NCBI RefSeq assembly: GCF_963665995.1
Contig: NZ_OY762512.1
Coordinates: forward strand, 3,472,001-3,536,000
Origin: Pleurocapsa sp. FMAR1
Lineage (GTDB): Bacteria > Cyanobacteriota > Cyanobacteriia > Cyanobacteriales > Xenococcaceae
Reading direction: 5' to 3'
DNA length: 64,000 bases
Notes under the pieces: model-generated
Told to the model about the DNA's origin: nothing
Seen by the model: the letters and a program-made list of their open reading frames with translations, nothing else
Databases searched by the model: none
Shown here: one piece after another, positions 1 to 64,000 of the stretch
How the letters are laid out: each line of letters opens with the position of its first letter
Position numbering within the stretch: the first letter of the stretch is position 1
Translations under genes and position numbers: made by a program

Positions 1-88
1 TAAAAAGTTTTGATGAAAACGTTTAGATTTTTATACTAATAACTTACGATTTAATTTAAGTTTTAAGAATAAAAAAATAGCTACCTCT

Positions 89-202
89 AATAATCAGCAA
101 AATTTACTAAATTTACTACCAGAGACAGAGCAAGATCGTCTGTTATTAGAGTGGTCAAAAAATGAAGTTGATTATCCTCAATAAGAATCTATTCATCAGT
201 TA
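89..202 (+). pseudogene. NRPS condensation-adenylation linker remnant
   Basis: The frame reads LLPETEQDRLLLEWSKNEV followed by DYPQ, a stop at 182-184, then ESIHQL. This matches the stereotyped start of NRPS adenylation domains, where the family reads roughly LPLLTEAERQQLLVEWN, then YPQDKCIHQLF. Only about 35 codons remain and no C- or A-domain core is present. The frame runs without shift into the methyltransferase ORF at 203, so the fragment and that ORF may derive from one megasynthase gene. The similarity is from memory of the family, not from a search. Confidence 0.55.
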
Positions 203-856
203 ATGAAAAAAGCTTGTCCTGTCTGTTCATTGCCACACCTTAAAGTGTTTTTTGAGTTGCCAAAGATGCCAGTTTTCTGCAATCTTCTTTGGCAAGAGCA
301 ACAAGCAGCTCAAAACTGTCCCAAGGGAGATATAAAATTGGCTTTTTGCCAAAATTGTGGATTTGTTGAAAATGTTGTTTTTGACCTAACTAAACTCGAA
401 TACACCGAAGCCTACCAATGCTCTTTAGAATTTTCTCCGCACTTTCAAAATTATGCCCGATCTTTAGCAATGCAATTAATTGAGCGACACGAGCTTCAAC
501 ACAAGAAAATTATTGAAATTGGCTGCGGAAAAGGAGACTTTTTATTATTATTGTGCGAACTAGGTAATAACTATGGCATAGGCTTCGATCAGACTTATGT
601 TTATCGAGAGTATGAAAAATTCAACCTGATGCTTGAATTTATTCAAGACTACTACTCAGAAAATTATGCAAACTATCAAGGAGATTTTATTGTTTGCCGA
701 CACACATTAGAGCATATACAGAATCCTGCAAGTTTTCTAACAACTCTAAGACAAACTATAGGAGAAAACCTTGATACCAAGATTTTTTTTGAAGTGCCAA
801 ATGCTGTAGATACCTTTCAAAATTTAGCTTTACGTGCGGGAAGCCCCGCGCTGTAG
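203..856 (+). pseudogene. Truncated SAM-dependent C-methyltransferase
   Basis: The N-terminus has a CxxC zinc-type pair (CPVC, residues 5-8) and a second pair (CQNC, about 49-52). A Rossmann methyltransferase follows with IIEIGCGKGDFL (about 106) and a later FVxxRHTLEHI segment. This is the layout of sugar C-methyltransferases with an N-terminal zinc domain. At the FFEVPNAVDTF motif, where the family continues for another 100-200 residues, the frame enters a GC-rich hairpin (838-858) and stops at TAG 854-856. The missing C-terminal half and the decayed neighbours make a functional enzyme unlikely. The ATG at 203 may not be a genuine start, because the upstream NRPS-like fragment is in the same frame. 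Confidence 0.65.
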
Positions 857-1540
857 TGCGAAGGTTATAATCTAGAGTTTTCTTACGCTTCTCCTAGTGT
901 TATCGGGCATCTAATTAAATTTAAACCAGACGTTATTTTTGCAAATGCTTTTACTGTCTGGGCGGCAATGGCGATCGCACTGAAGTTTTTATTTGGCTGG
1001 AAAGTAATTATTATTTATGAAGGAGGATCTCCAGGTATAGACTACCGCAATTCCTCTTTACGTTTGCGATCGCGTCGTTGGCTGGTGAAATTGGCAGATG
1101 CTTTAGTAGTTAATGGTCGCTCGGCAAAAGAATATATAGTAGACATATTAAACGCTCAAGAAAACCGAGTATTCGATCGACCCTTTCTAGTACCAAGTGT
1201 TAAAGCTTTACTGCAATATAGCGAAAATGAAGAGCCTTAAATCGATTTTGTAACTAATAAGCCGATCTTTCTTTATGTCGGACAAATCGTTTCCAGAAAA
1301 GGATTGAAAGTCCTTTTAGAAGCTTGCCTAATTTTACAAGAATGGGGATATTGCGATTATACTTTGCTGATGGTAGGTGATGAAGAACAGCGTCAGGAAT
1401 TAGAAGCTTTTGCCTCTAGCAAAAACCTGGACAAACATATTAAGTGGGTAGGACAAATTCCCTATAAATATTTAGGTGCTTATTTTCAGGCAGCAGATAT
1501 TTTTGTTTTTCCGACTTATGAAGATATTTGGGGAATGGTA

Positions 1541-2109
1541 TAGCCGTACCAAGTTAAATTAGCGGTGCGACCCCCTAAAGGGTTCGACAGTTTGACGGGC
1601 GGCATAAACGCCTGGGAAACCACAAAGCTTCGATTGGGTATGGCGAGGAAACCTCGCCACCCCTCTCGCTCAGGCGACGCGCCCTCCTTATGCCAGGAAA
1701 CCTTTTCGACACTTTGCTCAACGGGTCACAGACCCGCAACGCAAGTGTCTCACCACCGCAACTGTCTCACCGCGTCGACGTAAGAGGGCAGACCCCGCGT
1801 CGTCCGAAGGCGCAAGGGAATGCTGCCCTAGCAAGGGAACGCGCACCAAGACAGAACATATTTAAAGTTATTTGCTCGCAAGTAACAAGTAGATTCGAGA
1901 AAGGGGTACCCCCCGCATCTGCCCGCGTCGCCGACAGAGCGGGTGGAAACGGCTCCGTCCATGAGCCTGTCTTGAGACAGTTGTTCATGGGGGAAACCCC
2001 CAAGACCACACTGTCTCGCTGTTCCACACCCGAAGTTCAAGGGAACGCTCGAATCAGAGTAACGAGTAACGAGTTTTAAGAAATGTCTATCACGTTTACA
2101 CGTAATGCT
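1541..2109. repeat. Composite block of GC-rich hairpin repeats
   Basis: About 570 bp, visibly GC-richer than its surroundings, sit inside the glycosyltransferase frame. The block is a string of short palindromic modules: TGGCGAGG-aaa-CCTCGCC (1641-1658), CGGGTC-aca-GACCCG (1722-1736), the 43-bp element at 1786-1828, CTGTCTTGAGACAG (around 1970), GGGGGAAACCCCC (around 1990) and a heptamer run GTAACGAGTAACGAG near 2060. Several modules recur elsewhere: 1687-1703 is the exact reverse complement of 40843-40859, TTTGCTCAACGG recurs at 47628, and a TGCTCGYAAGTAACAAGTAG module recurs near 52530. ORFs inside it are by-products of GC-rich sequence. Confidence 0.8.
1786..1828. repeat. 43-bp covarying-arm repeat, copy A
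   Basis: The arms are GGGCAG (1786-1791) and CTGCCC (1823-1828), extended by an A/T pair. They flank a 31-bp core starting ACCCCGCGTCG and ending GGCGCAAGGGAATG. A right-hand half-copy follows (AGCAAGGGAACG, then CGCACCAAGACAG), and CCGCGTCGACGTAAG precedes it. This suggests that copy A inserted into the loop of an older copy. Confidence 0.85.
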
Positions 2110-2413
2110 GTATTAACTGAAGCAATGGCTTTTGGCAAGCCAGTTATCTGTTCTCAAGGTGCTAAAGCGGTAGAAATGATTGTTAATGGTGAAAATGGCT
2201 TTGTCTTCGATCCAGGGCGATCGTCAAAACTAGCTGAGTATATGGGTCAGTTTTTAGAAAATCCTCACTTAATTGAGGCTATGGGGAAAAAATCTGAAGA
2301 GATAATGATCGCTCACACACCAGCAAAAGCAACTCAATCTTTTATTCAAGCATTAAAATTTGTTATTAATTAAAGAGTAATCCGCTTCCAACTCTTTGAC
2401 CCAGTAACCAAAA

Positions 2414-3811
2414 CTATGAGGCTTTTGATTGATTGTCAATTGTCAAGGGTATACGGACTTGAAAGTTAGTTTTCCCTGGTTGTGACTCGAAACGCAAATT
2501 ACCTTGATGTTTTTGGATAATAATACGGCGAGAAATATCTAAACCCAAACCGCTTCCCTTGCCTACTTCTTTACTGGTAAAAAAAGGTTCAAAGATGCGG
2601 GACTGGATTTCGGAGGGAATTCCTGCACCATTATCAATAATTTCGATCAGCACACAGTTGTTTTCTAAGCCAGTGCGAATAGTTAGTTCACCTTTACCAT
2701 CCATGCCATCGATCGCATTATCAATTAGGTTTGTCCATACTTGATTGAGTTCACTACCGTAAGCTGAAATCTTGGGAATCTTGGTACTGTATTCTTTATT
2801 AACCTTAACGCCATACTTAATCTTGTGATGCAGAATCTTGAGGGTATTGTCCAACCCTTCATGGAGATCTATCTCTTGTACGGCAGCGCGATCCATATAG
2901 GAATAGTTTTTAATTGCCCCTACCAAGTCAGAGATGCGACTGGTGCTTTGTTCTACTTCATTTACTAAGCCATTCATTGTCAAAGTCGCTTCTAGCCAGA
3001 CTAACGCCTCACTAAAAGCCTCAGACTCCATGTCTTTAGCCAGGGTTTCTAATTGAGATGGCTGTATCCCAGCACTTACCAAGCTAGGTGACAACTCCCA
3101 GGCATTCTTTACTCCTTTATTTGCTAGCCAGTCTGTTAATTCATCTTCGAGATCGCTTTGTTCTAGAGGAGATAAAGTTGATTTGCTGTTTGCTTGAGCG
3201 ATCGCCTGCTGCTGTAATTCCCCCATTAGCTGACGATGATGGGCGGAAAAATGTTTACCCCGAAGCGAGAGCATATTCTGCTGTAGAGATGCGATCGCGA
3301 TGTTAAGTTGTTTTGCTGCCCTTCTGCCTGCTGCTGCGGGATTATTTAACTCATGAGCCAATCCTGCCGATAATTTGCCCAAAGCTGCTAATTTCTCTTG
3401 CTGACGCAGCCTTACTTCTAAATCCTTAGAACGTTCTGCCAAAGCTGGGACAAATAGATCGATACTGCGAGGACAGCCTTTAAGTAGTTCTTTAAAATCT
3501 TGAAACTGAATTACTCGACTAACATCAACACTACTAGCAGTTGCTTGGGCAACTCCTCCAGTCAACATACTTAAATCACCCGTAAACTCACCTCTATGGT
3601 GTAGAGTAACCACAATTTCTGATGCGCCTAACTGTTTGGTTACTTTTACTTGTCCTTTTAAAACTACATAGAAACAATAGGCGGCATCACCTTCACGATA
3701 TAAAATTTCCCCTGGCTTGAGATCTAAAGCTGTGCCACAAACTTCTAAATCTTGTAAATATTTTTCTTCTAAAATTGGGAAGAGAACTGAATCAGACAGC
3801 ATGGTATTCAT
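2414..3811 (-). CDS. Histidine kinase with N-terminal cyclic-nucleotide-binding domain
   Basis: The protein is 465 residues. Residues ~20-130 form a cNMP-binding (Crp-type) beta-roll with GEILYREGDAAYCFYVVLKG. A coiled linker leads to a HisKA-like helix with the phosphoacceptor in LAHELNNPAA (about 155). The C-terminus (about 340-455) is a HATPase domain with N box NLIDNAIDGM, G1 box DNGAGIP and G2 box GSGLGLDISRR. No membrane segment is present, so it is a cytoplasmic sensor. It presumably autophosphorylates in response to a cyclic nucleotide or redox signal. No response regulator adjoins it. The start could also be the Met at position 4. Architecture is clear; ligand and partner are unknown. 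Confidence 0.9.
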   Translation of the reverse strand: MNTMLSDSVLFPILEEKYLQDLEVCGTALDLKPGEILYREGDAAYCFYVVLKGQVKVTKQLGASEIVVTLHHRGEFTGDLSMLTGGVAQATASSVDVSRVIQFQDFKELLKGCPRSIDLFVPALAERSKDLEVRLRQQEKLAALGKLSAGLAHELNNPAAAGRRAAKQLNIAIASLQQNMLSLRGKHFSAHHRQLMGELQQQAIAQANSKSTLSPLEQSDLEDELTDWLANKGVKNAWELSPSLVSAGIQPSQLETLAKDMESEAFSEALVWLEATLTMNGLVNEVEQSTSRISDLVGAIKNYSYMDRAAVQEIDLHEGLDNTLKILHHKIKYGVKVNKEYSTKIPKISAYGSELNQVWTNLIDNAIDGMDGKGELTIRTGLENNCVLIEIIDNGAGIPSEIQSRIFEPFFTSKEVGKGSGLGLDISRRIIIQKHQGNLRFESQPGKTNFQVRIPLTIDNQSKAS

Positions 3812-3828
3812 AGTAATAATTACAATCT

Positions 3829-4005
3829 CTAAAAAATATTAGCTAAATCTAAAATAAAGCCAGGCAAGATATGATCACCAGATAATGTCTTTGGTGATTT
3901 TAATAACTGTACATCTTGTCCCAAAAGATAAATTTCTACTTGTTTAGCTTCAGGATTAATTAACCAACCCAGCTTGACTCCATTATCAAGATATTCTCTC
4001 ATCTT
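3829..4005 (-). pseudogene. Uma2-family endonuclease C-terminal remnant
   Basis: On the minus strand 58 codons read KMREYLDNGVKLGWLINPEA, then VEIYLLGQDVQ and LPGFILDLANIF before a stop at 3829-3831. This is the typical end of Uma2/DUF820 proteins (family pattern K..EYxxxGVxxxWLIDP, VxVY, LPGFxLxL). The first two thirds, including the catalytic Asp/Glu residues, are absent. Upstream is a hairpin-rich stretch (4012-4060, ATGCG-ACAAAGG paired with CCTTTGT-CGCAT). Uma2 genes are commonly multicopy and decaying in cyanobacteria. Confidence 0.7.
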
Positions 4006-4122
4006 GGCGCGTATATGCGGACAAAGGATCTATATGCGTGCAAGCCCTTTGTTCGCATTTCCTCGCTTCAAAGTAGATGCGGTTTAAATTAGTAGTTCAG
4101 GTCAGGCGTATAATATACTTAC

Positions 4123-4344
4123 TCAAACAGTTTGTAACATTCCTTGGAAAGTGTTAACCTCTGGCAAAGCTATACCTTCCTCAATAGAAGAAGCAATCAT
4201 TAACTGCAAGACCTCTTTACCATTACTAAGTGCTTCTTCGTAACTATCTCCATAGGTTTGACATTGTTCTCCCCACTCTGGAAAAGTAACCACGAAACAA
4301 CTATCTTTTTTAGACCACTGAATAACTATGCTGTAATTTAACAT
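4123..4344 (-). CDS. HicB-like antitoxin, orphan
   Basis: A 73-residue protein with the HicB fold signature: an N-terminal strand (YSIVIQWSKKDSCFVVTFPE), a turn WGEQCQTYGDSYEEALSNG, and a helix KEVLQLMIAS. HicB proteins are antitoxins with a degenerate RNase H fold that neutralise HicA mRNA interferases. There is no C-terminal DNA-binding domain, as in short cyanobacterial HicB forms. I see no HicA-like (about 60-80 aa, conserved His) frame within several hundred bases either side. It may be an orphan or may pair with a distant toxin. Confidence 0.75.
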   Translation of the reverse strand: MLNYSIVIQWSKKDSCFVVTFPEWGEQCQTYGDSYEEALSNGKEVLQLMIASSIEEGIALPEVNTFQGMLQTV

Positions 4345-4688
4345 TTTGATTTTGCCCCTCGATATTTTAGAAAGTCATAGATTATCTCAATTGGGTATAG
4401 CGAGAAAAAAATGCGGGCAAGCTTTTTGTCGCCACTCTTCTCGCTCAGGCAACGCGAACTTCTAAAATGTTTACTCAATCATAAATAAAGATTCTGAGAA
4501 CGTCATCTTTTAAAAATTCTGAGACTACTTTGAGATCCTGATATTAATTGTTTTGCGATCGCTTATCACAAGAAAAGCTATCAGATTCATCCAGACGTAC
4601 GTATATTAGTGCCTTGACTTACTATCTTAAACATCGAATAATACCTATTTTCTGAACTATCATTTATTCATTGTGCAACGCCTGCAGA
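4345..4688. other. Intergenic region with degenerate repeat
   Basis: No gene is supported here. Bases about 4393-4452 (GGGTATAGCGAG, then CTCTTCTCGCTCAGGCAACGCG) resemble the module at 1636-1680 in the repeat block (GGGTATGGCGAGG, then CCTCTCGCTCAGGCGACGCG), so this is probably a decayed copy. The remainder is AT-rich and unremarkable. Confidence 0.5.
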
Positions 4689-4955
4689 TTAATATCCTCT
4701 ATCTCTTTCTAAATCTCTAATTACTTTCTCATAATACCAAAGATAAGTTTGACCAGGATTTTTTTGACGAGCGTGTCTTAACAATCTTAAAGCAGCTTTT
4801 TTGTCGCCATTCAACATGATTAATAATTGCTTATCTAAACTCTTATCTAATTTGTGTTTAGGTTTTGCTTTTTTCTGCTTTTTAATTTCTCTTAATAAGA
4901 TGAAAATCAGCAAAGACAAGGTTATGAATATGACAACGATAAAAATATTGTCCAC
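4689..4955 (-). CDS. Conserved hypothetical single-pass membrane protein
   Basis: An 88-residue protein with one N-terminal membrane helix (residues ~4-22, FIVVIFITLSLLIFILL). A basic linker rich in Lys follows, then a soluble segment LLIMLNGDKKAALRLLRHARQ ending YEKVIRDLERDRGY. I recall the pattern of a helix plus a C-terminal W-Y-x-E-K-x-I-x-D-L-E-R-D tail as a family restricted to cyanobacteria, but no function is assigned. It lies alone, divergent from metH about 180 bp away. The combination of an acyl-like LxxHxxxKNP segment and a membrane anchor gives no functional clue. Confidence 0.7.
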   Translation of the reverse strand: MDNIFIVVIFITLSLLIFILLREIKKQKKAKPKHKLDKSLDKQLLIMLNGDKKAALRLLRHARQKNPGQTYLWYYEKVIRDLERDRGY

Positions 4956-5139
4956 AGCTTAATCTAATTTTGGAAACTAACTATCGATCTAATAATTCCC
5001 TCGTTTTAAGTAATAATTTCATTTTTTCTTTTATTTGACTTATTTGTTATTTGCCTAAAATAAATTTTCCCGTTTACTCAAAGAACTTCATATAATGGGA
5101 CTTAATGTAATTTAACCTGTTGATCAGCAGTCGCTAGCA

Positions 5140-8100
5140 ATGAACAGTATTTTTTTAGAACGTCTCCACAGTCCCAACCGTCCTGTTTTAGTTTTAGATG
5201 GCGCGATGGGAACCAACCTGCAAGTACAAAATCTCACTGCCGAAGATTTCGGTGGCGAAGCTTATGAAGGGTGCAATGAATATTTAGTCCATACCAAACC
5301 AGAAGCAGTAGCAAAAGTGCATCGAGGTTTCCTAGAAGCTGGTGCAGATGTTATTGAAACCGATACCTTTGGCGGAACTAAGTTAGTTTTGGCTGAATAT
5401 GATTTAGCAGATCAAGCTTACTATCTGAATAAAACCGCAGCGGAGTTAGCTAAAAAAGTTGCAGCCGAATTTTCCACTCCTGAAAAGCCACGTTTTGTTG
5501 CGGGTTCAATCGGTCCTGGTACTAAGTTACCTACTTTAGGACATATTGATTTTGATAGTTTAAAAGATGCTTACGTCGAACAAGCAGAAGCATTGTATGA
5601 CGGTGGGGTAGATTTACTATTGGTAGAAACTTGCCAAGATGTATTGCAGATCAAGGCAGCTTTAAACGCCATTGAAGAAGTATTTAAGAAAAAAGGCGCA
5701 AGACTTCCCCTAATGGTTTCAGTGACTATGGAACAGATGGGGACAATGCTAGTCGGCACAGAAATTGATGCAGCCTTAGCCATTTTAGAAAGATATCCTA
5801 TAGACATTCTTGGTCTGAACTGCGCTACAGGGCCCGATTTGATGAAGGAACACATCAAATATCTTTCAGAACACTCTCCTTTTGTAGTCTCTTGTGTTCC
5901 TAATGCTGGTTTGCCTGAAAACGTCGGCGGACAGGCACATTATAAGCTGACTCCAATGGAACTGCGCATGGCGTTGATGCACTTTGTTGAAGACTTGGGC
6001 GTACAGATAATTGGTGGTTGTTGTGGCACCAGGTTCGATCATATTCAAGCTTTAGCTGAGATGACAAGCGACTTAACCCCAAAAGAACGTCATCCTCATT
6101 ACGAACCTTCCGCTGCTTCTATATATAGTACTCAACCCTATATTCAAGATAATTCTTTCCTAATTGTAGGCGAGAGACTCAACGCCAGTGGTTCTAAGCA
6201 ATGTCGTACTTTACTCAATGACGAAGACTGGGATAGTTTAGTCTCTTTGGCTAAGTCTCAGGTAAAGGAAGGGGCGCATATTCTCGATGTCAATGTAGAC
6301 TACGTGGGACGAGACGGGGAGAAAGATATGCACGAACTAGCATCTCGTCTGGTTAACAACGTGACATTACCTCTGATGCTTGACTCCACTGAGTACACGA
6401 AGATGGAGGCAGGGTTAAAGGTTGCAGGTGGTAAATGTATTCTTAACTCCACCAACTACGAAGATGGAGAAGAAAGATTTTATCAGGTATTAGATTTAGC
6501 TAAAAGATATGGCGCAGGAATAGTAATTGGTACTATCGATGAAGATGGTATGGGTCGTACCGCAGACAAAAAGTTTGAGATTGCCAAACGTGCTTATGAT
6601 GCAGCAATAGCCTATGGTATCCCTGCCCAAGAAATCTTTTTTGACCCTTTAGCTTTGCCTGTTTCTACAGGTATTGAAGAAGATCGAGAAAATGGTAAAG
6701 CTACCGTCCTAGCAACCAAAAGAATTCGAGAAGAGTTACCTGGTTGTCATGTTCTTCTAGGGGTATCTAATGTTTCCTTTGGTTTAAACCTTGCTTCTAG
6801 ACAAGTATTAAATTCAGTTTTCTTGCATGAATGTATGCAGGTAGGATTAGACTCAGCGATTGTTAATCCCAGTAAAATTTTACCTCTAGCTAAAATCGAT
6901 CCCAAACATCAAAAAATCTGTTACGACTTAATTTATGACAAGCGAGAGTTTGATGGCGATATCTGTACCTACGATCCTTTAGGTGAATTAACTACTCTAT
7001 TTGCAGGCAAGAAAATTAAAAAGTCCGAAGCAGTAGATAAGAACCTTCCTATAGAAGAACGTCTCAAACAACACATTATCGATGGAGAACGTATTGGTTT
7101 AGACGAGGCTTTAGATGAGGCTTTGCAACAGTATCCACCGTTAGATATTGTCAACATCTTTCTGCTAGATGGCATGAAAGTTGTTGGTGAGTTATTTGGT
7201 TCAGGACAGATGCAGCTACCGTTTGTACTTCAGTCGGCGCAAACCATGAAAGCAGCAGTGGCGCATCTCGAACCTCATATGGACAAAGAGGCCGACGACA
7301 GCGGTAAGGGTAAATTCGTCATTGCCACGGTAAAAGGTGATGTTCACGATATTGGTAAAAATCTAGTTGATATTATTCTCTCTAATAATGGTTATAAAGT
7401 AATCAACCTGGGTATTAAACAGCCTATAGAGAATATTATCCAAGCTTACAAAGAACACCAGCCCGACTGCATCGCCATGAGTGGCTTACTGGTGAAATCA
7501 ACGGCATTTATGAAAGATAATCTAGAAACTTTTAATCAAAAAGGTATTAGTGTTCCCGTTATCTTGGGTGGTGCAGCTTTAACTCCTAAGTTTGTTTATC
7601 AGGATTGTCAAAATGTCTATAAAGGTAAGGTTATCTATGGCAAGGATGCTTTTGCGGATTTACACTTTATGGATAAGTTGATGCCCGCTAAAGTAGAGCA
7701 TAACTGGGATGATCTCAAAGGGTTCTTAAATGAAGAGGATTTGTCAGCCATAGAAGAAGGTGAGGCAAAACCATTTGAGGGAGAAAACCAAGATAAAATC
7801 TTTGTCGATGAGGTTAGTAGAAAAGAAGAACCAAAAGTAATAGATACAAAGCGTTCTGAAGACGTGGCTTTAGATATCGATCGCCCTACTCCTCCTTTTT
7901 GGGGTACAAAGATCTTAAGATCTGAAGATATTCCCTTAAATGAAATCTTTCCTTATTTAGATTTACAGGCTTTATATGTAGGACAGTGGCAGTTCCGTAA
8001 GCCCAAAGAACAGTCACGAGAAGATTATAATGAGTTTTTAGCTAGAAAAGTTGAGCCAGTTTTAGAAGAGTGGAAACAAAGAATTATTGCCGATAATTTA

Positions 8101-8691
8101 TTACAACCCACCATAATTTACGGTTATTTTCCTTGTAACGCTGAAGGAAATACACTGCATATTTATAAACCTACCGATAAGGGATTCGTCAAACCTGCAA
8201 CCTCGTTTGAATTTCCGCGTCAACGTTCTGGCAAACGTCTTTGTATCGCGGATTTCTTTGCTACTAAAGAATCTGGACACATAGATGTCTTTCCTATGCA
8301 GGCGGTAACTGTAGGAGAAGTCGCCACCGAATATGCCCAAAAGCTATTTAAAGCTGATAATTATACCGACTATCTCTATTATCACGGCATGGCAGTACAG
8401 ATGGCAGAAGCCTTGGCAGAATGGACACACGCTAGAATCCGCAACGAACTAGGTTTTGCAGCCGAAGAATCAGACAATATTCGCGACATCCTGCAACAGC
8501 GTTATCGAGGTTCACGCTATAGTTTTGGCTATCCTGCTTGTCCTAATATTGAGGATCAATACAAGCAACTGGATTTACTGGATACGAAGCGAATTAATAT
8601 GTTCATGGATGAAAGCGAACAGCTATATCCTGAACAATCTACCACGGCAATTATTACTTATCATCCCTCTGCTAGATACTTTAGTACTTAA
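5140..8691 (+). CDS. metH: Cobalamin-dependent methionine synthase
   Basis: The protein is 1183 residues, full length for MetH. It transfers a methyl group from 5-methyltetrahydrofolate through cobalamin to homocysteine. The homocysteine domain (1-310) opens with [10 protein letters not shown] and carries zinc cysteines in LGLNCATGP (about 228) and GGCCGT (about 292). The folate (pterin-binding) domain begins at [13 protein letters not shown]. The B12 cap domain precedes the cobalamin signature DVHDIGKN (about 734-741), whose His is the lower axial ligand, with GLLVKST and GGAALT following. The C-terminal third is the SAM-binding reactivation domain. A good terminator follows at 8716. No cobalamin riboswitch is evident in the 180 bp upstream. 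Confidence 0.98.
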
Positions 8692-8715
8692 TTGATTTTA
8701 TTAATTGTTTATTTG

Positions 8716-8742
8716 GGTGGGTTTTATGCCCATCTTTTTTTT
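8716..8742 (+). terminator. Intrinsic terminator of metH
   Basis: GGTGGG (8716-8721) pairs with CCCATC (8729-8734), with one G-U wobble and a 7-nt loop, followed by eight T. It lies 25 bp past the metH stop. Confidence 0.8.
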
Positions 8743-8754
8743 GTCTCGCGCAAA

Positions 8755-8881
8755 GGGTAGTGTAGTCAAAGTGTTGATAAACTATAGATAGATATGTAAA
8801 AGTAGTTGCTCCCTAAAACATTAATAAAGGATGTTGATTGAATGACGGTTTTGATTAATTCAACATCTTTGCTACACCACC
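8755..8881. mobile_element. MITE derived from the IS1-family element at 59.8 kb
   Basis: This 127-bp sequence has imperfect terminal inverted repeats: GGTAGTGTAGTCAAAGTGTTGA on the left, and the reverse complement of the right end reads GGTGGTGTAGCAAAGATGTTGA. Its first ~95 bp match, in reverse complement and almost base for base, 60656-60561, which is the transposase-proximal end of the IS1-family element. Its last ~30 bp match that element's other end (59813-59842). It is therefore an internally deleted, non-autonomous copy that retains both ends and no coding sequence. Confidence 0.85.
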
Positions 8882-9091
8882 AATCGATCTTGATGTCAGC
8901 TTATGATTGCTAGAGATTTAGGCTATATTGAGTTTAATCAGTATCATACTAAATCCTGTTCATAATATATAGATGAGTTATCTATTTCCCAAAGGCGCAT
9001 AGTTGAGATAACGAATGGGCGAAGTCTCCTCAATCATGGTGTGATGACCGTCGCCGCATCTAGTCGCAAATTCACATTGAGCGTATAAAAA
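8882..9091. other. Upstream region of the ABC1 kinase gene
   Basis: Between the MITE and the ABC1 kinase start there is no ORF I can support. Bases about 9040-9066 contain GTCGCCGCATCTAGT. A close variant (ATCGCCGCATCTAGT) recurs at about 34710, so a short dispersed repeat is probably present. No promoter is convincing. Confidence 0.35.
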
Positions 9092-10741
9092 ATGTTTGCT
9101 TTAACCAAAAACACCTCCCGTCAAAGAGAAATTGCTGAAGTAGTCTTGCGTAATGGTTGGGATTATGCCAGGGGTTTATTAACTGGTAATAAGTCAGATG
9201 AACCTCGTCTGCCTTCTCCAGAGGTTCTACGCAACATTCTGATTGAATTAGGACCGGTATATGTCAAGCTTGGTCAACTGCTTTCGACTCGCCCAGATCT
9301 TTTGCCTGGACGCTACGTAGACACTTTAACCGATCTTCAAACTAACGTCCCTCCTGTACCTTGGTCACAGGTAGAAGCTTTAATTAGAAGAGAATTATCT
9401 CAACCATTAGAAACTATATTTAATGATATTGACCACAATGCGATCGCAGCAGGTTCAATTGGTCAAGTGTATCGCGCCGTATTAGTCGATGGTCAGCAGG
9501 TAGCTCTCAAGGTACAGCGTCCTGGCATTGAGGCAGTAGTTGCTAGAGATATTTCTCTAATCAAAAGCCTGGCGGAATTGGCTTCGCTGACGGAATTTGG
9601 CAAGAACTTTGATATTGTCGGTTTAGCAGAAGAATTTAGCAATGCTATAACGGCTGAATTGGACTTCACCACCGAGGCTAAATATACGAATCAGCTACGG
9701 CAAAATCTGACTGACAGCAAATGGTTTGATTCGAGCCAGCTAGTTATTCCCCAGGTATATGAAGATTTGACCAGCACGAGGTTATTGACTATCGAATGGT
9801 TGGATGGCGTGCCAATTCTAGAAGCTCGTTTACCTCAAGTAAAAGATGGCAAAGACGAAGATAGCCAGCGCAGCGAAATAACCACTCTTTTGTTTCGAGC
9901 TTTTTTTAAACAGGTATATGTAGACGGATTTTTCCATGCCGATCCTCACCCAGGCAATATATTTTATCTTCAGGATGGTCGCTTGGCGATTCTTGACTGT
10001 GGCATGGTTGGTCGCTTAGATCCGCGAACTCAGCAGATTTTGACAGAAATGTTGTTGGCAATTGTCGATCTCGATGGTCGTCGCTGTAGTCAATTAACCT
10101 TAGAACTAGCCGAGGGTGGTCAGCAGGTAAATTTAAAGAATTTAACTAATGACTACGACAAGATGCTGCGCAAGTACTACAATCGCAGCATTTCCGAGAT
10201 CAATTTTAGCGAGGTAATTTATGAGGTTTTACAGGTATCGCGTAACAACAAAATTCGTCTTCCTAGCAACATGGGGTTGTATGCCAAAAGTCTAGCTAAC
10301 TTAGAGGGAGTAGCCAGAGGTTTTTATCCCCAAATAAACCTGCTCGATCAAATTAGACCTTTAGTAGCAGATGTGTTTCGTCGTCAGCTATTAGGACAAA
10401 GACCCGTTGAAACATTGTTGCGTATTGGCTTAGATTTTAAGAGTCTTTCATTGCGATCGCCACGAATGGTAGAGTTATTGTTGGATCGAATCACCTCAGA
10501 AACTCTGCAATGGAATATTAATCTTCGTCAGCTAGACACTTTATCTCTAAGCATTAAAGATTCGGCTAATCGTCTTTCCTTTAGTATTTTGGTTGGCTCT
10601 CTAATTATGGGCGCAGCCATTATCTCTACAGGCTCATCTACAACTCAAGTCTCTATTTTGAGTAATGTTCTGTTTGCAGTAGCTAGTTTTCTGGGACTAT
10701 GGTTAATTGCGAGTATCATCCGTTCAGGAAGACTTAAATAA
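9092..10741 (+). CDS. ABC1/UbiB family atypical kinase
   Basis: A 549-residue member of the ABC1/AarF/UbiB family. It carries the diagnostic KxGQ motif (VKLGQLLSTRPDLLP, about 55-70), the Ala-rich nucleotide loop AGSIGQVYRA, the lysine strand VALKVQRPG, and the catalytic-loop equivalent FFHADPHPGNIF followed by LDCGMVGRLD. Two hydrophobic helices close the C-terminus (about 500-545), which is typical of UbiB proteins that dock on membranes and support quinone biosynthesis or extraction. In cyanobacteria, family members probably serve plastoquinone or tocopherol metabolism; the precise substrate cannot be read here. Its stop codon overlaps the hisC start by one base (TAATG), so the two are co-translated. 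Confidence 0.93.
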   Translation: MFALTKNTSRQREIAEVVLRNGWDYARGLLTGNKSDEPRLPSPEVLRNILIELGPVYVKLGQLLSTRPDLLPGRYVDTLTDLQTNVPPVPWSQVEALIRRELSQPLETIFNDIDHNAIAAGSIGQVYRAVLVDGQQVALKVQRPGIEAVVARDISLIKSLAELASLTEFGKNFDIVGLAEEFSNAITAELDFTTEAKYTNQLRQNLTDSKWFDSSQLVIPQVYEDLTSTRLLTIEWLDGVPILEARLPQVKDGKDEDSQRSEITTLLFRAFFKQVYVDGFFHADPHPGNIFYLQDGRLAILDCGMVGRLDPRTQQILTEMLLAIVDLDGRRCSQLTLELAEGGQQVNLKNLTNDYDKMLRKYYNRSISEINFSEVIYEVLQVSRNNKIRLPSNMGLYAKSLANLEGVARGFYPQINLLDQIRPLVADVFRRQLLGQRPVETLLRIGLDFKSLSLRSPRMVELLLDRITSETLQWNINLRQLDTLSLSIKDSANRLSFSILVGSLIMGAAIISTGSSTTQVSILSNVLFAVASFLGLWLIASIIRSGRLK

Positions 10742-11805
10742 TGAACTATTTTCGTCCTGCGATCGCCTCAATGCAAGGTTATACCCCTGGAGAACAGCCC
10801 AAACCAGGCACGCCAATCATCAAGCTGAATACTAATGAAAATCCCTATCCTCCTTCACCAAAAGCTATAGAAGTATTACGCAATCTAAATAGTGAATGGT
10901 TGCGTCGTTACCCCGATCCTTACTCTCAAGATTTTTGCCATGCAGTTAGCACCGCTTTAGAAGTACCCGAAGACTGGATTATTGTGACCAATGGCAGCGA
11001 CGATCTTTTGAACATTCTGATCCGCGCCTGTGCTGAGGGGAAAGAACGCAAGGTAGTATATCCTATGCCTTCCTATGTACTTTATCGCACGTTGGCAGCA
11101 ATCCAACCCGCAGATGTAGTAGAAGTGCCTTATGCCGAAGACTATAAATTACCAATTGAAGAACTAGCTGCTGCCGCTGGTGCGCTCACTCTCATTGCAA
11201 CTCCTAATAGCCCCTCTGGTCATCTTGTCCCGTTAGCCGATCTACGCCAACTGGCTAGTAGACTAACAGGTATATTAGCCATAGATGAAGCCTATGTAGA
11301 TTTTGCTGACTGTTCCGCCCTATCTTTGGTTCAAGAATTTGCTAACGTAATTATCCTACGCACCCTTTCTAAAGGTTATTCCCTAGCGGGTTTACGCCTT
11401 GGTTTTGGCATTGCCAACCCTCAGTTATTATCAGGCTTATTTAAAGTTAAAGATAGCTATAACGTTGATGCTGTTGCTATTTTAGTTGGTGCAGCAGCAA
11501 TGGAAGATCAGGAATATAAAAATGCTTGTGTAGCCAAAGTAAAGCGATCGCGTTCCTTATTAGCCACAAATCTCAAACAAATTGGTTTTGAAGTAAGAGA
11601 TTCTCAAGGCAACTTCTTATTAGTTACCCCCCCAGATAATCAAGCCGAAGCAATCTATCAATCTTTAAAGCAACAAGATATTCTAGTTCGTTATTTCAAC
11701 TTGCCTGGATTAGATAACAAGCTGCGTATCACTGTTGGCACCGAGGCTCAAAATCAAAAGCTTTTACAAATACTTAAGCAATTGACGTTGAAAATCCACC
11801 ACTAA
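10741..11805 (+). CDS. hisC: Histidinol-phosphate aminotransferase
   Basis: A 354-residue fold-type I PLP aminotransferase. Visible features are the N-terminal LNTNENPYPPSP motif of HisC enzymes, TNGSDD for phosphate contact, the ATPNSPSG strand, IDEAYVDF with the PLP-ring Asp, and the Schiff-base lysine in RTLSKGYSLAGLRLGFG. HisC converts imidazole-acetol phosphate plus glutamate to histidinol phosphate in histidine synthesis. Length and motifs are canonical. Translation is coupled to the upstream ABC1 kinase (1-bp overlap), although no metabolic link between the two is obvious. A weak terminator-like structure follows before galE, which runs convergently. Confidence 0.95.
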   Translation: MNYFRPAIASMQGYTPGEQPKPGTPIIKLNTNENPYPPSPKAIEVLRNLNSEWLRRYPDPYSQDFCHAVSTALEVPEDWIIVTNGSDDLLNILIRACAEGKERKVVYPMPSYVLYRTLAAIQPADVVEVPYAEDYKLPIEELAAAAGALTLIATPNSPSGHLVPLADLRQLASRLTGILAIDEAYVDFADCSALSLVQEFANVIILRTLSKGYSLAGLRLGFGIANPQLLSGLFKVKDSYNVDAVAILVGAAAMEDQEYKNACVAKVKRSRSLLATNLKQIGFEVRDSQGNFLLVTPPDNQAEAIYQSLKQQDILVRYFNLPGLDNKLRITVGTEAQNQKLLQILKQLTLKIHH

Positions 11806-11885
11806 ACTTAAGTTCTTTTGAATTTACAAATTTTTTGGATTCACATTAGACGCAAACAGTAGTTAACTATTTTTAGCCTGGGGAT

Positions 11886-11938
11886 CGAGCTTTAGCTTGC
11901 TAACAAATATAGTCGCTCAAGCAAACTAGCTTTTTTAT
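11886..11938. terminator. Possible terminator between hisC and galE
   Basis: An imperfect inverted repeat (left arm AGCTTTAGCTTGCT, right arm CAAGCAAACTAGCT) ends in a run of six T followed by ATTT. It lies between two convergent genes. The pairing needs bulges, so the call is tentative. Confidence 0.4.
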
Positions 11939-11982
11939 TTATAACTTCCCATATTTTATTTCTGGGAAAGTTAGATAGACAA

Positions 11983-12975
11983 TTATTGGTTTACACTATG
12001 GCGTTTTTGATGCCATTGCCAAGCATGGGTAATGAGATCTTCCAAATTAGAATACTCTGGCTGCCAACCTAATATCTTCTGGGCTTTTGCACCACTACCG
12101 ACTAGAGCAGGGGGATCTCCTGCACGGCGATCGCATCCTACTGCTTTTATTTCTTTTCCTGTTATTTTACGAGCAGCATCGATTACTTCTTTGACCGAAA
12201 AACCACTACCGTTGCCTAAGTTAAACACATCTGTTTTGCCATTGTTTAAAAGATATTTTAAAGCCAATATATGAGCCTGAGCAATATCTAAAACATGAAT
12301 ATAGTCTCTGACACAGCTTCCGTCTGGGGTGTCATAATCTGTGCCAAAAATTGAAATCGATTCTCTTTGACCCAAGGCAGTCTGCAAAACTAAAGGAATG
12401 AGGTGGGTTTCAGGGTTATGATCTTCTCCTAAATTACCGTCAGGATCTGCTCCTGCGGCGTTAAAATAGCGCAGACATACCGAACGAAAATCGTAGGCAT
12501 GACTAAAATCTTGTAAAATCCTTTCTACCATGAGCTTAGTAGCTCCATAGGGATTAATTGGATTTTGAGGCTGCTCTTCCTTGATGGGTACAGATTCAGG
12601 TACACCGTAGGTAGCACAGGTAGAAGAAAAGACAAAATTATTGATGTTTGCCTCTAGCATCGCTTCTAAAAGCGTAAAAGTGCCGACAAGGTTATTATGA
12701 TAATATTTTGCTGGATTTGTAACCGATTCCCCTACATAAGCATATGCTGCAAAGTGCATTACTGCATCAATTTGGTAATCTGAAAATATTTGCTGTAATA
12801 AAGCGCGATCGCAAGTATCACCCACAATTAGTTTTGTTCCTAATGCAGTCTCTACTAAATCTTGGTGACCGTACACCAGGTTATCGAGTATGATTACTTC
12901 GTAACCTGCTTTTTGCAATGTCAGGACAGAATGAGAGCCAATGTATCCTGCTCCTCCTGTTACAAGGATAGTCAT
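11983..12975 (-). CDS. galE: UDP-glucose 4-epimerase
   Basis: A 330-residue extended short-chain dehydrogenase. The N-terminal NAD-binding motif is TGGAGYIGSH, the catalytic Ser lies in FSSTCATYG, and the YxxxK pair is in NPYGATKLMVE. The substrate loop RYFNAAGADPDG and the later VRDYIHVLDIA motif are GalE hallmarks. It interconverts UDP-glucose and UDP-galactose for polysaccharide and galactolipid precursors. The start is the ATG immediately before TILVTGGAG, with nothing further upstream in frame. The gene stands alone and convergent with hisC. Confidence 0.96.
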   Translation of the reverse strand: MTILVTGGAGYIGSHSVLTLQKAGYEVIILDNLVYGHQDLVETALGTKLIVGDTCDRALLQQIFSDYQIDAVMHFAAYAYVGESVTNPAKYYHNNLVGTFTLLEAMLEANINNFVFSSTCATYGVPESVPIKEEQPQNPINPYGATKLMVERILQDFSHAYDFRSVCLRYFNAAGADPDGNLGEDHNPETHLIPLVLQTALGQRESISIFGTDYDTPDGSCVRDYIHVLDIAQAHILALKYLLNNGKTDVFNLGNGSGFSVKEVIDAARKITGKEIKAVGCDRRAGDPPALVGSGAKAQKILGWQPEYSNLEDLITHAWQWHQKRHSVNQ

Positions 12976-13299
12976 AGAAAAAATTCAGCCGATTTACTTT
13001 AAAGTTAAATATAGAATAGCAATAAATTGACACTTAAAAGTAGGCTGGGCAAATTCCAGAAACTGGCTAGCAATATTCAATTAAATAATTATTGCCCACT
13101 TTTAAAGCGATCGCTAAGAATTACAGTTGGAATAATTTATAGAGATACTTATTTTGGAAATTCTTAGACATCATAGTTTTTCTACCAGAAATATTGCAAA
13201 ATATTTTAAGTTTGTAAAAAGTTATACAAAATAGCTGCTCTACGTGATATTTTTGACTACAAGTGATAGGAATTGTAAGTAAAACAGGAGTTCAGCATT
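12976..13299. other. Divergent promoter region, no gene seen
   Basis: 324 bp between galE and the small ORF at 13300. The only notable item is AAAAAATTCAGCCGATTTA (12978-12996), which is repeated exactly at about 47789-47807, also at an intergenic position. An AGGAG Shine-Dalgarno lies at 13286-13290 for the downstream TTG start. Confidence 0.4.
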
Positions 13300-13512
13300 T
13301 TGGATATTCAACCTCAAAACGTAGAACAGGATGTATTTCGTGAAGATATTGGAGAATATGTAGCACAGCTACAGCTACATATGGCACTTCAAGCTCGCAA
13401 CCTAATTCCTAACCTAACAGATAGAGTTGGTAGCATAAATAACAGCAGACAGCAAATGTTGCAAGAAACCCAGGCAATTATTGAAAAGTTCGCATCTCGC
13501 CAATCTTTTTAA
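13300..13512 (+). CDS. Small hypothetical protein (70 aa)
   Basis: A TTG-initiated frame, supported by an AGGAG at 13286-13290 with nine bases of spacing. The 70 residues are soluble and mostly helical (YVAQLQLHMALQARNL, then SRQQMLQETQAIIEKFAS), with no Cys, no membrane segment and no motif I recognise. It ends 11 bp before the methyltransferase at 13524, so the two are probably co-transcribed and this may be a partner or regulator of that enzyme. Without a family match it remains a plausible but unconfirmed gene. Confidence 0.55.
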   Translation: MDIQPQNVEQDVFREDIGEYVAQLQLHMALQARNLIPNLTDRVGSINNSRQQMLQETQAIIEKFASRQSF

Positions 13513-13523
13513 TTTAATTAATA

Positions 13524-14318
13524 ATGACAGAATCAAAATATATATTTACCGATACTCAATTTGATTCTGAATTAAGACGACTACAGATACTAGAACAAGT
13601 CTGGGATCCCGCTAGCCGTCGCCGAATTTTAGCTACAGGCATAGCTACAGGCTGGCAATGCCTGGAAGTTGGCGCAGGTGCAGGCTCGATCATGAAGTGG
13701 ATGTCAAAAATAGTTGGCGAATCGGGTAAGGTTGTCGCGGTAGATGTGGATACTCGCTTTGTAGAAGATACATCATTACGGAATGTGGAAATGATCAAAG
13801 GAGATATCAACAGAATTTCTTTAGACAGCAATTCCTTTAATTTGATTCATATTCGTAATGTTTTAATTCACATAGTAGATTGCCAGACTACTTTAGCTAA
13901 AATGATTGATTTACTAAAGCCTAACGGCTGGTTAGTAATCGAAGAACCTGATTTTTCTGCTGCTAAGTTTATTTCTGGAACTACAGAAGAACAGCAATCA
14001 GTAGACAAAGTCAACCGAGCTATTTGGCAAATGTTTAGGGATCAAGGAAAAGATTATGCTTTGGGAATTAAGCTGCCCGCGATTTTACAACGACTAGGCT
14101 TGAAACAATTACAGATAGAGAATGATGTCCCCATATCACCAGGAGATTCAGACATTGCCAAAGTCATGAGGCTATCTGCCCTTCAGCTTTCAGCTAGATA
14201 TATCGCTACAGGAATAGCAAGTAAAGACGATATTCAAAACTATTGTCAGTTTGCCCAAAAGCCTACTTCCTGGGGAATTTATTTGGCAACAGTAGGAGTT
14301 AGTGGTCAAAATAACTAA
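13524..14318 (+). CDS. Class I SAM-dependent methyltransferase
   Basis: A 264-residue Rossmann methyltransferase. Motif I is CLEVGAGAGSIMKWM (about 48-62), the acidic residue binding the SAM ribose lies in VVAVDVDTRF, motif II/III is around ISLDSNSFNLIHIRNVLIHI, and LKPNGWLVIEEPDF is the post-motif strand. The pattern resembles UbiE/Coq5-like or polyketide-type small-molecule methyltransferases, and the substrate cannot be deduced. A near-duplicate of nine bases (GCTACAGGC) encodes ATGIATG just before motif I. It follows the 70-aa ORF closely, with a membrane protein gene 120 bp downstream. Confidence 0.88.
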   Translation: MTESKYIFTDTQFDSELRRLQILEQVWDPASRRRILATGIATGWQCLEVGAGAGSIMKWMSKIVGESGKVVAVDVDTRFVEDTSLRNVEMIKGDINRISLDSNSFNLIHIRNVLIHIVDCQTTLAKMIDLLKPNGWLVIEEPDFSAAKFISGTTEEQQSVDKVNRAIWQMFRDQGKDYALGIKLPAILQRLGLKQLQIENDVPISPGDSDIAKVMRLSALQLSARYIATGIASKDDIQNYCQFAQKPTSWGIYLATVGVSGQNN

Positions 14319-14441
14319 AGCAAAACAATCTTTGGCTGGCAAAGCTTGCAGCTTATAGCTTCAAGAGACTGCTTGGAAAAAAAGCCACCAACAATTGAAA
14401 ATTGATAGTATATTGTATCGAGATAGGATTGGTAAATCTCT

Positions 14442-15188
14442 GTGTCCAAAGCAAAGTCTAGCTGGCAAGAAATCTTTAATATATTTGTTTTGCTAGTTAA
14501 GGATAAAAGGCTACGCAAAGTTAACGGCTGGGCATTTTGCCTTTTAGTATTTGCTCTTTTATGGCTGCTTAACTGGAAATTGTTTCTTGCTACCTCAGTC
14601 GGCATAGGCTTGATGTCTGGCTGTTATCTGCTACAAAATCCTCATTGGCAACGTTACTGTCAGAAGTGGCAAAGATTTTTAGTTGGTTCTAATCGTCAAT
14701 TAATTTTGTCTGTAAGTGGCGGTGCAACAGGAGCATTTTGCACTTACTTGGCTGCTTCTATCTGGGCAGATGCAGATAATCAATGGTTAGCAACAGGGGC
14801 AATTGTGCAAGGATTTGCTAGCTTGATGACTCTAGCTTTATTAGTCTGGTCTTTGTGGGGTAAAAAAGCCCATAGCTTAGAGACTAAATTAGAAAGATTG
14901 CTGGCAGATTTGAGCCATAGCAGCCATCTCAAGCGTTTAGTAGCGATTCGGCAATTAACTCGCTTGGTCAAAACTAATCGCCTGGACTCAGAATATTATT
15001 GGCAGGCGATCGAATATTATCGCTTAATGTTATCTGAGCCTCAGATACCAATGGTTAAAAATGCTCTTTTAGAAAGCTTGAATATTTTAGGCGGAGAAAA
15101 AGTATTAAAACATCGTCCGACCGTTAAGATACCTTTGAAATTGCAGAAAGTAAAAAAGATTTCTAATCCTGAGAGACATCTAATCTAG
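14442..15188 (+). CDS. Conserved hypothetical membrane protein
   Basis: 248 residues starting at GTG. Two N-terminal membrane helices (about 28-62) are followed by two more (about 82-135, LILSVSGGATGAFCTYLAAS and MTLALLVWSLWG). A cytosolic C-terminal domain of about 100 residues (LERLLADLSHSSHLKRLVAIRQLTRLV) looks like a short HEAT/armadillo repeat pair. Such four-helix plus alpha-repeat proteins are widespread in cyanobacteria with no assigned role. It may form a loose unit with the preceding methyltransferase. Confidence in the reading frame is high and in function none. Confidence 0.75.
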   Translation: MSKAKSSWQEIFNIFVLLVKDKRLRKVNGWAFCLLVFALLWLLNWKLFLATSVGIGLMSGCYLLQNPHWQRYCQKWQRFLVGSNRQLILSVSGGATGAFCTYLAASIWADADNQWLATGAIVQGFASLMTLALLVWSLWGKKAHSLETKLERLLADLSHSSHLKRLVAIRQLTRLVKTNRLDSEYYWQAIEYYRLMLSEPQIPMVKNALLESLNILGGEKVLKHRPTVKIPLKLQKVKKISNPERHLI

Positions 15189-15203
15189 CTACATAATTTT
15201 ATA

Positions 15204-16535
15204 CTACTTAAATAGCGATCGCTCTCTTAAACTCAAACTTTGTTCCATTATTTTTAATGCTGTATACAGATTAGCTTGCGTCCATAAAAGTGGTGTAGCA
15301 TCATTGGGAATATATTTATCCTGGTTGAGAAAATACAGTTCAGGACATTTAAATCCGCCAACCTGACTGTCTGTTGCTGTTAATTGTCCTAAGGAACGAT
15401 TTAGATAAAAAGTTTGTTTTTCCAAATACTTTGTTTGCTGAGTTTTCTGAAATCTAACTCCATATATAGCTGAAATAATCGGCTCAAAGATACACCATTG
15501 AGCCTCTTCTCCCTGTTTTAATCCTCGTCCTTTTTCCTCCAGCCATTGTTCTCGATCTGTGGAGATACTGGTACGGATATTTTCGGGAAGATCGCTATAG
15601 TTGCGACACCAAAAAGAATCATCGAGATAGCGAGAAATACCATACTTACCCTGTAGGTTTTTGATTACGTCAGCGATAATATCATTGCTGATGGCATCAT
15701 CTAAAATGTCTAAGGGATAAATCAAGAACAGTAACGCAGCATCGTAACGCCTTTGCTTTTCAGGCTGAATAGACTCAGAAGGCAAAATTGTTGCTAGTAC
15801 ATCAATGCCTTTTTGAATTAAATTATCTAAAAATTCAAGTGTAATTGTTCGATCTTGATACTGACAGTCAGCGCATACTAATAAGTTTTCTCTAAATAAC
15901 TTTCTTAAACTTTTAAGACTGGCAACTACAACCCCAATACTAGAAGCCGCAATCTTACGATCTTCTTCCCAATGACCACTATCTTCGTCTTGCCAATAGG
16001 CGATCGCCTTAAAGTATAAAGGAAACAGCGTCAAAATTGCTAGTTCTGCTAAACTTGGCTGCAAAGCTTTGTCAGCAATTAATCGACAGTAAAACCATAA
16101 AAAATAACCCAAAGCATCATTTTGAGCGTGTTGCCAATCTTGGTTTATTTCCGCCAAATCTGCGCCATTAAAGCGAATGTGAGGGCGCTGCATGACATTA
16201 TCTGGATTTATCTCACCATCAATAATCCTGGTAAAACGCTGTTGATGCTGGCTAAAATATTGCATCAAACAGCGAAGGCATTTGAGAGCAACATCAGTTT
16301 TCCCTGCAAGATAATGAGAGTGAGCAACATAAATATTGTCTCGCACCCATACCGCAGCATATCCAGTGTATTGTGTAGAGTCTGAGACTTGCGCAGCAGG
16401 GAATAAACCATTATCTAAGCTAGAAAATGTCAAAGTCCCTCGATCTTGCAATAGCAAAATCAAATTCTGTAGATCTGATAATTTGTAGTCTGTTTTGACT
16501 AATCGAGCAACTTCATTGTTATGGATATAAGGCAT
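15204..16535 (-). CDS. GH15 / phosphorylase-kinase-alpha-like protein
   Basis: 443 residues with an (alpha/alpha)6-barrel signature. Early segments GLFPAA, YTGYAAVWVRDNIYVAHSHY and IRFNGADLAEINQDWQHAQND, then GHWEEDRKIAASSIGVVVA, match glycoside hydrolase family 15 and phosphorylase b kinase alpha/beta proteins. The acidic residues in WVRDN and HWEED sit where glucoamylases carry substrate and catalytic groups. Cyanobacterial homologues are annotated as glucoamylase-like or phosphorylase kinase-like. A role in glycogen or oligosaccharide trimming is inference. It is single, convergent with the preceding gene, and its substrate is unknown. Confidence 0.82.
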   Translation of the reverse strand: MPYIHNNEVARLVKTDYKLSDLQNLILLLQDRGTLTFSSLDNGLFPAAQVSDSTQYTGYAAVWVRDNIYVAHSHYLAGKTDVALKCLRCLMQYFSQHQQRFTRIIDGEINPDNVMQRPHIRFNGADLAEINQDWQHAQNDALGYFLWFYCRLIADKALQPSLAELAILTLFPLYFKAIAYWQDEDSGHWEEDRKIAASSIGVVVASLKSLRKLFRENLLVCADCQYQDRTITLEFLDNLIQKGIDVLATILPSESIQPEKQRRYDAALLFLIYPLDILDDAISNDIIADVIKNLQGKYGISRYLDDSFWCRNYSDLPENIRTSISTDREQWLEEKGRGLKQGEEAQWCIFEPIISAIYGVRFQKTQQTKYLEKQTFYLNRSLGQLTATDSQVGGFKCPELYFLNQDKYIPNDATPLLWTQANLYTALKIMEQSLSLRERSLFK

Positions 16536-16641
16536 AAAATTGCTCCAGAGGCGATCGCATTTTTAATTAAAATTAAATTAGCAGTATATTTTTACTAAAG
16601 GCGATCGCACCCATACGCCTTTAGCAGCAAGCGCAGTTAAA

Positions 16642-16839
16642 CTAACCGTCTTCTCCACCTTCTCCACCTTCATCAGGTGAAGCTGGTTGTTCTGTTGGTG
16701 CATCACCACCTTCTCCGCCTTCCTCTTGATCACCAGTTTCACAGGCTACTAAAGAGGACATTAAACCTAGTGAAAGAAATAAAGCAATTGTTTTCGAGGC
16801 ATTTTTATGAGTATTGTTCATAATCTCCAAAAAGTCCAA
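16642..16839 (-). CDS. Small acidic lipoprotein
   Basis: The frame encodes 65 residues, but the more likely start is the Met at residue 7 (MNNTHKN), giving a classical lipoprotein signal: basic n-region, hydrophobic core ALFLSLGLMSSL and lipobox LVAC. The mature part is very short, Gly/Glu/Asp-rich (EEGGEGGDAP, then SPDEGGEGGEDG) and has no fold. The repeated GGEGG blocks are encoded by near-repeats of CCTTCTCCACCTTC on the plus strand. It is probably anchored to a membrane facing the periplasm. Function unknown; the signal peptide makes it credible as a real gene. Confidence 0.65.
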   Translation of the reverse strand: MDFLEIMNNTHKNASKTIALFLSLGLMSSLVACETGDQEEGGEGGDAPTEQPASPDEGGEGGEDG

Positions 16840-16947
16840 AATTTATTTTAAACAAAGTCTAACAGTTTATTAGTATGAATTGAATCGCTTTCTCTCTGCC
16901 TTGCCCTATCTTCTTTGTTGTCAGTACAAACAACAGTTACAAGATAC

Positions 16948-18288
16948 TTAAATCGCTTCTCCAGTCAGACTAAAAGAGCGAATTTCAGTAATTTTTACTT
17001 TTACGGTTTTGCCTTTTAATTGTTCAATATTGCCAGGGAAAAATGTCAGGCGATTACCTCTGGTTCGACCCATAACCTGATCGGGATCTTTAGTATTTTG
17101 AGCTTCGACTAAGATCTCTTCAACTCGTCCCAAATAACGGTGAGAACGAGCTTCAGCACAGACAGAAACTAGACGATTTAAACGCTGAAGGCGATCGCTT
17201 TTTACCTCTTCGCTTAACTGATTAGACCACAAAGCAGCAGGAGTACCAGGACGAGGAGAATAGGCAGCAGTGTTAATTAGATCGAATTCAATATCTTCTA
17301 CTAGCTTGAGAGTATGCTCAAACTGTGCTTCTGTTTCCCCAGGAAAACCCACAATAGCATCGGCGGTAATCGAAGCATCGGGCATATATTCGCGAATAGT
17401 TTTAATGATGCGACGATATTTCTCGTGGGTATAACCCCGCTTCATTGCCTTGAGAATATCATTGTCTCCTGACTGAAAAGGAATATGAAAGTGTTCGCAG
17501 ACATTAGGCAATTCTTTACAAGCCTCGATTAATCTTTCGGTGAAGTAACGAGGATGGCTAGTGGCAAATCTCAGGCGATCGACCCCAGGAAGATCGTGAA
17601 CATAGTAAAGTAAATCTGTCAGAGTATGCTTATGTCTACCTTCGGGAGTGCTGCCTGGTAAATCTCTGCCGTAAGCATCAATATTTTGTCCTAATAAAGT
17701 AATCTCTTTATATCCTTGTAGGCTCAATTGCTCCATTTCGGCTCTAATAGCTTCAGGGGTGCGAGATTGCTCTGTACCCCTTACGTTAGGCACAACGCAG
17801 TAGCTACACCGTTCGTTACAGCCATAAATTATATTTACCCAAGCAGTAACATCACTATCGCGACGGGGTTTAGTAATATCTTCGACAATCTGAATCGGCT
17901 CGGTGGCAACTACCTGACTACCATCAAAAACCTGTTGCAGCAAATCTTCTAAGCGATTGGCGTGCTGAGGTCCCATGACTAAATCTAATTCTGGAACACG
18001 GCGCAGAAGCTTTTCCCCTTCCTGTTGTGCCACACATCCTGCCACAACTAAAGTCAATTCTGGTTGTTTATGCTTGCGTTTTGCCTGTTTGCCTAAGTAA
18101 GAATAAACCTTTTGTTCAGCATTGTCTCTAATAGTACAGGTATTGTAGAGAACCAAGTCTGCCAGATTAGGATCTTCTGAAGCTTCAAAACCCATATTTT
18201 CCAATACGCCAGCCATGCGCTCAGAATCAGCTTTATTCATCTGGCAACCGAAGGTGACGATGTTATATTTTTTGCTGGCGTTATTCAT
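16948..18288 (-). CDS. miaB: tRNA-2-methylthio-N6-isopentenyladenosine synthase
   Basis: 446 residues with the full MiaB layout. The N-terminal UPF0004 domain opens with [15 protein letters not shown], whose cysteine joins C43-type and C77-type cysteines ([19 protein letters not shown]) to bind one 4Fe-4S cluster. The radical SAM motif [11 protein letters not shown] follows at about 155, then [20 protein letters not shown] and a C-terminal TRAM domain ([15 protein letters not shown] to the end). It adds the 2-methylthio group to i6A37 of tRNAs reading UNN codons. Length and motifs are canonical and the gene is single. Confidence 0.97.
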
Positions 18289-18485
18289 AGATTAACAGTA
18301 ACAAGAAAACGGAATAGGACTACTATACTAGTTTTAAACTGTCAGCAACAAGCTATTTCTTTCTTTTCATAACTAGTAACTTAGATTACTAGGATAAATT
18401 TATAGCTAAACATGGTTCATCTTGGTGCTAAACGCAGTAAAGTTTAGCTAATAACAAATCTTTAAATAACTCGAATTTTATAAAT

Positions 18486-18878
18486 GTGGAACGTAAAAAC
18501 ATCAGCACAGGCTCCCATTGGGAAAAGATAGTCGGTTATTCAAGAGCGGTTAAAATTGGCAATCATGTTCATATCTCTGGGACTACCGCAATCAACGACC
18601 AGGGCAGAATAGTCGGTTTAGGCGATCCTTATACCCAAACTAAACAAACGAGCAAAAATATTGAGTCTGCTTTATTAATGGCTGGAGGTACTTTAGAAAA
18701 CGTAGTACGGACAAGAATTTATGCAGTTAATAGCGCTCACTGGAAAAGTATTGGTCAAGCACATTGCGAATATTTTGCCAAGATTCGTCCTGTTACCAGT
18801 ATGGTTGAGGTACGCCGTTTGATTGCACCAGAAATACTAATTGAAATAGAAGCTGATGCGGTTATTGATGATGATTAA
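18486..18878 (+). CDS. RidA/YjgF/UK114-family protein
   Basis: 130 residues from a GTG start, matching the RidA chorismate-mutase-like trimer fold. The ends of the family signature are visible: KIGNHVHISGTTAINDQG, SKNIESALLMAGGTLENVVRTRIYA and MVEVRRLIAPEILIEIEADA. The conserved Arg in VEVRRL and Glu in EIEADA line the inter-subunit pocket. RidA members hydrolyse reactive 2-aminoacrylate imines, but this subgroup (RutC/TdcF-like with an N-terminal NISTGSHWEK) has less certain substrates. It lies 54 bp upstream of the ClC gene on the same strand and may share a transcript with it. Confidence 0.9.
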   Translation: MERKNISTGSHWEKIVGYSRAVKIGNHVHISGTTAINDQGRIVGLGDPYTQTKQTSKNIESALLMAGGTLENVVRTRIYAVNSAHWKSIGQAHCEYFAKIRPVTSMVEVRRLIAPEILIEIEADAVIDDD

Positions 18879-18932
18879 TCATTTCTTTCGCGGTGGGGGT
18901 TTCCCTCAATAAGCAACTGCTGACCCCTTCTT

Positions 18933-20792
18933 ATGACTAATCCTAATAACCAATCTCAGATACTTTTACCGCCTAAGCCAACGCCTTTTTCAATTACAGA
19001 GTATTTGACGAGGCTACTTAACCGCTTGCAACCTTCTCCCGAAACTTTGGTTTTAATGGTGGCTTTAATCATCGGGGGCAGTTCGGGACTGGCGATGATT
19101 TTGTTTCATCATCTGATTGACCTGTTCCAAGCTTTAAGTTTTGAAAAACTATTGGGCAAAATCTCAGTCTGGGGTGGTTGGACTTTAATTTTAATTCCTA
19201 CTCTGGGAGGATTAATTGTCGGCATAATTAAATGGTTGTTTCCCCAGGTGCTAGGTCAAGATTTTTATACCTTAATTAGCAGTACCAGAGAACAAAAAAT
19301 CTCTCCTTGGCGACCCGCGATTAAAATGTTAGCAGCCTCAGTTTCTCTGGGAACGGGAGCATCTTTAGGACCAGAAAGCCCTAGCGTCGAGATTGGTTCT
19401 AATATCGGTATTTTACTGGGTCAACTGTTTCAAGTATCTAAGGATCGCTATCGACTATTGTTAGGTGCGGGGGCAGCAGCGGGTTTGGCAGCAGGCTTGA
19501 ATGCCCCCATAGCTGGCGTTTTTTTCGCCTTAGAGGTGGTACTGGGAACTGCATTTACTACTCCAGCAGCTAGTTTAATACTATTGTCGGCATTTTTAAG
19601 TGCAGCGATCGCTCGTGCTTTTCTAGGCGTACATCCTGCTTTTGAACTACCAGGCTACGAGGTTCTTAGCTATTGGGAATGGCTATTCTATCTAGGGTTG
19701 GGTATACTTGCCAGTTTGATATCTTTTGTCTACACTCAGGGGATTAAATTAGCTCAAGCTAGCTTTCGCGGGGAAGTTACTGGCTTCGGTTGGTTAGGGC
19801 AACTTCCCATCTGGATTAAACCAGCTTTGGGAGGAGCGATTTTAGGTGTTGTTGCCCTACAGTTGCCCCAAATCTTAGGGGTAGATTTCGCCACTATCGA
19901 ACAAATTTTGGCAGGAGGACAATTTAGCGTTTCTCTTTTGTGTTGGCTGTTGGCAGTTAAGCTAATTGTTACTGCTATTAGTTTGGGTAGCGGTTTTGTC
20001 GGCGGCGTATTTGCTCCAGCGATGTTTTTAGGTGCTTGTTTGGGGGCTGCTTACGGTAATTTTTTAACACTGGTTATTGGCTCAAACGTAGCCATTGCCC
20101 CACCTCCTGCCTACGCAATTGTGGGCATGGCAGCAGTCTTGGCTGGTAGCGTTAAAGCTCCTCTAACGGCGATCGCTTTATTATTTGAGCTATCCCAAAA
20201 CTATCTAATTATCTTACCTTCAATGGCTGCTGTTGGTGTCTGTGTCTGGGTCATCGGCTTAATTCAATCAAAACAAGATATCCAGGGTTTAAATCTCCAG
20301 CAAATGGGAATGAATTTAGCCAGACAAAATGATAGTGAGATTTTACAACAAGTCTCTGTAGCCGAGATGATGCTAACCTCCTATCTAGCATTACCAGATT
20401 CCCTATCTTTGCTCGAAGCTGGTTGTGAAATATTAACCTATAAGTGTCATACGGCTTTGGTATTAGATGAAGCTCAACAATTAGTAGGAGTTGTTAGCAC
20501 CACCGATATCAAAAGAAATATTGAGTTACAACGATCGTCAGAATCGTTAGCAATCGAGCAAAAACTAGGAGACATTTGCACAAAAGAAATACTTTACGCC
20601 TACCCCGATGAGCTTTTAATTACAGCTTGGGAAAGAATGGGAGTTAGAGGTCTGTATCTGTTGCCAGTAGTAGATAGAAATAACCCGCGTCAAATTCTGG
20701 GGATAATTAACAAAGAGCAAATTAATCTGGCTGAAGACCTAATTTCTACCCAGGCAGTACTTGAGCCTTACTTGTCACCAGAGAATTTTTAA
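18933..20792 (+). CDS. ClC-family chloride channel/antiporter with CBS domains
   Basis: 619 residues. The membrane part (about 35-445) contains the three selectivity-filter motifs: GTGASLGPESPSVEIGSN, AGLNAPIAGVFFALE (with the gating-type Glu) and GSGFVGGVFAPAMFLGA. The soluble tail (about 455-610) holds a CBS pair: VAEMMLTSYLALPDSLSLLEA, then LVGVVSTTDIKRN and ILGIINKEQI. ClC proteins carry chloride or H+/Cl- exchange in plasma or thylakoid membranes; CBS domains usually sense adenylates. GPESP, not GREGP, is present at the first motif, as in the family branch common in cyanobacteria. Its TAA stop overlaps the ATG of a 49-codon frame. Confidence 0.93.
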   Translation: MTNPNNQSQILLPPKPTPFSITEYLTRLLNRLQPSPETLVLMVALIIGGSSGLAMILFHHLIDLFQALSFEKLLGKISVWGGWTLILIPTLGGLIVGIIKWLFPQVLGQDFYTLISSTREQKISPWRPAIKMLAASVSLGTGASLGPESPSVEIGSNIGILLGQLFQVSKDRYRLLLGAGAAAGLAAGLNAPIAGVFFALEVVLGTAFTTPAASLILLSAFLSAAIARAFLGVHPAFELPGYEVLSYWEWLFYLGLGILASLISFVYTQGIKLAQASFRGEVTGFGWLGQLPIWIKPALGGAILGVVALQLPQILGVDFATIEQILAGGQFSVSLLCWLLAVKLIVTAISLGSGFVGGVFAPAMFLGACLGAAYGNFLTLVIGSNVAIAPPPAYAIVGMAAVLAGSVKAPLTAIALLFELSQNYLIILPSMAAVGVCVWVIGLIQSKQDIQGLNLQQMGMNLARQNDSEILQQVSVAEMMLTSYLALPDSLSLLEAGCEILTYKCHTALVLDEAQQLVGVVSTTDIKRNIELQRSSESLAIEQKLGDICTKEILYAYPDELLITAWERMGVRGLYLLPVVDRNNPRQILGIINKEQINLAEDLISTQAVLEPYLSPENF

Positions 20793-20941
20793 TGTTGTTT
20801 AATTTTTTAACTTTTGTTTTCGACCTTGCCGAACAATGGCATCGGGATGCGTTGGAACTTAAAAACCGCTTCAATAAAGATTTTTGGCTGAACGACCTCG
20901 ATTATTGTGCCTTAGCATTCTTAAGAATTGTAGCTCTTTAA
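20792..20941 (+). CDS. Small ORF overlapping the ClC stop (49 aa)
   Basis: An ATG at 20792 overlaps the ClC stop (TAATG), a classic coupling geometry. The frame runs 49 codons: MLFNFLTFVFDLAEQWHRDA, then LKNRFNKDFWLNDLDYCALA and a short tail. It has a hydrophobic, aromatic N-terminus and then a charged amphipathic stretch. I recognise no family. It could be a small ClC-associated protein or the head of a decayed gene, since its aromatic composition looks protein-like. No terminator separates it from ClC. Confidence 0.4.
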   Translation: MLFNFLTFVFDLAEQWHRDALELKNRFNKDFWLNDLDYCALAFLRIVAL

Positions 20942-21025
20942 ATTAAGGAAGCATAAGACAATCCAGAATTAAATACAGTCGTGATAACATTCTTCTCAAT
21001 CATTAGATTGGAGTAAAAACAGAGA

Positions 21026-21877
21026 GTGAGTAGATTACTAATACGTTTAGCTATTGGCGCAATCTTCGCTGTCTTTGGGATGTTTAACTATTTTACCAAT
21101 GTTAGTGAAAACCCGATCACGGGAGAAAAACAAAGAGTTCAGCTTTCACCACAGCAAGAAGTAGTCATCGGTCGTCAGTCTGCCCAGCAAATGGCTGCCC
21201 AGTACGGCAATTTGTATCCCGATCGAGTTTTACAAGACTATGTAGATCGGGTAGGAAATCGGGTAGTAGAAGATTCAACAGCCAAAAATTCAGTCTATCC
21301 TTTTGAGTTTCATTTACTAAGCGATCGCCGAACAATTAACGCCTTTGCACTCCCAGGAGGACAGGTATTTCTGACCGCAGCTTTATTAAGTAAACTAGAT
21401 TCTGAGGCACAGCTTGCAGGAGTTTTAGGTCATGAAGTAGGTCATGTAATTGGTAGACATGGTGCAGAACATTTAGCCAAACAACAGTTAGGTAGTGCCT
21501 TGGTCAATGCCGTGGGCATTGCTGCCAGCGATCGCCCTGGAGATGGTAGACAGGCAGCTATTTTGGCACAAGCGGTTAATCAAATGGTCAATCTTAAGTA
21601 TGGCAGAGAAGATGAGCTTGAAAGCGATCGCCTAGGATTGGAATTTATGACCGAGGCTGGCTACAGTCCTATCGGTATGCTGGAGTTAATGAAAATCCTT
21701 AATTCTGCCAGAGGTGATGTAGGAGGACAACCAGAGTTCATGAGTACTCACCCGAATCCTGGTAATCGTATTGCACAGCTACAAACCATTATCAACCAAG
21801 AATATCCTAATGGTATTCCAGGTGGTTTGGAAGAAGATAAAGATCGCTTTGCTCAAGTAGTAGCACCTCGAATTTAG
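21026..21877 (+). CDS. M48-family zinc metalloprotease, exported
   Basis: 283 residues from GTG. An N-terminal hydrophobic helix (about 3-24, LLIRLAIGAIFAVFGMFNYF) serves as a signal or anchor. The active site is HEVGH (136-140) in LGHEVGHVIGRHGAEHLA, with the third zinc ligand Glu in REDELESDRLGLEFM (about 194). This matches BepA/LoiP-type periplasmic M48C proteases (quality control of membrane or outer-membrane proteins) rather than HtpX, which has four helices. No TPR tail is present. It is followed by a DUF456 gene 54 bp downstream. Confidence 0.9.
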   Translation: MSRLLIRLAIGAIFAVFGMFNYFTNVSENPITGEKQRVQLSPQQEVVIGRQSAQQMAAQYGNLYPDRVLQDYVDRVGNRVVEDSTAKNSVYPFEFHLLSDRRTINAFALPGGQVFLTAALLSKLDSEAQLAGVLGHEVGHVIGRHGAEHLAKQQLGSALVNAVGIAASDRPGDGRQAAILAQAVNQMVNLKYGREDELESDRLGLEFMTEAGYSPIGMLELMKILNSARGDVGGQPEFMSTHPNPGNRIAQLQTIINQEYPNGIPGGLEEDKDRFAQVVAPRI

Positions 21878-21901
21878 AGCTTAATATTTTCTATATTTTT
21901 T

Positions 21902-21928
21902 ACTAATAACTAATAACTAATAACTAAC
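21902..21928. repeat. Heptanucleotide tandem repeat
   Basis: ACTAATA is repeated three times exactly plus a partial fourth, ending just before the DUF456 start codon. Short tandemly repeated heptamers are common in cyanobacterial intergenic DNA. Confidence 0.8.
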
Positions 21929-21930
21929 TT

Positions 21931-22482
21931 ATGGATATAACTACTATTTATTGGATTGTCTTAGCAGTAATGGCAATAGGAGTGATTGGGGCAATTATTC
22001 CTGGGCTTCCTGGCAGCAGCATTATTTTAGTTGCTATTTTGGTTTGGAGTATCGTCACTAATTTTGCGGGTATTGGCTTACCTATGATTTTAATCTTTAC
22101 TGTCCTGATTCTTAGTGCAGTAGTCGAATATTTAGCACTGTATTTTGGAGCAAAACAGTCTGGGGCTAGCAAATGGAGTCAGTATGGTGCAATTATCGGT
22201 ATGGTTATGGGTTTTGTAGGCTTATTACCCGCCTTACCCCTTGGAGGTCCTTTAATTGGTGTTTTAGTCGGTGCAGTATTAGGGGCGTTTATTGGCGAGT
22301 ATCTCTATCGCAGCAACCTTGAATCAAATCAGCGCATCAAGCAGGCTTTTAAAGCTAGTACAGGAATTGTTGTCGCTTCAATTATTGGTAATGTGATTGA
22401 AGCTTTATTGGCAGCATTGGCAGTAGCGATTTTTGTTTACTCTACTTGGTCTTACGTTTTTCCAGCAGTTAATCAATACTAA
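21931..22482 (+). CDS. DUF456-family membrane protein
   Basis: 183 residues, almost entirely hydrophobic, with five or six membrane segments. The family hallmark at the first loop, IGAIIPGLPGSSIILVAI, is present (residues ~17-33), and Gly-rich helices follow (GPLIGVLVGAVLGAFIGEYLY). DUF456 proteins are small integral membrane proteins of unknown role, in which the PGLPG loop suggests a buried re-entrant element. The ATG directly follows the heptamer repeat. It is probably co-transcribed with the M48 protease upstream. Confidence 0.9.
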   Translation: MDITTIYWIVLAVMAIGVIGAIIPGLPGSSIILVAILVWSIVTNFAGIGLPMILIFTVLILSAVVEYLALYFGAKQSGASKWSQYGAIIGMVMGFVGLLPALPLGGPLIGVLVGAVLGAFIGEYLYRSNLESNQRIKQAFKASTGIVVASIIGNVIEALLAALAVAIFVYSTWSYVFPAVNQY

Positions 22483-22555
22483 ATTAAATGGTGTTTACTA
22501 CAAATATTTCGTAAGGGCTAACGACCGTTTGCCCCTACAAATAATTATTTAACTT

Positions 22556-22735
22556 ATGGAAAACAATCTGGCAATAGTCTTTTCTGTTTTGTTTTGGCTA
22601 ACTCCAGTTGCCTTAACAATTCATCTGGCACTAAAAAAAACTGAGTCTGATGCTTATAAAAAAAGACTTGGTTATATCTATGGAGGACTGTGGGCGATCG
22701 CTTTTCTTAGTTACGGCTGGCTGTTTATTCAATAA
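22556..22735 (+). CDS. Small two-helix membrane protein (59 aa)
   Basis: An ATG frame of 59 codons: MENNLAIVFSVLFWLTPVAL, a polar loop ALKKTESDAYKKRLG, and a second helix beginning IYGGLWAIAFLSYGWLFIQ. Two predicted membrane helices joined by a basic loop make a coherent hairpin protein. The frame contains a HIP1 site (GCGATCGC) that is fully translated. It lies 73 bp after the DUF456 gene on the same strand, and its last 11 bp overlap the 3' end of rdgB. I recognise it as a cyanobacteria-type hypothetical, without function. Confidence 0.65.
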   Translation: MENNLAIVFSVLFWLTPVALTIHLALKKTESDAYKKRLGYIYGGLWAIAFLSYGWLFIQ

Positions 22736-23315
22736 CCAAGCTTTGAGACAATTCTTGTAACTCTGGCATCAACTGAGCAAAAGCTACTCCACGATGACTA
22801 ACTTGTCCTTTAGTTGCAGCAGGCATTTCAGCAAAAGTTTGCTGTCTTGTGGGTACATAAAAAATAGGATCGTAGCCAAAGCCACCTTTACCGCGAGGGG
22901 AATGTAATATTTCCCCTGGACAGATACCTTCTGTTTCTAAAACTATCTTGCCATCAGGACTGGCGATCGCAATTGCACAGATAAACTTTGCCTGTCTATT
23001 CTTTGTAGCCCCTAATTCCCTTAGCAAACGATTAATTCTGTCTGCGTCTGTCTTGCCATAGCGCGATGAATAAATTCCTGGCGCACCATCAAGAGCGTCT
23101 ACCGCCAATCCAGAATCATCGGCGATCGCCCATTCGCCCAAAGCTTTTGCCACCTCTGAGGCTTTGAGGTGAGCATTAGCAATAAATGTAGTACCTGTTT
23201 CTTCTACATCTATTGACTCAGGTTTTAACTGCAATTCCCAAGGCAAGCCAGTTAAATATTCCTGCATCTCCTGCACTTTACCAGGATTTCCCGTAGCGAC
23301 TATTAGCTTCTTCAT
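22725..23315 (-). CDS. rdgB: XTP/dITP pyrophosphatase (HAM1)
   Basis: 196 residues of the HAM1/RdgB family. The substrate-binding N-terminal signature is LIVATGNPGKVQEM. The family also shows IADDSGLAVDALDGAPGIYSSR with the catalytic Asp, and GGFGYDPIFYVP near the C-terminus, with HRGVAFAQL closing. It removes deaminated purine nucleotides (XTP, dITP) from the pool. The gene sits 17 bp downstream of the phosphohexomutase gene on the same strand, so the two are probably one transcript. Confidence 0.96.
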   Translation of the reverse strand: MKKLIVATGNPGKVQEMQEYLTGLPWELQLKPESIDVEETGTTFIANAHLKASEVAKALGEWAIADDSGLAVDALDGAPGIYSSRYGKTDADRINRLLRELGATKNRQAKFICAIAIASPDGKIVLETEGICPGEILHSPRGKGGFGYDPIFYVPTRQQTFAEMPAATKGQVSHRGVAFAQLMPELQELSQSLVIE

Positions 23316-23332
23316 TGCTTATGGTTTATTGA

Positions 23333-24769
23333 TTAAGAGTTTGCCCAATCTCTTGCCCATTCTAAAACTTGACGCACTTCAGGCATAGTAGGAGCTTGAC
23401 AATAAAGGCGTAGCACTGGCTCTGTACCACTAAAGCGGATTAGCAACCAAGTCATGTCGCTCATTCTAAATTTATAGCCATCTACATCCAGGCAATCTAT
23501 TACAGGCATTCCTGCAACTTTTTGAGGCGTTTCGTTTTGCAAACGCTCTAGCAGTTTAGCTCGTACCTCCATACTTGCCAGAGGTAAATCAATGCGGTCA
23601 TACACAGCCGTAAAGTTGGTTTTTTGCTGTAGTCGAGCGTAAATAGTACCTAAATCTTCTCCCGACTCTACTACGGCTTCTAAAACATAGAGAGCCGACA
23701 ATAAAGCATCTCGCTCTGGTATGTGCGTACCATAGCCAATGCCTCCAGACTCTTCTCCACCGATCATCACTTCAGCGTGCATCATTCTGTCGCCGATATA
23801 TTTATAGCCGATGGGGGTTTCGTATACAGAGCGTCCATAGGATGCAGCTAGACGGGGAATTAAGTCTGAACCGCTAACGGTTTTGACAATCTCCCCTGTA
23901 AAGCCTTTGCGTTCGGCTAGATGTTCGATCAAAATGGGGATTAACACTTGTGAACTAAGAAAGTTACCTTCCCCATCGGCACCAGCAATGCGATCGCTAT
24001 CTCCGTCAAATACCAAGCCAACCCTGAGACTATCAGGGTATTGTTTTGCTCCTTCTTTGATGGCGCGAAAAAAATCAGGCAGATATTTTGGTAAAGGTTC
24101 GGGTGCGCCACCACCAAATAAAGGATCGCGATCGCTATTTATTTCTTCTACAGGGCAACCTAATAAACGTTCTAATCCTGTTGCTGCTGCACCGTGCATT
24201 ACGTCTACATATACTTTTAATTTTCCCGAAGCGATCGCCTCTTTTATCTTAGGGATATCTACTTTCTGCTGTAATCCCTGACAATAGCTAGCCCAAGGAT
24301 CGAACATTTCTAGTTTTCCTGGATCCGCTTGAGGGACAGGTCGATCCAGCCTAGCTTCTATTTGCTCGGTAATTTCTGGCGGCACAGAACCACCAAAAGC
24401 ACTTTTAACTTTCAATCCCAAGTAGGCAGCAGGGTTATGGGATGCGGTCATTACAATTGCACCCAGAGCATTATGTGCTTTTGCTGCCCAACTAAAGGCA
24501 GGAGTAGGGGCAAAACATTCAGATAACAGTACGTCAAATCCCGCTGCTTGGATTGATTCTGCGGTTAATTTTGCAAAATCTTCCGCCATAAAGCGGCGAT
24601 CGTATCCAACAATAACCGTTTTATTATTTGCCGTATCACCATAATTATCTGCCAAAACTTGAGCTGCGATCGGTGCTAAGGTAGCTACTCGCTCAAAGGT
24701 AAAGTCAGCAGCAATTACCCCACGCCAGCCGTCTGTCCCAAATTTAATTGGATTAATCTTATAAACCAT
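23333..24769 (-). CDS. Phosphoglucomutase/phosphomannomutase family protein
   Basis: 478 residues of the alpha-D-phosphohexomutase family. The phosphoserine loop is TASHNP (about 108-113), the metal loop is DGDSDR (about 255), the sugar-binding loop is GGEESGGIGYG (about 337), and the phosphate-binding loop is RFSGTEPVLR near the C-terminus. FGTDGWRG opens the protein. Cyanobacterial homologues act as phosphoglucomutase or phosphomannomutase for glycogen and cell-wall sugar supply; the sequence does not settle which. It precedes rdgB in one unit. Confidence 0.93.
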   Translation of the reverse strand: MVYKINPIKFGTDGWRGVIAADFTFERVATLAPIAAQVLADNYGDTANNKTVIVGYDRRFMAEDFAKLTAESIQAAGFDVLLSECFAPTPAFSWAAKAHNALGAIVMTASHNPAAYLGLKVKSAFGGSVPPEITEQIEARLDRPVPQADPGKLEMFDPWASYCQGLQQKVDIPKIKEAIASGKLKVYVDVMHGAAATGLERLLGCPVEEINSDRDPLFGGGAPEPLPKYLPDFFRAIKEGAKQYPDSLRVGLVFDGDSDRIAGADGEGNFLSSQVLIPILIEHLAERKGFTGEIVKTVSGSDLIPRLAASYGRSVYETPIGYKYIGDRMMHAEVMIGGEESGGIGYGTHIPERDALLSALYVLEAVVESGEDLGTIYARLQQKTNFTAVYDRIDLPLASMEVRAKLLERLQNETPQKVAGMPVIDCLDVDGYKFRMSDMTWLLIRFSGTEPVLRLYCQAPTMPEVRQVLEWARDWANS

Positions 24770-24879
24770 AAAATTTAAAATTTAGTGACCAAAAATAACA
24801 CTTTTAAGATTAACTGTTTCTCTATAGTTTGGAAACCTGAAAAGGAACAAAACTAAGTTCAATCTTATCTCGTACCTAC

Positions 24880-25197
24880 TTAGACTTCTTTTGATGAGTT
24901 GTCCTGGTTTTGCTCTATATTCTGCAATAAATCTTTTAATCTCATTCTTTCGATATAAGGCCAGCCACCCTTTTCTTCAATATCCTTGACAAACTGATAC
25001 AGATCGTTGCGAGTCTGAGGCAGAGCTTTTTCAAAAAAACTTACTCTGATTTGACGATGAATTTGTTCTAAATCTCGTAACAAAGACAATAAAAACAGAC
25101 TATCATTTTGATTTTCTGCTGCTAAGGCACAAATATCTTTGGCTGCGTCTTGCAATATATTATCCGAACTCATATCAATATTTTGCTCTTGAGTCAT
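24880..25197 (-). CDS. Conserved cyanobacterial hypothetical (105 aa)
   Basis: A soluble, helical 105-residue protein: NILQDAAKDICALAAENQ, SLFLLSLLRDLEQIHRQIR, then LYQFVKDIEEKGGWPYIERM and LKDLLQNIEQN. No Cys clusters, no membrane segment. The pattern of a hydrophobic-heptad helical pair followed by GGWPYIERMRL is one I associate with an uncharacterised cyanobacterial family. It stands alone with its own intergenic region on both sides, upstream of psbO on the opposite strand. Function unknown. Confidence 0.7.
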   Translation of the reverse strand: MTQEQNIDMSSDNILQDAAKDICALAAENQNDSLFLLSLLRDLEQIHRQIRVSFFEKALPQTRNDLYQFVKDIEEKGGWPYIERMRLKDLLQNIEQNQDNSSKEV

Positions 25198-25327
25198 CTG
25201 TCAAACACAGTAAAAATAAACCTTGTCTACTTTATAAACAATTCACTTCGATATTAAACCGATTTTACTGCCCTTGTCTGCAAAATAAATTTAGTATTGT
25301 GAATTGTGAGATTTTTGGGCGATCGGA

Positions 25328-25352
25328 TTATTTGGTAGTCCTTATTTGGTAG
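25328..25352 (+). promoter_or_regulatory. 11-bp direct repeats upstream of psbO
   Basis: TTATTTGGTAG occurs at 25328-25338 and again at 25342-25352, a 14-bp period that is not a whole helical turn. It lies about 150 bp upstream of psbO. It could be a regulator site or part of the promoter region; there is no direct evidence of binding. Confidence 0.35.
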
Positions 25353-25422
25353 AGTAGAAAGCATCTATAAAAATGGCTAAATTATTAACAACAGCCTATT
25401 TGCGACATCTTTCGCGCTCGAT

Positions 25423-25464
25423 GTCATCGCCAGATCTGCTTTTAAAAGCAGATCTGGCGATGAC
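25423..25464. repeat. Perfect 42-bp palindrome in the psbO leader
   Basis: The left half GTCATCGCCAGATCTGC plus TTTT is followed directly by its exact reverse complement, with no spacer. Just upstream GACATC (25405-25410) can pair with GATGTC (25420-25425), overlapping the left edge of the palindrome, so the two hairpins would compete. The structure ends about 33-45 bp before the psbO start codon and lacks a T-tract. Confidence 0.9.
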
Positions 25465-25496
25465 TGCCTTCCGCAGTTAAATCTAAAATTGACAAA

Positions 25497-26336
25497 ATGA
25501 AGTTGACTATGAGATACCGTACAATTATTGCTAGCCTCCTGGCACTATGCTTGGGAGTGCTAACAGCCTGTAGTAATTCTAGTAAAGTAAGCAGAAACGA
25601 ATTAACTTACGACGATATTGTTAACACTGGAATAGCTAACACCTGTTTAGAGTTGCCCAATAGCAGTCGTGGGTCTATCGCTATTGAATCAGGTAAAAAC
25701 TATACTATTCGCGATTTGTGCCTAGAACCTAGAGAATATTTCGTTAGAGAAGAACCCGTTAATAAACGTCAAAAAGCTGAATATATCCAAGGCAAATTAT
25801 TAACTAGATATACTTCTAGTCTCGATCAAATTCAAGGCAAAATTGACCCCAACTCTGATGGAACTTTAACTTTCACCGAGATCGATGGTCTTGATTTCCA
25901 ACCAGCTACGGTTTTGCTACCTGGCGGGAAAGAAGTTCCTTTCTTGTTTACTATGAAGCAATTTGTTGGCACTACTCTAGGTAGTGCTAATTCTATCAAT
26001 ACTTCAACCGACTTTGAGGGCGAATTTAATGTGCCTTCCTATCGTGGTCAAGTTTTCTTAGATCCAAAAGGACGTAGCCTTGCTAGTGGTTATGATAATG
26101 CCGTTGCTTTACCTGGGTTAGCAGATGACTCTAGATTTTCTAACGCCAACGTCAAAGAGTTTGTTTCTCGTAAGGGCAAAATGTCTCTTAACGTCACCAA
26201 AATAGACGGTGAGACTGGAGAGATTGCTGGCGTATTTGAAAGCGAGCAACCTTCTGCTACTGATTTAGGTGCAGAAGAACCAGAAGAAGTTAAAGTTCGT
26301 GGTATTTTCTATGGCAGAATTGAATCTAATGTTTGA
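25497..26336 (+). CDS. psbO: Photosystem II manganese-stabilising protein PsbO
   Basis: 279 residues. The likelier start is the internal ATG at 25509 (MRYRTIIASLLALCLGVLTAC), which gives the usual cyanobacterial signal with a lipobox-like LTAC. The mature protein begins with LTYDDIVNTGIANTCLEL, whose Cys pairs with RDLCLEP to form the conserved disulfide. LDFQPATVLLPGG, GRSLASGYDNAVALPG and the C-terminal EVKVRGIFYGRIE are family hallmarks. PsbO caps the Mn4CaO5 cluster on the lumenal face of PSII. An unusual palindrome occupies the leader and a strong terminator follows. Confidence 0.98.
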   Translation: MKLTMRYRTIIASLLALCLGVLTACSNSSKVSRNELTYDDIVNTGIANTCLELPNSSRGSIAIESGKNYTIRDLCLEPREYFVREEPVNKRQKAEYIQGKLLTRYTSSLDQIQGKIDPNSDGTLTFTEIDGLDFQPATVLLPGGKEVPFLFTMKQFVGTTLGSANSINTSTDFEGEFNVPSYRGQVFLDPKGRSLASGYDNAVALPGLADDSRFSNANVKEFVSRKGKMSLNVTKIDGETGEIAGVFESEQPSATDLGAEEPEEVKVRGIFYGRIESNV

Positions 26337-26403
26337 GCTTTTAAATAACATTAATTTAGCTATTTAATTTACTAGTTATTTTCAAATAAGCTAATACTAT
26401 ACA

Positions 26404-26425
26404 GGGGCGAAAGCCCCATTTTTTT
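26404..26425 (+). terminator. psbO intrinsic terminator
   Basis: GGGGC-gaaa-GCCCC is followed by A and seven T. The GNRA tetraloop is ideal. It lies 67 bp after the psbO stop. Confidence 0.9.
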
Positions 26426-26703
26426 GCTCAAAAACATATCTTTAGTTAATAGCTTTAAATGAGATTATTTGCTAGTTTTATTGGTGGAAACACCTAATAA
26501 ACAAGTATTTACATAGAATAAAAGCTCAAATATTAAGTGTAAATCGGGTCTTTATTTAAAATTGATAAAACAATAATAGTGTAAATGCTGTTGTCCTGGA
26601 TAGAGAATAAATAATAAGCTGAAATTGTTCGAGTACAGATTTTATTCAATCGAGTAAATATTAACTTTTAAATTAAATATTCTCTCTATCTAGGAATAAG
26701 TTA
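26426..26703. other. AT-rich upstream region of the sigma-factor gene
   Basis: After the psbO terminator there is no gene until 26704. The stretch is AT-rich with no repeat or clear promoter motif that I can defend. Confidence 0.4.
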
Positions 26704-27480
26704 ATGACGGCTTGTATTAGCAAAGATATTAAAATAGACAGTCTTTTTCTATTTCAGGAATACCAACAAAAACCAAACACAAATATCCGTAATCAGATTA
26801 TGGAGCTAAACTTTGGTTTAGTAAAAAAAGAAGCTTATCATTGGATGAATCAATGCAATGAGAGTTACGAGGATTTATTACAGGTTGGTTCTATTGGCTT
26901 GATTAGATCGATTGAACGTTTTAGTGTTGAAAAAGGCAATGCTTTTAGTTCTTTTGCAATTCCTTATATTAGAGGTGAAATTCAACACTATCTTCGAGAC
27001 AAAAGTAGTACTCTAAGGATTCCTAGACGCTGGTTAGAATTAAGGCAACAATCGGTAGCCTTTGTACATAATTTTCGAGAAGAATATCATCGTCAGCCAA
27101 CCAATTTAGAAATTGCCAACTATCTGAGCGTGTCAGTTAAGGAGTGGCAAGATATTAAGCTGGCATATCAAAATCGTAAACCTTTAAGTCTAGATATTTC
27201 TGTTAATAATGACGTAGAAAACCAAACTAGTCTTGGTGATATGGTTGCCGATCCAAAAAATCGTAGTTTTCAGTTGGCTCATGAAGATAGAATACGTTTA
27301 CAGCAGGCTTTATCAGAATTAGAAGAACGAACTAGAGATGTTTTAGAGTTCGTTTTTCTGCATGACTTAACTCAAAAAGAGACAGCGAAAATGCTAGGAA
27401 TTAGCGTCGTAACTGTTTCTCGTCAAATGAAAAAAGGTTTAAATTTACTAAAAAAATCAATGACTCAAGAAAACCCATAG
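26704..27480 (+). CDS. sigF: SigF-like group 3 RNA polymerase sigma factor
   Basis: 258 residues containing sigma regions 2, 3 and 4 of the SigB/SigF type. Region 2 shows DLLQVGSIGLIRSIERF and FSSFAIPYIRGEIQHYLRDK. Region 3 shows RIPRRWLELRQQ and PTNLEIANYLSVS. Region 4 shows LSELEERTRDVLEFVFLHDLTQKETAKMLGISVVTVSRQMK, the -35-binding helix-turn-helix. Cyanobacterial SigF controls pilus genes and motility and stress responses in Synechocystis. Here the next gene (106 bp downstream) encodes a PilP-like lipoprotein, which fits that role. No anti-sigma gene is adjacent. Confidence 0.88.
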   Translation: MTACISKDIKIDSLFLFQEYQQKPNTNIRNQIMELNFGLVKKEAYHWMNQCNESYEDLLQVGSIGLIRSIERFSVEKGNAFSSFAIPYIRGEIQHYLRDKSSTLRIPRRWLELRQQSVAFVHNFREEYHRQPTNLEIANYLSVSVKEWQDIKLAYQNRKPLSLDISVNNDVENQTSLGDMVADPKNRSFQLAHEDRIRLQQALSELEERTRDVLEFVFLHDLTQKETAKMLGISVVTVSRQMKKGLNLLKKSMTQENP

Positions 27481-27585
27481 TTTCTAATCTCTGGCTAATC
27501 TGAAAATCAACTGTTATCTTGGAGCTTGAACTATTTGGCTGCACATTAAATAAGGTAATTTTAATTAAACCTTAGACTAATTTTT

Positions 27586-28443
27586 ATGAATAAAGTCGTA
27601 TTCTTGACATTAATTGGAATGATGGCTTTGCTAACCCAAAGCTGTTCTCTTTTCTCCAATTTTGCTGATTCTAAAAAGGAGCAAGAAGAAAATGCTGCTC
27701 AACCTATTCCTGTTCAAATAGATCCTGCTTTAACTCAAACAGAAGAAGCAGAAGAATTTGCTGATTTAAAAAGAGAAACTGAACCCAATCAAGAAGTTGC
27801 TGGTTTGATTCCTGCAACTAATCCTGATATCAGAGCTAGAACTAGTGTTCGTGGCAGACAAGATCCCTTTTCAGTAGTTAATTTAACGCCACGTATTGCC
27901 ATCAAAGAACAAGAAAAGACAAAGCAAGCAAAAAACAGCAATCAAAATCAAAATCAAAATCAAAACAATAATGGTTTGAGCAGTAATGCCAATTTGAACG
28001 GAGGCTCAAATCAGGATAGTAATGGCTCAATTAATGCCAATTTGAACGGAGACTCAAATCAGAATAGTAATGACTCAATCAATGACAATTCAAGCAACTT
28101 TATTCCTCCACCCCCCGACTCCACTTTGGCGGAAAGTGTAATCGTCTCAGGGTTATATCAAGGTAATGGTAAAGCAAAATTAATTGTGAAAGCACCAGAA
28201 GAAGATACTAGCCGCTATGTAGAGGTGGGTCAATATTTATCTAATGGTCAGATATTGGTCAAAAGTATCGATCTCAATTCTTCTCCTACCCCAAGGGTGA
28301 TTTTAGAACAGTCTGGGGTTGAAGTTACTAAAGAAATTGGCGAAAGTCCTGAAAATTCTAACGGTAACAATATTAGCTCTTTGCCAACTGATAATTCTCG
28401 CAATGGCACTTTGTTATCTAATGCTTCTTTAGGCTTAAAATAA
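27586..28443 (+). CDS. PilP-like lipoprotein with low-complexity linker
   Basis: 285 residues. A lipoprotein signal (VFLTLIGMMALLTQSC, lipobox TQSC) leads to an acidic stretch, then RTSVRGRQDPFSVV, a linker made of imperfect Asn/Gln/Ser/Gly repeats (residues ~115-170; NANLNGGSNQDSN is repeated twice), and a C-terminal beta domain (VIVSGLYQGNGKAKLIVKAP, then YVEVGQYLSNGQILVKSID). RxDPF plus a small beta domain about permitted 'effective layer' values and LVxxG is the PilP pattern of type IV pilus alignment lipoproteins. The assignment is by pattern only. The direct repeats in the linker could vary by slippage. It lies just after sigF. Confidence 0.6.
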   Translation: MNKVVFLTLIGMMALLTQSCSLFSNFADSKKEQEENAAQPIPVQIDPALTQTEEAEEFADLKRETEPNQEVAGLIPATNPDIRARTSVRGRQDPFSVVNLTPRIAIKEQEKTKQAKNSNQNQNQNQNNNGLSSNANLNGGSNQDSNGSINANLNGDSNQNSNDSINDNSSNFIPPPPDSTLAESVIVSGLYQGNGKAKLIVKAPEEDTSRYVEVGQYLSNGQILVKSIDLNSSPTPRVILEQSGVEVTKEIGESPENSNGNNISSLPTDNSRNGTLLSNASLGLK

Positions 28444-28472
28444 GCCAAGCAAAAGTAAATTTACTTGTTTAT

Positions 28473-28508
28473 GGGCGATCGCATAATTAAATTTCGCGAT
28501 CGCTTTTA
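28473..28508 (+). terminator. HIP1-based hairpin after the PilP-like gene
   Basis: GCGATCGC (near 28474) and a second GCGATCGC (28497-28504) lie 15 bp apart. Because the octamer is self-complementary the two copies can pair, and the second is followed by TTTT. It could act as a terminator. Confidence 0.4.
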
Positions 28509-28585
28509 GGATAATTATTCATCAAATTGAGATAAGCCGATAAAATAGTTAAGTAGGTTTAAGGATATTGGTCTGAGCTAGAAAC

Positions 28586-29176
28586 ATGAGTAAGAAAGCA
28601 GAATTGTTAGAAGCGATCGCTGGTAAAAATCGGGGCTTGCTGGCTAACGAAATTGATAATGTTAAAGTCCTCTCGGCAATCCAACAGTTAGAAGATACTA
28701 ATCCTACCAAAAATCCTTTAGAAGCCAAAGATTTGCTTAATGGTGACTGGCGTTTATTGTATACCACTAGCAAAAGTCTTCTTGGTTTAGATCGTTTTCC
28801 TCTGTTAAAGCTAGGACAAATTTATCAGTGTATTCGCGTACCCCAAGCCAAAGTTTATAATATTGCCGAGATTATCGGCTTACCTATGCTAGAAGGCTTA
28901 GTTAGCGTTGCTGCTAGCTTTGAACCAGTTTCCGAACGCCGAGTTAACGTTATGTTTGAACGCTCCATCGTCGGCTTGCAGCGTCTACTCAGTTACAATA
29001 CCCCCGCAAAACTTATTCAGCAGATTGAATCGGGCAAAAAATTCCTGCCTCTAGATTTTAAAATTGATCGTGGCGATCAAAAAGGCTGGTTGGATATTAC
29101 CTATTTGGATGAAGATATACGCATTGGTCGAGGAAATGAAGGCAGTGTCTTTGTCTTAACTAAGGAAGTTGCCTGA
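28586..29176 (+). CDS. PAP/fibrillin family protein (plastoglobulin-like)
   Basis: 196 residues matching the plastid lipid-associated protein/fibrillin family. N-terminal KAELLEAIAGKNRGL is followed by the signature LLNGDWRLLYTTSKSLLGLDRFPLLKLGQIYQCI. The central strands are ERRVNVMFERSIVGLQRLL, and the C-terminus ends TYLDEDIRIGRGNEGSVFVL, the usual family close. Fibrillins bind lipophilic molecules in thylakoids and plastoglobules and are linked to photoprotection. No membrane segment is present. It is monocistronic by its spacing. Confidence 0.92.
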   Translation: MSKKAELLEAIAGKNRGLLANEIDNVKVLSAIQQLEDTNPTKNPLEAKDLLNGDWRLLYTTSKSLLGLDRFPLLKLGQIYQCIRVPQAKVYNIAEIIGLPMLEGLVSVAASFEPVSERRVNVMFERSIVGLQRLLSYNTPAKLIQQIESGKKFLPLDFKIDRGDQKGWLDITYLDEDIRIGRGNEGSVFVLTKEVA

Positions 29177-29329
29177 AATTAGATTTTGCTAAGTATAGCA
29201 GCCAAGCACAGATAATCAGGTCACATACAAGATATTTTAAAATATATATCTTAAGCAATAATCTAAGCCGAGCATAAATATGATTTATTTAAAGTAATTA
29301 AAGATACTTTAGATAATTATTTATATATT

Positions 29330-30181
29330 ATGGTTACAGCTAAAAATCAAGATCGTGACAACTCCGAATTTGAGGATTATGCTCAAAAGTCCTCAACAGG
29401 ACAGTTAATAATTATTGGTGGTGCTGAAGACAAAGAGGGAGAATGCACAATTTTAAGAGAATTTGTCCGACGCGCAGGGGGTAGAGAAGCCAAAATCGTC
29501 ATCATGACTGTAGCAACAGGTTTGCCAGGAGAAGTTGGCAATGACTATCGACGTATTTTTAGCGATATGGGCGTAGACGTGATAGACGTTGTTGACACTG
29601 AAAGACAAGAGGATGTTGATAGCCCTAGAGATTTAGAAGTTATTGAAAACTCTACGGGAGTGTTTTTTACTGGTGGAGATCAATCTCGCATTACAGGTTT
29701 GCTCAAAGACACTGAAATTGATAATTTGTTACATCGGAAATTTACTCAAGGTTTGGTGATTGGCGGTACAAGTGCAGGGGCAGCTATGATGCCTGATATT
29801 ATGATCGTCGAGGGAGAAGGCGAAACTAATCCCCGTGTCGATAGTGTTACTTTAGAGCCTGGAATAGGCTTTCTCTCACAGGTAGCGATCAATCAACACT
29901 TTGCACAAAGAGGAAGGTTAGGTAGATTTATCTCGGCTCTAATTCAACAACCTGCTGTATTAGGGTTTGGGATTGATGAGAATACAGCGATCGCCGTCAA
30001 CGGTGACGAGGTAGAAGTTATCGGTGAAGGCGCAGTGACCATTATTGATGTTTCAGATATTGAATATACTAATCTCAAAAAATCTCTGCACGATGAGTCT
30101 TTAGCAATTTGTGGAGCAAAGTTACATATCTTGCCTTGTGGCTATCGGTTTAATCTTCAGCAAAGAAAATGTATTTACTAA
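29330..30181 (+). CDS. cphB: Cyanophycinase
   Basis: 283 residues of the S51 peptidase family. GQLIIIGGAEDKEGE opens the fold, FTGGDQSRI supplies the oxyanion region, and the nucleophile lies in VIGGTSAGAAMMPD (Ser at about 148). A catalytic-type Glu follows within the insertion MIVEGEGE, and INQHFAQRGRLGR is the His-bearing motif. It cuts cyanophycin into beta-Asp-Arg dipeptides for nitrogen mobilisation. In many cyanobacteria cphB is followed by cphA; here the 3' neighbour is a convergent regulator and no cphA is in the window. The last ~15 residues (NLQQRKCIY) deviate from the usual ending. Confidence 0.95.
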   Translation: MVTAKNQDRDNSEFEDYAQKSSTGQLIIIGGAEDKEGECTILREFVRRAGGREAKIVIMTVATGLPGEVGNDYRRIFSDMGVDVIDVVDTERQEDVDSPRDLEVIENSTGVFFTGGDQSRITGLLKDTEIDNLLHRKFTQGLVIGGTSAGAAMMPDIMIVEGEGETNPRVDSVTLEPGIGFLSQVAINQHFAQRGRLGRFISALIQQPAVLGFGIDENTAIAVNGDEVEVIGEGAVTIIDVSDIEYTNLKKSLHDESLAICGAKLHILPCGYRFNLQQRKCIY

Positions 30182-30282
30182 AAGAAAAATTAGGCGATCG
30201 CGATCTCAAATTGACAAGTTAGGTTTAGAGCCTACTTTGATTAAATCCCATCCTAACTACTCAAACCTTTATAACTATGGAA

Positions 30283-31482
30283 CTATTGCCTCTTAATTTT
30301 GTCCGAACCATTGCTCTCAATAACAGAAGTTAATAATCCTTGTGAATAGGCTCGATGAACGGCTTGAATACGAGTTTTAGCATTTAATTTGGTTACTGCA
30401 TTATTGATGTGAAATTTGACGGTGCGATCGCTAATAAAAAGTTTTTGAGCAATTTCGCGATCGCGCATTCCCTCTGCTAAAAGTTGAATTATTTCTTGTT
30501 CTCTATGGGAAAGATCGATATTTTGTTTTGGGTTATGTTGATCAAGAAGGGATAATTTAATTTTAATTATATTGTTGTCTAAAACATCGGTATTGAATTT
30601 ACCTCCTATATTACTAATAACAAAACTAATATCCCTAAAAAGAGCTTCTATTTTTAAATTTGAATTTAGGACTAACATTGATTCTAAATCGAGGCGATCG
30701 CTTTGGTAAGTAAGACGACAATAATTACAGTTATTTGCTTTAAGAATTTCTGCGGTTTTTAATAATATATAGTTGCCAGAAATATTTAAGGGTTTTTCCG
30801 TCCCGACTAAAATTAAACGAACGTTAGTCAAAATATTGGCTATTTGCTCAGAAAGAGGCGTATTAGTTGATAAGTTTGAATTATGATGCTGTAGTCGTGC
30901 TTTAGATTCTTGCTGATATAGTTGAGCATTGTTTAAAGCTACCGCTACCGAACTACAGAGTATTCTCAATGCTTCTAAAAACTCGGCTGGCATTGGCTGA
31001 TGACTAAAAACTACTAGCACTCCAATTGCTTGACCAGCAATAGCTAGAGGCAAACCTGCAAAGCCACAAATATGGTTATTAATTGCCCATTGACGATCCT
31101 TTACCCAAGACTCTTCTGCTAACTGATTACTTAAAAAAGGAATACCGTGCTGGGCAATTTTTCCTACTTTGTAAGCACCCATGGGTACACTGGCAAAATC
31201 GCCATCTAGACGCGTATACAATCCCGAAGAAGCAACCAAAGTTAAGGCAATGCGATCGCTTTCTACTAGCCAAAGACGTACAAAAGCACAGTTGAACTTA
31301 TCTACCAAACCCTCTGTTATTTTAGTTGCGATCGCTTTTGGTTCGATGCAACCAGATAAACTTTGATTCAGGTAATTAATATTTTGTAGCTCAAATAACA
31401 GCCGAGTCGGGTTGATTAAGTCATTATTGTCATCAGACACAATACGAGAAATAAATAAGCTAATACATCTATTGAGATGCAA
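30283..31482 (-). CDS. GAF-domain LuxR-type transcriptional regulator
   Basis: 399 residues. A GAF domain spans ~35-180 (ITEGLVDKFNCAFVRLWLVE, then GIPFLSNQLAEESWVKDRQW, LPLAIAGQAIGVLVVFS). A linker is followed by a C-terminal LuxR helix-turn-helix (LSHREQEIIQLLAEGMRDRE, then FISDRTVKFHINNAVTKL, about 335-390). A TTG start at 31482 is supported by an AGGAG in the preceding bases. GAF domains bind small ligands or chromophores; no bilin-binding Cys is obvious. Targets are unknown. It ends convergently with cphB, which may be coincidental. Confidence 0.85.
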   Translation of the reverse strand: MHLNRCISLFISRIVSDDNNDLINPTRLLFELQNINYLNQSLSGCIEPKAIATKITEGLVDKFNCAFVRLWLVESDRIALTLVASSGLYTRLDGDFASVPMGAYKVGKIAQHGIPFLSNQLAEESWVKDRQWAINNHICGFAGLPLAIAGQAIGVLVVFSHQPMPAEFLEALRILCSSVAVALNNAQLYQQESKARLQHHNSNLSTNTPLSEQIANILTNVRLILVGTEKPLNISGNYILLKTAEILKANNCNYCRLTYQSDRLDLESMLVLNSNLKIEALFRDISFVISNIGGKFNTDVLDNNIIKIKLSLLDQHNPKQNIDLSHREQEIIQLLAEGMRDREIAQKLFISDRTVKFHINNAVTKLNAKTRIQAVHRAYSQGLLTSVIESNGSDKIKRQ

Positions 31483-31900
31483 GTTACAAATTTCTCCTGT
31501 ATTTAAAGTTACAGATATAGTTTACAGCAGCTTTCAATTGTATGGACTACGTTTTTAATTAACTGGTTTTAGCTATCAGCTATTAGCTTTTAGCTATTAG
31601 CTTCTTGACACAATAGCTCTATGAGACAAAGGCGCACTTCCGCATGTGACCCTCACCGCGAGAGTGGAATAGCGGTGAGAGCCCGCGTCGACGCAAGGCG
31701 CAAGGGAATGCTGACCTAGCAAGGGAATGCTCACCAAGACAGCCCTTTAACTCAGGGCGTCAGTTGCGGCTAAAGCCTTACTTCTCGCAAAGACCGCTTT
31801 ATGTCGCTTTTGAGATAAAGTTAATGTGTTCTACTCAAATAAAAAGCGTAGTAAGTTCTAATCTTGTAATTCTACTTTGAAAGTAAAATATTATAATCCT
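31483..31900. other. Repeat-rich intergenic region
   Basis: No gene is supported. At about 31565-31605, AGCTATTAGCTTTTAGCTATTAGCTT is a short tandem of an AGCTATT-like unit. CTCACCGC (31652) pairs with GCGGTGAG (31672). The degenerate 43-bp repeat copy B and its half-copy occupy 31674-31735. The rest up to the P450 stop is featureless. Confidence 0.6.
31674..31735. repeat. 43-bp covarying-arm repeat, copy B with extra half-copy
   Basis: The left arm GGTGAG (31674-31679) and the 31-bp core (31680-31710) are followed by CTGACC, one mismatch from the expected arm. A second right half follows (AGCAAGGGAATG, then CTCACC at 31730-31735), which matches the left arm perfectly. The flanks TAGC and AAGACAG are shared with copies C and D. 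Copy A has the same doubled right half. Confidence 0.75.
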
Positions 31901-33382
31901 TCAGGTATGCTTGGCGATCGCCATACTTTTGGCAATCTGACTGCGTTTGCCGTTTAAAATTAAAGGAACACCATTATCAGGAGCAATTGTAGCACCGCGA
32001 CGCTTAGGAAGAATAGAGCGATCGCTGGTTAAGCTCAAATCCCATCCTGTTAGGATTTTGGCTAGGACTAATTTCATTTCCAGTAAAGCCAGAGCATAGC
32101 CGATACAACGACGATTACCGCCACCAAAAGGCAAAAATTCATAGGTTGAATAGCGGTGAGACCCCGCGCCGCCGACAGGCGCAAGGGAACGCTCACCAAG
32201 ACATTGACGCTCTAAAAACCGTTCTGGCTTGAATTGCTTGGGTTCAGGATATAAATCTTGCCGATGATGAGTTAAGTAAATAGTTGGTGCGAGCATTTCT
32301 TCTGGGTTAAACTGATGCCCCATAACTTTAATCGGCGATTTGGCAAACCGTAAAAAAGCAATAAATGCCACGGGATAAATCCTTAGAGTTTCATTGCATA
32401 CAGCAGTTAAATAGGGCAGGCGAGAGATTGTCAAAAGATCGGCATCAGAATCCAAACTATCCAATTCTGCTAGTAACTTTTGTTTGACTTCTGGTAGCTT
32501 ATGAACCCAATACAAAGCCCATGACAAAGCTGTAGCAGTAGTTTCATGTCCTGCTACCAAAAGAGTCATCATCTGATCCTTTAGCTCAATGTTATTTAAG
32601 CCTTCTCCTTGTTCATCGCGGGCAGACATCAATAAACTGAGAACGTCGTTACCTAATAATTCTGGATTAGCTCGTCTCTCGTCAATTTCAGCTTGTAATA
32701 ACTCGTAAATTTTGCGCTTGCGTCTTACAACCTTACCCCAAGGACTCCACTCACCCAAATCCCGCTGTAAAAAAGGTAAAAAGATGACGCTAGCTTTAAT
32801 TGGAGAACCTGTTAAGTCTAATAACTCAATTAACGGGGGTTTAATTTGCTTGTAGCGATGCGACCCCGCGTCGCCGTCAGGCGCAAGGGAACGCGCATCA
32901 AGACAGCGTTCTCCTTCACTTAACCCAAAAACAACGTGCATAATTGTCTCTAAGGTAATATCCTGCATTGCCTTTTGAGCCACAAAAGTTGATTTTTCTT
33001 GCCATTGATTTGCTACTTTTTCAGTAATTTGACCAATAGTTTCGGCGTAAGACTTGACCTTTTCGCCATGAAAAGGAGGCATCATTAACTTGCGCTGTCG
33101 GCGATGCTGTAAACCGTCTAGCAAAACTAACGAGTTGTCGCCCAGCAAACTGGCAGCTAAATTGTTAGTACGTCCTACATCAAATTGTTTAGCATCTACG
33201 CTCAAGATTTCTTCAATTCCTTGAGGATCGCTGACTACGGTAAAAGGCGGTAAGCCCATTAAATTTAAACTAAATGTATCTCCATACTTTCTGGCACATT
33301 CTTCCAAAAAATCAAGGGGACGAAAAATCCAGTTCATTAACTGCACAAATGGCGAACTTTGAGGCCCGTTTAAGGATTTCAT
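31901..33382 (-). CDS. CYP110-like cytochrome P450 with two repeat-encoded insertions
   Basis: 493 residues. P450 landmarks are the I-helix AGHETTATALSW, the K-helix ETLRIYP (ExxR), PERFLER and the haem loop FLPFGGGNRRCIGYALA (Cys at about 426). N-terminal FRPLDFLEECARKYGDTFSL resembles CYP110, a cyanobacterial family associated with fatty-acid or terpenoid oxidation. Two 17-residue stretches have no place in the fold: CLDARSLAPDGDAGSHR (about 160-176, between GLSEGER and YKQIK) and CLGERSLAPVGGAGSHR (about 394-410, between ERQ and YSTYEF). Removing both gives 459 residues, the usual length. Each is a 51-bp in-frame copy of the dispersed repeat. The second precedes the haem loop by 12 residues. 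Confidence 0.93.
   Translation of the reverse strand: MKSLNGPQSSPFVQLMNWIFRPLDFLEECARKYGDTFSLNLMGLPPFTVVSDPQGIEEILSVDAKQFDVGRTNNLAASLLGDNSLVLLDGLQHRRQRKLMMPPFHGEKVKSYAETIGQITEKVANQWQEKSTFVAQKAMQDITLETIMHVVFGLSEGERCLDARSLAPDGDAGSHRYKQIKPPLIELLDLTGSPIKASVIFLPFLQRDLGEWSPWGKVVRRKRKIYELLQAEIDERRANPELLGNDVLSLLMSARDEQGEGLNNIELKDQMMTLLVAGHETTATALSWALYWVHKLPEVKQKLLAELDSLDSDADLLTISRLPYLTAVCNETLRIYPVAFIAFLRFAKSPIKVMGHQFNPEEMLAPTIYLTHHRQDLYPEPKQFKPERFLERQCLGERSLAPVGGAGSHRYSTYEFLPFGGGNRRCIGYALALLEMKLVLAKILTGWDLSLTSDRSILPKRRGATIAPDNGVPLILNGKRSQIAKSMAIAKHT
32155..32197. repeat. 43-bp covarying-arm repeat, copy C (inside P450)
   Basis: The arms are GGTGAG (32155-32160) and CTCACC (32192-32197) around a 31-bp core starting ACCCCGCGCCGCC. 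The inserted unit in the gene is 32153-32203 (51 bp), read on the minus strand as 17 codons. Confidence 0.9.
32857..32899. repeat. 43-bp covarying-arm repeat, copy D (inside P450)
   Basis: The arms are GATGCG (32857-32862) and CGCATC (32894-32899) around a core starting ACCCCGCGTCGCC. The inserted unit is 32855-32905 (51 bp). It differs from copy C at 6 of 51 positions, four of which are two compensatory pairs in the arms. Confidence 0.9.
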
Positions 33383-33478
33383 GGTTAAATTTAAAGACTA
33401 ATAATTTGCTTCTTTGTCAGATTTAGTTGTAGTTTAAATGCGATCGCGGTGGAAATCAAAAATCCTACTTAAATAATT

Positions 33479-34681
33479 ATGAAAATTGCCTTATTCACCT
33501 ATTCTACCAAACCTAGAGGTAGTGTAATTCATACTTTAGAATTAGGAGAGGCACTGCAAGCAGAAGGTCATCAAGTTTGCATATATGCTTTAGACAAAGA
33601 TAATCTTGGCTTTCATCGTTCTGTGAACTGTTCCAGTAAATTAGTCCCAACTAAACCCGTAGCCGAGAAGCTATTGTTGCAGAGAAAACAAAAATATTTC
33701 CAAGGTAAAAGAGAAGACAGGGACTTAGATCCTGTAGACGAACTAATTAAACAGAGAATACAAGAGTTTATTAATTATTTAACTCAAGAATCTGAAAAAT
33801 ACGATATTTATCACTCTCAAGACTGTATTAGTGCCAATGCTTTGAAGGTCTTGCGAGACAAAGGAACGATTTCTCATTTTATTCGTACCGTACACCATAT
33901 TGATGAGTTTAATAGTCCATATTTACAAGCGTGTCACGATCGCTCTATTTTAGAACCAGATTTGCGTTTGTGTGTCTCAAACTATTGGCAGCAGCAATTA
34001 CAACAACAGTATCAAGTAAACGCACCAGTAATCATAAACGGTGTTGATACCAAAAGATTTTCTAACAAGGTTAATGGTGAAGAAGCTAAGTTAAGACAGC
34101 AATTAAATATTCAAGGTAATCCTGTTTACTTAACTATCGGAGGAATTGAACCTCGTAAAAATTCCTTGAAACTATTACAAGCTTTTATTGAGATATTAAA
34201 AACTCATCCTCAAGCACAGCTAATTATCGCTGGTGGAGAAACTCTATTTGATTATGAACCTTATCGCCTTGAGTTTTTCAACCTAGCAAAACAAAATAAG
34301 ATTAAGATTGGAGAATCTCTAATTCTACCTGGAGTGATGGCAGATAAAGACATCTCAGTTTTATATCGCTGTGCTGATGCCTTTGTCTTTCCCTCAATTA
34401 AAGAAGGCTGGGGACTGGTATTATTAGAAGCGATCGCTTCAGGATTGCCCATAATTACCTCTAATATTCCTCCCTTCACCGAATTTCTAGACGATAAATC
34501 AGCTTTACTTGTAGATCCTAATTCAAGTAAAGATATTGCGCTCGCCATACTTGATATATTAAATAAAAACCTGACTCAAAAACTAATCAGCAACAGCGCA
34601 AATATCCCCTCTCGATACTCCTGGCAAAAATCGGCACAAATGCACCTAAAACATTACACCAAACTATTACAAAATCATTAA
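33479..34681 (+). CDS. Glycosyltransferase, MSMEG_0565-like GT4 family
   Basis: 400 residues. The N-terminus MKIALFTYSTKPRGSVIHTL and LGEALQAEGHQVCIYAL are typical of the MSMEG_0565 glycosyltransferase group. The C-terminal GT-B half shows TIGGIEPRKNSLKLLQAF, LPGVMADKDISVLYRCADAFVFP and the donor-binding E-x7-E in KEGWGLVLLEAIASGLP. In mycobacteria and some cyanobacteria this family sits in a nitrogen-starvation (Nit1) cluster with a nitrilase, radical SAM protein, acyltransferase and an MSMEG_0570 protein. Here only the MSMEG_0570-like gene follows, 67 bp downstream. Product unknown. Confidence 0.85.
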   Translation: MKIALFTYSTKPRGSVIHTLELGEALQAEGHQVCIYALDKDNLGFHRSVNCSSKLVPTKPVAEKLLLQRKQKYFQGKREDRDLDPVDELIKQRIQEFINYLTQESEKYDIYHSQDCISANALKVLRDKGTISHFIRTVHHIDEFNSPYLQACHDRSILEPDLRLCVSNYWQQQLQQQYQVNAPVIINGVDTKRFSNKVNGEEAKLRQQLNIQGNPVYLTIGGIEPRKNSLKLLQAFIEILKTHPQAQLIIAGGETLFDYEPYRLEFFNLAKQNKIKIGESLILPGVMADKDISVLYRCADAFVFPSIKEGWGLVLLEAIASGLPIITSNIPPFTEFLDDKSALLVDPNSSKDIALAILDILNKNLTQKLISNSANIPSRYSWQKSAQMHLKHYTKLLQNH

Positions 34682-34748
34682 CCTTCTTACTCCCCGCGAG
34701 AAAGGTGTAATCGCCGCATCTAGTACCCCTTGGCTACTTCTTTAAACT

Positions 34749-35036
34749 ATGCCTGAAATCAACTTTCAAATACAATGGCCAGACGGCACACAGCAAAGCT
34801 GTTATTCTCCTTCTTTGGTGGTAAAACAATACTTTACTCCTGGAGAAGAATACCAATTAACAGAGTTTGTGGAAAAATCCCGTACTGCCCTTAATATTGC
34901 CAGCGATCGCGTCCAAAAAGCTTATGGTTTTCCCTGTAGCCGCGCCTTGGGACAACTAAAACAAATAGAATCTAAAGCGTCTGAATATCAAAAGCTATCC
35001 GCACCAAAAGTGCTGTTTATAGACTTTGAGGAATAG
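34749..35036 (+). CDS. MSMEG_0570-family nitrogen starvation response protein
   Basis: 95 residues: MPEINFQIQWPDGTQQSCYS, then PSLVVKQYFTPGEEYQL, ALNIASDRVQKAYGFPCSRA and GQLKQIESKA. This matches the short MSMEG_0570 family, whose hallmarks are the FxIxWPDG opening and the KYGFxCSxAxxQL segment, with the conserved Cys. The family is named for its genomic context with nitrogen-starvation genes and has no established biochemical role. Pairing with the MSMEG_0565-like glycosyltransferase supports both calls. Confidence 0.8.
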   Translation: MPEINFQIQWPDGTQQSCYSPSLVVKQYFTPGEEYQLTEFVEKSRTALNIASDRVQKAYGFPCSRALGQLKQIESKASEYQKLSAPKVLFIDFEE

Positions 35037-35091
35037 TGGCGATAAATTTCGCTCAAGGCAGATATTGAATATAATTGACTTCTTCTTGCCA

Positions 35092-35217
35092 ATGCCCAAA
35101 ATGGTAATATTTGCCTGTTTTAAATCTTTCCCGCAAATTTTTGTGCCGTTACTCCTTCTTTTCGCCCTCGCAGCAATATTATTTAAGTTAGGCAGAAAAG
35201 CGTTAGAAGGGAATTAG
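35092..35217 (+). CDS. Possible small single-helix membrane protein (41 aa)
   Basis: The 41-codon frame from ATG 35092 reads MPKMVIFACFKSFPQIFVPL, then LLLFALAAILFKLGRKALEG. One strong membrane helix is followed by a basic tail. A longer frame from a TTG at 35026 would overlap the previous gene by 11 bp and adds a polar, less protein-like N-terminus, so I prefer the later start. No Shine-Dalgarno is convincing. Confidence 0.3.
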   Translation: MPKMVIFACFKSFPQIFVPLLLLFALAAILFKLGRKALEGN

Positions 35218-35291
35218 GTTTTTATCAAAAAAATCCTGGTTGGTCTTGGAAATGCTGGAAATATTGGAGGCTGTATTCAAACAATTCAAGC

Positions 35292-36587
35292 TTAAATTAG
35301 TCCACTGCTGGGGGGTTTAAAAGATTCTCCAGGACTTTTATTCTCAGAAGGATTAAATTTGGCAGACTTGGAAGAAAAAATGTTCTTCTGTCTAACAATA
35401 TTTTGATAAGAACTGGAAACAGACTTTAGCCAAGATATACGAGAAGGAATAGGAGCGCGAGCGGGTTTTAATCCCTGAAGCACGTCTGATAGCTGCAACC
35501 CTTCTAAAGGCTTGGCTTCCTTGATTTTGTGCCACACAGAGCGAGACATTAACAAAGTATGCTCGGCAGAAATTGCGCCTATTTTATTAAAGTATTCTTC
35601 TCTTTCTGGTTGATAGTCAGCAGAAACTATTTCTAACGGTTGAGCATAAAATTGGTTTTCAGGAGCCAAACCCTGTTTTCGCTCCACAGATTTCTGAACT
35701 ATCTGCGCCATCTGCGCCGTCAGCTTCGGATACAGCCATGTATAGGCAGGGTTGACGGTTAATTGCGCCCGATGAGGACGAGAACCATCTTTAGAGGATT
35801 CTAGTCGAAAATAGCCAATTGCTGCTTTTCTTTGTGGTTCAAAAACATACCCGCTAACTACATCCGTGCCGTTAAGCCAATGTCGAATCTGACTAACTGC
35901 ATTTTGAACTATGCTGCTTTTAAAATCTTCTGCGTGGCGGTCAAAAACTTGCCGTAGTAGCGGAGGCATAGAAACACAATCTAGCTGATAAAGTAATGGT
36001 GCATCCGCATTACTTATAGGCAGAAAATTGGGTAAGTCTGGATTTTGCTGTGCCAATTGAGTGATTAGTTCAGCTGATATTTGCCAGTACGTCATTTGAG
36101 CTAAAGGCTGAAAACCATTTTCTCGATAAAGAGCCAAATGATTTTTTTCATTCACGTTTACCTCTAGCATCCATGTCCTTGCTTCCCAAATGTTTTGCAA
36201 ACAATGACGTAATAACTGCGAACCAATTTCTTTTTGGGTTTTGAGTAACTCCACTTCAGAAGAGTTGCTATTGAGCAATACCCTTTCTACTCTCCAAGTG
36301 CTACGAGTGCTGTTAAGAGAAGCAACCTGGATCAAACCTAGAACTTCTTCTAAATATTGAGCTACATATACTCGCCAACCATGATAATAAGAACGAGGTA
36401 AAAGACTCAAAAACCTTTTTAGTCCGTACCAAGAACCTACTTGTTCTAGTTCCCTATCGATAGTTATAAGACGCTTTGAAGTTTCTTTGGCAACACATTC
36501 GCTCACCAAAGCATTAATTGCATCCACATCACGATATTGAAGAGGACGAACTATAAGCTGTTCATTATTAGGTATGGATGAAGTCAT
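35292..36587 (-). CDS. GNAT-family N-acetyltransferase, cyanobacterial type
   Basis: 431 residues. Residues ~10-170 form a GNAT fold (LIVRPLQYRDVDAINALVSE at the start, VAQYLEEVLGLIQVASL as the beta4 strand, QLLRHCLQNIWEARTWMLEV, then NHLALYRENGFQPLAQMTYW, the usual alpha4-beta6 close). The C-terminal half contains a second diverged domain (LPISNADAPLLYQLD onwards) and a disordered Ser/Pro tail. Double-domain GNATs of this type are common in cyanobacteria with unknown acceptors. The gene directly precedes nothing on its strand, but the 91-aa DNA-binding-like gene lies 9 bp upstream, so the two form an operon. Confidence 0.82.
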   Translation of the reverse strand: MTSSIPNNEQLIVRPLQYRDVDAINALVSECVAKETSKRLITIDRELEQVGSWYGLKRFLSLLPRSYYHGWRVYVAQYLEEVLGLIQVASLNSTRSTWRVERVLLNSNSSEVELLKTQKEIGSQLLRHCLQNIWEARTWMLEVNVNEKNHLALYRENGFQPLAQMTYWQISAELITQLAQQNPDLPNFLPISNADAPLLYQLDCVSMPPLLRQVFDRHAEDFKSSIVQNAVSQIRHWLNGTDVVSGYVFEPQRKAAIGYFRLESSKDGSRPHRAQLTVNPAYTWLYPKLTAQMAQIVQKSVERKQGLAPENQFYAQPLEIVSADYQPEREEYFNKIGAISAEHTLLMSRSVWHKIKEAKPLEGLQLSDVLQGLKPARAPIPSRISWLKSVSSSYQNIVRQKNIFSSKSAKFNPSENKSPGESFKPPSSGLI

Positions 36588-36596
36588 GATTTTTTG

Positions 36597-36872
36597 TTAA
36601 TCAACCCTTTCTAACTGCCACAAAATTTGATTTCCTTCTCGTCTGACTCTAGATACAACCCAATTGCGCCATGACCAATGATCGCCTCTGCTAGTTACAG
36701 CACTGGCATTAATATCCATTAAGTCTGCAAGCTCGGAACTGCTGATGAGATAACCTTTACTAGCTATTTCTTCAGCGATTCTGAGAGTGTCAATTAAATC
36801 TCTTAATTGAGGTACTCTTTCCTCGCTTGATGTTCTGGTTTCTTCCATTGTACTGTTTGATAATTCAGTCAT
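36597..36872 (-). CDS. Conserved hypothetical, winged-helix-like
   Basis: 91 residues. A polar Ser/Thr/Glu-rich head is followed by RDLIDTLRIAEEIASKGYLI, SSSELADLMDINASAVTSRG and WSWRNWVVSRVRREGNQILW. The middle is a plausible helix-turn-helix (SELADLMDINASAVTSRG) and the W-W-x-V-x-R-V-R segment looks like a wing. It is the first gene of a two-gene unit with the GNAT protein downstream (9-bp gap). I know it as a cyanobacterial family of unknown function; DNA binding is inferred from the pattern only. Confidence 0.7.
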   Translation of the reverse strand: MTELSNSTMEETRTSSEERVPQLRDLIDTLRIAEEIASKGYLISSSELADLMDINASAVTSRGDHWSWRNWVVSRVRREGNQILWQLERVD

Positions 36873-36972
36873 AGCTAGCTAGATTTCAAATATCTAATGA
36901 TTAGTTCTGAAGATGAAAGTACATCTTACGGATAATAAAGTGTATCTCATAACTTGATTACCGTCATCTTAG

Positions 36973-38424
36973 CTAATTTGAACGAGAGTTATCTGCTACT
37001 AGGTTAATATATCTTGAACGTGCTGGTTGAAAATCAGGCTTGATTTCTAAAGATTTTTCATAGCTGACAATTGCTTCTGACCAATATTCTAGTTGTTCTA
37101 ATCCGCAACCGCGATTGTACCAAAACAAATGATTGGCTGGCATGAGCTTGAGAGCATTGTTCCAGCTAATAATTGCTTCTGACCAATATTCTAGTTGATA
37201 TAAAGCATGAGCGCGATCGTTCCAAGCTTGATAATTATTAGGATCGATAGTCAGAGCGTTTTGGAAAGACGCGATCGCAGACTCATAATCACCTAAACGT
37301 CCCAAGGCACTGCCGCGATTGTGCCAGGCTTCTGACAAATTGGGGTTAATTTGTAAAGCCTTTTCCCAAGAAGCGATCGCTTTAGTGAATTCTCCTGCAC
37401 TAACCTGCTTTAGCCCCAAATCAAACCAGCTTTCAATTAGCTCTATACTAGCAGAATCTAAATTATTGGTTTGTATCGTCTGGGATTGCTCTTGCGTTGA
37501 GTTGTCTAACTTTACCAGAGAAATATTTAGTTTTTGAGATATTTGCTGTGCCAATTCTTTGTCTTTTTGAATTAAGCTGATTAGTTGCTGTATATCAATA
37601 GCTTCAGCCTCGTCCTCTTTTTGAGGCTCGACAATTGATGATAAATCTGCTGCTGATAAATTGGAATCTGCTGTTAAGCTTAAATCTAAAGGTTTGTTTT
37701 CAGATGTATTGGATTTTGCCTCTGGGGATAAATTTAATTTTCGCTCATCAGTAAAAGTTTCCAAGGCTTGAGAGACTGGCAATGTTTCACTTACCAGAGA
37801 GGCTGTCTTGGCAAAGAAATCCTCAGCAGTAGATACTGCTTGCTCATCTTTAACTGTGGGATTAAAAGCTAAATTAGTTTCAGCATCATTAGGAATAGAT
37901 AAACCTAGTGCCGTAAAATCAGTAGGTAATCGGTTAGACAGATCTTGCTCTGTTTCTACTTCAGAGTCGTCATCTGTTATATCAGAACCAACATATTCCC
38001 AAATAAGATCTTCTATATTGCCAAATAATAATTCTCTGCCAATGTGGTTAGAGATCGCGCCAATCTGCTTGACTTCTGGGGCAGATTGAGTCAGTTCGCC
38101 AAGACGAATCATCATTGTTCCTAATTGACGCTTAGACTCGATTGGCAGAGCCAATACTTTAGTTCGTAGACGCTCTAGCCAAACAACCCAATCTTCTTGG
38201 TTACCGCGATCGCCTAACTGGTTAAAAAATTTAACAATTCTGTGATCGTGCCAGCCATGGGCAATTCCTTCTAATAGTTGATTAAATAAAAATTCGTAAT
38301 CAGCATCCGCCAGAGAAGAGATAGGTGTCTTATCTTCAGGCTTGGGCGAGTCTTGGCTAGTCTCCGAAGCCTTAGAGTTTGGCTGTTGATTGTTTTGTTG
38401 GAGTTGTCCGATCGTATGACTCAT
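36973..38424 (-). CDS. TPR-repeat protein
   Basis: 483 residues. The N-terminal half is a helical domain (FNQLLEGIAHGWHDHRIVKF, then LGTMMIRLGELTQSAPEVKQ) followed by a long, acidic, poorly conserved linker. The C-terminus (about 325-475) holds four tetratricopeptide repeats, e.g. AWHNRGSALGRLGDYESAIA and AWNDRAHALYQLEYWSEAII. The last two repeats are nearly identical at DNA level (AATTGCTTCTGACCAATATTCTAG occurs twice, about 37068 and 37163), indicating recent duplication. It probably scaffolds protein complexes; partners are unknown. Confidence 0.85.
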   Translation of the reverse strand: MSHTIGQLQQNNQQPNSKASETSQDSPKPEDKTPISSLADADYEFLFNQLLEGIAHGWHDHRIVKFFNQLGDRGNQEDWVVWLERLRTKVLALPIESKRQLGTMMIRLGELTQSAPEVKQIGAISNHIGRELLFGNIEDLIWEYVGSDITDDDSEVETEQDLSNRLPTDFTALGLSIPNDAETNLAFNPTVKDEQAVSTAEDFFAKTASLVSETLPVSQALETFTDERKLNLSPEAKSNTSENKPLDLSLTADSNLSAADLSSIVEPQKEDEAEAIDIQQLISLIQKDKELAQQISQKLNISLVKLDNSTQEQSQTIQTNNLDSASIELIESWFDLGLKQVSAGEFTKAIASWEKALQINPNLSEAWHNRGSALGRLGDYESAIASFQNALTIDPNNYQAWNDRAHALYQLEYWSEAIISWNNALKLMPANHLFWYNRGCGLEQLEYWSEAIVSYEKSLEIKPDFQPARSRYINLVADNSRSN

Positions 38425-38608
38425 TACCTTAGATCAAATATACTGATTTTAAGAGTTAACACCACCCTGCGGTGAAGCCAAACTAATTTCATTTAAAGTT
38501 AACAGTTCTTTAACAGAACGGCATTGCTTTGAGCCAGCTAAATATTGCTCAATTGCACAGAGATAATTTTCTAGTAATTAGTGGAAAGCCAAAAAATCCA
38601 CATATAAT

Positions 38609-40732
38609 ATGCCTTACGAACCTCTTCATCACAAGTACCGACCACAAACTTTTAAAGATTTAGTAGGTCAAGAGACGATCTCCTTGACCCTCAGCAATGC
38701 TTTAAAACAGGAAAAAATTGCTCCAGCATATTTATTTACCGGGCCTAGAGGAACGGGTAAAACCTCTAGTGCTAGAATTTTAGCGAAATCTTTAAATTGT
38801 TTAAATAGCAATCAGCCAACTCCTGAACCCTGTGGGGAGTGTGAAGCCTGTTTGGCGATCGCCAAAGGTTCGGCGTTAGACGTGATGGAAATTGATGCTG
38901 CTAGTAACACAGGAGTTGATAACATTCGCGAAATTATCGAGCGATCGCGCTTTGCGCCCGTGCAGTGTCGTTATAAAATTTATGCGATCGATGAATGCCA
39001 TATGCTCAGTACGGCAGCGTTCAATGCTTTACTCAAGACCTTAGAAGAACCACCTCCAAAGGTAGTTTTTATCTTAGCTACCACCGATCCTCAGCGAGTT
39101 CTCTCGACGATTATTTCTCGTTGTCAGAGGTTTGATTATCGCCGTATTCCCTTGCCAGAAATGATTAGACATTTAAAGTATATTGCTGGGGAAGAAGATA
39201 TTGCGATCGCCGATGATGCGATCGCTTTAATTGCCCAAATTGCTAATGGTGGCTTAAGAGATGCTGAAAGTCTTTTGGATCAGCTAAGTCTATTACCAGA
39301 AGAAATTTCTGTAGCCAAAGTATGGGATCTTGTCGGGGCTGTACCCGAACAAGATTTATTAAAATTACTTCAGGTAATTAAGGGTAATGATTCTTTGGCA
39401 GTATTACAGCAGTGTCGTAGTCTCTTAGATCGAGGACGAGAACCCATAATCGTCTTGCAGAATCTAGCTAGTTTTTATCTCAACTTACTAATTGCCAAAA
39501 CTGCCCCGCAGCGTCCAGATATGGTGGCAGTTACCGAAACCTGTTGGCAACAATTGTGTACTGAAGCGACAAATTGGAACACCCCTGTAATTTTAGTTGG
39601 GCAACAACACTTAAAAGAAGCAGAAACCCAGCTAAAGCATACTACTCAGCCTCGTTTATGGTTAGAAGTAACCTTATTAGGACTATTACCGAGTGCCAAT
39701 CAAATTGTTAGTCAGCCTCTAGACGTAATTAAAGTCCCAGTTAATCCTCCTGCAAACATCCAATCTCAGTCAACACCTACTCAAAAGAACACTACTAGCT
39801 CTGATACCGCTGCGTCGCCAGAAGTTACAGAAACAAAACCTTCAGCTACAGAACCTACAGAGATAAGCAAACAAATACCAAGTGAAGTTGCATCTTCTTC
39901 ACCTTATCCTGAATCAAATAAGGTTGTCGATCCGCCACCTGCTATTGTTGAACCCACACCAAAGCCATCATCATCAAGTCCTGAATTAATCACCAATGAT
40001 CTTGCCAAAAATAAAGAAATCTGGAGCAAGGTTGTGAGTTGTTTGCAACCACCTACAACTCAGGCACTTTTAAAACAACAGTGTTATTTAGTTGACTTTG
40101 ATGATTCAAGTGCCATCGTGGGCATTAGTTCTGCAAAATTACAAAAACTTAATCAAGGTAAAGTTCCTAATATTGAAGCTGCTTTTGCTCAGGTTTGCCA
40201 ACGTAAGATTAAGGTTCAGTTAGAAGTTGCTACCCCTAAAGATAGCCTCGCACAAAATTCGGCTACACCAAAAGATAATAAGCCACTTCAAACATCTCAA
40301 CCCGCTCCAGATTTAGCTAATTCTCGCTCAGAAAAAAAATCCATCGCACCGCAGCCTGAAGTAAATTTAACGGTAGCTAAAAATTTTCCCAATCATAAGC
40401 CAGAATTTCCCAAGTCCGAAGCAAACATTGCTGTAGTAACACCTTCTTCATCAACGAGTGATTTACAGTCTGCTAAGAAAGATTCTGTTTCGTCATCTCC
40501 TCTAGCTAAATTGGAAGAAACAATAGCTGCAAATCCTTTACTTGAGCAAAATTTAAACAGTGATTATACGGACGATCATTTACAGCAGGCAATAGATAGT
40601 CTGACTCAAAGTTTTGAAGGTGAATTAGTGAAAATGGATAATGCTCAGGAGGAATTTTTAGACGATGAAGAAATATCAGAATTACCAGAAGCAGGTAGAC
40701 CAAATGTAGAAGATTATGACGACGAATGGTAA
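38609..40732 (+). CDS. dnaX: DNA polymerase III subunits gamma and tau
   Basis: 707 residues. The AAA+ clamp-loader domain starts with YRPQTFKDLVGQETI and shows Walker A GPRGTGKTSSARIL (about 45-58), a zinc module with CxxC pairs (about 64-82, CGECEAC), Walker B AIDECHML and the sensor 1/arginine-finger region ATTDPQRVLSTIISRCQRF. Residues ~375-470 and ~545-640 are Ser/Pro/Thr-rich linkers around a small conserved block (EIWSKVVSCLQPPTTQALLK). It loads the sliding clamp at the replication fork. Some cyanobacterial dnaX genes carry inteins; this one does not. The acidic tail ends DDEW. Confidence 0.95.
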   Translation: MPYEPLHHKYRPQTFKDLVGQETISLTLSNALKQEKIAPAYLFTGPRGTGKTSSARILAKSLNCLNSNQPTPEPCGECEACLAIAKGSALDVMEIDAASNTGVDNIREIIERSRFAPVQCRYKIYAIDECHMLSTAAFNALLKTLEEPPPKVVFILATTDPQRVLSTIISRCQRFDYRRIPLPEMIRHLKYIAGEEDIAIADDAIALIAQIANGGLRDAESLLDQLSLLPEEISVAKVWDLVGAVPEQDLLKLLQVIKGNDSLAVLQQCRSLLDRGREPIIVLQNLASFYLNLLIAKTAPQRPDMVAVTETCWQQLCTEATNWNTPVILVGQQHLKEAETQLKHTTQPRLWLEVTLLGLLPSANQIVSQPLDVIKVPVNPPANIQSQSTPTQKNTTSSDTAASPEVTETKPSATEPTEISKQIPSEVASSSPYPESNKVVDPPPAIVEPTPKPSSSSPELITNDLAKNKEIWSKVVSCLQPPTTQALLKQQCYLVDFDDSSAIVGISSAKLQKLNQGKVPNIEAAFAQVCQRKIKVQLEVATPKDSLAQNSATPKDNKPLQTSQPAPDLANSRSEKKSIAPQPEVNLTVAKNFPNHKPEFPKSEANIAVVTPSSSTSDLQSAKKDSVSSSPLAKLEETIAANPLLEQNLNSDYTDDHLQQAIDSLTQSFEGELVKMDNAQEEFLDDEEISELPEAGRPNVEDYDDEW

Positions 40733-41056
40733 ATAGTTTCTTGGCTGATTAAAGTTTTTAGCTTAATTGGTAAAAAGGCGTTGCTGATTTAAAGTATGAA
40801 ACTGATAGTAATACTGTTCGTAGTAAAGCAGTTGCGGTGGACAGGTTTCCTGGCATAAGCAAACTGAGGAAAGACCCCGCGTCGCCTGAAGGCGCAAGGG
40901 AATGCTTTCCGATGCTGAACCCGAAGGGTTTTAAGCTTTAAGCTCTAAGCTTTTAAATACAGCCCAGAAAACTTATAAATGCGATTCTCATACCTCGATC
41001 CAGCAACGCCGCTCAAAAATAAATTATTCAAAAATAAAGTGTAAAGAACAAAAACA
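40733..41056. other. Intergenic repeat cluster
   Basis: No gene. AGGTTTCCTGGCATAAG (40843-40859) is the exact reverse complement of 1687-1703 in the glycosyltransferase insertion block. It is followed immediately by the 43-bp element copy E, so two repeat modules co-occur at both loci. TTTTAAGCTTTAAGCTCTAAGC (about 40930) resembles the AGCT-rich runs at 31570 and 52660. Confidence 0.6.
40868..40910. repeat. 43-bp covarying-arm repeat, copy E
   Basis: The arms are GGAAAG (40868-40873) and CTTTCC (40905-40910) around a core starting ACCCCGCGTCGCC and ending GGCGCAAGGGAATG. It is intergenic, between dnaX and the SDR gene, and lacks the TAGC/AAGACA flanks of copies B-D. Confidence 0.9.
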
Positions 41057-41758
41057 ATGAATAAACCTGTATGTGTAATAGTTGGTGTTGGTTCGGGAAA
41101 TGGTGCAGCTTTTTCGCGTAAGTTTGCAGCAAAAGGTTATCGCGTCGCTATGTTGTCGCGTAACCTTGATTATCTTGAGAGTTTAGCAGTCCAAATCCCA
41201 GATTCTCAAGCTTACCAGTATGATGTTACTGAAATTGACAAAGCAGCCGAGATATTTAAACAGATTGAGTCAGAAATGGGAACAATATCCGTTGTCGTTT
41301 ACAATGCTGGTGCTGGTGCTTTTGCCAATATTGATGATGCTACGGTGGAATCTTTTCAGCGTGCTTGGGAGGTTAACGCTAGAGGTTTATTTATTGTTGC
41401 CCAACAAGTTATTCCCCAGATGAGAAAAATTAATGGGGGCAATATTGTAATTATTGGCGCGACTGCATCTGTTAAAGGCGGTGCTAATTTTACTCCCTTT
41501 GCTTCTGCCAAAGCAGCCCAACGTGGTCTGGCTCAATCATTAGCACGATATTTAGATCCTGAAAAGATTCATGTTGCTTATATTATTCTTGATGGGGTAG
41601 TTGATTTAGAGCGTACCCGCAAAGCAATGTCTGATAAACCTGATGATTACTTTATGAGTCCTGACGATATTGCCGAGTCAGTATTCTTCTTAACTCAGCA
41701 ACCACAATCTGCCTGGACGTTTGAATTAGATTTAAGACCATTTGGTGAAAAGTGGTAA
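41057..41758 (+). CDS. Short-chain dehydrogenase/reductase
   Basis: 233 residues of classical SDR size. The cofactor motif is IVGVGSGNGAAFSRKFA (a glyoxal-type GxGxGNG variant of TGxxxGxG), the NAG-equivalent strand is VVYNAGAGAF, and the central NVxxx region is WEVNARGLFIVAQQ. The active-site region around GNIVIIGATASVKGG leads to FTPFASAKAAQRGLAQSLA, where the usual YxxxK is replaced by FASAK: Phe takes the place of the catalytic Tyr while Lys is kept. This is a feature of some SDR subgroups and questions standard carbonyl-reductase chemistry. It is monocistronic. Confidence 0.87.
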   Translation: MNKPVCVIVGVGSGNGAAFSRKFAAKGYRVAMLSRNLDYLESLAVQIPDSQAYQYDVTEIDKAAEIFKQIESEMGTISVVVYNAGAGAFANIDDATVESFQRAWEVNARGLFIVAQQVIPQMRKINGGNIVIIGATASVKGGANFTPFASAKAAQRGLAQSLARYLDPEKIHVAYIILDGVVDLERTRKAMSDKPDDYFMSPDDIAESVFFLTQQPQSAWTFELDLRPFGEKW

Positions 41759-41838
41759 GTGATTGAAAAAAATCAATTTTATGGCTGGTTTATATAGTTA
41801 TAAACTGAGCGATCGCGATCGCACCCACTCTAACCGCT

Positions 41839-41870
41839 AGCGTTAGCCCGCGTGCTAGTACGCTAACGCT
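41839..41870. repeat. Inverted repeat downstream of the SDR gene
   Basis: AGCGTTAGC (41839-41847) pairs with GCTAACGCT (41862-41870) across a 14-bp GC-rich loop. A double HIP1 core (GCGATCGCGATCGC) lies just before at 41809. There is no T-tract. Confidence 0.6.
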
Positions 41871-41921
41871 AAGTTCGACATTAATATCTCACGGTTTTTC
41901 AGTATTTCTGACCTCTGACCC

Positions 41922-42011
41922 TCATAATTTAAGATTAAGCGAAATGAATTCTTCAATACAGTCTGGCTTGATATAGATTGTCGCCAATAGTGTGAACATC
42001 TGCTGATTCAT
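41922..42011 (-). pseudogene. Possible ABM-type monooxygenase N-terminal remnant
   Basis: An ATG at 42011 begins MNQQMFTLLATIYIKPDCIE, then EFISLNLKL and a stop. The opening resembles the first strand and helix of antibiotic-biosynthesis-monooxygenase (YgiN-like) proteins, which start with FTVxATIxxKPGxEEEF and run to about 95-110 residues. Only 29 codons remain. It follows the aldo/keto reductase remnant and the MFS gene on the same strand. Confidence 0.35.
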
Positions 42012-42153
42012 AATTTCTTCGGATTGTAAGTTTAATAAAGTTCTGATCACTAATCGCTTAAGAACATATTTCGTCAAAGTCCTAACTACAAAACACCTCC
42101 AGCGAAACGCATTATATTAAGGAACTGAGAAAATGTCGACAGCGATCGCCGCG

Positions 42154-42321
42154 TCATTTATCATCTGCCGTATCTAACAGCGTTACGCCAAGATTGACGT
42201 GGTGAATTGTGGCGATCGCTTCAGTATCATTATATTTGCCATCAAACTGTGATATACCCATGCAGCCAAGTTTGATGGCTGAAACTTCAAGTCCTTGGTT
42301 TCCTAGTTTGCCTGTTTTCAG
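42154..42321 (-). pseudogene. Aldo/keto reductase N-terminal remnant
   Basis: On the minus strand from 42321, 55 codons read [20 protein letters not shown], then [20 protein letters not shown] and [10 protein letters not shown] before a stop. This is the opening of an aldo/keto reductase: the family reads MKxRxLGxxGLEVSAxGLGCMGMSxxYG and LDTADxYG. The first codon is CTG where ATG is expected, and a GGAGA lies upstream, so the start itself seems mutated. More than 250 residues are missing, including the catalytic Tyr and Lys. Confidence 0.8.
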
Positions 42322-42469
42322 ATTGGTTCTCCGATTTGATTTAAATAGACCTCCTGCATAAAGGATGCGATCGCGATCGCACTCGAGCGGGTTTTTCTTT
42401 TTGTTTCATTTACTAGTTGATTGTACAAACCAAATCAAGAAGTTCTACTTGTCGCCAGCCTCAACACCT

Positions 42470-43648
42470 CTAGTTATTTCGCCCTCGAACATAATCAATA
42501 GCCGCGATCGCCAGCAGCCCCAGACTAAAAACGCAAACCCCACTCCAACCGAAGTTGCTCCAAGCATAATTGCTTAAAAAAGATCCCAATGCGCCGCCCA
42601 CAAAGTAAAGCATGATATAAACGGCATTCAAACGGCTGTGAATTTCTGTCGGCAGTTGATAAATACTGGTTTGATTGGAAATCTGGGTCGCTTGTACCCC
42701 CAAATCCATTACAATCACGCCTATTATTAATCCCCATAGCTGATAGCCAAATGCCCAAAATACAGCAAAAGAAAAAGCAGTCGTCACAAGTCCCAGTCCA
42801 ACCGCGAGCCGGGGGCTGCGATAGTCCGCAACTTTGCCTGCAATGGGAGCAATGACTGCCCCAACAACACCGACTAACCCAAACAGCCCAACAATATTGC
42901 TGCCGTAATGGTAGGGTGGCTGTTCTAACAAAAAGGCAAGCGTACTCCAAAAGGCACTAAAGGCTCCAAACGTCATCGCGCCTATTAAAGAAGCGTGCTG
43001 GAGTCGAGGCTCGGTTCGGAGCAGGTGGATAAGCGATCGCATCAACCCTCCATAAGAACTTGTTAACGCGGGCTGGCTGCGTGGCAACACTTTTGCCATC
43101 ACCACCGCCAGTGCTAGCATCAGCCCGCTAGCGATCCAATACATCGCCCGCCACCCCAGGCTCTCACCCACAAATCCGCTCACCGTTCGCGCCAGCAAAA
43201 TGCCGATAAACACTCCGCTCATCACTATACCCACCGCTTTACCCCGATCCTGAGACTTTACTAGCTGAGTCGAAAAGGGAATAATAATTTGTGCGGCAAT
43301 CGTGGTCACGCCAATCATAAAGCTAGCGATAATTAGCCAGGTCAAATTAGGCGAGTTGGCTGCAATAGCTAGGGCTAAGGACGTTAGTATCATCATCACC
43401 ACGATTAGTCTGCGTCGTTCCCATAGGTCGCCCAAGGGTACAAGCAACAGAATACCTAGTGCATAGCCAATTTGAGTCAAAGTAGGGATTAGACCTACTG
43501 CATGAACTGGGGCGTTAAAGTCTTTTGCCAGTAGCGCGAGTAAGGGTTGGTTGTAGTAAAGGTTGGCGATGGTAATACCACAGGCGATCGCCATAATCAA
43601 AATTAAAGGCGTTTTCTTGTCAGATGAACGCTCTGTTTTCTTAGTCAT
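42470..43648 (-). CDS. MFS transporter
   Basis: 392 residues with about 12 membrane helices. The MFS motif A-like loop is PLGDLWERRRLIVVMM (about 72-88). A second-half counterpart GKVADYRSPRLAVGLGL is also present. The helices are Gly/Ala-rich and resemble YnfM/AraJ-type drug or metabolite exporters (ITIANLYYNQPLLALLAKDF is typical of that group). The gene is noticeably GC-richer than its neighbours, with codons ending in C/G, pointing to horizontal acquisition. It precedes decayed aldo/keto reductase and monooxygenase fragments on the same strand. The substrate is unknown. Confidence 0.88.
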   Translation of the reverse strand: MTKKTERSSDKKTPLILIMAIACGITIANLYYNQPLLALLAKDFNAPVHAVGLIPTLTQIGYALGILLLVPLGDLWERRRLIVVMMILTSLALAIAANSPNLTWLIIASFMIGVTTIAAQIIIPFSTQLVKSQDRGKAVGIVMSGVFIGILLARTVSGFVGESLGWRAMYWIASGLMLALAVVMAKVLPRSQPALTSSYGGLMRSLIHLLRTEPRLQHASLIGAMTFGAFSAFWSTLAFLLEQPPYHYGSNIVGLFGLVGVVGAVIAPIAGKVADYRSPRLAVGLGLVTTAFSFAVFWAFGYQLWGLIIGVIVMDLGVQATQISNQTSIYQLPTEIHSRLNAVYIMLYFVGGALGSFLSNYAWSNFGWSGVCVFSLGLLAIAAIDYVRGRNN

Positions 43649-43766
43649 GGGGATCTTCTTGCGTTATAAAAGTTTCGTAGCATAACAACAACTTTGTTTT
43701 TTATTGCAGTCATAGAGAGTAAAGGAGCGAAAAGTCAGAAAAGAAAAGCCTGCTTGTAATTGGTAA

Positions 43767-44957
43767 TTATTTGTTTGTTTGCAAAAATTGACCAATTTTT
43801 GCTGCTGCTTGACGGAGAGTTTCAGGATCTTTAACCAAGGCAAAGCGCACATATCCTTCTCCTGCTTGCCCAAAGCCTGCACCAGGAGATGCTGCCACGC
43901 CAGTTTGAGCCACTAATTTAGTACAGAAGTCAACGGATCTATGTTGCCAAAACTGAGGAAGTTTTGCCCAAATATACATGGTGGCTTTTGGTAATTCTAC
44001 CTGCCAACCAATTTCATTGAGAGCTTGAACAAAAACATCTCGACGCTGTTGAAAAGTTTGGACGGTTTCGCCTACAGACTCTTGTGAACCAGATAAAGCT
44101 GCGATCGCACCATTAAGAATTCCCTTATATTGGTTAAAATCGACAACGGCTTTGATTTGTCTCAAAGCCTGAATCAACGAACTATTGCCAATGGCATAAC
44201 CAATCCGAAATCCGCCCATATTATAGGATTTAGACAAGGTAAAAAATTCTATACTTAGTTCTTTATCAGGATCGGCTTGCAAAATTGAGGGTGCAAGGGA
44301 ATTAGGATCGGTAGAATCGCTAAATACCAGATCGACATAGGGAAAATCGTGAACGAGAACTAGGTTGTGCTGACGACAAAAGCTAACTGCTTGTTCAAAA
44401 AAAGCTAGAGGTGCGATCGCTGCTGTGGGATTATGGGGATAACTTAGCACCATCATTTTCGATTTAGCTAACGTGGCAGCAGAAATATCTTCTAAAATGG
44501 GTAAAAAATTATTGGCTGCTAAAAGAGGCATTGGATAAATCTCTCCTCCTGCTAAATAGACTCCTCCAGCATGGGAAGGATAACCAGGATCTTGTAATAA
44601 AGCGATATCTCCAGGATTAAGAATTGCCAAGGGTAAGTGTGCAGTGCCTTCTTGAGAACCAATTAGCTGTAATACCTCAGTTTCAGGATCGACAGCCAGA
44701 CCAAAACGATGGCTATACCAGTTAGCTACCGCAACCCGAAAGTCTTTGGTGCCAGCATGAAGCAGGTAGCCATGAGTATCAGGATCTTTTAAAGAGGCTT
44801 CAATCACCTTGATTGTTGAATCAGCTACAGGTAAATCTGATGAACCCAAGGATAAATCAATAATTTCCCTGCCTGAATTTTTAGCTTCAGTTTTGGCTCG
44901 ATCCATATCTGCAAATACATTGCGAGTAAGATTTTGGAGGCGATTGGCAAATTGCAT
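43767..44957 (-). CDS. PLP-dependent class I/II aminotransferase
   Basis: 396 residues of fold type I. Landmarks are IIDLSLGSSDLPV at the N-terminus, LIGSQEGTAHLPLAIL, DPGYPSHAGGVYLAGGE, the Asn of YPHNPTAAIAPL, the PLP-pyridine Asp region VLVHDFPYVDLVF, and the Schiff-base Lys in FFTLSKSYNMGGFRIGYAIG. FPY in place of AYY and the SYNMGG motif are seen in the LL-diaminopimelate aminotransferase/AlaT-like branch. The donor amino acid cannot be read from the sequence. It is convergent with nothing, and the start ATG lies 217 bp from the divergent TPR gene. Confidence 0.9.
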   Translation of the reverse strand: MQFANRLQNLTRNVFADMDRAKTEAKNSGREIIDLSLGSSDLPVADSTIKVIEASLKDPDTHGYLLHAGTKDFRVAVANWYSHRFGLAVDPETEVLQLIGSQEGTAHLPLAILNPGDIALLQDPGYPSHAGGVYLAGGEIYPMPLLAANNFLPILEDISAATLAKSKMMVLSYPHNPTAAIAPLAFFEQAVSFCRQHNLVLVHDFPYVDLVFSDSTDPNSLAPSILQADPDKELSIEFFTLSKSYNMGGFRIGYAIGNSSLIQALRQIKAVVDFNQYKGILNGAIAALSGSQESVGETVQTFQQRRDVFVQALNEIGWQVELPKATMYIWAKLPQFWQHRSVDFCTKLVAQTGVAASPGAGFGQAGEGYVRFALVKDPETLRQAAAKIGQFLQTNK

Positions 44958-45174
44958 TTAATCTCAAAATAAAATTTTAACTACGAAAACCTATTATTTT
45001 CAGCATATACAATTATCTTCAGGCTAATAATACTTTTTACTTTTTACTTGCGTATCGAAGCATTGTCAGATTAGTACTTTAGATTTGCTACGACCTAAAA
45101 ATATGGCGATTAAAAATTTCCTGAGATAAAATTGACCAGCTTTCTTAGCCGAATTCTTTATATGCGCGAGTTCG

Positions 45175-46509
45175 ATGAACACAAATTCTAGTACTTCAAC
45201 CCTGTCTTCAAAAGACAGTCTTGATTATCACAATTTAGACACTCAATCTTTGACGATAACTCAACCAAATCAATTGGACCGGCCAACTCAACAGCAGAAA
45301 AAGTCAATTGCGCGGATTTACTCAGAACAAGCGTGGATGTATTTCCAGGAGCAAAATTGGCATAAAGCCATAATTGCCTGTAAAAATGCTTTAGAAATTG
45401 CTCCTGATACTGTAGATGCCTATAAAATTTTGGGCAACATCTTGCAACGTCAGGGTAAACAAGCTGAAGCTTTAGGAGCATACGCTAAAGCACTAGCCTA
45501 TAATCCTAATTCAGCAGCCATATACGCTAATTTGGGCAGTTTGTATGCCGAACAAAAAAACTGGCAGAATGCTTTGGACTACTTTCAACAGGCTGTAATT
45601 TTAGATCCTAATCTAGCTGGAGCATATCGTAACTTGGCTCAAATTTGGGAGGAATTAGGGGATATAAACCAAGCTTTAGAATGTCTTTGTCAAGCCGTAA
45701 ATTTAGAACCTGAAATCTTAACTGCCGAAGAATATTTTAATTTTGCCCAAGAACTATATCAGCACAGAAAAACTAAAGAAGCAAGTATTTTTTACATCCA
45801 GGGAATCAAGCTAAATCCCCGGGCAAAACAAGAACTAATACAGCTAGTAAAAATTTTAGAAGAGCTAGAAGAATGGAAAAAAGCTGTATTTTACTATCAT
45901 CAGCTAATTTCCTTAGCCAGTCCGAATAGCGATCGCCAAAGCTCAATTAAAAAAGATAAGCCAATTAAAAATCTGTTGTCTCAGTCTAAATTTAAAGCCA
46001 AACGCAGAAATGTTCCACAAACTCACATAATTTCGCCATCACCAAAAAGTACTGTACCGCGATTATTACCTAAAGCAGAATCTAGTTCTTCAGCCTTAGC
46101 AGCTATACCAGCTAAAAATCCTGCATCAGAGCAACATCCTGATTCTGCTGTTGCCTGGAATAATCTGGGTAGTTTGTATGCTCAAAAACAGCAGTGGGTC
46201 AAAGCAATTAGCTGTTATCAAGAAGCGTTACAGCTTGATGCTAAATATAGTAAAAGCTATCGTAATTTGGCAAGAGTTTATCAAAAATTGGGAGAACAAC
46301 AAAAAGCTACTCTTTCTTGGTACGAGGCATTTACTTTAGAACCCAATCGCGTTAAACCTGAAGAGTATTTTAGTTTGGCAAAGAATTTACTCGAACAACG
46401 CCAAGTTGAAGAAGCGATCGCCTGTCTGCGTCGTACAATTGAGCTTAAACCAAACTTCGATCAGGCTCATTTAATTCTTGGTAAATTGCTTGAAAGCCAA
46501 GAAAAGTGA
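45175..46509 (+). CDS. TPR-repeat protein
   Basis: 444 residues. Four to five tetratricopeptide repeats fill residues ~50-215 (AWMYFQEQNWHKAIIACKNA, then AYKILGNILQRQGKQAEALG and IYANLGSLYAEQKNWQNALD). A disordered basic Ser/Pro linker follows (about 255-320), and three more repeats close the protein (about 325-440, e.g. AWNNLGSLYAQKQQWVKAIS). There is no signal peptide or membrane segment. Such two-block TPR proteins are plentiful in cyanobacteria and act as interaction scaffolds; the partner is unknown. It is convergent with vipp1. Confidence 0.85.
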   Translation: MNTNSSTSTLSSKDSLDYHNLDTQSLTITQPNQLDRPTQQQKKSIARIYSEQAWMYFQEQNWHKAIIACKNALEIAPDTVDAYKILGNILQRQGKQAEALGAYAKALAYNPNSAAIYANLGSLYAEQKNWQNALDYFQQAVILDPNLAGAYRNLAQIWEELGDINQALECLCQAVNLEPEILTAEEYFNFAQELYQHRKTKEASIFYIQGIKLNPRAKQELIQLVKILEELEEWKKAVFYYHQLISLASPNSDRQSSIKKDKPIKNLLSQSKFKAKRRNVPQTHIISPSPKSTVPRLLPKAESSSSALAAIPAKNPASEQHPDSAVAWNNLGSLYAQKQQWVKAISCYQEALQLDAKYSKSYRNLARVYQKLGEQQKATLSWYEAFTLEPNRVKPEEYFSLAKNLLEQRQVEEAIACLRRTIELKPNFDQAHLILGKLLESQEK

Positions 46510-46523
46510 TTTTGGATTCTAGT

Positions 46524-46551
46524 GTAGGGGCGATTCACGAATCACCCCTAC
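46524..46551. terminator. Hairpin between convergent TPR and vipp1 genes
   Basis: GTAGGGG-c-GATTC pairs with GAATC-a-CCCCTAC across a 2-base loop: a 12-bp stem with one mismatch. It lies between convergent stops. No T-run follows, so it may be a short dispersed repeat acting as a bidirectional barrier. Confidence 0.5.
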
Positions 46552-46566
46552 TAGGCTGTTTGCTAT

Positions 46567-47328
46567 TTACTTGTCGAGTTGAGAACGTAACTCATCTAAT
46601 TCTGCATCAATTACCGCATCTTGGGGTGCAGGTGTGTCGGCTGGCTCCAATTTTGGGGTTTCTACAGAAGTTCCAGACAATTGGGCTTTCATCGCTGCCA
46701 ATTCATCATCAACCCCACTACCTGCTTCTAAAGCTGCAAACTGCTGTTCTAGACCAGTTCCACCTAATGAGACTGCGGCTTCAGATTCTGCCTCTACCTG
46801 CATCACCTTTTCTTCCATGCGCTCAAATGCGCCCATCGCCGTGCTAGTACCAATGTTGTTCACTGAGTCCTGTAGCTGCTTGTTGGCTTTGGCAGCATTT
46901 GCCCTTGCCTTGAGCATATCTTTTTTAGTTTTTGCTTCAGAAATTTTGCTTTCCAAGGCAATTAGATTGCGTTTGAGAGTACCAACAGTACCACTTTGCT
47001 GATCGAGCTGCGCTTTTAGAGTAGCAGCGGTGTCGGCAAAAGATTTTTTGCGGACTAATGCTTCGCGAGCTAAATTCTCATCTCCTTTGGATAAAGCTAA
47101 CTGCGCCCTTTGCTGCCAGCTATCAGACTCTGTCCGATTTTTATGGTACTGTTGTTCGGTGCGTTTTTGAGTTGCGATCGCTCTGGCAACAGCTTGACGT
47201 AGCTGCACCAAATCTTCCTGCATATCAATTACCGCCTGTTCCAGTACCTTTTCTGGATCTTCGGCTTTACTGACTAGATCGTTAATATTGGATCGAACAA
47301 CTCTGCTAAGGCGATCGAATAATCCCAT
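46567..47328 (-). CDS. vipp1: Vipp1/IM30 membrane-remodelling protein
   Basis: 253 residues of the PspA/IM30 (ESCRT-III-like) superfamily. The amphipathic N-helix MGLFDRLSRVVRSNINDL and the long coiled coil (AEDPEKVLEQAVIDMQEDL to about residue 190, e.g. ALVRKKSFADTAATLKAQL) are canonical. The extra C-terminal helix after an acidic Pro linker (VIDAELDELRSQLDK) marks it as Vipp1 rather than PspA, which ends near residue 220. Vipp1 forms rods and rings and is needed for thylakoid biogenesis and membrane repair. The gene is monocistronic. Confidence 0.94.
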   Translation of the reverse strand: MGLFDRLSRVVRSNINDLVSKAEDPEKVLEQAVIDMQEDLVQLRQAVARAIATQKRTEQQYHKNRTESDSWQQRAQLALSKGDENLAREALVRKKSFADTAATLKAQLDQQSGTVGTLKRNLIALESKISEAKTKKDMLKARANAAKANKQLQDSVNNIGTSTAMGAFERMEEKVMQVEAESEAAVSLGGTGLEQQFAALEAGSGVDDELAAMKAQLSGTSVETPKLEPADTPAPQDAVIDAELDELRSQLDK

Positions 47329-47954
47329 GACTTTGTATATCCTTTAATCGTTTACAAAAAATTATAGGCTTGGCAGACTCCAGGATACTAAGCCCACCAT
47401 CAACTATTTATTAAGAACGTGATTTTACTTTTCACGTTTCTAGTGTGACATATTATCCTAGTGTACTGTCGATCTTCGAGAAAATGTACTATTACCTGAA
47501 AAACAACAAATTTTGCAGGTTGAAATTGTCCAAATTGAAGCAGTTACTATCAACCTGTAATCTATAGCAACTCTCAGAGTCATGAGGTACAGTATTTTTC
47601 CCTTTTCCCTTTGTCCTTCTTACGAAGTTTGCTCAACGGAGGGAACCTCCGCAACGCACGGCGGCTTTTGAGTAAGAGTATTCTTTCTCAAAACGCGCCT
47701 TAACTTCGCGCTTTTCCCAAACACAACCATGGTGTATCTCACCAGTACGAGAGACGCTATATTTGCAGTCTTATATATAATTTAAAATAAAAAATTCAGC
47801 CGATTTATAGTAGAAATGACATTCCCTGCTAATTCAAAAATTGAAGCAATCATAAAATATTTTTTACACAAATATAATTTATTTTTATTGTCTCAAAATA
47901 AGTTAATTAGCGAGAAAATAAAGCTAAATAATCATATAATCGCTATCAACAAAA
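47329..47954. other. Intergenic region with a covarying-hairpin repeat
   Basis: No intact gene. Bases about 47470-47562 carry an open stretch ending ENVLLPEKQQILQVEIVQIE, without a start, possibly a gene tail. TTTGCTCAACGGAGG (47628) is the second copy of a repeat in the 1541-2109 block: CGGAGG-gaa-CCTCCG (47637-47651). AAAAAATTCAGCCGATTTA recurs at 47789-47807 (first copy 12978). Confidence 0.5.
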
Positions 47955-48734
47955 TTAGTTAAAGGGATATATATAAGCAGCAAAATTTTCTTTTTCTAGT
48001 TGAGCTACAAACTTACCAGCTTGTTCTCTGTCGGTAAAAGCTCCTAAATAAATAAACACCCCTTGAGGCAAATTAACTAAAGAAATTTGTTTGACTTTTT
48101 GTCTAGCTTTAGACAAAGATTTATCTCCTGTATATTCAGTTAATATGTAGTAATATTTAGTATTAACTGCTGAAAGATTTGTAACGTCATTTAAAGGTGC
48201 AAGAGCAGGACTAATAGGCGTAATATCGGGTTTGGATTCTTTGATTAAAGTATCTTCAATCGGCTTCATTTTGCTCAATGTACTCAAATTTAAAGGCATA
48301 AATTCTTGGGCAGATAAGTCGGCATCTCCTACCGTAGATACCGCTGAATTTGTCTTTTTAGGATTGACGGCTACAGAAGCATCGCGCCAGATAACCGCAG
48401 CCGAAATCAAATTGGCAAAGAAGAGAATTGCGATCGCGCTAATTCCCCACGGACTAAGTAAGCTATCTAGCCAGTTTCTATCCTGATATTCTCCTTTAGG
48501 TAATTCTAGTGCAGATGGCTCGAAGATAGAGTTTATTCCTGTCTCCTCTGTCTTCTTCTCTAATTCGTCATTTAAAAATAACTTAGGCTTGTTTATTTCT
48601 CCCTTTTTTTTACTTCGATAAGGGTTGAAAATATTAATTGTTCCCGTAGCAAATGGTTTATGAACAATACCAGATTTTAGCTGAGTATTAACCGTCGGCT
48701 TTTGCTCTTTGTTATCCAAGCTTTTAGAAGACAT
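47955..48734 (-). CDS. Single-pass membrane protein with SPOR-like C-terminus
   Basis: 259 residues. A basic, disordered cytoplasmic N-terminus is followed by one membrane helix (about 96-116, WGISAIAILFFANLISAAVI). A disordered extracytoplasmic stretch leads to a C-terminal domain YYYILTEYTGDKSLSKARQK, then GVFIYLGAFTDREQAGKFVA and the final IYPF. LGAFxDREQAxxFVAxLxKxxFxAYI is the SPOR pattern (repeat-type fold that binds denuded peptidoglycan glycans at division sites). A role in cell division or envelope is inference from that domain. It is monocistronic. Confidence 0.72.
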   Translation of the reverse strand: MSSKSLDNKEQKPTVNTQLKSGIVHKPFATGTINIFNPYRSKKKGEINKPKLFLNDELEKKTEETGINSIFEPSALELPKGEYQDRNWLDSLLSPWGISAIAILFFANLISAAVIWRDASVAVNPKKTNSAVSTVGDADLSAQEFMPLNLSTLSKMKPIEDTLIKESKPDITPISPALAPLNDVTNLSAVNTKYYYILTEYTGDKSLSKARQKVKQISLVNLPQGVFIYLGAFTDREQAGKFVAQLEKENFAAYIYPFN

Positions 48735-48840
48735 AATTCCTAGACGATTTAAATATAAAATTAAGTCTAATTTAACTAGCGAAATGTCTAGCTTAACCCC
48801 ATATTTAAAAAATCGCTGCTGCTATGTAAATAATAAAATA

Positions 48841-49077
48841 TTAATTTCCTAAGATTAGTTTTTTTAGACGCTCAACTAAAGAAATTAATTCCTGAAGAAT
48901 CTGCTCAGAACTTATATTAAAAACAATTTGTAATAGAATAATAATGGCAGCGATCGCCAAGAAAGTTGTAATACTGGCTTTAAAAACTTTAATTGACCAG
49001 GTAAGCAACAACCACAAAATTAAAACCGCAGCGATGGGAATAATTATTTCCATAATTCTTAACCTTTGTACGGGCAA
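48841..49077 (-). CDS. Small two-helix membrane protein
   Basis: The frame encodes 78 residues, but the second Met (residue 9, MEIIIPIAAVLILWLLL) is a likelier start and leaves about 70. Two membrane helices are clear (IIIPIAAVLILWLLLTW and FLAIAAIIILLQIVF), followed by an amphipathic C-terminal helix (EQILQELISLVERLKKLIL). No family is recognised. It lies 28 bp downstream of larE on the same strand, so co-transcription is likely. Function unknown. Confidence 0.65.
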   Translation of the reverse strand: MPVQRLRIMEIIIPIAAVLILWLLLTWSIKVFKASITTFLAIAAIIILLQIVFNISSEQILQELISLVERLKKLILGN

Positions 49078-49105
49078 ACTGTCGAACCCAAAGGGCTGTT
49101 CGCCT

Positions 49106-49912
49106 CTAATTACTAATTACTGAATTTAGTTTTCCACTACGGTAGCCTTCTAGATCGAGGGTGACGTAAACAAATCCCAAATCTTGAAAAGCCTTGACTA
49201 GCTGAGGTAAATCAACCCGTTGTATAAACTGGGTAATTTCTGCTGCGGGTAGTTCAATTTTGGCAGTGTCTTCAAGCGATCGCACTCGCAAATTCTGATA
49301 GCCCAACTGGCGGAGATAGATTTCGGCTCTTCCCACCCGTTGCAGCTTAGTAACGGTAATAGCTTCACCATAGGGAAAACGAGAGCTAAGACAGGGTTGA
49401 GCGGGTTTGTCCCACCAGGCTAACCCCAGACTACGAGAAATTTCTCTCACTTCGGGTTTGCTAACGCCGACTTCAGCCAAAGGCGATCGCGCTCCTCTTT
49501 CTGTTGCTGCTTGAATTCCTGGGCGATAGTCTTGCAAATCGTCGGCATTAACTCCATCCACAACATAAGGATAGCCACGCTTAAGAGCCAGAGGTTTTAA
49601 AGTGTCGTGAAGTTCACTTTTACAAAAATAACAGCGGTTAATGGGGTTAGAAGTATAGTCAGGATTATCCATTTCATGAGTTTCCACTAGCTCATGTTTG
49701 ATGCCAATCTGTGCTGCTTGGGTTTGAGCATCAATCAATTCTTCAGGAAGTAATGAAGGGGATACGGCAGTTACAGCCAAAGCGCGATCGCCTAAAACAT
49801 CGTAAGCCAATTTAGCAACTAGAGTACTATCAACTCCTCCAGAATAGGCTATCAAAGCCTTTTCCATGCCCTGAAATAAACTTTTCAACTGTTCTAATTT
49901 CTGCTCGCTCAT
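49106..49912 (-). CDS. larE: LarE-type ATP-dependent sacrificial sulfur transferase
   Basis: 268 residues of the PP-loop ATP pyrophosphatase superfamily. The PP-loop is SGGVDSTLVAKLA (about 20-32). The LarE signatures NRCYFCKSELHDTL (with a paired Cys motif), DGVNADDLQDYRPGI and KPAQPCLSSRFPYG follow. LarE adenylates the P2CMN cofactor precursor and donates its cysteine sulfur to make the nickel-pincer nucleotide of lactate racemase. The CPCLSSR-type Cys (in QPCLSS) is the sacrificial residue. LarB, LarC and LarA are not in the window, so the gene is apparently solitary and its partner is unknown. Confidence 0.9.
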   Translation of the reverse strand: MSEQKLEQLKSLFQGMEKALIAYSGGVDSTLVAKLAYDVLGDRALAVTAVSPSLLPEELIDAQTQAAQIGIKHELVETHEMDNPDYTSNPINRCYFCKSELHDTLKPLALKRGYPYVVDGVNADDLQDYRPGIQAATERGARSPLAEVGVSKPEVREISRSLGLAWWDKPAQPCLSSRFPYGEAITVTKLQRVGRAEIYLRQLGYQNLRVRSLEDTAKIELPAAEITQFIQRVDLPQLVKAFQDLGFVYVTLDLEGYRSGKLNSVISN

Positions 49913-50010
49913 TAAAACTAACTATCCATTGCTTACTACTTTTATGGTAGCTAATCTCGATCGCAGAAGTTATATAAGCAAAAAAAATTTCTGTATTCAT
50001 TGTTTATTGT

Positions 50011-51222
50011 TCACTGATACTGAGGTATGCAAAGCGTAAAACAACTACCTTTACCCAAGCTAGAAGTTACTGTAATATCCCCTTGGTGAAGCTGGGCTAT
50101 TTTTTTCGAGACTGTCAAGCCTAAGCCAGTGCTTTCATGGTTATTAGTAATTTGCGGAAAAGGTTGAAATAGTTTGCTCAGGTTTTGAGGCGAAATACCC
50201 ATTCCTGTATCAATTACTGAAAAATGCAGCCAATCTGCTTTCAGCTTAACTTCTAGAGTTACTGAACCGCGATCGGTAAATTTGATGGCATTATTAAGCA
50301 AGTTGACCAAAATTTGCTTGAGACGAACAGAATCGGCGGTACAAAAGTCAATATTATCTTCTAAATTAAAGATTAAATTTAATCCTTTTTGTCGAGCTTT
50401 TTCTGTAACTATGAATAAAGATGCCTGACAAATTTCTGCTACAGCAAGCCTCTCTATCTCTAATATCTGCTTATTGGCATCAATCTTAACTAGGTCAAGA
50501 TAATTGTTAACCAGATCTAGCATATATCCGCTTACACTAAGTAAGGCACTAACATACTGCATCTGCTTGCAATTTAGAGTGCCATAATATTGTTCTTTGA
50601 GCATTCCTGCAAAACCCAACATAGAGGAAATAGGATTACGCAACTCATGATTTAGATGGGCAATATGCTCTTGGTTTAGCTGTTCTCGATCCAGCCAGCT
50701 TTGCCTCTCTATTTCTAGCTGCTGGATCTTCTTTTGCTGCTGTTTAATTAGATTTTGTTGATTAGCAATATTTTGTTGCTTGGCAAAATTAGATAAAGTT
50801 TTTGCCAGGATATCAGGTAATTGATACAGCTTTTGTTTTAGTACATAACCACTAACACCAGCCTGAATTAATTCTACTGCTCGTTCATCACCTAAATAAT
50901 TAGTAATCAAAATCAAAGGTGCATCTGGATATAAATGACGCCACCACTGAAGATTCTCGACTAAAGTATCAGCAACATCCTCATTTGTAGCTTGGACATA
51001 ATTATAAATAACGGCACTATATTGCTCATAAGCATAAAGTAGATTAGTATCCAATTCATTTATAGTGACAATATCATAGGTAAAATCAATTTCGGCTGCA
51101 TACAGAGAAGCTGTAATATCGTGAAAATCAGCAGGGTTAGCAGTAGCAATAAGAAGATTCACGTTGCTGAGTGCTGTTATTTTTGTTTGTAGCTGTAAAA
51201 TAGACCCAGAACTATCGGACAT
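50011..51222 (-). CDS. Histidine kinase with degenerate receiver domain
   Basis: 403 residues. Residues ~18-155 resemble a response-regulator receiver (LLIATANPADFHDI at the start, LILITNYLGDERAVELIQAG and YVLKQKLYQLPDIL near the end). But the strand that should carry the phospho-Asp reads SAVIYNYVQ, without Asp. A coiled coil follows, then HisKA HLNHELRNPISSMLGFAGML (His about 200) and HATPase boxes LVNLLNNAIKFTDRG, DTGMGIS and STGLGLTVSKKI. It looks like a kinase with a pseudo-receiver, perhaps a ligand- or protein-sensing input. There is no cognate regulator nearby. Confidence 0.85.
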   Translation of the reverse strand: MSDSSGSILQLQTKITALSNVNLLIATANPADFHDITASLYAAEIDFTYDIVTINELDTNLLYAYEQYSAVIYNYVQATNEDVADTLVENLQWWRHLYPDAPLILITNYLGDERAVELIQAGVSGYVLKQKLYQLPDILAKTLSNFAKQQNIANQQNLIKQQQKKIQQLEIERQSWLDREQLNQEHIAHLNHELRNPISSMLGFAGMLKEQYYGTLNCKQMQYVSALLSVSGYMLDLVNNYLDLVKIDANKQILEIERLAVAEICQASLFIVTEKARQKGLNLIFNLEDNIDFCTADSVRLKQILVNLLNNAIKFTDRGSVTLEVKLKADWLHFSVIDTGMGISPQNLSKLFQPFPQITNNHESTGLGLTVSKKIAQLHQGDITVTSSLGKGSCFTLCIPQYQ

Positions 51223-51520
51223 ATTAATTAATGCTTGGTAAGGTCTTAATGTGTATTAGGTGGTTTTGCTCTTATAATACCGACAAACTTCTAATTTTGA
51301 TCGGAATTTCAGATAAACTTTTGCTCAATATTTCTCGATAAAATTCTGAGTATTATTGTTGCATCAAATTTTATAGTAGTCAAAAGCTTGGTTATCTTTC
51401 AGCCTCAGAAGCAAAAGCGATTGTGTTAGTTACTCAATTCAATAGTGCCGAGGAATTTGCATAATTAAAGCATTAAAGATAATTTACCCATGAACAAAAA
51501 TTGAATTAAAGCAAAAGTCG

Positions 51521-52294
51521 TTAAAATTCTTTTTGAGCAAAAATCATCATCGAAATAGTCAATAGTAAGGCTGTATAGAGCAAACCATATAAAGCATGAC
51601 TTAAAAGATCGGTAGAACTGGGGAGCAAACCATAGACTGCTTCATTTTTTAAATCTAGCAGTGAAAGATTAGGTAACACTAGATACAGACTGGTAGTTAA
51701 ACTTTCGATGCTGGCATTTTTGCTAAGTTTACCTAGCTCTACTAGTTTTTCGCTAAAGTGTCCCATTAAATAGACACCAAAACTGAGCAGGGTAGCCAAG
51801 ATTGAACTAGTGAATACGCCAAACAAGATGGCTACAGCCACCATTAAAGCTAATTCTAAAAGCAGATAAGCCCCTGCTGTAAGCAATGCACCTGTAGGGT
51901 AGCTAATATCTGAAAAACTGAGCATGGCTAAATAAATACCCATCATAATTGTAATCATCACAGCGAGTACCGCGGTCAGCCCTAAATGCTTGCCTAATAT
52001 AAGTTCAGCGCGACTAATTGGCTTGGGTATTAACATTAACAAAGTACGCTTTTCTATTTCCTTGTTAATTAAAGCCGTACCGACAAAAATTGCCACAATC
52101 ACGCTTAAAATGGCGATCGCACCAATACCAAAGTCTAAAAGAATTTTCTCATGAGTCCCCGCAGCAATCTCTGGAATTATTCTTTGAGCCAGGAGCAATA
52201 GTAAAGTAAAGAAACCAATAAAATAGAGAATGCGATCGCGCATGACTTCTTGAAAACCATTGTTAGCGATAGTAAAAACTCTGACTACGTTCAT
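51521..52294 (-). CDS. ABC-2-type transport permease
   Basis: 257 residues with six membrane helices and the ABC-2 permease pattern. The N-terminal VFTIANNGFQEVMRDRILYF is a cytosolic amphipathic helix, followed by IEKRTLLMLIPKPISRAELIL between helices 2 and 3, the segment that contacts the ATPase. The fold belongs to the NosY/YhaP-like group with no soluble loops. No ATP-binding partner gene is adjacent, so the ATPase must lie elsewhere. Substrate unknown; glycolipid or peptide export is possible. Confidence 0.82.
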   Translation of the reverse strand: MNVVRVFTIANNGFQEVMRDRILYFIGFFTLLLLLAQRIIPEIAAGTHEKILLDFGIGAIAILSVIVAIFVGTALINKEIEKRTLLMLIPKPISRAELILGKHLGLTAVLAVMITIMMGIYLAMLSFSDISYPTGALLTAGAYLLLELALMVAVAILFGVFTSSILATLLSFGVYLMGHFSEKLVELGKLSKNASIESLTTSLYLVLPNLSLLDLKNEAVYGLLPSSTDLLSHALYGLLYTALLLTISMMIFAQKEF

Positions 52295-52666
52295 CGGCTT
52301 AAAAAAAATATTTCAGGGTTTACACTGCTATTATTCCCAAATCGATCTCAAAAATTAACGTCACTTATTAAATTTGTCAGTGATCTCTTTGACTGAAAGA
52401 GAAATCAAGACGGAGAATACTTAAAAATTAAGCTAAAAGTCAAACTTGTAGGGGTTTTTATTTAAGCAAGATACGGTTAGAAGTCAGAAGTTATCGCAGT
52501 ACGTTAACTGGTTGGGGCAGAAAAATGAACTGCTCGTAAGTAACAAGTAGCAGATGTCCTAATATAAGTACGTAGTGCTATATAGCATTTCTCGAAAGTA
52601 ATAAGAGACTTAGTTTGAAGTCAAAAGTCGAAAGTATTGCTTTTTCTCATCTGACAATTGAATAGC
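52295..52666. other. Intergenic region with repeat fragments
   Basis: No gene is seen. TGCTCGTAAGTAACAAGTAG (around 52532) is nearly identical to TGCTCGCAAGTAACAAGTAG at about 1873 in the glycosyltransferase insertion block. TAGCTTAGAGCTTAGAGC near the right edge resembles AGCT-rich runs at 31570 and 40930. Confidence 0.5.
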
Positions 52667-54058
52667 TTAGAGCTTAGAGCTATTTAATTGAGTCTGATTC
52701 CGCTGTGGATCGCCTAGATACCAGTGGTTTTCTTGAGCCAAACTAAGACTATTGGGTATTAATTCCCGCGTCTGAACTAGCTCGTTTAACAACTTGTCCT
52801 GCTGTTGGCGAAAATATTCTATCTGATGACCATAGTTAATGATAGTGAAATAAACTTTACCGCGTTGCGATCGCCCAGCAAGTCCTTCGGTAGGAATAAC
52901 ACCAGCTAAGGCACTCACATTATCTAGTGTCCCCGTTTTGATAGTTGTGCCAGTGGGTAAACCTCGATTCTTCACCGTGCCGACAATATCTCTACCTGCG
53001 GTGGGAAATAAGTCTGTGGCACTAAAAGAATATTTCTCAAGTAATCTATCAATAGTCATTAACATCTTGCAGATGGCGCGGGGCGAAATACGATTTTCTT
53101 CCCCTAACCCTGAACCATTAACTAAGTAAATTTCTGTGCTTGGAAAGCTAGCTATATCGGCGGCAGCTTGAGCAACTTTATTCGCCCCACCAGCTAAATC
53201 GGCTAATATCTGTGCCATCTGATTATTACTGTAGATGTTCATTTGTCTGAGAATCTCTGCTAGAGGCAAAGACTGGTGAGTAATTAGTAACTCAGCATCT
53301 GATGGCACTTTTTTAATTGCCTTAACCTTACCTGCGATCGCAATTTCTGGCTGTTTTGTTCCTGGTGGCATTTGCAGATATTGCTCAGTAGCTTCCCCTT
53401 GCCATAACTTTTGATTTAGTGCTTGTTTTAATAATTCTCCTGCCATTTCTGGCTTGTTTTCAAAATTCATATAGAACTTGTTTACCACTAAGATATTGCC
53501 TTGTACCTGACGAATACCTAGTTGATTTAAGGTGTTGCCCAAAGCGATCGCTTCTTCCCAAACAAACAAAGGATCGCCACTTCCTTCAACAATTAAATCT
53601 CCAGTGAGAATACCGTTTTCAACTCCACCTCTACCATAGATATTAGTCATAAACTGATGTTTTGCGCCCCATTTATGCAGTGCAGTAAGAGTAGTGGCAA
53701 TTTTGGTCAACGAAGCCGCAGGAAGTGGCATTTTTCCCTGATTACTAGCTAATGTTGTCCAGTCTGATTGCACCCATACTCCCTGTTGTTCAGGTTTAAT
53801 TCCTTGGGTAGTTAAATTTTGGAGATAAGTTTTAACAATGCTTTGAGTCAATGGATCTTGAGTAATAGTAGGCAGACTAAAAATAACTGAATTTTGCCAA
53901 GGAAACTCTTGCAAAGGCTGCAAGTTTTGCTTAGGTTGCCCAAAGATATTTAGCCAAGCAGCAATCATACTTGAAGTAATTAAATCTAGCATAAATGTGA
54001 TTATCAATAGATAAAAAATGAGCAACCAACCTTGTTGACTAATGGCTTCGCTGTACAA
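52667..54058 (-). CDS. dacB: D-alanyl-D-alanine carboxypeptidase/endopeptidase (PBP4-type, S13)
   Basis: 463 residues. An N-terminal helix (about 9-33, WLLIFYLLIITFMLDLITSS) targets it to the periplasm. The three penicillin-binding motifs are present: SLTK (AASLTKIATTL, about 116), SNN (IYSNNQMAQIL) and KTG (TTIKTGTLDNVSALAG). The S13/PBP4 family trims or cleaves cross-links in peptidoglycan. Its usual large insertion between SxxK and SxN is present but short. The gene is monocistronic and divergent from plsX. Confidence 0.9.
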   Translation of the reverse strand: MYSEAISQQGWLLIFYLLIITFMLDLITSSMIAAWLNIFGQPKQNLQPLQEFPWQNSVIFSLPTITQDPLTQSIVKTYLQNLTTQGIKPEQQGVWVQSDWTTLASNQGKMPLPAASLTKIATTLTALHKWGAKHQFMTNIYGRGGVENGILTGDLIVEGSGDPLFVWEEAIALGNTLNQLGIRQVQGNILVVNKFYMNFENKPEMAGELLKQALNQKLWQGEATEQYLQMPPGTKQPEIAIAGKVKAIKKVPSDAELLITHQSLPLAEILRQMNIYSNNQMAQILADLAGGANKVAQAAADIASFPSTEIYLVNGSGLGEENRISPRAICKMLMTIDRLLEKYSFSATDLFPTAGRDIVGTVKNRGLPTGTTIKTGTLDNVSALAGVIPTEGLAGRSQRGKVYFTIINYGHQIEYFRQQQDKLLNELVQTRELIPNSLSLAQENHWYLGDPQRNQTQLNSSKL

Positions 54059-54261
54059 CTATGACCAATTACCAAAAATCAAAATCATTCCTTCTCCCAT
54101 CAAAAATAAGAACTTTTACAGTTGTAAAGTTAAAATGGCATAAACACAACGTCAACATTTTTTATAATTGTTGGTTAAGTTCTTTAGTTATTTCTCGTAG
54201 ATATTAAAAAGATCTAACCTCAGACTGTTAAAATTTGTGAGGCTTCTATAAAATTGGCTAA

Positions 54262-55320
54262 ATGGTATTAAAGCGCGCAAGAATCGCAGTAGACGCTATG
54301 GGGGGAGATTTCGCCCCTGAAGAAATTGTGGCGGGGGCAGTTCAAGCTTCAGCAGAGCTAGGTTTAGATGTCTTACTAGTGGGAGATGAACAACAAATAA
54401 GCCCGTTACTGAAAAAGTATAACGGCAAGGGAATAGCCCAAGTTGAAGTTGTTCACGCAGAAGATGTGATTGCTATGAAGGAAGAACCCCTAAAAGCGAT
54501 TCGCCGTAAGCCCAAAGCATCGATCAATGTGGCAATGAAATTAGTTAAGCAAAAAAAAGCTGATGCTGTGGTTTCTGCTGGTCATTCAGGGGCAGCAATG
54601 GCATCGGCTCATCTAAAATTAGGTCGCCTACAAGGTATCGAACGTCCTGCTATTGGTGCAGTATTACCTACTATTATTCCTGGTCAATCGGTCATCGTTT
54701 TAGACGTGGGGGCAAACGTAGACAGCAAAGCTAAATATCTAGACCAGTTTGCCTTGATGGGTACAATCTACAGTAGATATGTTTTGGGCAAGGAAGAGCC
54801 GAAAGTAGGATTGCTCAATATTGGCGAAGAGTCTTCTAAGGGCAATGAGTTGGCACTCTCTACCTATAAGTTGCTGTCGAATAATTCCCAGATTCTTTTC
54901 GTGGGAAATGCCGAAGGCAGAGATGTTTTGTCTGGAAATTTTGATATTATCGTTTGCGATGGTTTTGTGGGCAATATTGTTCTCAAGTTTGCTGAAGCAA
55001 TAGGCGAAGTGATGCTGCAAATTATGAAGGAAGAATTACCCCAAGGATTGCACGGTAAGATGGGAACAGCTTTACTCAAGCCCAATCTAAAAAATATTAA
55101 ACGTCGAATAGATCGCGCCGAACATGGTGGAGGGTTACTGTTTGGCGTAGCGGGAATCTGCATTATCAGTCACGGTAGCTCTCGTCGAGGGTCAATGTTT
55201 AGTGCGATTCGCTTGGCAAAAGAGGCAATAGATAATGATGTATTAGCCAAGATAAAAGCTTACAATAACCAAAGAATTGAAGAAGAGACAAATTATACAG
55301 AAGCAGCTTCTGCTAAATAA
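54262..55320 (+). CDS. plsX: Phosphate acyltransferase PlsX
   Basis: 352 residues. RIAVDAMGGDFAPEEIVAGA opens the protein, the diagnostic opening of PlsX. ADAVVSAGHSGAAMASA, VLDVGANVDSK, LNIGEESSKGNELALSTY and VCDGFVGNIVLKFAE are all conserved. It converts acyl-ACP to acyl-phosphate, feeding PlsY for phosphatidic acid synthesis. It precedes fabH by 46 bp on the same strand, the common plsX-fabH lipid operon. Confidence 0.97.
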   Translation: MVLKRARIAVDAMGGDFAPEEIVAGAVQASAELGLDVLLVGDEQQISPLLKKYNGKGIAQVEVVHAEDVIAMKEEPLKAIRRKPKASINVAMKLVKQKKADAVVSAGHSGAAMASAHLKLGRLQGIERPAIGAVLPTIIPGQSVIVLDVGANVDSKAKYLDQFALMGTIYSRYVLGKEEPKVGLLNIGEESSKGNELALSTYKLLSNNSQILFVGNAEGRDVLSGNFDIIVCDGFVGNIVLKFAEAIGEVMLQIMKEELPQGLHGKMGTALLKPNLKNIKRRIDRAEHGGGLLFGVAGICIISHGSSRRGSMFSAIRLAKEAIDNDVLAKIKAYNNQRIEEETNYTEAASAK

Positions 55321-55366
55321 ATGTATAAATCAATCAATAAGCCCTAATAAATAACGGAGTGGGACA

Positions 55367-56365
55367 TTGAACAATATGGGTGCAGGGATAGCGATTACTG
55401 GATGTGGTTCGGCTGCACCAGAGGCAGTTTTGACTAACGATCATTTGGCGCAGATGGTTGCCACCTCTGACGAATGGATTAATACCAGAACGGGTATGAG
55501 CAATCGTCATATCGCCTCAGCTACCGAATCTCTTAGTCAGCTATCTGCTGTGGCTGCTCAAAATGCGATCGCTATGGCAGGAATTACCGCCACCGATATT
55601 GATTTGATTATTCTGGCTACCTCCACTCCTGATGATCTGTTTGGTAGTGCCTGTAAAATTCAGGGGTTGATTGGGGCAACTAACGCGGTTGCTTTCGATC
55701 TGGGTGCTGCTTGTTCTGGATTTATTTTTGCTTTGATTACAGCTTCTGGGTTTATTCGCGCTGGAGTGTACAAAAATGTTCTGATTATCGGCGCAGATAT
55801 ATTATCTCGTTGGGTAGATTGGTCAGACCGCTCTAGCTGTGTCTTGTTTGGCGATGGTGCGGGGGCAATGGTATGTCAAGGAACTAGTCAAGACGATCGC
55901 CTATTAAGCTTTGGAATGTATAGTAACGGCAGTCAAAATGATTCTCTAAATTTAAATTACTATAGTCAATCTAAACCACTGGTAGAGAATATAACTGCCC
56001 AATACGGTTCATATAAGCCAATAACCATGAATGGTAAAGAAGTTTATCGCTTTGCTGTGGCAAAAGTCCCCGAAGCAATTAGCAAAGCTATGTTTCAAGC
56101 TAACTTAACGGCAGATGATATTGATTGGCTGTTGTTGCATCAGGCAAATCAGCGCATTATGGATGCAGTAGCAAAAAGGCTCAAAATCCCTACAGAAAAG
56201 ATTTTAAGTAATATAGCTGAATATGGTAATACTTCTGCTGCTTCTATTCCTCTTGCATTAGATGCTGCGGTTAGAGATGGTCGAGTTCAGCCAGGACATA
56301 CCATTGCTGCTTCTGGCTTTGGTGCGGGTTTAACCTGGGGTGCTGCTATTTTTAAATGGGGCTAA
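55367..56365 (+). CDS. fabH: Beta-ketoacyl-ACP synthase III
   Basis: 332 residues from a TTG preceded by GGAG (about 55352) with a short spacing; an ATG three codons later is the alternative. The nucleophile Cys116 is in FDLGAACSGFIFAL, the His is in LLHQANQRIMDAV, and the Asn is in EYGNTSAASIPLAL. TSDEWINTRTGMSNRH is the KAS III N-terminal signature. FabH starts fatty-acid synthesis by condensing acetyl-CoA with malonyl-ACP. Operon with plsX; fabD is not adjacent. Confidence 0.97.
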   Translation: MNNMGAGIAITGCGSAAPEAVLTNDHLAQMVATSDEWINTRTGMSNRHIASATESLSQLSAVAAQNAIAMAGITATDIDLIILATSTPDDLFGSACKIQGLIGATNAVAFDLGAACSGFIFALITASGFIRAGVYKNVLIIGADILSRWVDWSDRSSCVLFGDGAGAMVCQGTSQDDRLLSFGMYSNGSQNDSLNLNYYSQSKPLVENITAQYGSYKPITMNGKEVYRFAVAKVPEAISKAMFQANLTADDIDWLLLHQANQRIMDAVAKRLKIPTEKILSNIAEYGNTSAASIPLALDAAVRDGRVQPGHTIAASGFGAGLTWGAAIFKWG

Positions 56366-56496
56366 TTGAGTAAAAAGAGGCTGTGGAAAAAATTATCCTT
56401 TCAATAATTATTTAAGTATTTTTTCTGAAGTTTTTTATAAAACAAAGGATTACTATTAAAAGTATAACAATCAAGTTTTAATAGGAAAAATAAATT

Positions 56497-56583
56497 ATGT
56501 TTATGTTAGCCTTTGCATCATTATTTAGCTTTGTGGGAATAATCGCCATGCTTGAAACTATAGGAAATGAAACAAATTTTTAA
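56497..56583 (+). CDS. Very small membrane ORF (28 aa)
   Basis: An ATG frame of 28 codons encodes MFMLAFASLFSFVGIIAM, then LETIGNETNF. It has one hydrophobic helix and a short polar tail. AGGAA lies about ten bases before the ATG, and a good terminator follows at 56622, so it has the parts of a stand-alone small gene. I recognise no photosystem or NDH small subunit in it. It is between fabH and an IS630 element and may be a novel small protein or chance. Confidence 0.4.
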   Translation: MFMLAFASLFSFVGIIAMLETIGNETNF

Positions 56584-56621
56584 ATTAATATTCTAAATTA
56601 AAATATTATCTAAACTTTGAT

Positions 56622-56658
56622 AAGAAGTCTTTTTTTTAAATTGGGCTTCTTTTTTTTT
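56622..56658 (+). terminator. Terminator after the 28-aa ORF
   Basis: AAGAAGTC (56622-56629) pairs with GGCTTCTT (56644-56651, one G-U), with the loop containing an eight-T run. It is followed by a further run of seven or more T. Confidence 0.65.
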
Positions 56659-56697
56659 GTATAATATTGATTAAAATGTCAGCTAAAAATACTTATA

Positions 56698-57610
56698 TAG
56701 TCATTCTAAATAATTTGCGTATGATTTAAGGATGTCATCCAAAGAAGTACCAGGAGCGGAATAAATACGTCTTTTTTTGAGGATGGCAAAGTCTTGTTCG
56801 ATACGATTAAAATCGGCTGAATAGGGCGGTAAAAACAAAACTTTATGACCCGCTTGTTCGGCAATACGAAATACATCATTTTGCCGATGAAATGCTGCAT
56901 TATCAAGAATAAGAGTAGAGTTCGGATTCAATTCGGGAATGAGATGCTCTTCAAGCCACTGATTAAACCATAAAGCGTTAGTACTTCCTTTAAAAAGAAC
57001 TGGTGCTAATAATTCTTTGCCTCTTTTTCCTGCTATTAAGCTTGTTCTCGTTCCTCTTTTGCCATTGCGCTCGCCATAGGTTTTTTGTCCTCGTTTTGAC
57101 CATCCATATGGGCGATAAACATATTCTTCAAAGCCCGATTCATCCAAGTAAACTAAGTTATTTGAACCATCTAAAACAACAATCTCACGCAAATTTCTCA
57201 GAAAAGCGATTCGTTGACCATGCTTACGTTCACTATATTTCAGAGTTTTTTTTACGAGTCAATTTCATTTGTTTTTGAGCAGATCCAATCGCACTCGTAT
57301 GGACTCCAAAATGTTGCGCCCGCTCTCTCAAAAGAGCGTCTGGATTTTCTTGAATATGTTGGATAAGTGCTTTCCAATCTAGTTTTCGCTTTCTTCCTAG
57401 TTGTGGTGTTGGAGTTAAATTCTTTCTTTGACACCAATCATTCACACACCACAAACTTACCTCATATCTTCTTGATGCTTCTGCCTTTGAGCCTCCCGTC
57501 GCTACAAAGTCAACTACTCGTTTTCGTAAATCTACACTATAAGTCATCTAATAGGATTGATTTTTCAACTCAATCCTATTATTCCATATGTTTCCTATTT
57601 AGAATGACTA
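56698..57610 (-). mobile_element. IS630-family insertion sequence
   Basis: A 913-bp element flanked by the TA target of IS630/Tc1 elements. Its terminal inverted repeats are TAGTCATTCTAAATA (56698-56712) and the exact complement TATTTAGAATGACTA (57596-57610). It encodes a two-frame transposase on the minus strand. A 12-bp-stem hairpin, AATAGGATTGA paired with TCAATCCTATT (57549-57581), sits between the transposase start and the right end. The ends and ORF are otherwise intact, so the insertion looks recent. Confidence 0.9.
56701..57547 (-). CDS. IS630-family transposase, two frames joined at an A8 slip site
   Basis: Frame 1 (57547-57233, 104 aa) is a helix-turn-helix domain: MTYSVDLRKRVVDFVATGGS, then ALLRERAQHFGVHTSAI. 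Frame 2 (open before ATG 57192, to 56701) is the DDE domain, with D in VYLDESGFEEYVYRPYG, D in LILDNAAFHR and E in RIEQDFAILKK. The frames meet at eight A (minus strand; T8 at 57246-57253). Losing one A gives TRKKTLKYSERKHGQR in line with frame 2, restoring a ~281-residue transposase. Slippage at the run is the likely expression route, as in other IS630 elements. Alternatively the run is a simple disabling frameshift. Confidence 0.85.
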
Positions 57611-57619
57611 TACCTACAA

Positions 57620-58315
57620 ATGAGCTTTTTAAACGGGTTAATTAAGTCTGTAGTAATTAGCTTACTTGTCTTTTTGTTTTCCAGTTGCTTAATTGTCGAT
57701 CCTGCTAATGCCAAAAGTATTACTGGCAGCTTTGGTGCAGGTACTATGATTGCAACACCTGATGGGAATGTTGTAATTGAAGACTTACAGCTAGGCGATC
57801 GCGTTATTGGCTACAATTTTAAAACACATCAAAATGAAGAAAATATAGTTGAGCAAATTAAGCAAAAATCTTCTCTAAGTTATTACTTAATCGACAATAA
57901 AACTAAAATTACCTGCGGGAATTTACTGTATATTGCAACTGACACTAATCCTAAAATTATTGGACTACAACAATTAAAACTCGGTAATAAATTATTTTCT
58001 CAAAATCACTCTTTAATAGCCATACAATCAGTAGAGCAAGTTATTAAACCTGTTGATGTTTATCAAGTTATTTTAGATAATCCAGAAGGTGATCTATATG
58101 CAGATAATTTCTTAGTTCATGTCGGCAACAAAATTCCAGCTTTGTTCAAAAGGCAATATATCAATTGTGATCCAGGAACTAAATATTTTAGAAGTTGTAC
58201 AAATATCAACTCTGATACGTTTCCAGGATTTGCTAAAGCTGTAGTCATTTTAATGCTAGGGATAACTGCAATTGGAACGCTGATATCTAAATTAACAATA
58301 GATGATGGCAAATAG
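57620..58315 (+). CDS. Secreted Hint-domain (intein/hedgehog-like) protein
   Basis: 231 residues. A signal peptide (SVVISLLVFLFSSCLI, then ANA-K) leads to a Hint domain at ~35-170: SFGAGTMIATPDGNVVIEDL, then LGDRVIGYN, typical of block A, and a C-terminal strand YADNFLVHVGNKIP. The splice-site position holds Ser (GSFGAG) instead of the usual Cys, and the C-terminal HN is HV, so splicing-type chemistry is doubtful. A ~20-residue helix (FAKAVVILMLGITAIGTLI) ends the protein. The ATG lies only 8 bp from the IS630 right end, so its natural promoter is probably displaced. Its function is unknown. Confidence 0.65.
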   Translation: MSFLNGLIKSVVISLLVFLFSSCLIVDPANAKSITGSFGAGTMIATPDGNVVIEDLQLGDRVIGYNFKTHQNEENIVEQIKQKSSLSYYLIDNKTKITCGNLLYIATDTNPKIIGLQQLKLGNKLFSQNHSLIAIQSVEQVIKPVDVYQVILDNPEGDLYADNFLVHVGNKIPALFKRQYINCDPGTKYFRSCTNINSDTFPGFAKAVVILMLGITAIGTLISKLTIDDGK

Positions 58316-58809
58316 GGAATTGTTACTTCGAGTTGTGCTAAATAATGGTCGATTCTGGTTATTTCGGGTTGTTCAGTTTTTTCTGAAGATAAGTTATTTG
58401 GGGGTGTCTTAACTCATAACTAGAGTAGAAAACAAGCAAAGCGAGAAATTTCTTTTGAGGCTGTGCTAAATTGCCCTCTGAACCTAATAAGGTTTGTATA
58501 ATTATTTTAACGCTATCGATTGCACGGTAATATTTCAACGCTTTTACCTTAATTGAATGGATAGCTTTTTTCTTAGTTTCTCAAAATTGTCCGAACTATT
58601 GCTATTAATCTGTACTAAACAAGTAGTGTTTAACTAGTGTCATTTCGCTTAAGTAGCAAGTAGTGAGTCAAGAGTCCTAAAGAATTGTTAAATGATACTT
58701 CTTCGTATATAGCAAGTTATACTAAATCCGATTAACATAGTTATCAACTTCCTGCCCTCTTAGCTCTGACTTGCTTGCATCATAGTTAACTTTAATTGTT
58801 CCTACTTAC
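58316..58809. other. Intergenic region, possible degraded coding
   Basis: No start-to-stop gene is supported. On the minus strand, 71 codons (58574-58359) are open without a clear start, reading KALKYYRAIDSVKIIIQTLL, then EGNLAQPQKKFLALLVFYSS. I recognise no family. Near 58590-58612 the plus strand (AAAATTGTCCGAACTATTG) resembles the sequence at 30297 encoding the end of the LuxR-type regulator, perhaps by a shared repeat. Confidence 0.35.
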
Positions 58810-59715
58810 TTAAAGTGGAGGGTGATGTTTGAGCCAATGTTGAGCCAGATCCAAACGACGGCAAATCCAAACTCGCTCATGGCTTTGAACGTAATCAATA
58901 AACCGAGCTAGGGCTGCGATACGTCCTGGTTTTCCTGCTAGCCTAGCATGAAGCCCAACTGACATCATTTTAGGTGCGGTTTCGCCTTCAGTGTATAAAA
59001 CATCAAAGGCATCTTTGAGATAGGTATAGAAATCATTACCACTATTAAAACCAGGGGCAACGCAGTACTTCATGTCGTTGTTGTCTAAGGTGTAGGGAAT
59101 TACTAAATGAGGTTTATCTGCTACTTGTACCCAGTAAGGTAAATCGTCATTATAAGCATCAGAGTCATATAAAAATCCACCTTCTTCAACTATTAAACGG
59201 CGAGTATTTAAACTAGGTGCATAACGACAGTACCATCCTACAGGGCGATCGCCTGTAAGTTTTTTAAGAGAAGCTACTGCTTTTTTTATATGTTCTCTTT
59301 CTTCGACTTCATCTAATAAATGATAGCCAATCCACCGCCAACCATGACAGCAAATATCATATCCCGCCTCGACAATTGCCTTTGCTGCTGTGGGATTTCT
59401 TTCTAATGCCAAAGCCGCGCCAAAAATAGTTACCTGAATATCTTTAGCTTTAAACAAGCGCATTAATCGCCAAAATCCTGCCCGACTGCCATACTCATAG
59501 ACAGACTCCACCTGTAAGTCTCGCATTCCCTTGCCCATGCTCGAACCAGGAACTTCTCGAAGATATATTTCTGAAGTATCATCCCCGTCAGGAATTGAAT
59601 ATTCTGAACCTTCTTCATAGTTGAGAACTATTTGCAAAGCTATCCTGGCATCTCCTGGCCATTTTGGATGGGGTGGATTTGCACCATAACCAATCAAATC
59701 TCTGGGATATGACAT
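58810..59715 (-). CDS. puuE: PuuE-type allantoinase (polysaccharide deacetylase fold)
   Basis: 301 residues of the NodB-like carbohydrate esterase 4 superfamily. MSYPRDLIGYGANPPHPKWP at the N-terminus and LNYEEGSEYSIPDGDD are the signatures of PuuE. YEYGSRAGFWRLMRLF, then GYDICCHGWRWIGY and VGWYCRYAPSLNTRRL carry the reshaped metal and substrate sites. The metal-independent PuuE allantoinase opens the allantoin ring in purine catabolism. Partners such as uricase are not in the window. It may also be another amide hydrolase of the fold. Confidence 0.87.
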   Translation of the reverse strand: MSYPRDLIGYGANPPHPKWPGDARIALQIVLNYEEGSEYSIPDGDDTSEIYLREVPGSSMGKGMRDLQVESVYEYGSRAGFWRLMRLFKAKDIQVTIFGAALALERNPTAAKAIVEAGYDICCHGWRWIGYHLLDEVEEREHIKKAVASLKKLTGDRPVGWYCRYAPSLNTRRLIVEEGGFLYDSDAYNDDLPYWVQVADKPHLVIPYTLDNNDMKYCVAPGFNSGNDFYTYLKDAFDVLYTEGETAPKMMSVGLHARLAGKPGRIAALARFIDYVQSHERVWICRRLDLAQHWLKHHPPL

Positions 59716-59810
59716 TTATCATTCAACATTTTATCATTTAACATTTAAGCTAATCATTGATCGCTCTTTAATTTAGAGTACCTGTATACAGTATTCAACA
59801 AAATAAGGCT

Positions 59811-60656
59811 GTGGTGTTGCAAAGATGTTGAATTAATCAAATATTTTTGCCCAACTCATACTTATTAATATACAAACCAATCACTAAATCGTGCATCTGA
59901 GTAATCTTAGAAAAGCAGATTGTTTTTCTCTGTAATATGAGTAATTCTAGTCCTCAAAGTCAGATGCTTTCTTCTCGATCAAGATGACGCTTGTATGTCT
60001 TTAATTTGTCGGTGTAAAATTTGCTGATTCCAAATGGTTGAAGTAGCTTTTTCAACTTGAGAAACATTCGAGCTTGTATTCTTGCCAACACAAAAGCGTG
60101 CGTTTGTTCCTGTTTGGTGCTCAATCCCATGCCAAGGCCATCTTTGGTAAATTTTCTCGCCGACATAGCTTTCTATTTCATCCACTTCTACTTTTTGGAT
60201 TATTACTGTCTATTTTTGTGCTTTTGCCTGCTTCAACCATTTAAGATTAACTTTTTCTAGTTTTGGCTCTTTTTCTTGGTGCCCGCATGTACGCGCACCG
60301 CTTTTTTAAGCTCTTTGATCACTGTATGAGTAGTAATTGAAAGGACTCTGGCAGTATTTCTAATTCCACTGCCATTAACTGCCATTTCCATAATCTTTGG
60401 TTTTACTTCAGGTTTATAGCCATGATTCGTACAATCAGCTATGAAAGTGCCACGAAGACATTATTAATTTTGGCAACGAAGCGCGTTGCTTTCCTTGACC
60501 TGTTTTTCCATTTCTTAGCACATCCGTAGTATTTACAACTAGGACAAGTCACCGCCATCTAAACCGTCATTCAACCAACATCCTCAATTAATATTTTAGG
60601 GAGCAACTACTTTTACATATCTATCTATAGTTGATCAACACTTTGACTACACTACC
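59811..60656 (-). mobile_element. Decayed IS1-family element
   Basis: An ~846-bp element with terminal repeats GGTGTTGCAAAGATGTTGA (59813 onward) and, on the other side, the reverse complement of GGTAGTGTAGTCAAAGTGTTGA (to 60656). It is the parent of the 127-bp MITE at 8755. The transposase is broken by frameshifts and stops. The left part of the minus strand still reads the zinc-finger opening VTCPSCKYYG just inside the element. Confidence 0.85.
59852..60560 (-). pseudogene. IS1-family transposase pseudogene
   Basis: Joining three frames of the minus strand gives the opening MAVTCPSCKYYGCAKKWKNR (zinc finger), then GYKPEVKPKIMEMAVNGSGI (helix-turn-helix), then EVDEIESYVGEKIYQRWPWH and FGISKFYTDKLKTYKRHLDR, and finally KTICFSKITQMHDLVIGLYI near the C-terminus. 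These match IS1 family proteins (DExWxFVGxKxxQRWLWxA, FYTDxWxAYxxxL, MHDxVIG). Stops and shifts near 60440, 60250 and 59990 inactivate it. Confidence 0.8.
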
Positions 60657-60741
60657 CCTCTTCTGAGGCAATGTTTTTGGCGATCGCCTAATTCTTTACG
60701 CAGCACTCGTGAAATTTGTTCTGCTGACCTTTAATCATAAG

Positions 60742-60774
60742 CAAAGTGGCAACTTCGGAAACGGAAGTTGCCAC
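60742..60774. repeat. Inverted repeat
   Basis: AGTGGCAACTTC pairs with GAAGTTGCCACT across a 6-7 bp loop: a perfect 12-bp stem with no T-tract. It lies between the IS1 relic and the small ORF at 60988, in an otherwise featureless AT-rich stretch (60657-60987). Confidence 0.7.
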
Positions 60775-60987
60775 TACTGAAATTATAAACATTTAATTTG
60801 TTGATTAATGTTCTTTATCCAACTTTGCTTAAACTATAAATAGTTTGTCTTAAAGCAGATATATTATCTAAAAGTGCAGTATAAATATTAAATTGTAGCA
60901 ATTGAAAATTTGTGAACACCTATTTTATGCAACTAGCATACAGTAATAACGACAGGTGTTTCCTTCTATCAATTATCAACATTAGCT

Positions 60988-61098
60988 CTAGTTTCTTCCA
61001 GTTCTTACCTCGTTAATTCTTACTGGCACAGGAATAGATTGAGTTTGAACGCTAGCAACCGCTATTAAACTTACTAGCAATAGACAGATTAAAAACAT
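60988..61098 (-). CDS. Small single-helix protein downstream of psbA (36 aa)
   Basis: A 36-codon frame from ATG 61098: MFLICLLLVSLIAVASVQTQ, then SIPVPVRINEVRTGRN. A hydrophobic helix followed by a short basic tail would make a signal-like or single-pass protein. It lies 127 bp after psbA on the same strand, beyond psbA's strong terminator, so it is probably transcribed separately. No family is recognised, and it is not one of the known small PSII subunits. Confidence 0.4.
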   Translation of the reverse strand: MFLICLLLVSLIAVASVQTQSIPVPVRINEVRTGRN

Positions 61099-61158
61099 AA
61101 TGATTATTCTCTTAGTTTAGTATTGGTTTGGGATCGAGATTGGAGTGATATCTTAATT

Positions 61159-61195
61159 AAAAAGCGTCTCTTGTAAATAACAGAGACGCTTTTTT
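61159..61195 (-). terminator. psbA intrinsic terminator
   Basis: AAAAAGCGTCTCT (61159-61171) pairs with AGAGACGCTTTTT (61182-61194): a 13-bp stem with a 10-base loop and T-rich flanks on both strands. It lies 30 bp past the psbA stop and can work in both directions. Confidence 0.9.
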
Positions 61196-61224
61196 CAAAC
61201 CCTAAATCAGGGCTTATTTAATGT

Positions 61225-62307
61225 TTAACCGTTGATAGCAGGAGCAGTTAATGCTACAGGAGCAATATCGCCACTAGCAAGATCAAGCGGGAAGTTGTGA
61301 GCGTTACGTTCGTGCATTACTTCAAAACCTAGGTTGGCTCGGTTTAAGATGTCTGCCCAAGTGTTGACTACACGTCCTTGTGAATCCATTACCGACTGGT
61401 TGAAGTTGAATCCATTTAGGTTGAACGCCATGGTGGATATTCCCATTGCTGTTAACCAGATTCCAATCACTGGCCATGCTCCTAAGAAGAAGTGCAAAGC
61501 TCTGGAGTTGTTAAAGGACGCATATTGGAAGATTAGACGACCGAAGTAGCCGTGGGCTGCGACGATGTTGTATGTTTCTTCTTCTTGTCCGAATTTGTAT
61601 CCGTAGTTTTGTGATTCGGTTTCGGTTGTTTCACGTACTAAGGACGATGTTACTAGTGAACCGTGCATGGCAGAGAATAATGCTCCACCGAATACTCCTG
61701 CTACTCCTAACATATGGAAGGGGTGCATCAGAATATTGTGTTCTGCTTGGAAGACCAACATGAAGTTGAATGTTCCAGAGATACCAAGAGGCATTCCATC
61801 ACTGAAGCTTCCTTGTCCTAGTGGATAGATTAGAAATACTGCTGTGGCTGCTGATACTGGTGCTGAGTAGGCTACACATATCCAAGGACGCATTCCTAAA
61901 CGGAATGATAGTTCCCACTGACGACCGAGGTATGAGAATACGCCGATTAGGAAGTGAAAGACAATCAGTTGGTATGGTCCACCGTTATACAGCCACTCGT
62001 CAAGTGAGGCTGCTTCCCAAATTGGGTAGAAGTGAAGTCCAATGGCGTTAGAACTAGGTACTACTGCACCAGAAATTATGTTGTTTCCGTATAGCAATGA
62101 ACCTGCTACAGGCTCTCTGATACCATCGATGTCTACTGGTGGTGCTGCGACGAAGGCGATTAGGAAACAGGTTGTTGCTGCTAGGAGTGTAGGAATCATC
62201 AGGACGCCGAACCAACCGACATAAATGCGGTTGTTGGTGCTGGTGATCCACTGACAGAACCTTTCCCAGCTATTCTGGGTTTGGGTTTGTTGTAGAGTGG
62301 TTGTCAT
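61225..62307 (-). CDS. psbA: Photosystem II D1 protein, standard Q130 form
   Basis: 360 residues, the full D1 precursor. All Mn4CaO5 ligands are present: D170, E189, H332, E333, H337, D342 and A344. H198, H215 and H272 (chlorophyll/iron) and the Q_B-site S264 are also present. Residue 130 is Gln, as in the standard low-light D1 form; G80, F158 and T286 are the canonical residues, so this is not the low-oxygen or rogue D1 variant. The 16-residue C-terminal extension after A344 is processed off by CtpA. A strong consensus promoter precedes it and a strong terminator follows. Other psbA copies are expected elsewhere. Confidence 0.99.
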
Positions 62308-62362
62308 TTGTTTTATGATTGCTGTATTTATTTTTGAAGGTTTTTTTGAACCGACACTAATC

Positions 62363-62390
62363 AGTATAGGATACTTTTGAGTTTTGTAAA
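62363..62390 (-). promoter_or_regulatory. psbA core promoter
   Basis: On the minus strand TTTACA (62390-62385) and TATACT (62368-62363) are separated by 16 bp. The predicted start lies near 62355, leaving a leader of about 48 nt. The match to the sigma-70 consensus is strong, as usual for psbA. The other side of this region leads to cofG. Confidence 0.8.
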
Positions 62391-62447
62391 CTATTTTAAT
62401 AAAATATTATCTTATATAAAGAATAAGCTATCTTTATCTTTTATAAT

Positions 62448-63410
62448 ATGAAGTCTGAAATAACTTATAGTCCCGCATACACGGTAGTTCCCACATACGA
62501 GTGTTTTAATAGATGTAGTTACTGTAATTTTCGAGTTGACCTGGGGACAGAAGATTTTTTCTCTTTAGAAAATATTGCCAAACAGCTACGAAGCTTAGAG
62601 AAACATTTGGTAATAGAGATACTTGTTGTCAGCGGAGAAGTCCCTTTACTATCACAAAACAGAGCCACTTGGTTTGCCAAAATCTATAAAATATGTGAGT
62701 TGGCTTTAGCTATGGGTTTTTTGCCTCATACAAACGCTGGTATTTTAAGCTGGCAAGAAATGAAACAGTTGAGACTGGTTAATGTTTCTATGGGTTTAAT
62801 GCTAGAACAGTTAAATCCTAAATTTATGCAAACTGTGCATCAGTATGCACCCAGCAAAGAGCCAGAATTACGTTTACAGCAGTTAGAATGGGCAGGAAAG
62901 CTCAAAATCCCTTTTACAACAGGATTGCTTTTAGGTATTGGCGAAACAAAGTTAGATATTGAAGAATCATTAAAAGCGATCGCCATATTACAAAATAAAT
63001 GGGGACACATTCAAGAAGTAATATTGCAGCCTCACAGCATAGGTAGTCAGCAGCAGTCAGATATTCCCAGTTTTGAGTTAACTCATTTACCAGAGATTAT
63101 TGCTCAAGCCAGGAAAATTCTCCCAGAAAGTATTTCTATTCAGATCCCACCTAATTTAGTACCAGATCCTGCTTTTTTACTGGAGTGTCTAGCAGCAGGA
63201 GCAACAGACTTAGGAGGAATTAGTCCCAAAGATGAAGTTAATCCAGACTATCCTCATCCTACTTATCAATCTTTATCAGAAATTCTACAGCCTGCTGGTT
63301 GGAATCTCAAACCTAGACTGCCAGTGTATCCTCAGTACTATTCTTGGCTATCTCCAAGCTTACAAAAAGCAATGTCAGCGAAAAAAAAAGCTTTGATTGC
63401 TCAAATTTGA
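62448..63410 (+). CDS. cofG: 7,8-didemethyl-8-hydroxy-5-deazariboflavin synthase, CofG subunit
   Basis: 320 residues. A radical SAM CX3CX2C motif is at Cys19, Cys23 and Cys26 (ECFNRCSYCNFRV). Further markers are EILVVSGEVPLL, PHTNAGILSW and SMGLMLEQLNPKF, the last being the CofG pattern, with LLLGIGETKLDIEESLKAI (SAM ribose/Gly-rich) following. With CofH it makes the deazaflavin F0 from tyrosine and a pyrimidine intermediate. In cyanobacteria F0 mainly serves as antenna chromophore of DNA photolyase. cofH is not in the window. It is divergent from psbA across 140 bp. Confidence 0.95.
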   Translation: MKSEITYSPAYTVVPTYECFNRCSYCNFRVDLGTEDFFSLENIAKQLRSLEKHLVIEILVVSGEVPLLSQNRATWFAKIYKICELALAMGFLPHTNAGILSWQEMKQLRLVNVSMGLMLEQLNPKFMQTVHQYAPSKEPELRLQQLEWAGKLKIPFTTGLLLGIGETKLDIEESLKAIAILQNKWGHIQEVILQPHSIGSQQQSDIPSFELTHLPEIIAQARKILPESISIQIPPNLVPDPAFLLECLAAGATDLGGISPKDEVNPDYPHPTYQSLSEILQPAGWNLKPRLPVYPQYYSWLSPSLQKAMSAKKKALIAQI

Positions 63411-63464
63411 TAAACTCATGCTATGATTGAAATTCGTGGAAATAAGTGACGTTTATTTCTGCAC

Positions 63465-63536
63465 GGGTCGCTAGCTCAATGGTAGAGTACTCGGCTTTTA
63501 ACCGATTTGCTCTGGGTTCGAATCCCAGGCGACCCA
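63465..63536 (+). tRNA. tRNA-Lys (UUU)
   Basis: A 72-nt cloverleaf. Acceptor stem GGGTCGC pairs with GCGACCC plus discriminator A. The D-arm is AGCTCAATGGTAGAGT. The anticodon loop CTTTTAA has anticodon TTT on a TCGG/CCGA stem. The T-arm CTGGG-TTCGAAT-CCCAG is perfect. CCA is not encoded. Confidence 0.97.
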
Positions 63537-63682
63537 TTTTTAGAAAAGCTGCTCTTGTTATTGGGGTGTTTGTACTGTCACTTTTTAAGCGATCGCTATG
63601 TTTAGCGTACTAGCTCAATGTAGTTGGGTTAATCTATCTATAGGCGTTTGACCCCTAACCCAACTACAAAACCGAGGAAAAA

Positions 63683-64000
63683 TTAAATTCCTAAACGTTG
63701 ATAAATTTCATCTAGGTTTTTCAAGTGGTGATTCGGATCGAAACAGGCATCAATTTCCTCAGTAGATAGAGTTTTAGTTACTGTTTCGTCTTGAGAAATT
63801 AGTTTACGAAAATCGCCATCAATTTTGTTCCAAGCCTCATGAGCGCATCCTTGCACCAGACCATAGGCTGCTTCTCGGTTCATGCCTTTCTCTACCAGAG
63901 TTAGCATTACTCGTTGGCTAAAGATTACACCACCATAGACATTCATATTGCGCTTCATGTTTTCAGGATATACCAGCAGGTTTTTAATTAAGCCTGTGAT
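63683..64000 (-). CDS. purB: Adenylosuccinate lyase, C-terminal part (runs off the window)
   Basis: Open from the window edge: 105 residues starting ITGLIKNLLVYPENMKRNM, then NVYGGVIFSQRVMLTLVEKG, EAAYGLVQGCAHEAWNK and FDPNHHLKNLDEIYQRLGI. This is the C-terminal domain of PurB, with the conserved xxGLVFSQRVMLALV-type helix and the YxxVQxxAxxAW segment. The active-site region (SSxMPxKxNP) lies beyond the window. It acts twice in purine synthesis, releasing fumarate from SAICAR and adenylosuccinate. The in-frame ATG at 63958 is internal, not the start. Confidence 0.95.
   Translation of the reverse strand: MTGLIKNLLVYPENMKRNMNVYGGVIFSQRVMLTLVEKGMNREAAYGLVQGCAHEAWNKIDGDFRKLISQDETVTKTLSTEEIDACFDPNHHLKNLDEIYQRLGI

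Follow-up and report, generated by a model that had tools for sequence, protein, structure and literature searches.

Very small palindromic elements with covarying arms are inserted, in frame in protein genes, in Pleurocapsa and related cyanobacteria

Results

Element copies in the window

The window is a 64,000-nucleotide stretch of the Pleurocapsa sp. FMAR1 genome (G000:C1:3472001-3536000). We observed four 43-bp hairpins and a degenerate fifth copy in it, at the positions and with the arms given in the original prediction (Table 1). The 43-bp hairpin is real, but the mobile unit proved longer than that prediction had it: 51 bp for copies C and D, and 48 bp for class Q. Copy E is a class-Q element, and its length is taken from the empty sites of that class (48 bp at two of four; the others 47 and 50 bp). 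Copies C and D form the in-frame inserts CLGERSLAPVGGAGSHR and CLDARSLAPDGDAGSHR, respectively, in a single P450 gene. Coding inserts, mobility of the unit and nesting of copies go beyond the original prediction. Copy B retains two right halves and one left arm. Read from its sequence, it is probably a nested pair that has lost internal DNA, and it is a net 20 bp longer than an un-nested copy in the paralogue L129, where the same flanks enclose it.

Table 1. Features of the window (coordinates within the window)
Feature	Position	Strand	Description
Outer element around copy A	1767..1853	+	Left half TCACCGCGTCGACGTAAG; right half GCAAGGGAACG-CGCACC-AAGACA (as read from sequence)
Copy A	1786..1828	+	Class N, arms GGGCAG/CTGCCC; sits in the loop of the outer element
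Copy B	31672..31741	+	Apparent nested class-P pair with internal deletion (as read from sequence)
P450 ORF hosting C and D	31901..33382	-	Cytochrome P450, 493 aa
Copy C	32153..32203	+	Class-P element, 51 bp: GC + GGTGAG + 31-nt core + CTCACC + AAGACA
Copy D	32855..32905	+	Class-P element, 51 bp, arms GATGCG/CGCATC
Copy E	40867..40914	+	Class-Q element between two ORFs, arms GGAAAG/CTTTCC

The P450 gene is known in uninserted form. Its closest orthologues, at L117 and L118, have 17-residue gaps at both sites, which are exact 51-bp gaps in nucleotides. The copy C site was also empty in the P450s of L119, L130 and L131, and copy D is a net insertion of 51 bp relative to L137. A diverged P450 (L120, G003; 46% identity) carries its own copy at the codon used by copy C. 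In a structure model of the protein (mean pLDDT 80.6), the inserts are residues 160-176 and 394-410 and have no secondary structure. Model confidence fell below a pLDDT of 50 at residues 155-172 and 393-410, and also at 419-426 and 485-492, which are not inserts. The model fits a view of the inserts as extruded loops.

Census in the genome, relatives and other records

We searched the 5.43-Mb genome for the core at ≤3 mismatches and found 126 matches, compared to 0 for a reversed-pattern control. Within the window, the core half GGCGCAAGGGAAYG had 13 matches at ≤3 mismatches (100 shuffles: mean 4.84, largest 11). A somewhat wider pattern, applied to 1.23 Mb of stretches from this genome, yielded 115 copies with their flanks. 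At ≤2 mismatches the genome has 95 cores, and such cores were present in 37 of 99 relatives, as 38 of 100 genomes were positive with the host genome (G000) among them. The host belongs to the same genus as Chondrocystis NIES-4102, which, judged from its plasmid coordinates, appears to be genome G008 of our set; G004 appears to be Pleurocapsales LEGE 10410 (P450 locus 100% identical over 4,340 bases). An alternative core with a TTTTTAA loop was seen once.

Of 72,556 plasmid records, 4 were hit by a 53-nt element query, all from Stanieria and Chondrocystis. Annotated genes overlie three of the four named matches, with such copies in Stanieria PCC 7437 and Chondrocystis NIES-4102. Phage records gave no match. 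Literature searches, with most subscription papers outside their reach, found no account of the element among the records listed. When short element strings were searched in paper texts, none of the 15 listed among 37 matching papers was cyanobacterial by title.

Arm covariation

We used 50 distinct class-P copies (19 from the host genome, 31 from others), selected with core and ends fixed and arms free. In core orientation the unit reads GC, arm (6), A, CCCC, GCGNC, 7-nt loop, GNCGC, AA, GGG, AAYG, arm (6), AAGANN. Counting sequences rather than events, 299 of 300 arm cells were Watson-Crick, one was unpaired and none was G-U. All six pairs were Watson-Crick in 49 of the 50 copies, which hold 12 perfect arm types. 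Changes in the arms were two-sided in 49 cases and one-sided in none. Inner-stem pair 17-27 occurred as U-A (21 copies), U-G (18) and C-G (11). When partners were slid by 1-3 columns, paired cells fell from 99.9% to at most 48.4%. Of five whole-structure measures compared to 500 shuffles, one was reached by 9 shuffles and the other four by none. The sample was selected on an intact core, so its copies are young, and intact arms are favoured by that alone.

We also assessed arms across all classes. Six Watson-Crick pairs were found in 57 of 94 distinct host copies (3' arms re-dealt 1000 times: mean 5.8, maximum 15) and in 76 of 97 copies from relatives (mean 9.3, maximum 19); filing by genome is inexact, as some host copies on L116 and L129 sit among the relatives. 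We counted 28 distinct perfect arm pairs; a further 2 arm types carry a single G-U, 8 carry a single mismatch, and others have more. Arms were imperfect in 37 of 94 host and 21 of 97 relatives' copies; such copies are largely recombinants, with the left half from one class and the right half from another. Decayed copies bearing mismatched arms were also present. Two imperfect classes recur: CGAGCG/CGCGAG, with a tandem G-A and found in several genomes, and GATGCG/CGCACC, with an apparent one-base bulge. A comparison of decay in arms and core was set aside because ascertainment and recombinants bias it. Overall, these data strongly support the predicted conserved core with varying but complementary arms.

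Empty sites, unit length and nesting

Searching with all 115 located copies gave 21 candidate empty sites, 10 of which had net lengths of 51, 48 or 45 bp. The 51-bp sites were all class P (3504161, 3504863, 3989698, 5231122). Net 48 bp was found at 2976277 and 3411034 (class Q) and at 4056958 (class U), and net 45 bp at 4962184 (class R), 1373181 (class S, low identity) and 4122073 (nested class N). The remaining 11 candidates had net lengths of 15, 18, 18, 20, 47, 50, 54, 55, 58, 59 and 71 bp. We read these as sites in repeats, as nested or misjoined copies or as poor alignments, with the exceptions of 54 bp (4381359), which lies in a transposase gene, and of 47 and 50 bp at class-Q sites. 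A separate empty-site alignment gave 51 bp at 3929841, 3989698 and 136811, and 52 bp at 3873568. Elements inserted in the loops of their own copies were observed, and nested class-N copies had net lengths of 44/45 bp.

By our reading, bases common to both flanks numbered one (classes P and R), two (Q) or three (U), from few sites per class. There is no fixed target duplication, because the shared bases depend on class. The empty-site comparison also bears on the proposal that arms derive from the target. Orthologous and paralogous uninserted flanks have no arm sequence, and the same arms recur at sites that have nothing else in common; we therefore rejected target-derived arms.

We looked for a mobiliser using Y1-transposase gene counts and copy orientation, and found none by these two routes. 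Y1 counts were unrelated to core counts at ≤2 mismatches (7 genes and 95 cores in the host genome, 27 and 8 in G010, 18 and 1 in G008, 43 and 12 in G015), so a mobiliser cannot be read from copy number. Five of the seven Y1 genes in the host genome were inspected. For three of them, the nearest 3 kb or so holds no core copy; one of the three, at L299, has a palindrome of another kind at its flanks. The copies by the Y1 genes of L301 and L044 lie in or near IS605-type genes (partly by eye). Judged by eye, the orientation of located copies around dnaA (1.66 Mb) had no replichore pattern, and we rejected an HUH-type bias of insertion towards the lagging strand; replichores could not be defined from G+C skew, which was too weak in the stretches used. 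A same-strand run in the 0-mismatch list vanished once all located copies were used.

In-frame copies in other protein genes

At the coding sites measured, the insert adds 15-17 residues and the frame is kept. Thirteen host-genome ORFs around copies were written out and ten were submitted to Pfam; host copies beyond these ORFs are known from open frames alone. Each of the ten had a match at E≤0.001, and nine passed the cut-off: CobN/Mg-chelatase, PKS, a chorismate-binding enzyme, D-Ala-D-Ala ligase (Ddl), TnpB, SufBD, 23S-IVP, UPF0102 and PIN. The tenth, a DDE transposase, was below it. Relatives' loci held 92 distinct copies (including some host copies on L116 and L129), of which the 34 with the longest open frames were listed. 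Ten of the 34 were submitted, and all passed a cut-off, with matches to PKS, ribonucleotide reductase, class-I tRNA synthetase, Mg-chelatase, protein kinase, Ddl, TnpB, alpha/beta hydrolase, OprB porin and Uma2. The core lay inside the matched domain stretch in three of ten host-genome ORFs (CobN, DDE, PIN) and in seven of ten from relatives (PKS, ribonucleotide reductase, tRNA synthetase, kinase, Ddl, hydrolase, Uma2). Elsewhere it lay between domains, at a domain edge or outside.

The thirteen host-genome ORFs use five of the six frames, and the sixth is used by a relative's ORF (L109). Elements had ~4.7 of 6 frames free of stops, as did shuffled 51-mers (~4.7 of 6). We therefore rejected selection for open frames: the elements are free of stops no more often than shuffles, which gives no sign of selection for coding, and the spread across frames is no more than composition allows.

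Copies at the same codon in different genomes

All 11 same-genus relatives whose alignment spans the site lack the Ddl insert (net 45 bp); a twelfth, L252, gave no spanning alignment. Among 25 family genomes read, it was present in two, the host and G024, which are of different genera and carry it at the same codon. Flank identity between these two was 56% and 76%, compared to 74-84% and 80-87% between the host and its own genus. Because identity was below the within-genus values, recent transfer of Ddl between the two genomes is unlikely from the sequence comparison. In Uma2, the same codon was filled in G024 and G026. Shared codon positions could result from a preference for certain targets, from selection at tolerated sites, or from old insertions that were lost repeatedly.

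Discussion

Our data point, with a probability of about 0.72, to very small palindromic mobile elements that form one non-autonomous family, probably moved in trans and dependent on a perfect arm helix. Each copy comprises a 31-nt structured core, 6-nt complementary arms and short class-specific ends. Units insert whole, with net lengths of 51, 48 or 45 bp where empty sites were cleaner, and with no consistent target duplication. They lie in intergenic DNA, each other's loops, IS genes and other protein genes, and the protein-gene copies seen are read through in frame in the manner of Rickettsia palindromic elements. A host- or IS-encoded enzyme acting in trans may require a fully Watson-Crick arm helix, so that only perfectly paired copies found new lineages. 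Such a requirement would account for lineage-specific arms that are nearly never mismatched in intact copies. The inserts may be tolerated as loops, with the peptide not selected.

The two-sided arm changes also bear on a different mechanism, in which one arm serves as template for its partner at each movement round or replication, by fold-back (snap-back) synthesis or by quasi-palindrome template switching at replication. The element would then copy a structure and not a fixed sequence, with one arm templating the other through a fold-back intermediate each round. On this reading, copies would also hit one and the same codon of conserved genes more than once, as with Ddl in two genera. If one arm templates the other, a change appears on both sides simultaneously, and 49 two-sided versus 0 one-sided changes among 300 cells agree with this, as does an inner pair that keeps U-G in 18 of 50 copies. 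For Nematomorpha mitochondria, the accessible text discusses template switching as keeping coding palindromes perfect (PMC6649704). We nevertheless regard arm rewriting as doubtful. The sample holds just 12 perfect arm types, the widespread ones may be old lineages, and a simple filter on pairing also predicts perfect arms in young copies. Furthermore, since decayed copies with mismatched arms exist, any arm repair is not constant.

An RNA hairpin under selection, with movement via an RNA intermediate, is similarly improbable. Elhai and co-workers reportedly proposed such movement for SDR elements. U-G is accepted at the inner-stem pair, the tandem G-A class recurs across several genomes, and the element strand as RNA folds into a single stable hairpin, although its complement folds likewise. 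G-U pairs normally occur in RNA helices, but none was found in 300 arm cells. A scan of five loci gave no Rfam match to the element, a result of little weight because Rfam covers only described families. A regulatory or terminator hairpin retained for function and not mobile would fit the stable fold and the placement of copy E and others between ORFs, but precise empty sites, nesting and in-frame places in enzymes on either strand make it very improbable.

A family of mobile palindromes has partial parallels, and the original statement that no described element has this property was too strong. The SDRs of Nostoc, described by Elhai and co-workers in 2008, are said to be very small (21-27 nt), to nest within themselves and to share a predicted fold with compensatory changes. 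Our elements are likewise cyanobacterial and very small, and copies are nested in copies. Unlike SDRs, they are 45-51 bp long and form in-frame coding inserts; this separation is by description. SDR5 inserts precisely in HIP1, according to the text available (PMC4390886). Rickettsia palindromic elements (RPEs), as described in the available parts of two papers, are dispersed, lie in frame in conserved protein genes and between genes, form several families per genome and measure about 105-150 bp (PMC10969869, PMC2229807). We found the same in-frame palindromic inserts within conserved protein genes here, in another phylum and with a unit of 45-51 bp; the comparison is by description, not sequence. 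Protein-coding palindromes of Wolbachia appear similar by title alone.

REP/REPIN elements are also small palindromes, for which trans movement by a Y1 transposase, RAYT, is proposed in the accessible text (PMC3116915). Unlike them, our elements have no GTAG/CGTC tag at the helix foot; class-P ends are GC and AAGA, which were part of the selection pattern, and other classes were checked by eye. MITEs such as Nezha are similarly non-autonomous, palindromic and dispersed, but measure 70-300 bp in the part of the source seen (PMC3733652). The present elements are far shorter, have no consistent target duplication, and no parent IS was found for them.

Reviews, in the portions available, treat in-frame palindromic mobile DNA within enzymes as a Rickettsia feature. 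Compared to those descriptions, free-living cyanobacteria show in-frame palindromic inserts as well, and their unit is under half as long as an RPE. Host genes include Ddl, ribonucleotide reductase and a tRNA synthetase, and several loci have clean empty sites. This makes the family a tractable system for following the route from a small insertion to a protein loop, and, through its paired arm changes, for testing if mobile DNA can be copied by its structure.

Possible recombination and sequence loss at element copies

At the coding sites in Ddl (L049, L195) and the OprB porin (L099, L179), one codon of the uninserted gene was apparently replaced. Insertion may thus have removed some two bases of the target at these sites. 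In the Pleurocapsa sp. FMAR1 genome, two left halves from different element classes were joined head-to-head; these fusions look as if they arose by recombination at the palindrome centre.

Copies with further inserts and other palindromes

We observed 10 copies of a class-P element (the 51-bp unit) carrying a further insert. Their near-identical flanks probably represent one repeated IS. The FMAR1 genome also held very small additional palindromes, either within a core or adjoining a copy, with sequences such as AAAGGCTTTAGCCGCATGT and AAAGGACTTGTCCGCATCT. They were about 20-27 nt long, which is reportedly also the size of the small dispersed repeats (SDRs) of Nostoc. A Guanidine-I riboswitch lay about 1.4 kb from a copy in the FMAR1 genome. 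At locus L299, a palindrome unlike the element, CCAGGGAATAAATTCCCCGTCTGA, occurred three times beside a Y1 transposase gene, possibly a RAYT with its own REP.

Locations of additional features
Feature	Location	Note
Guanidine-I riboswitch	L001:2-134	Rfam match RF00442
Head-to-head left-half fusions	FMAR1 genome 2201334 and 1643823	
Class-P copies with a further insert (10)	L039, L040, L051, L063, L067, L075, L081 (two), L082, L084	
Extra tiny palindromes	FMAR1 genome 2207106 (L053) and 927924 (L044)	
Y1 transposase gene and three CCAGGGAATAAATTCCCCGTCTGA palindromes	L299:3041-3526 and about 3600-4000
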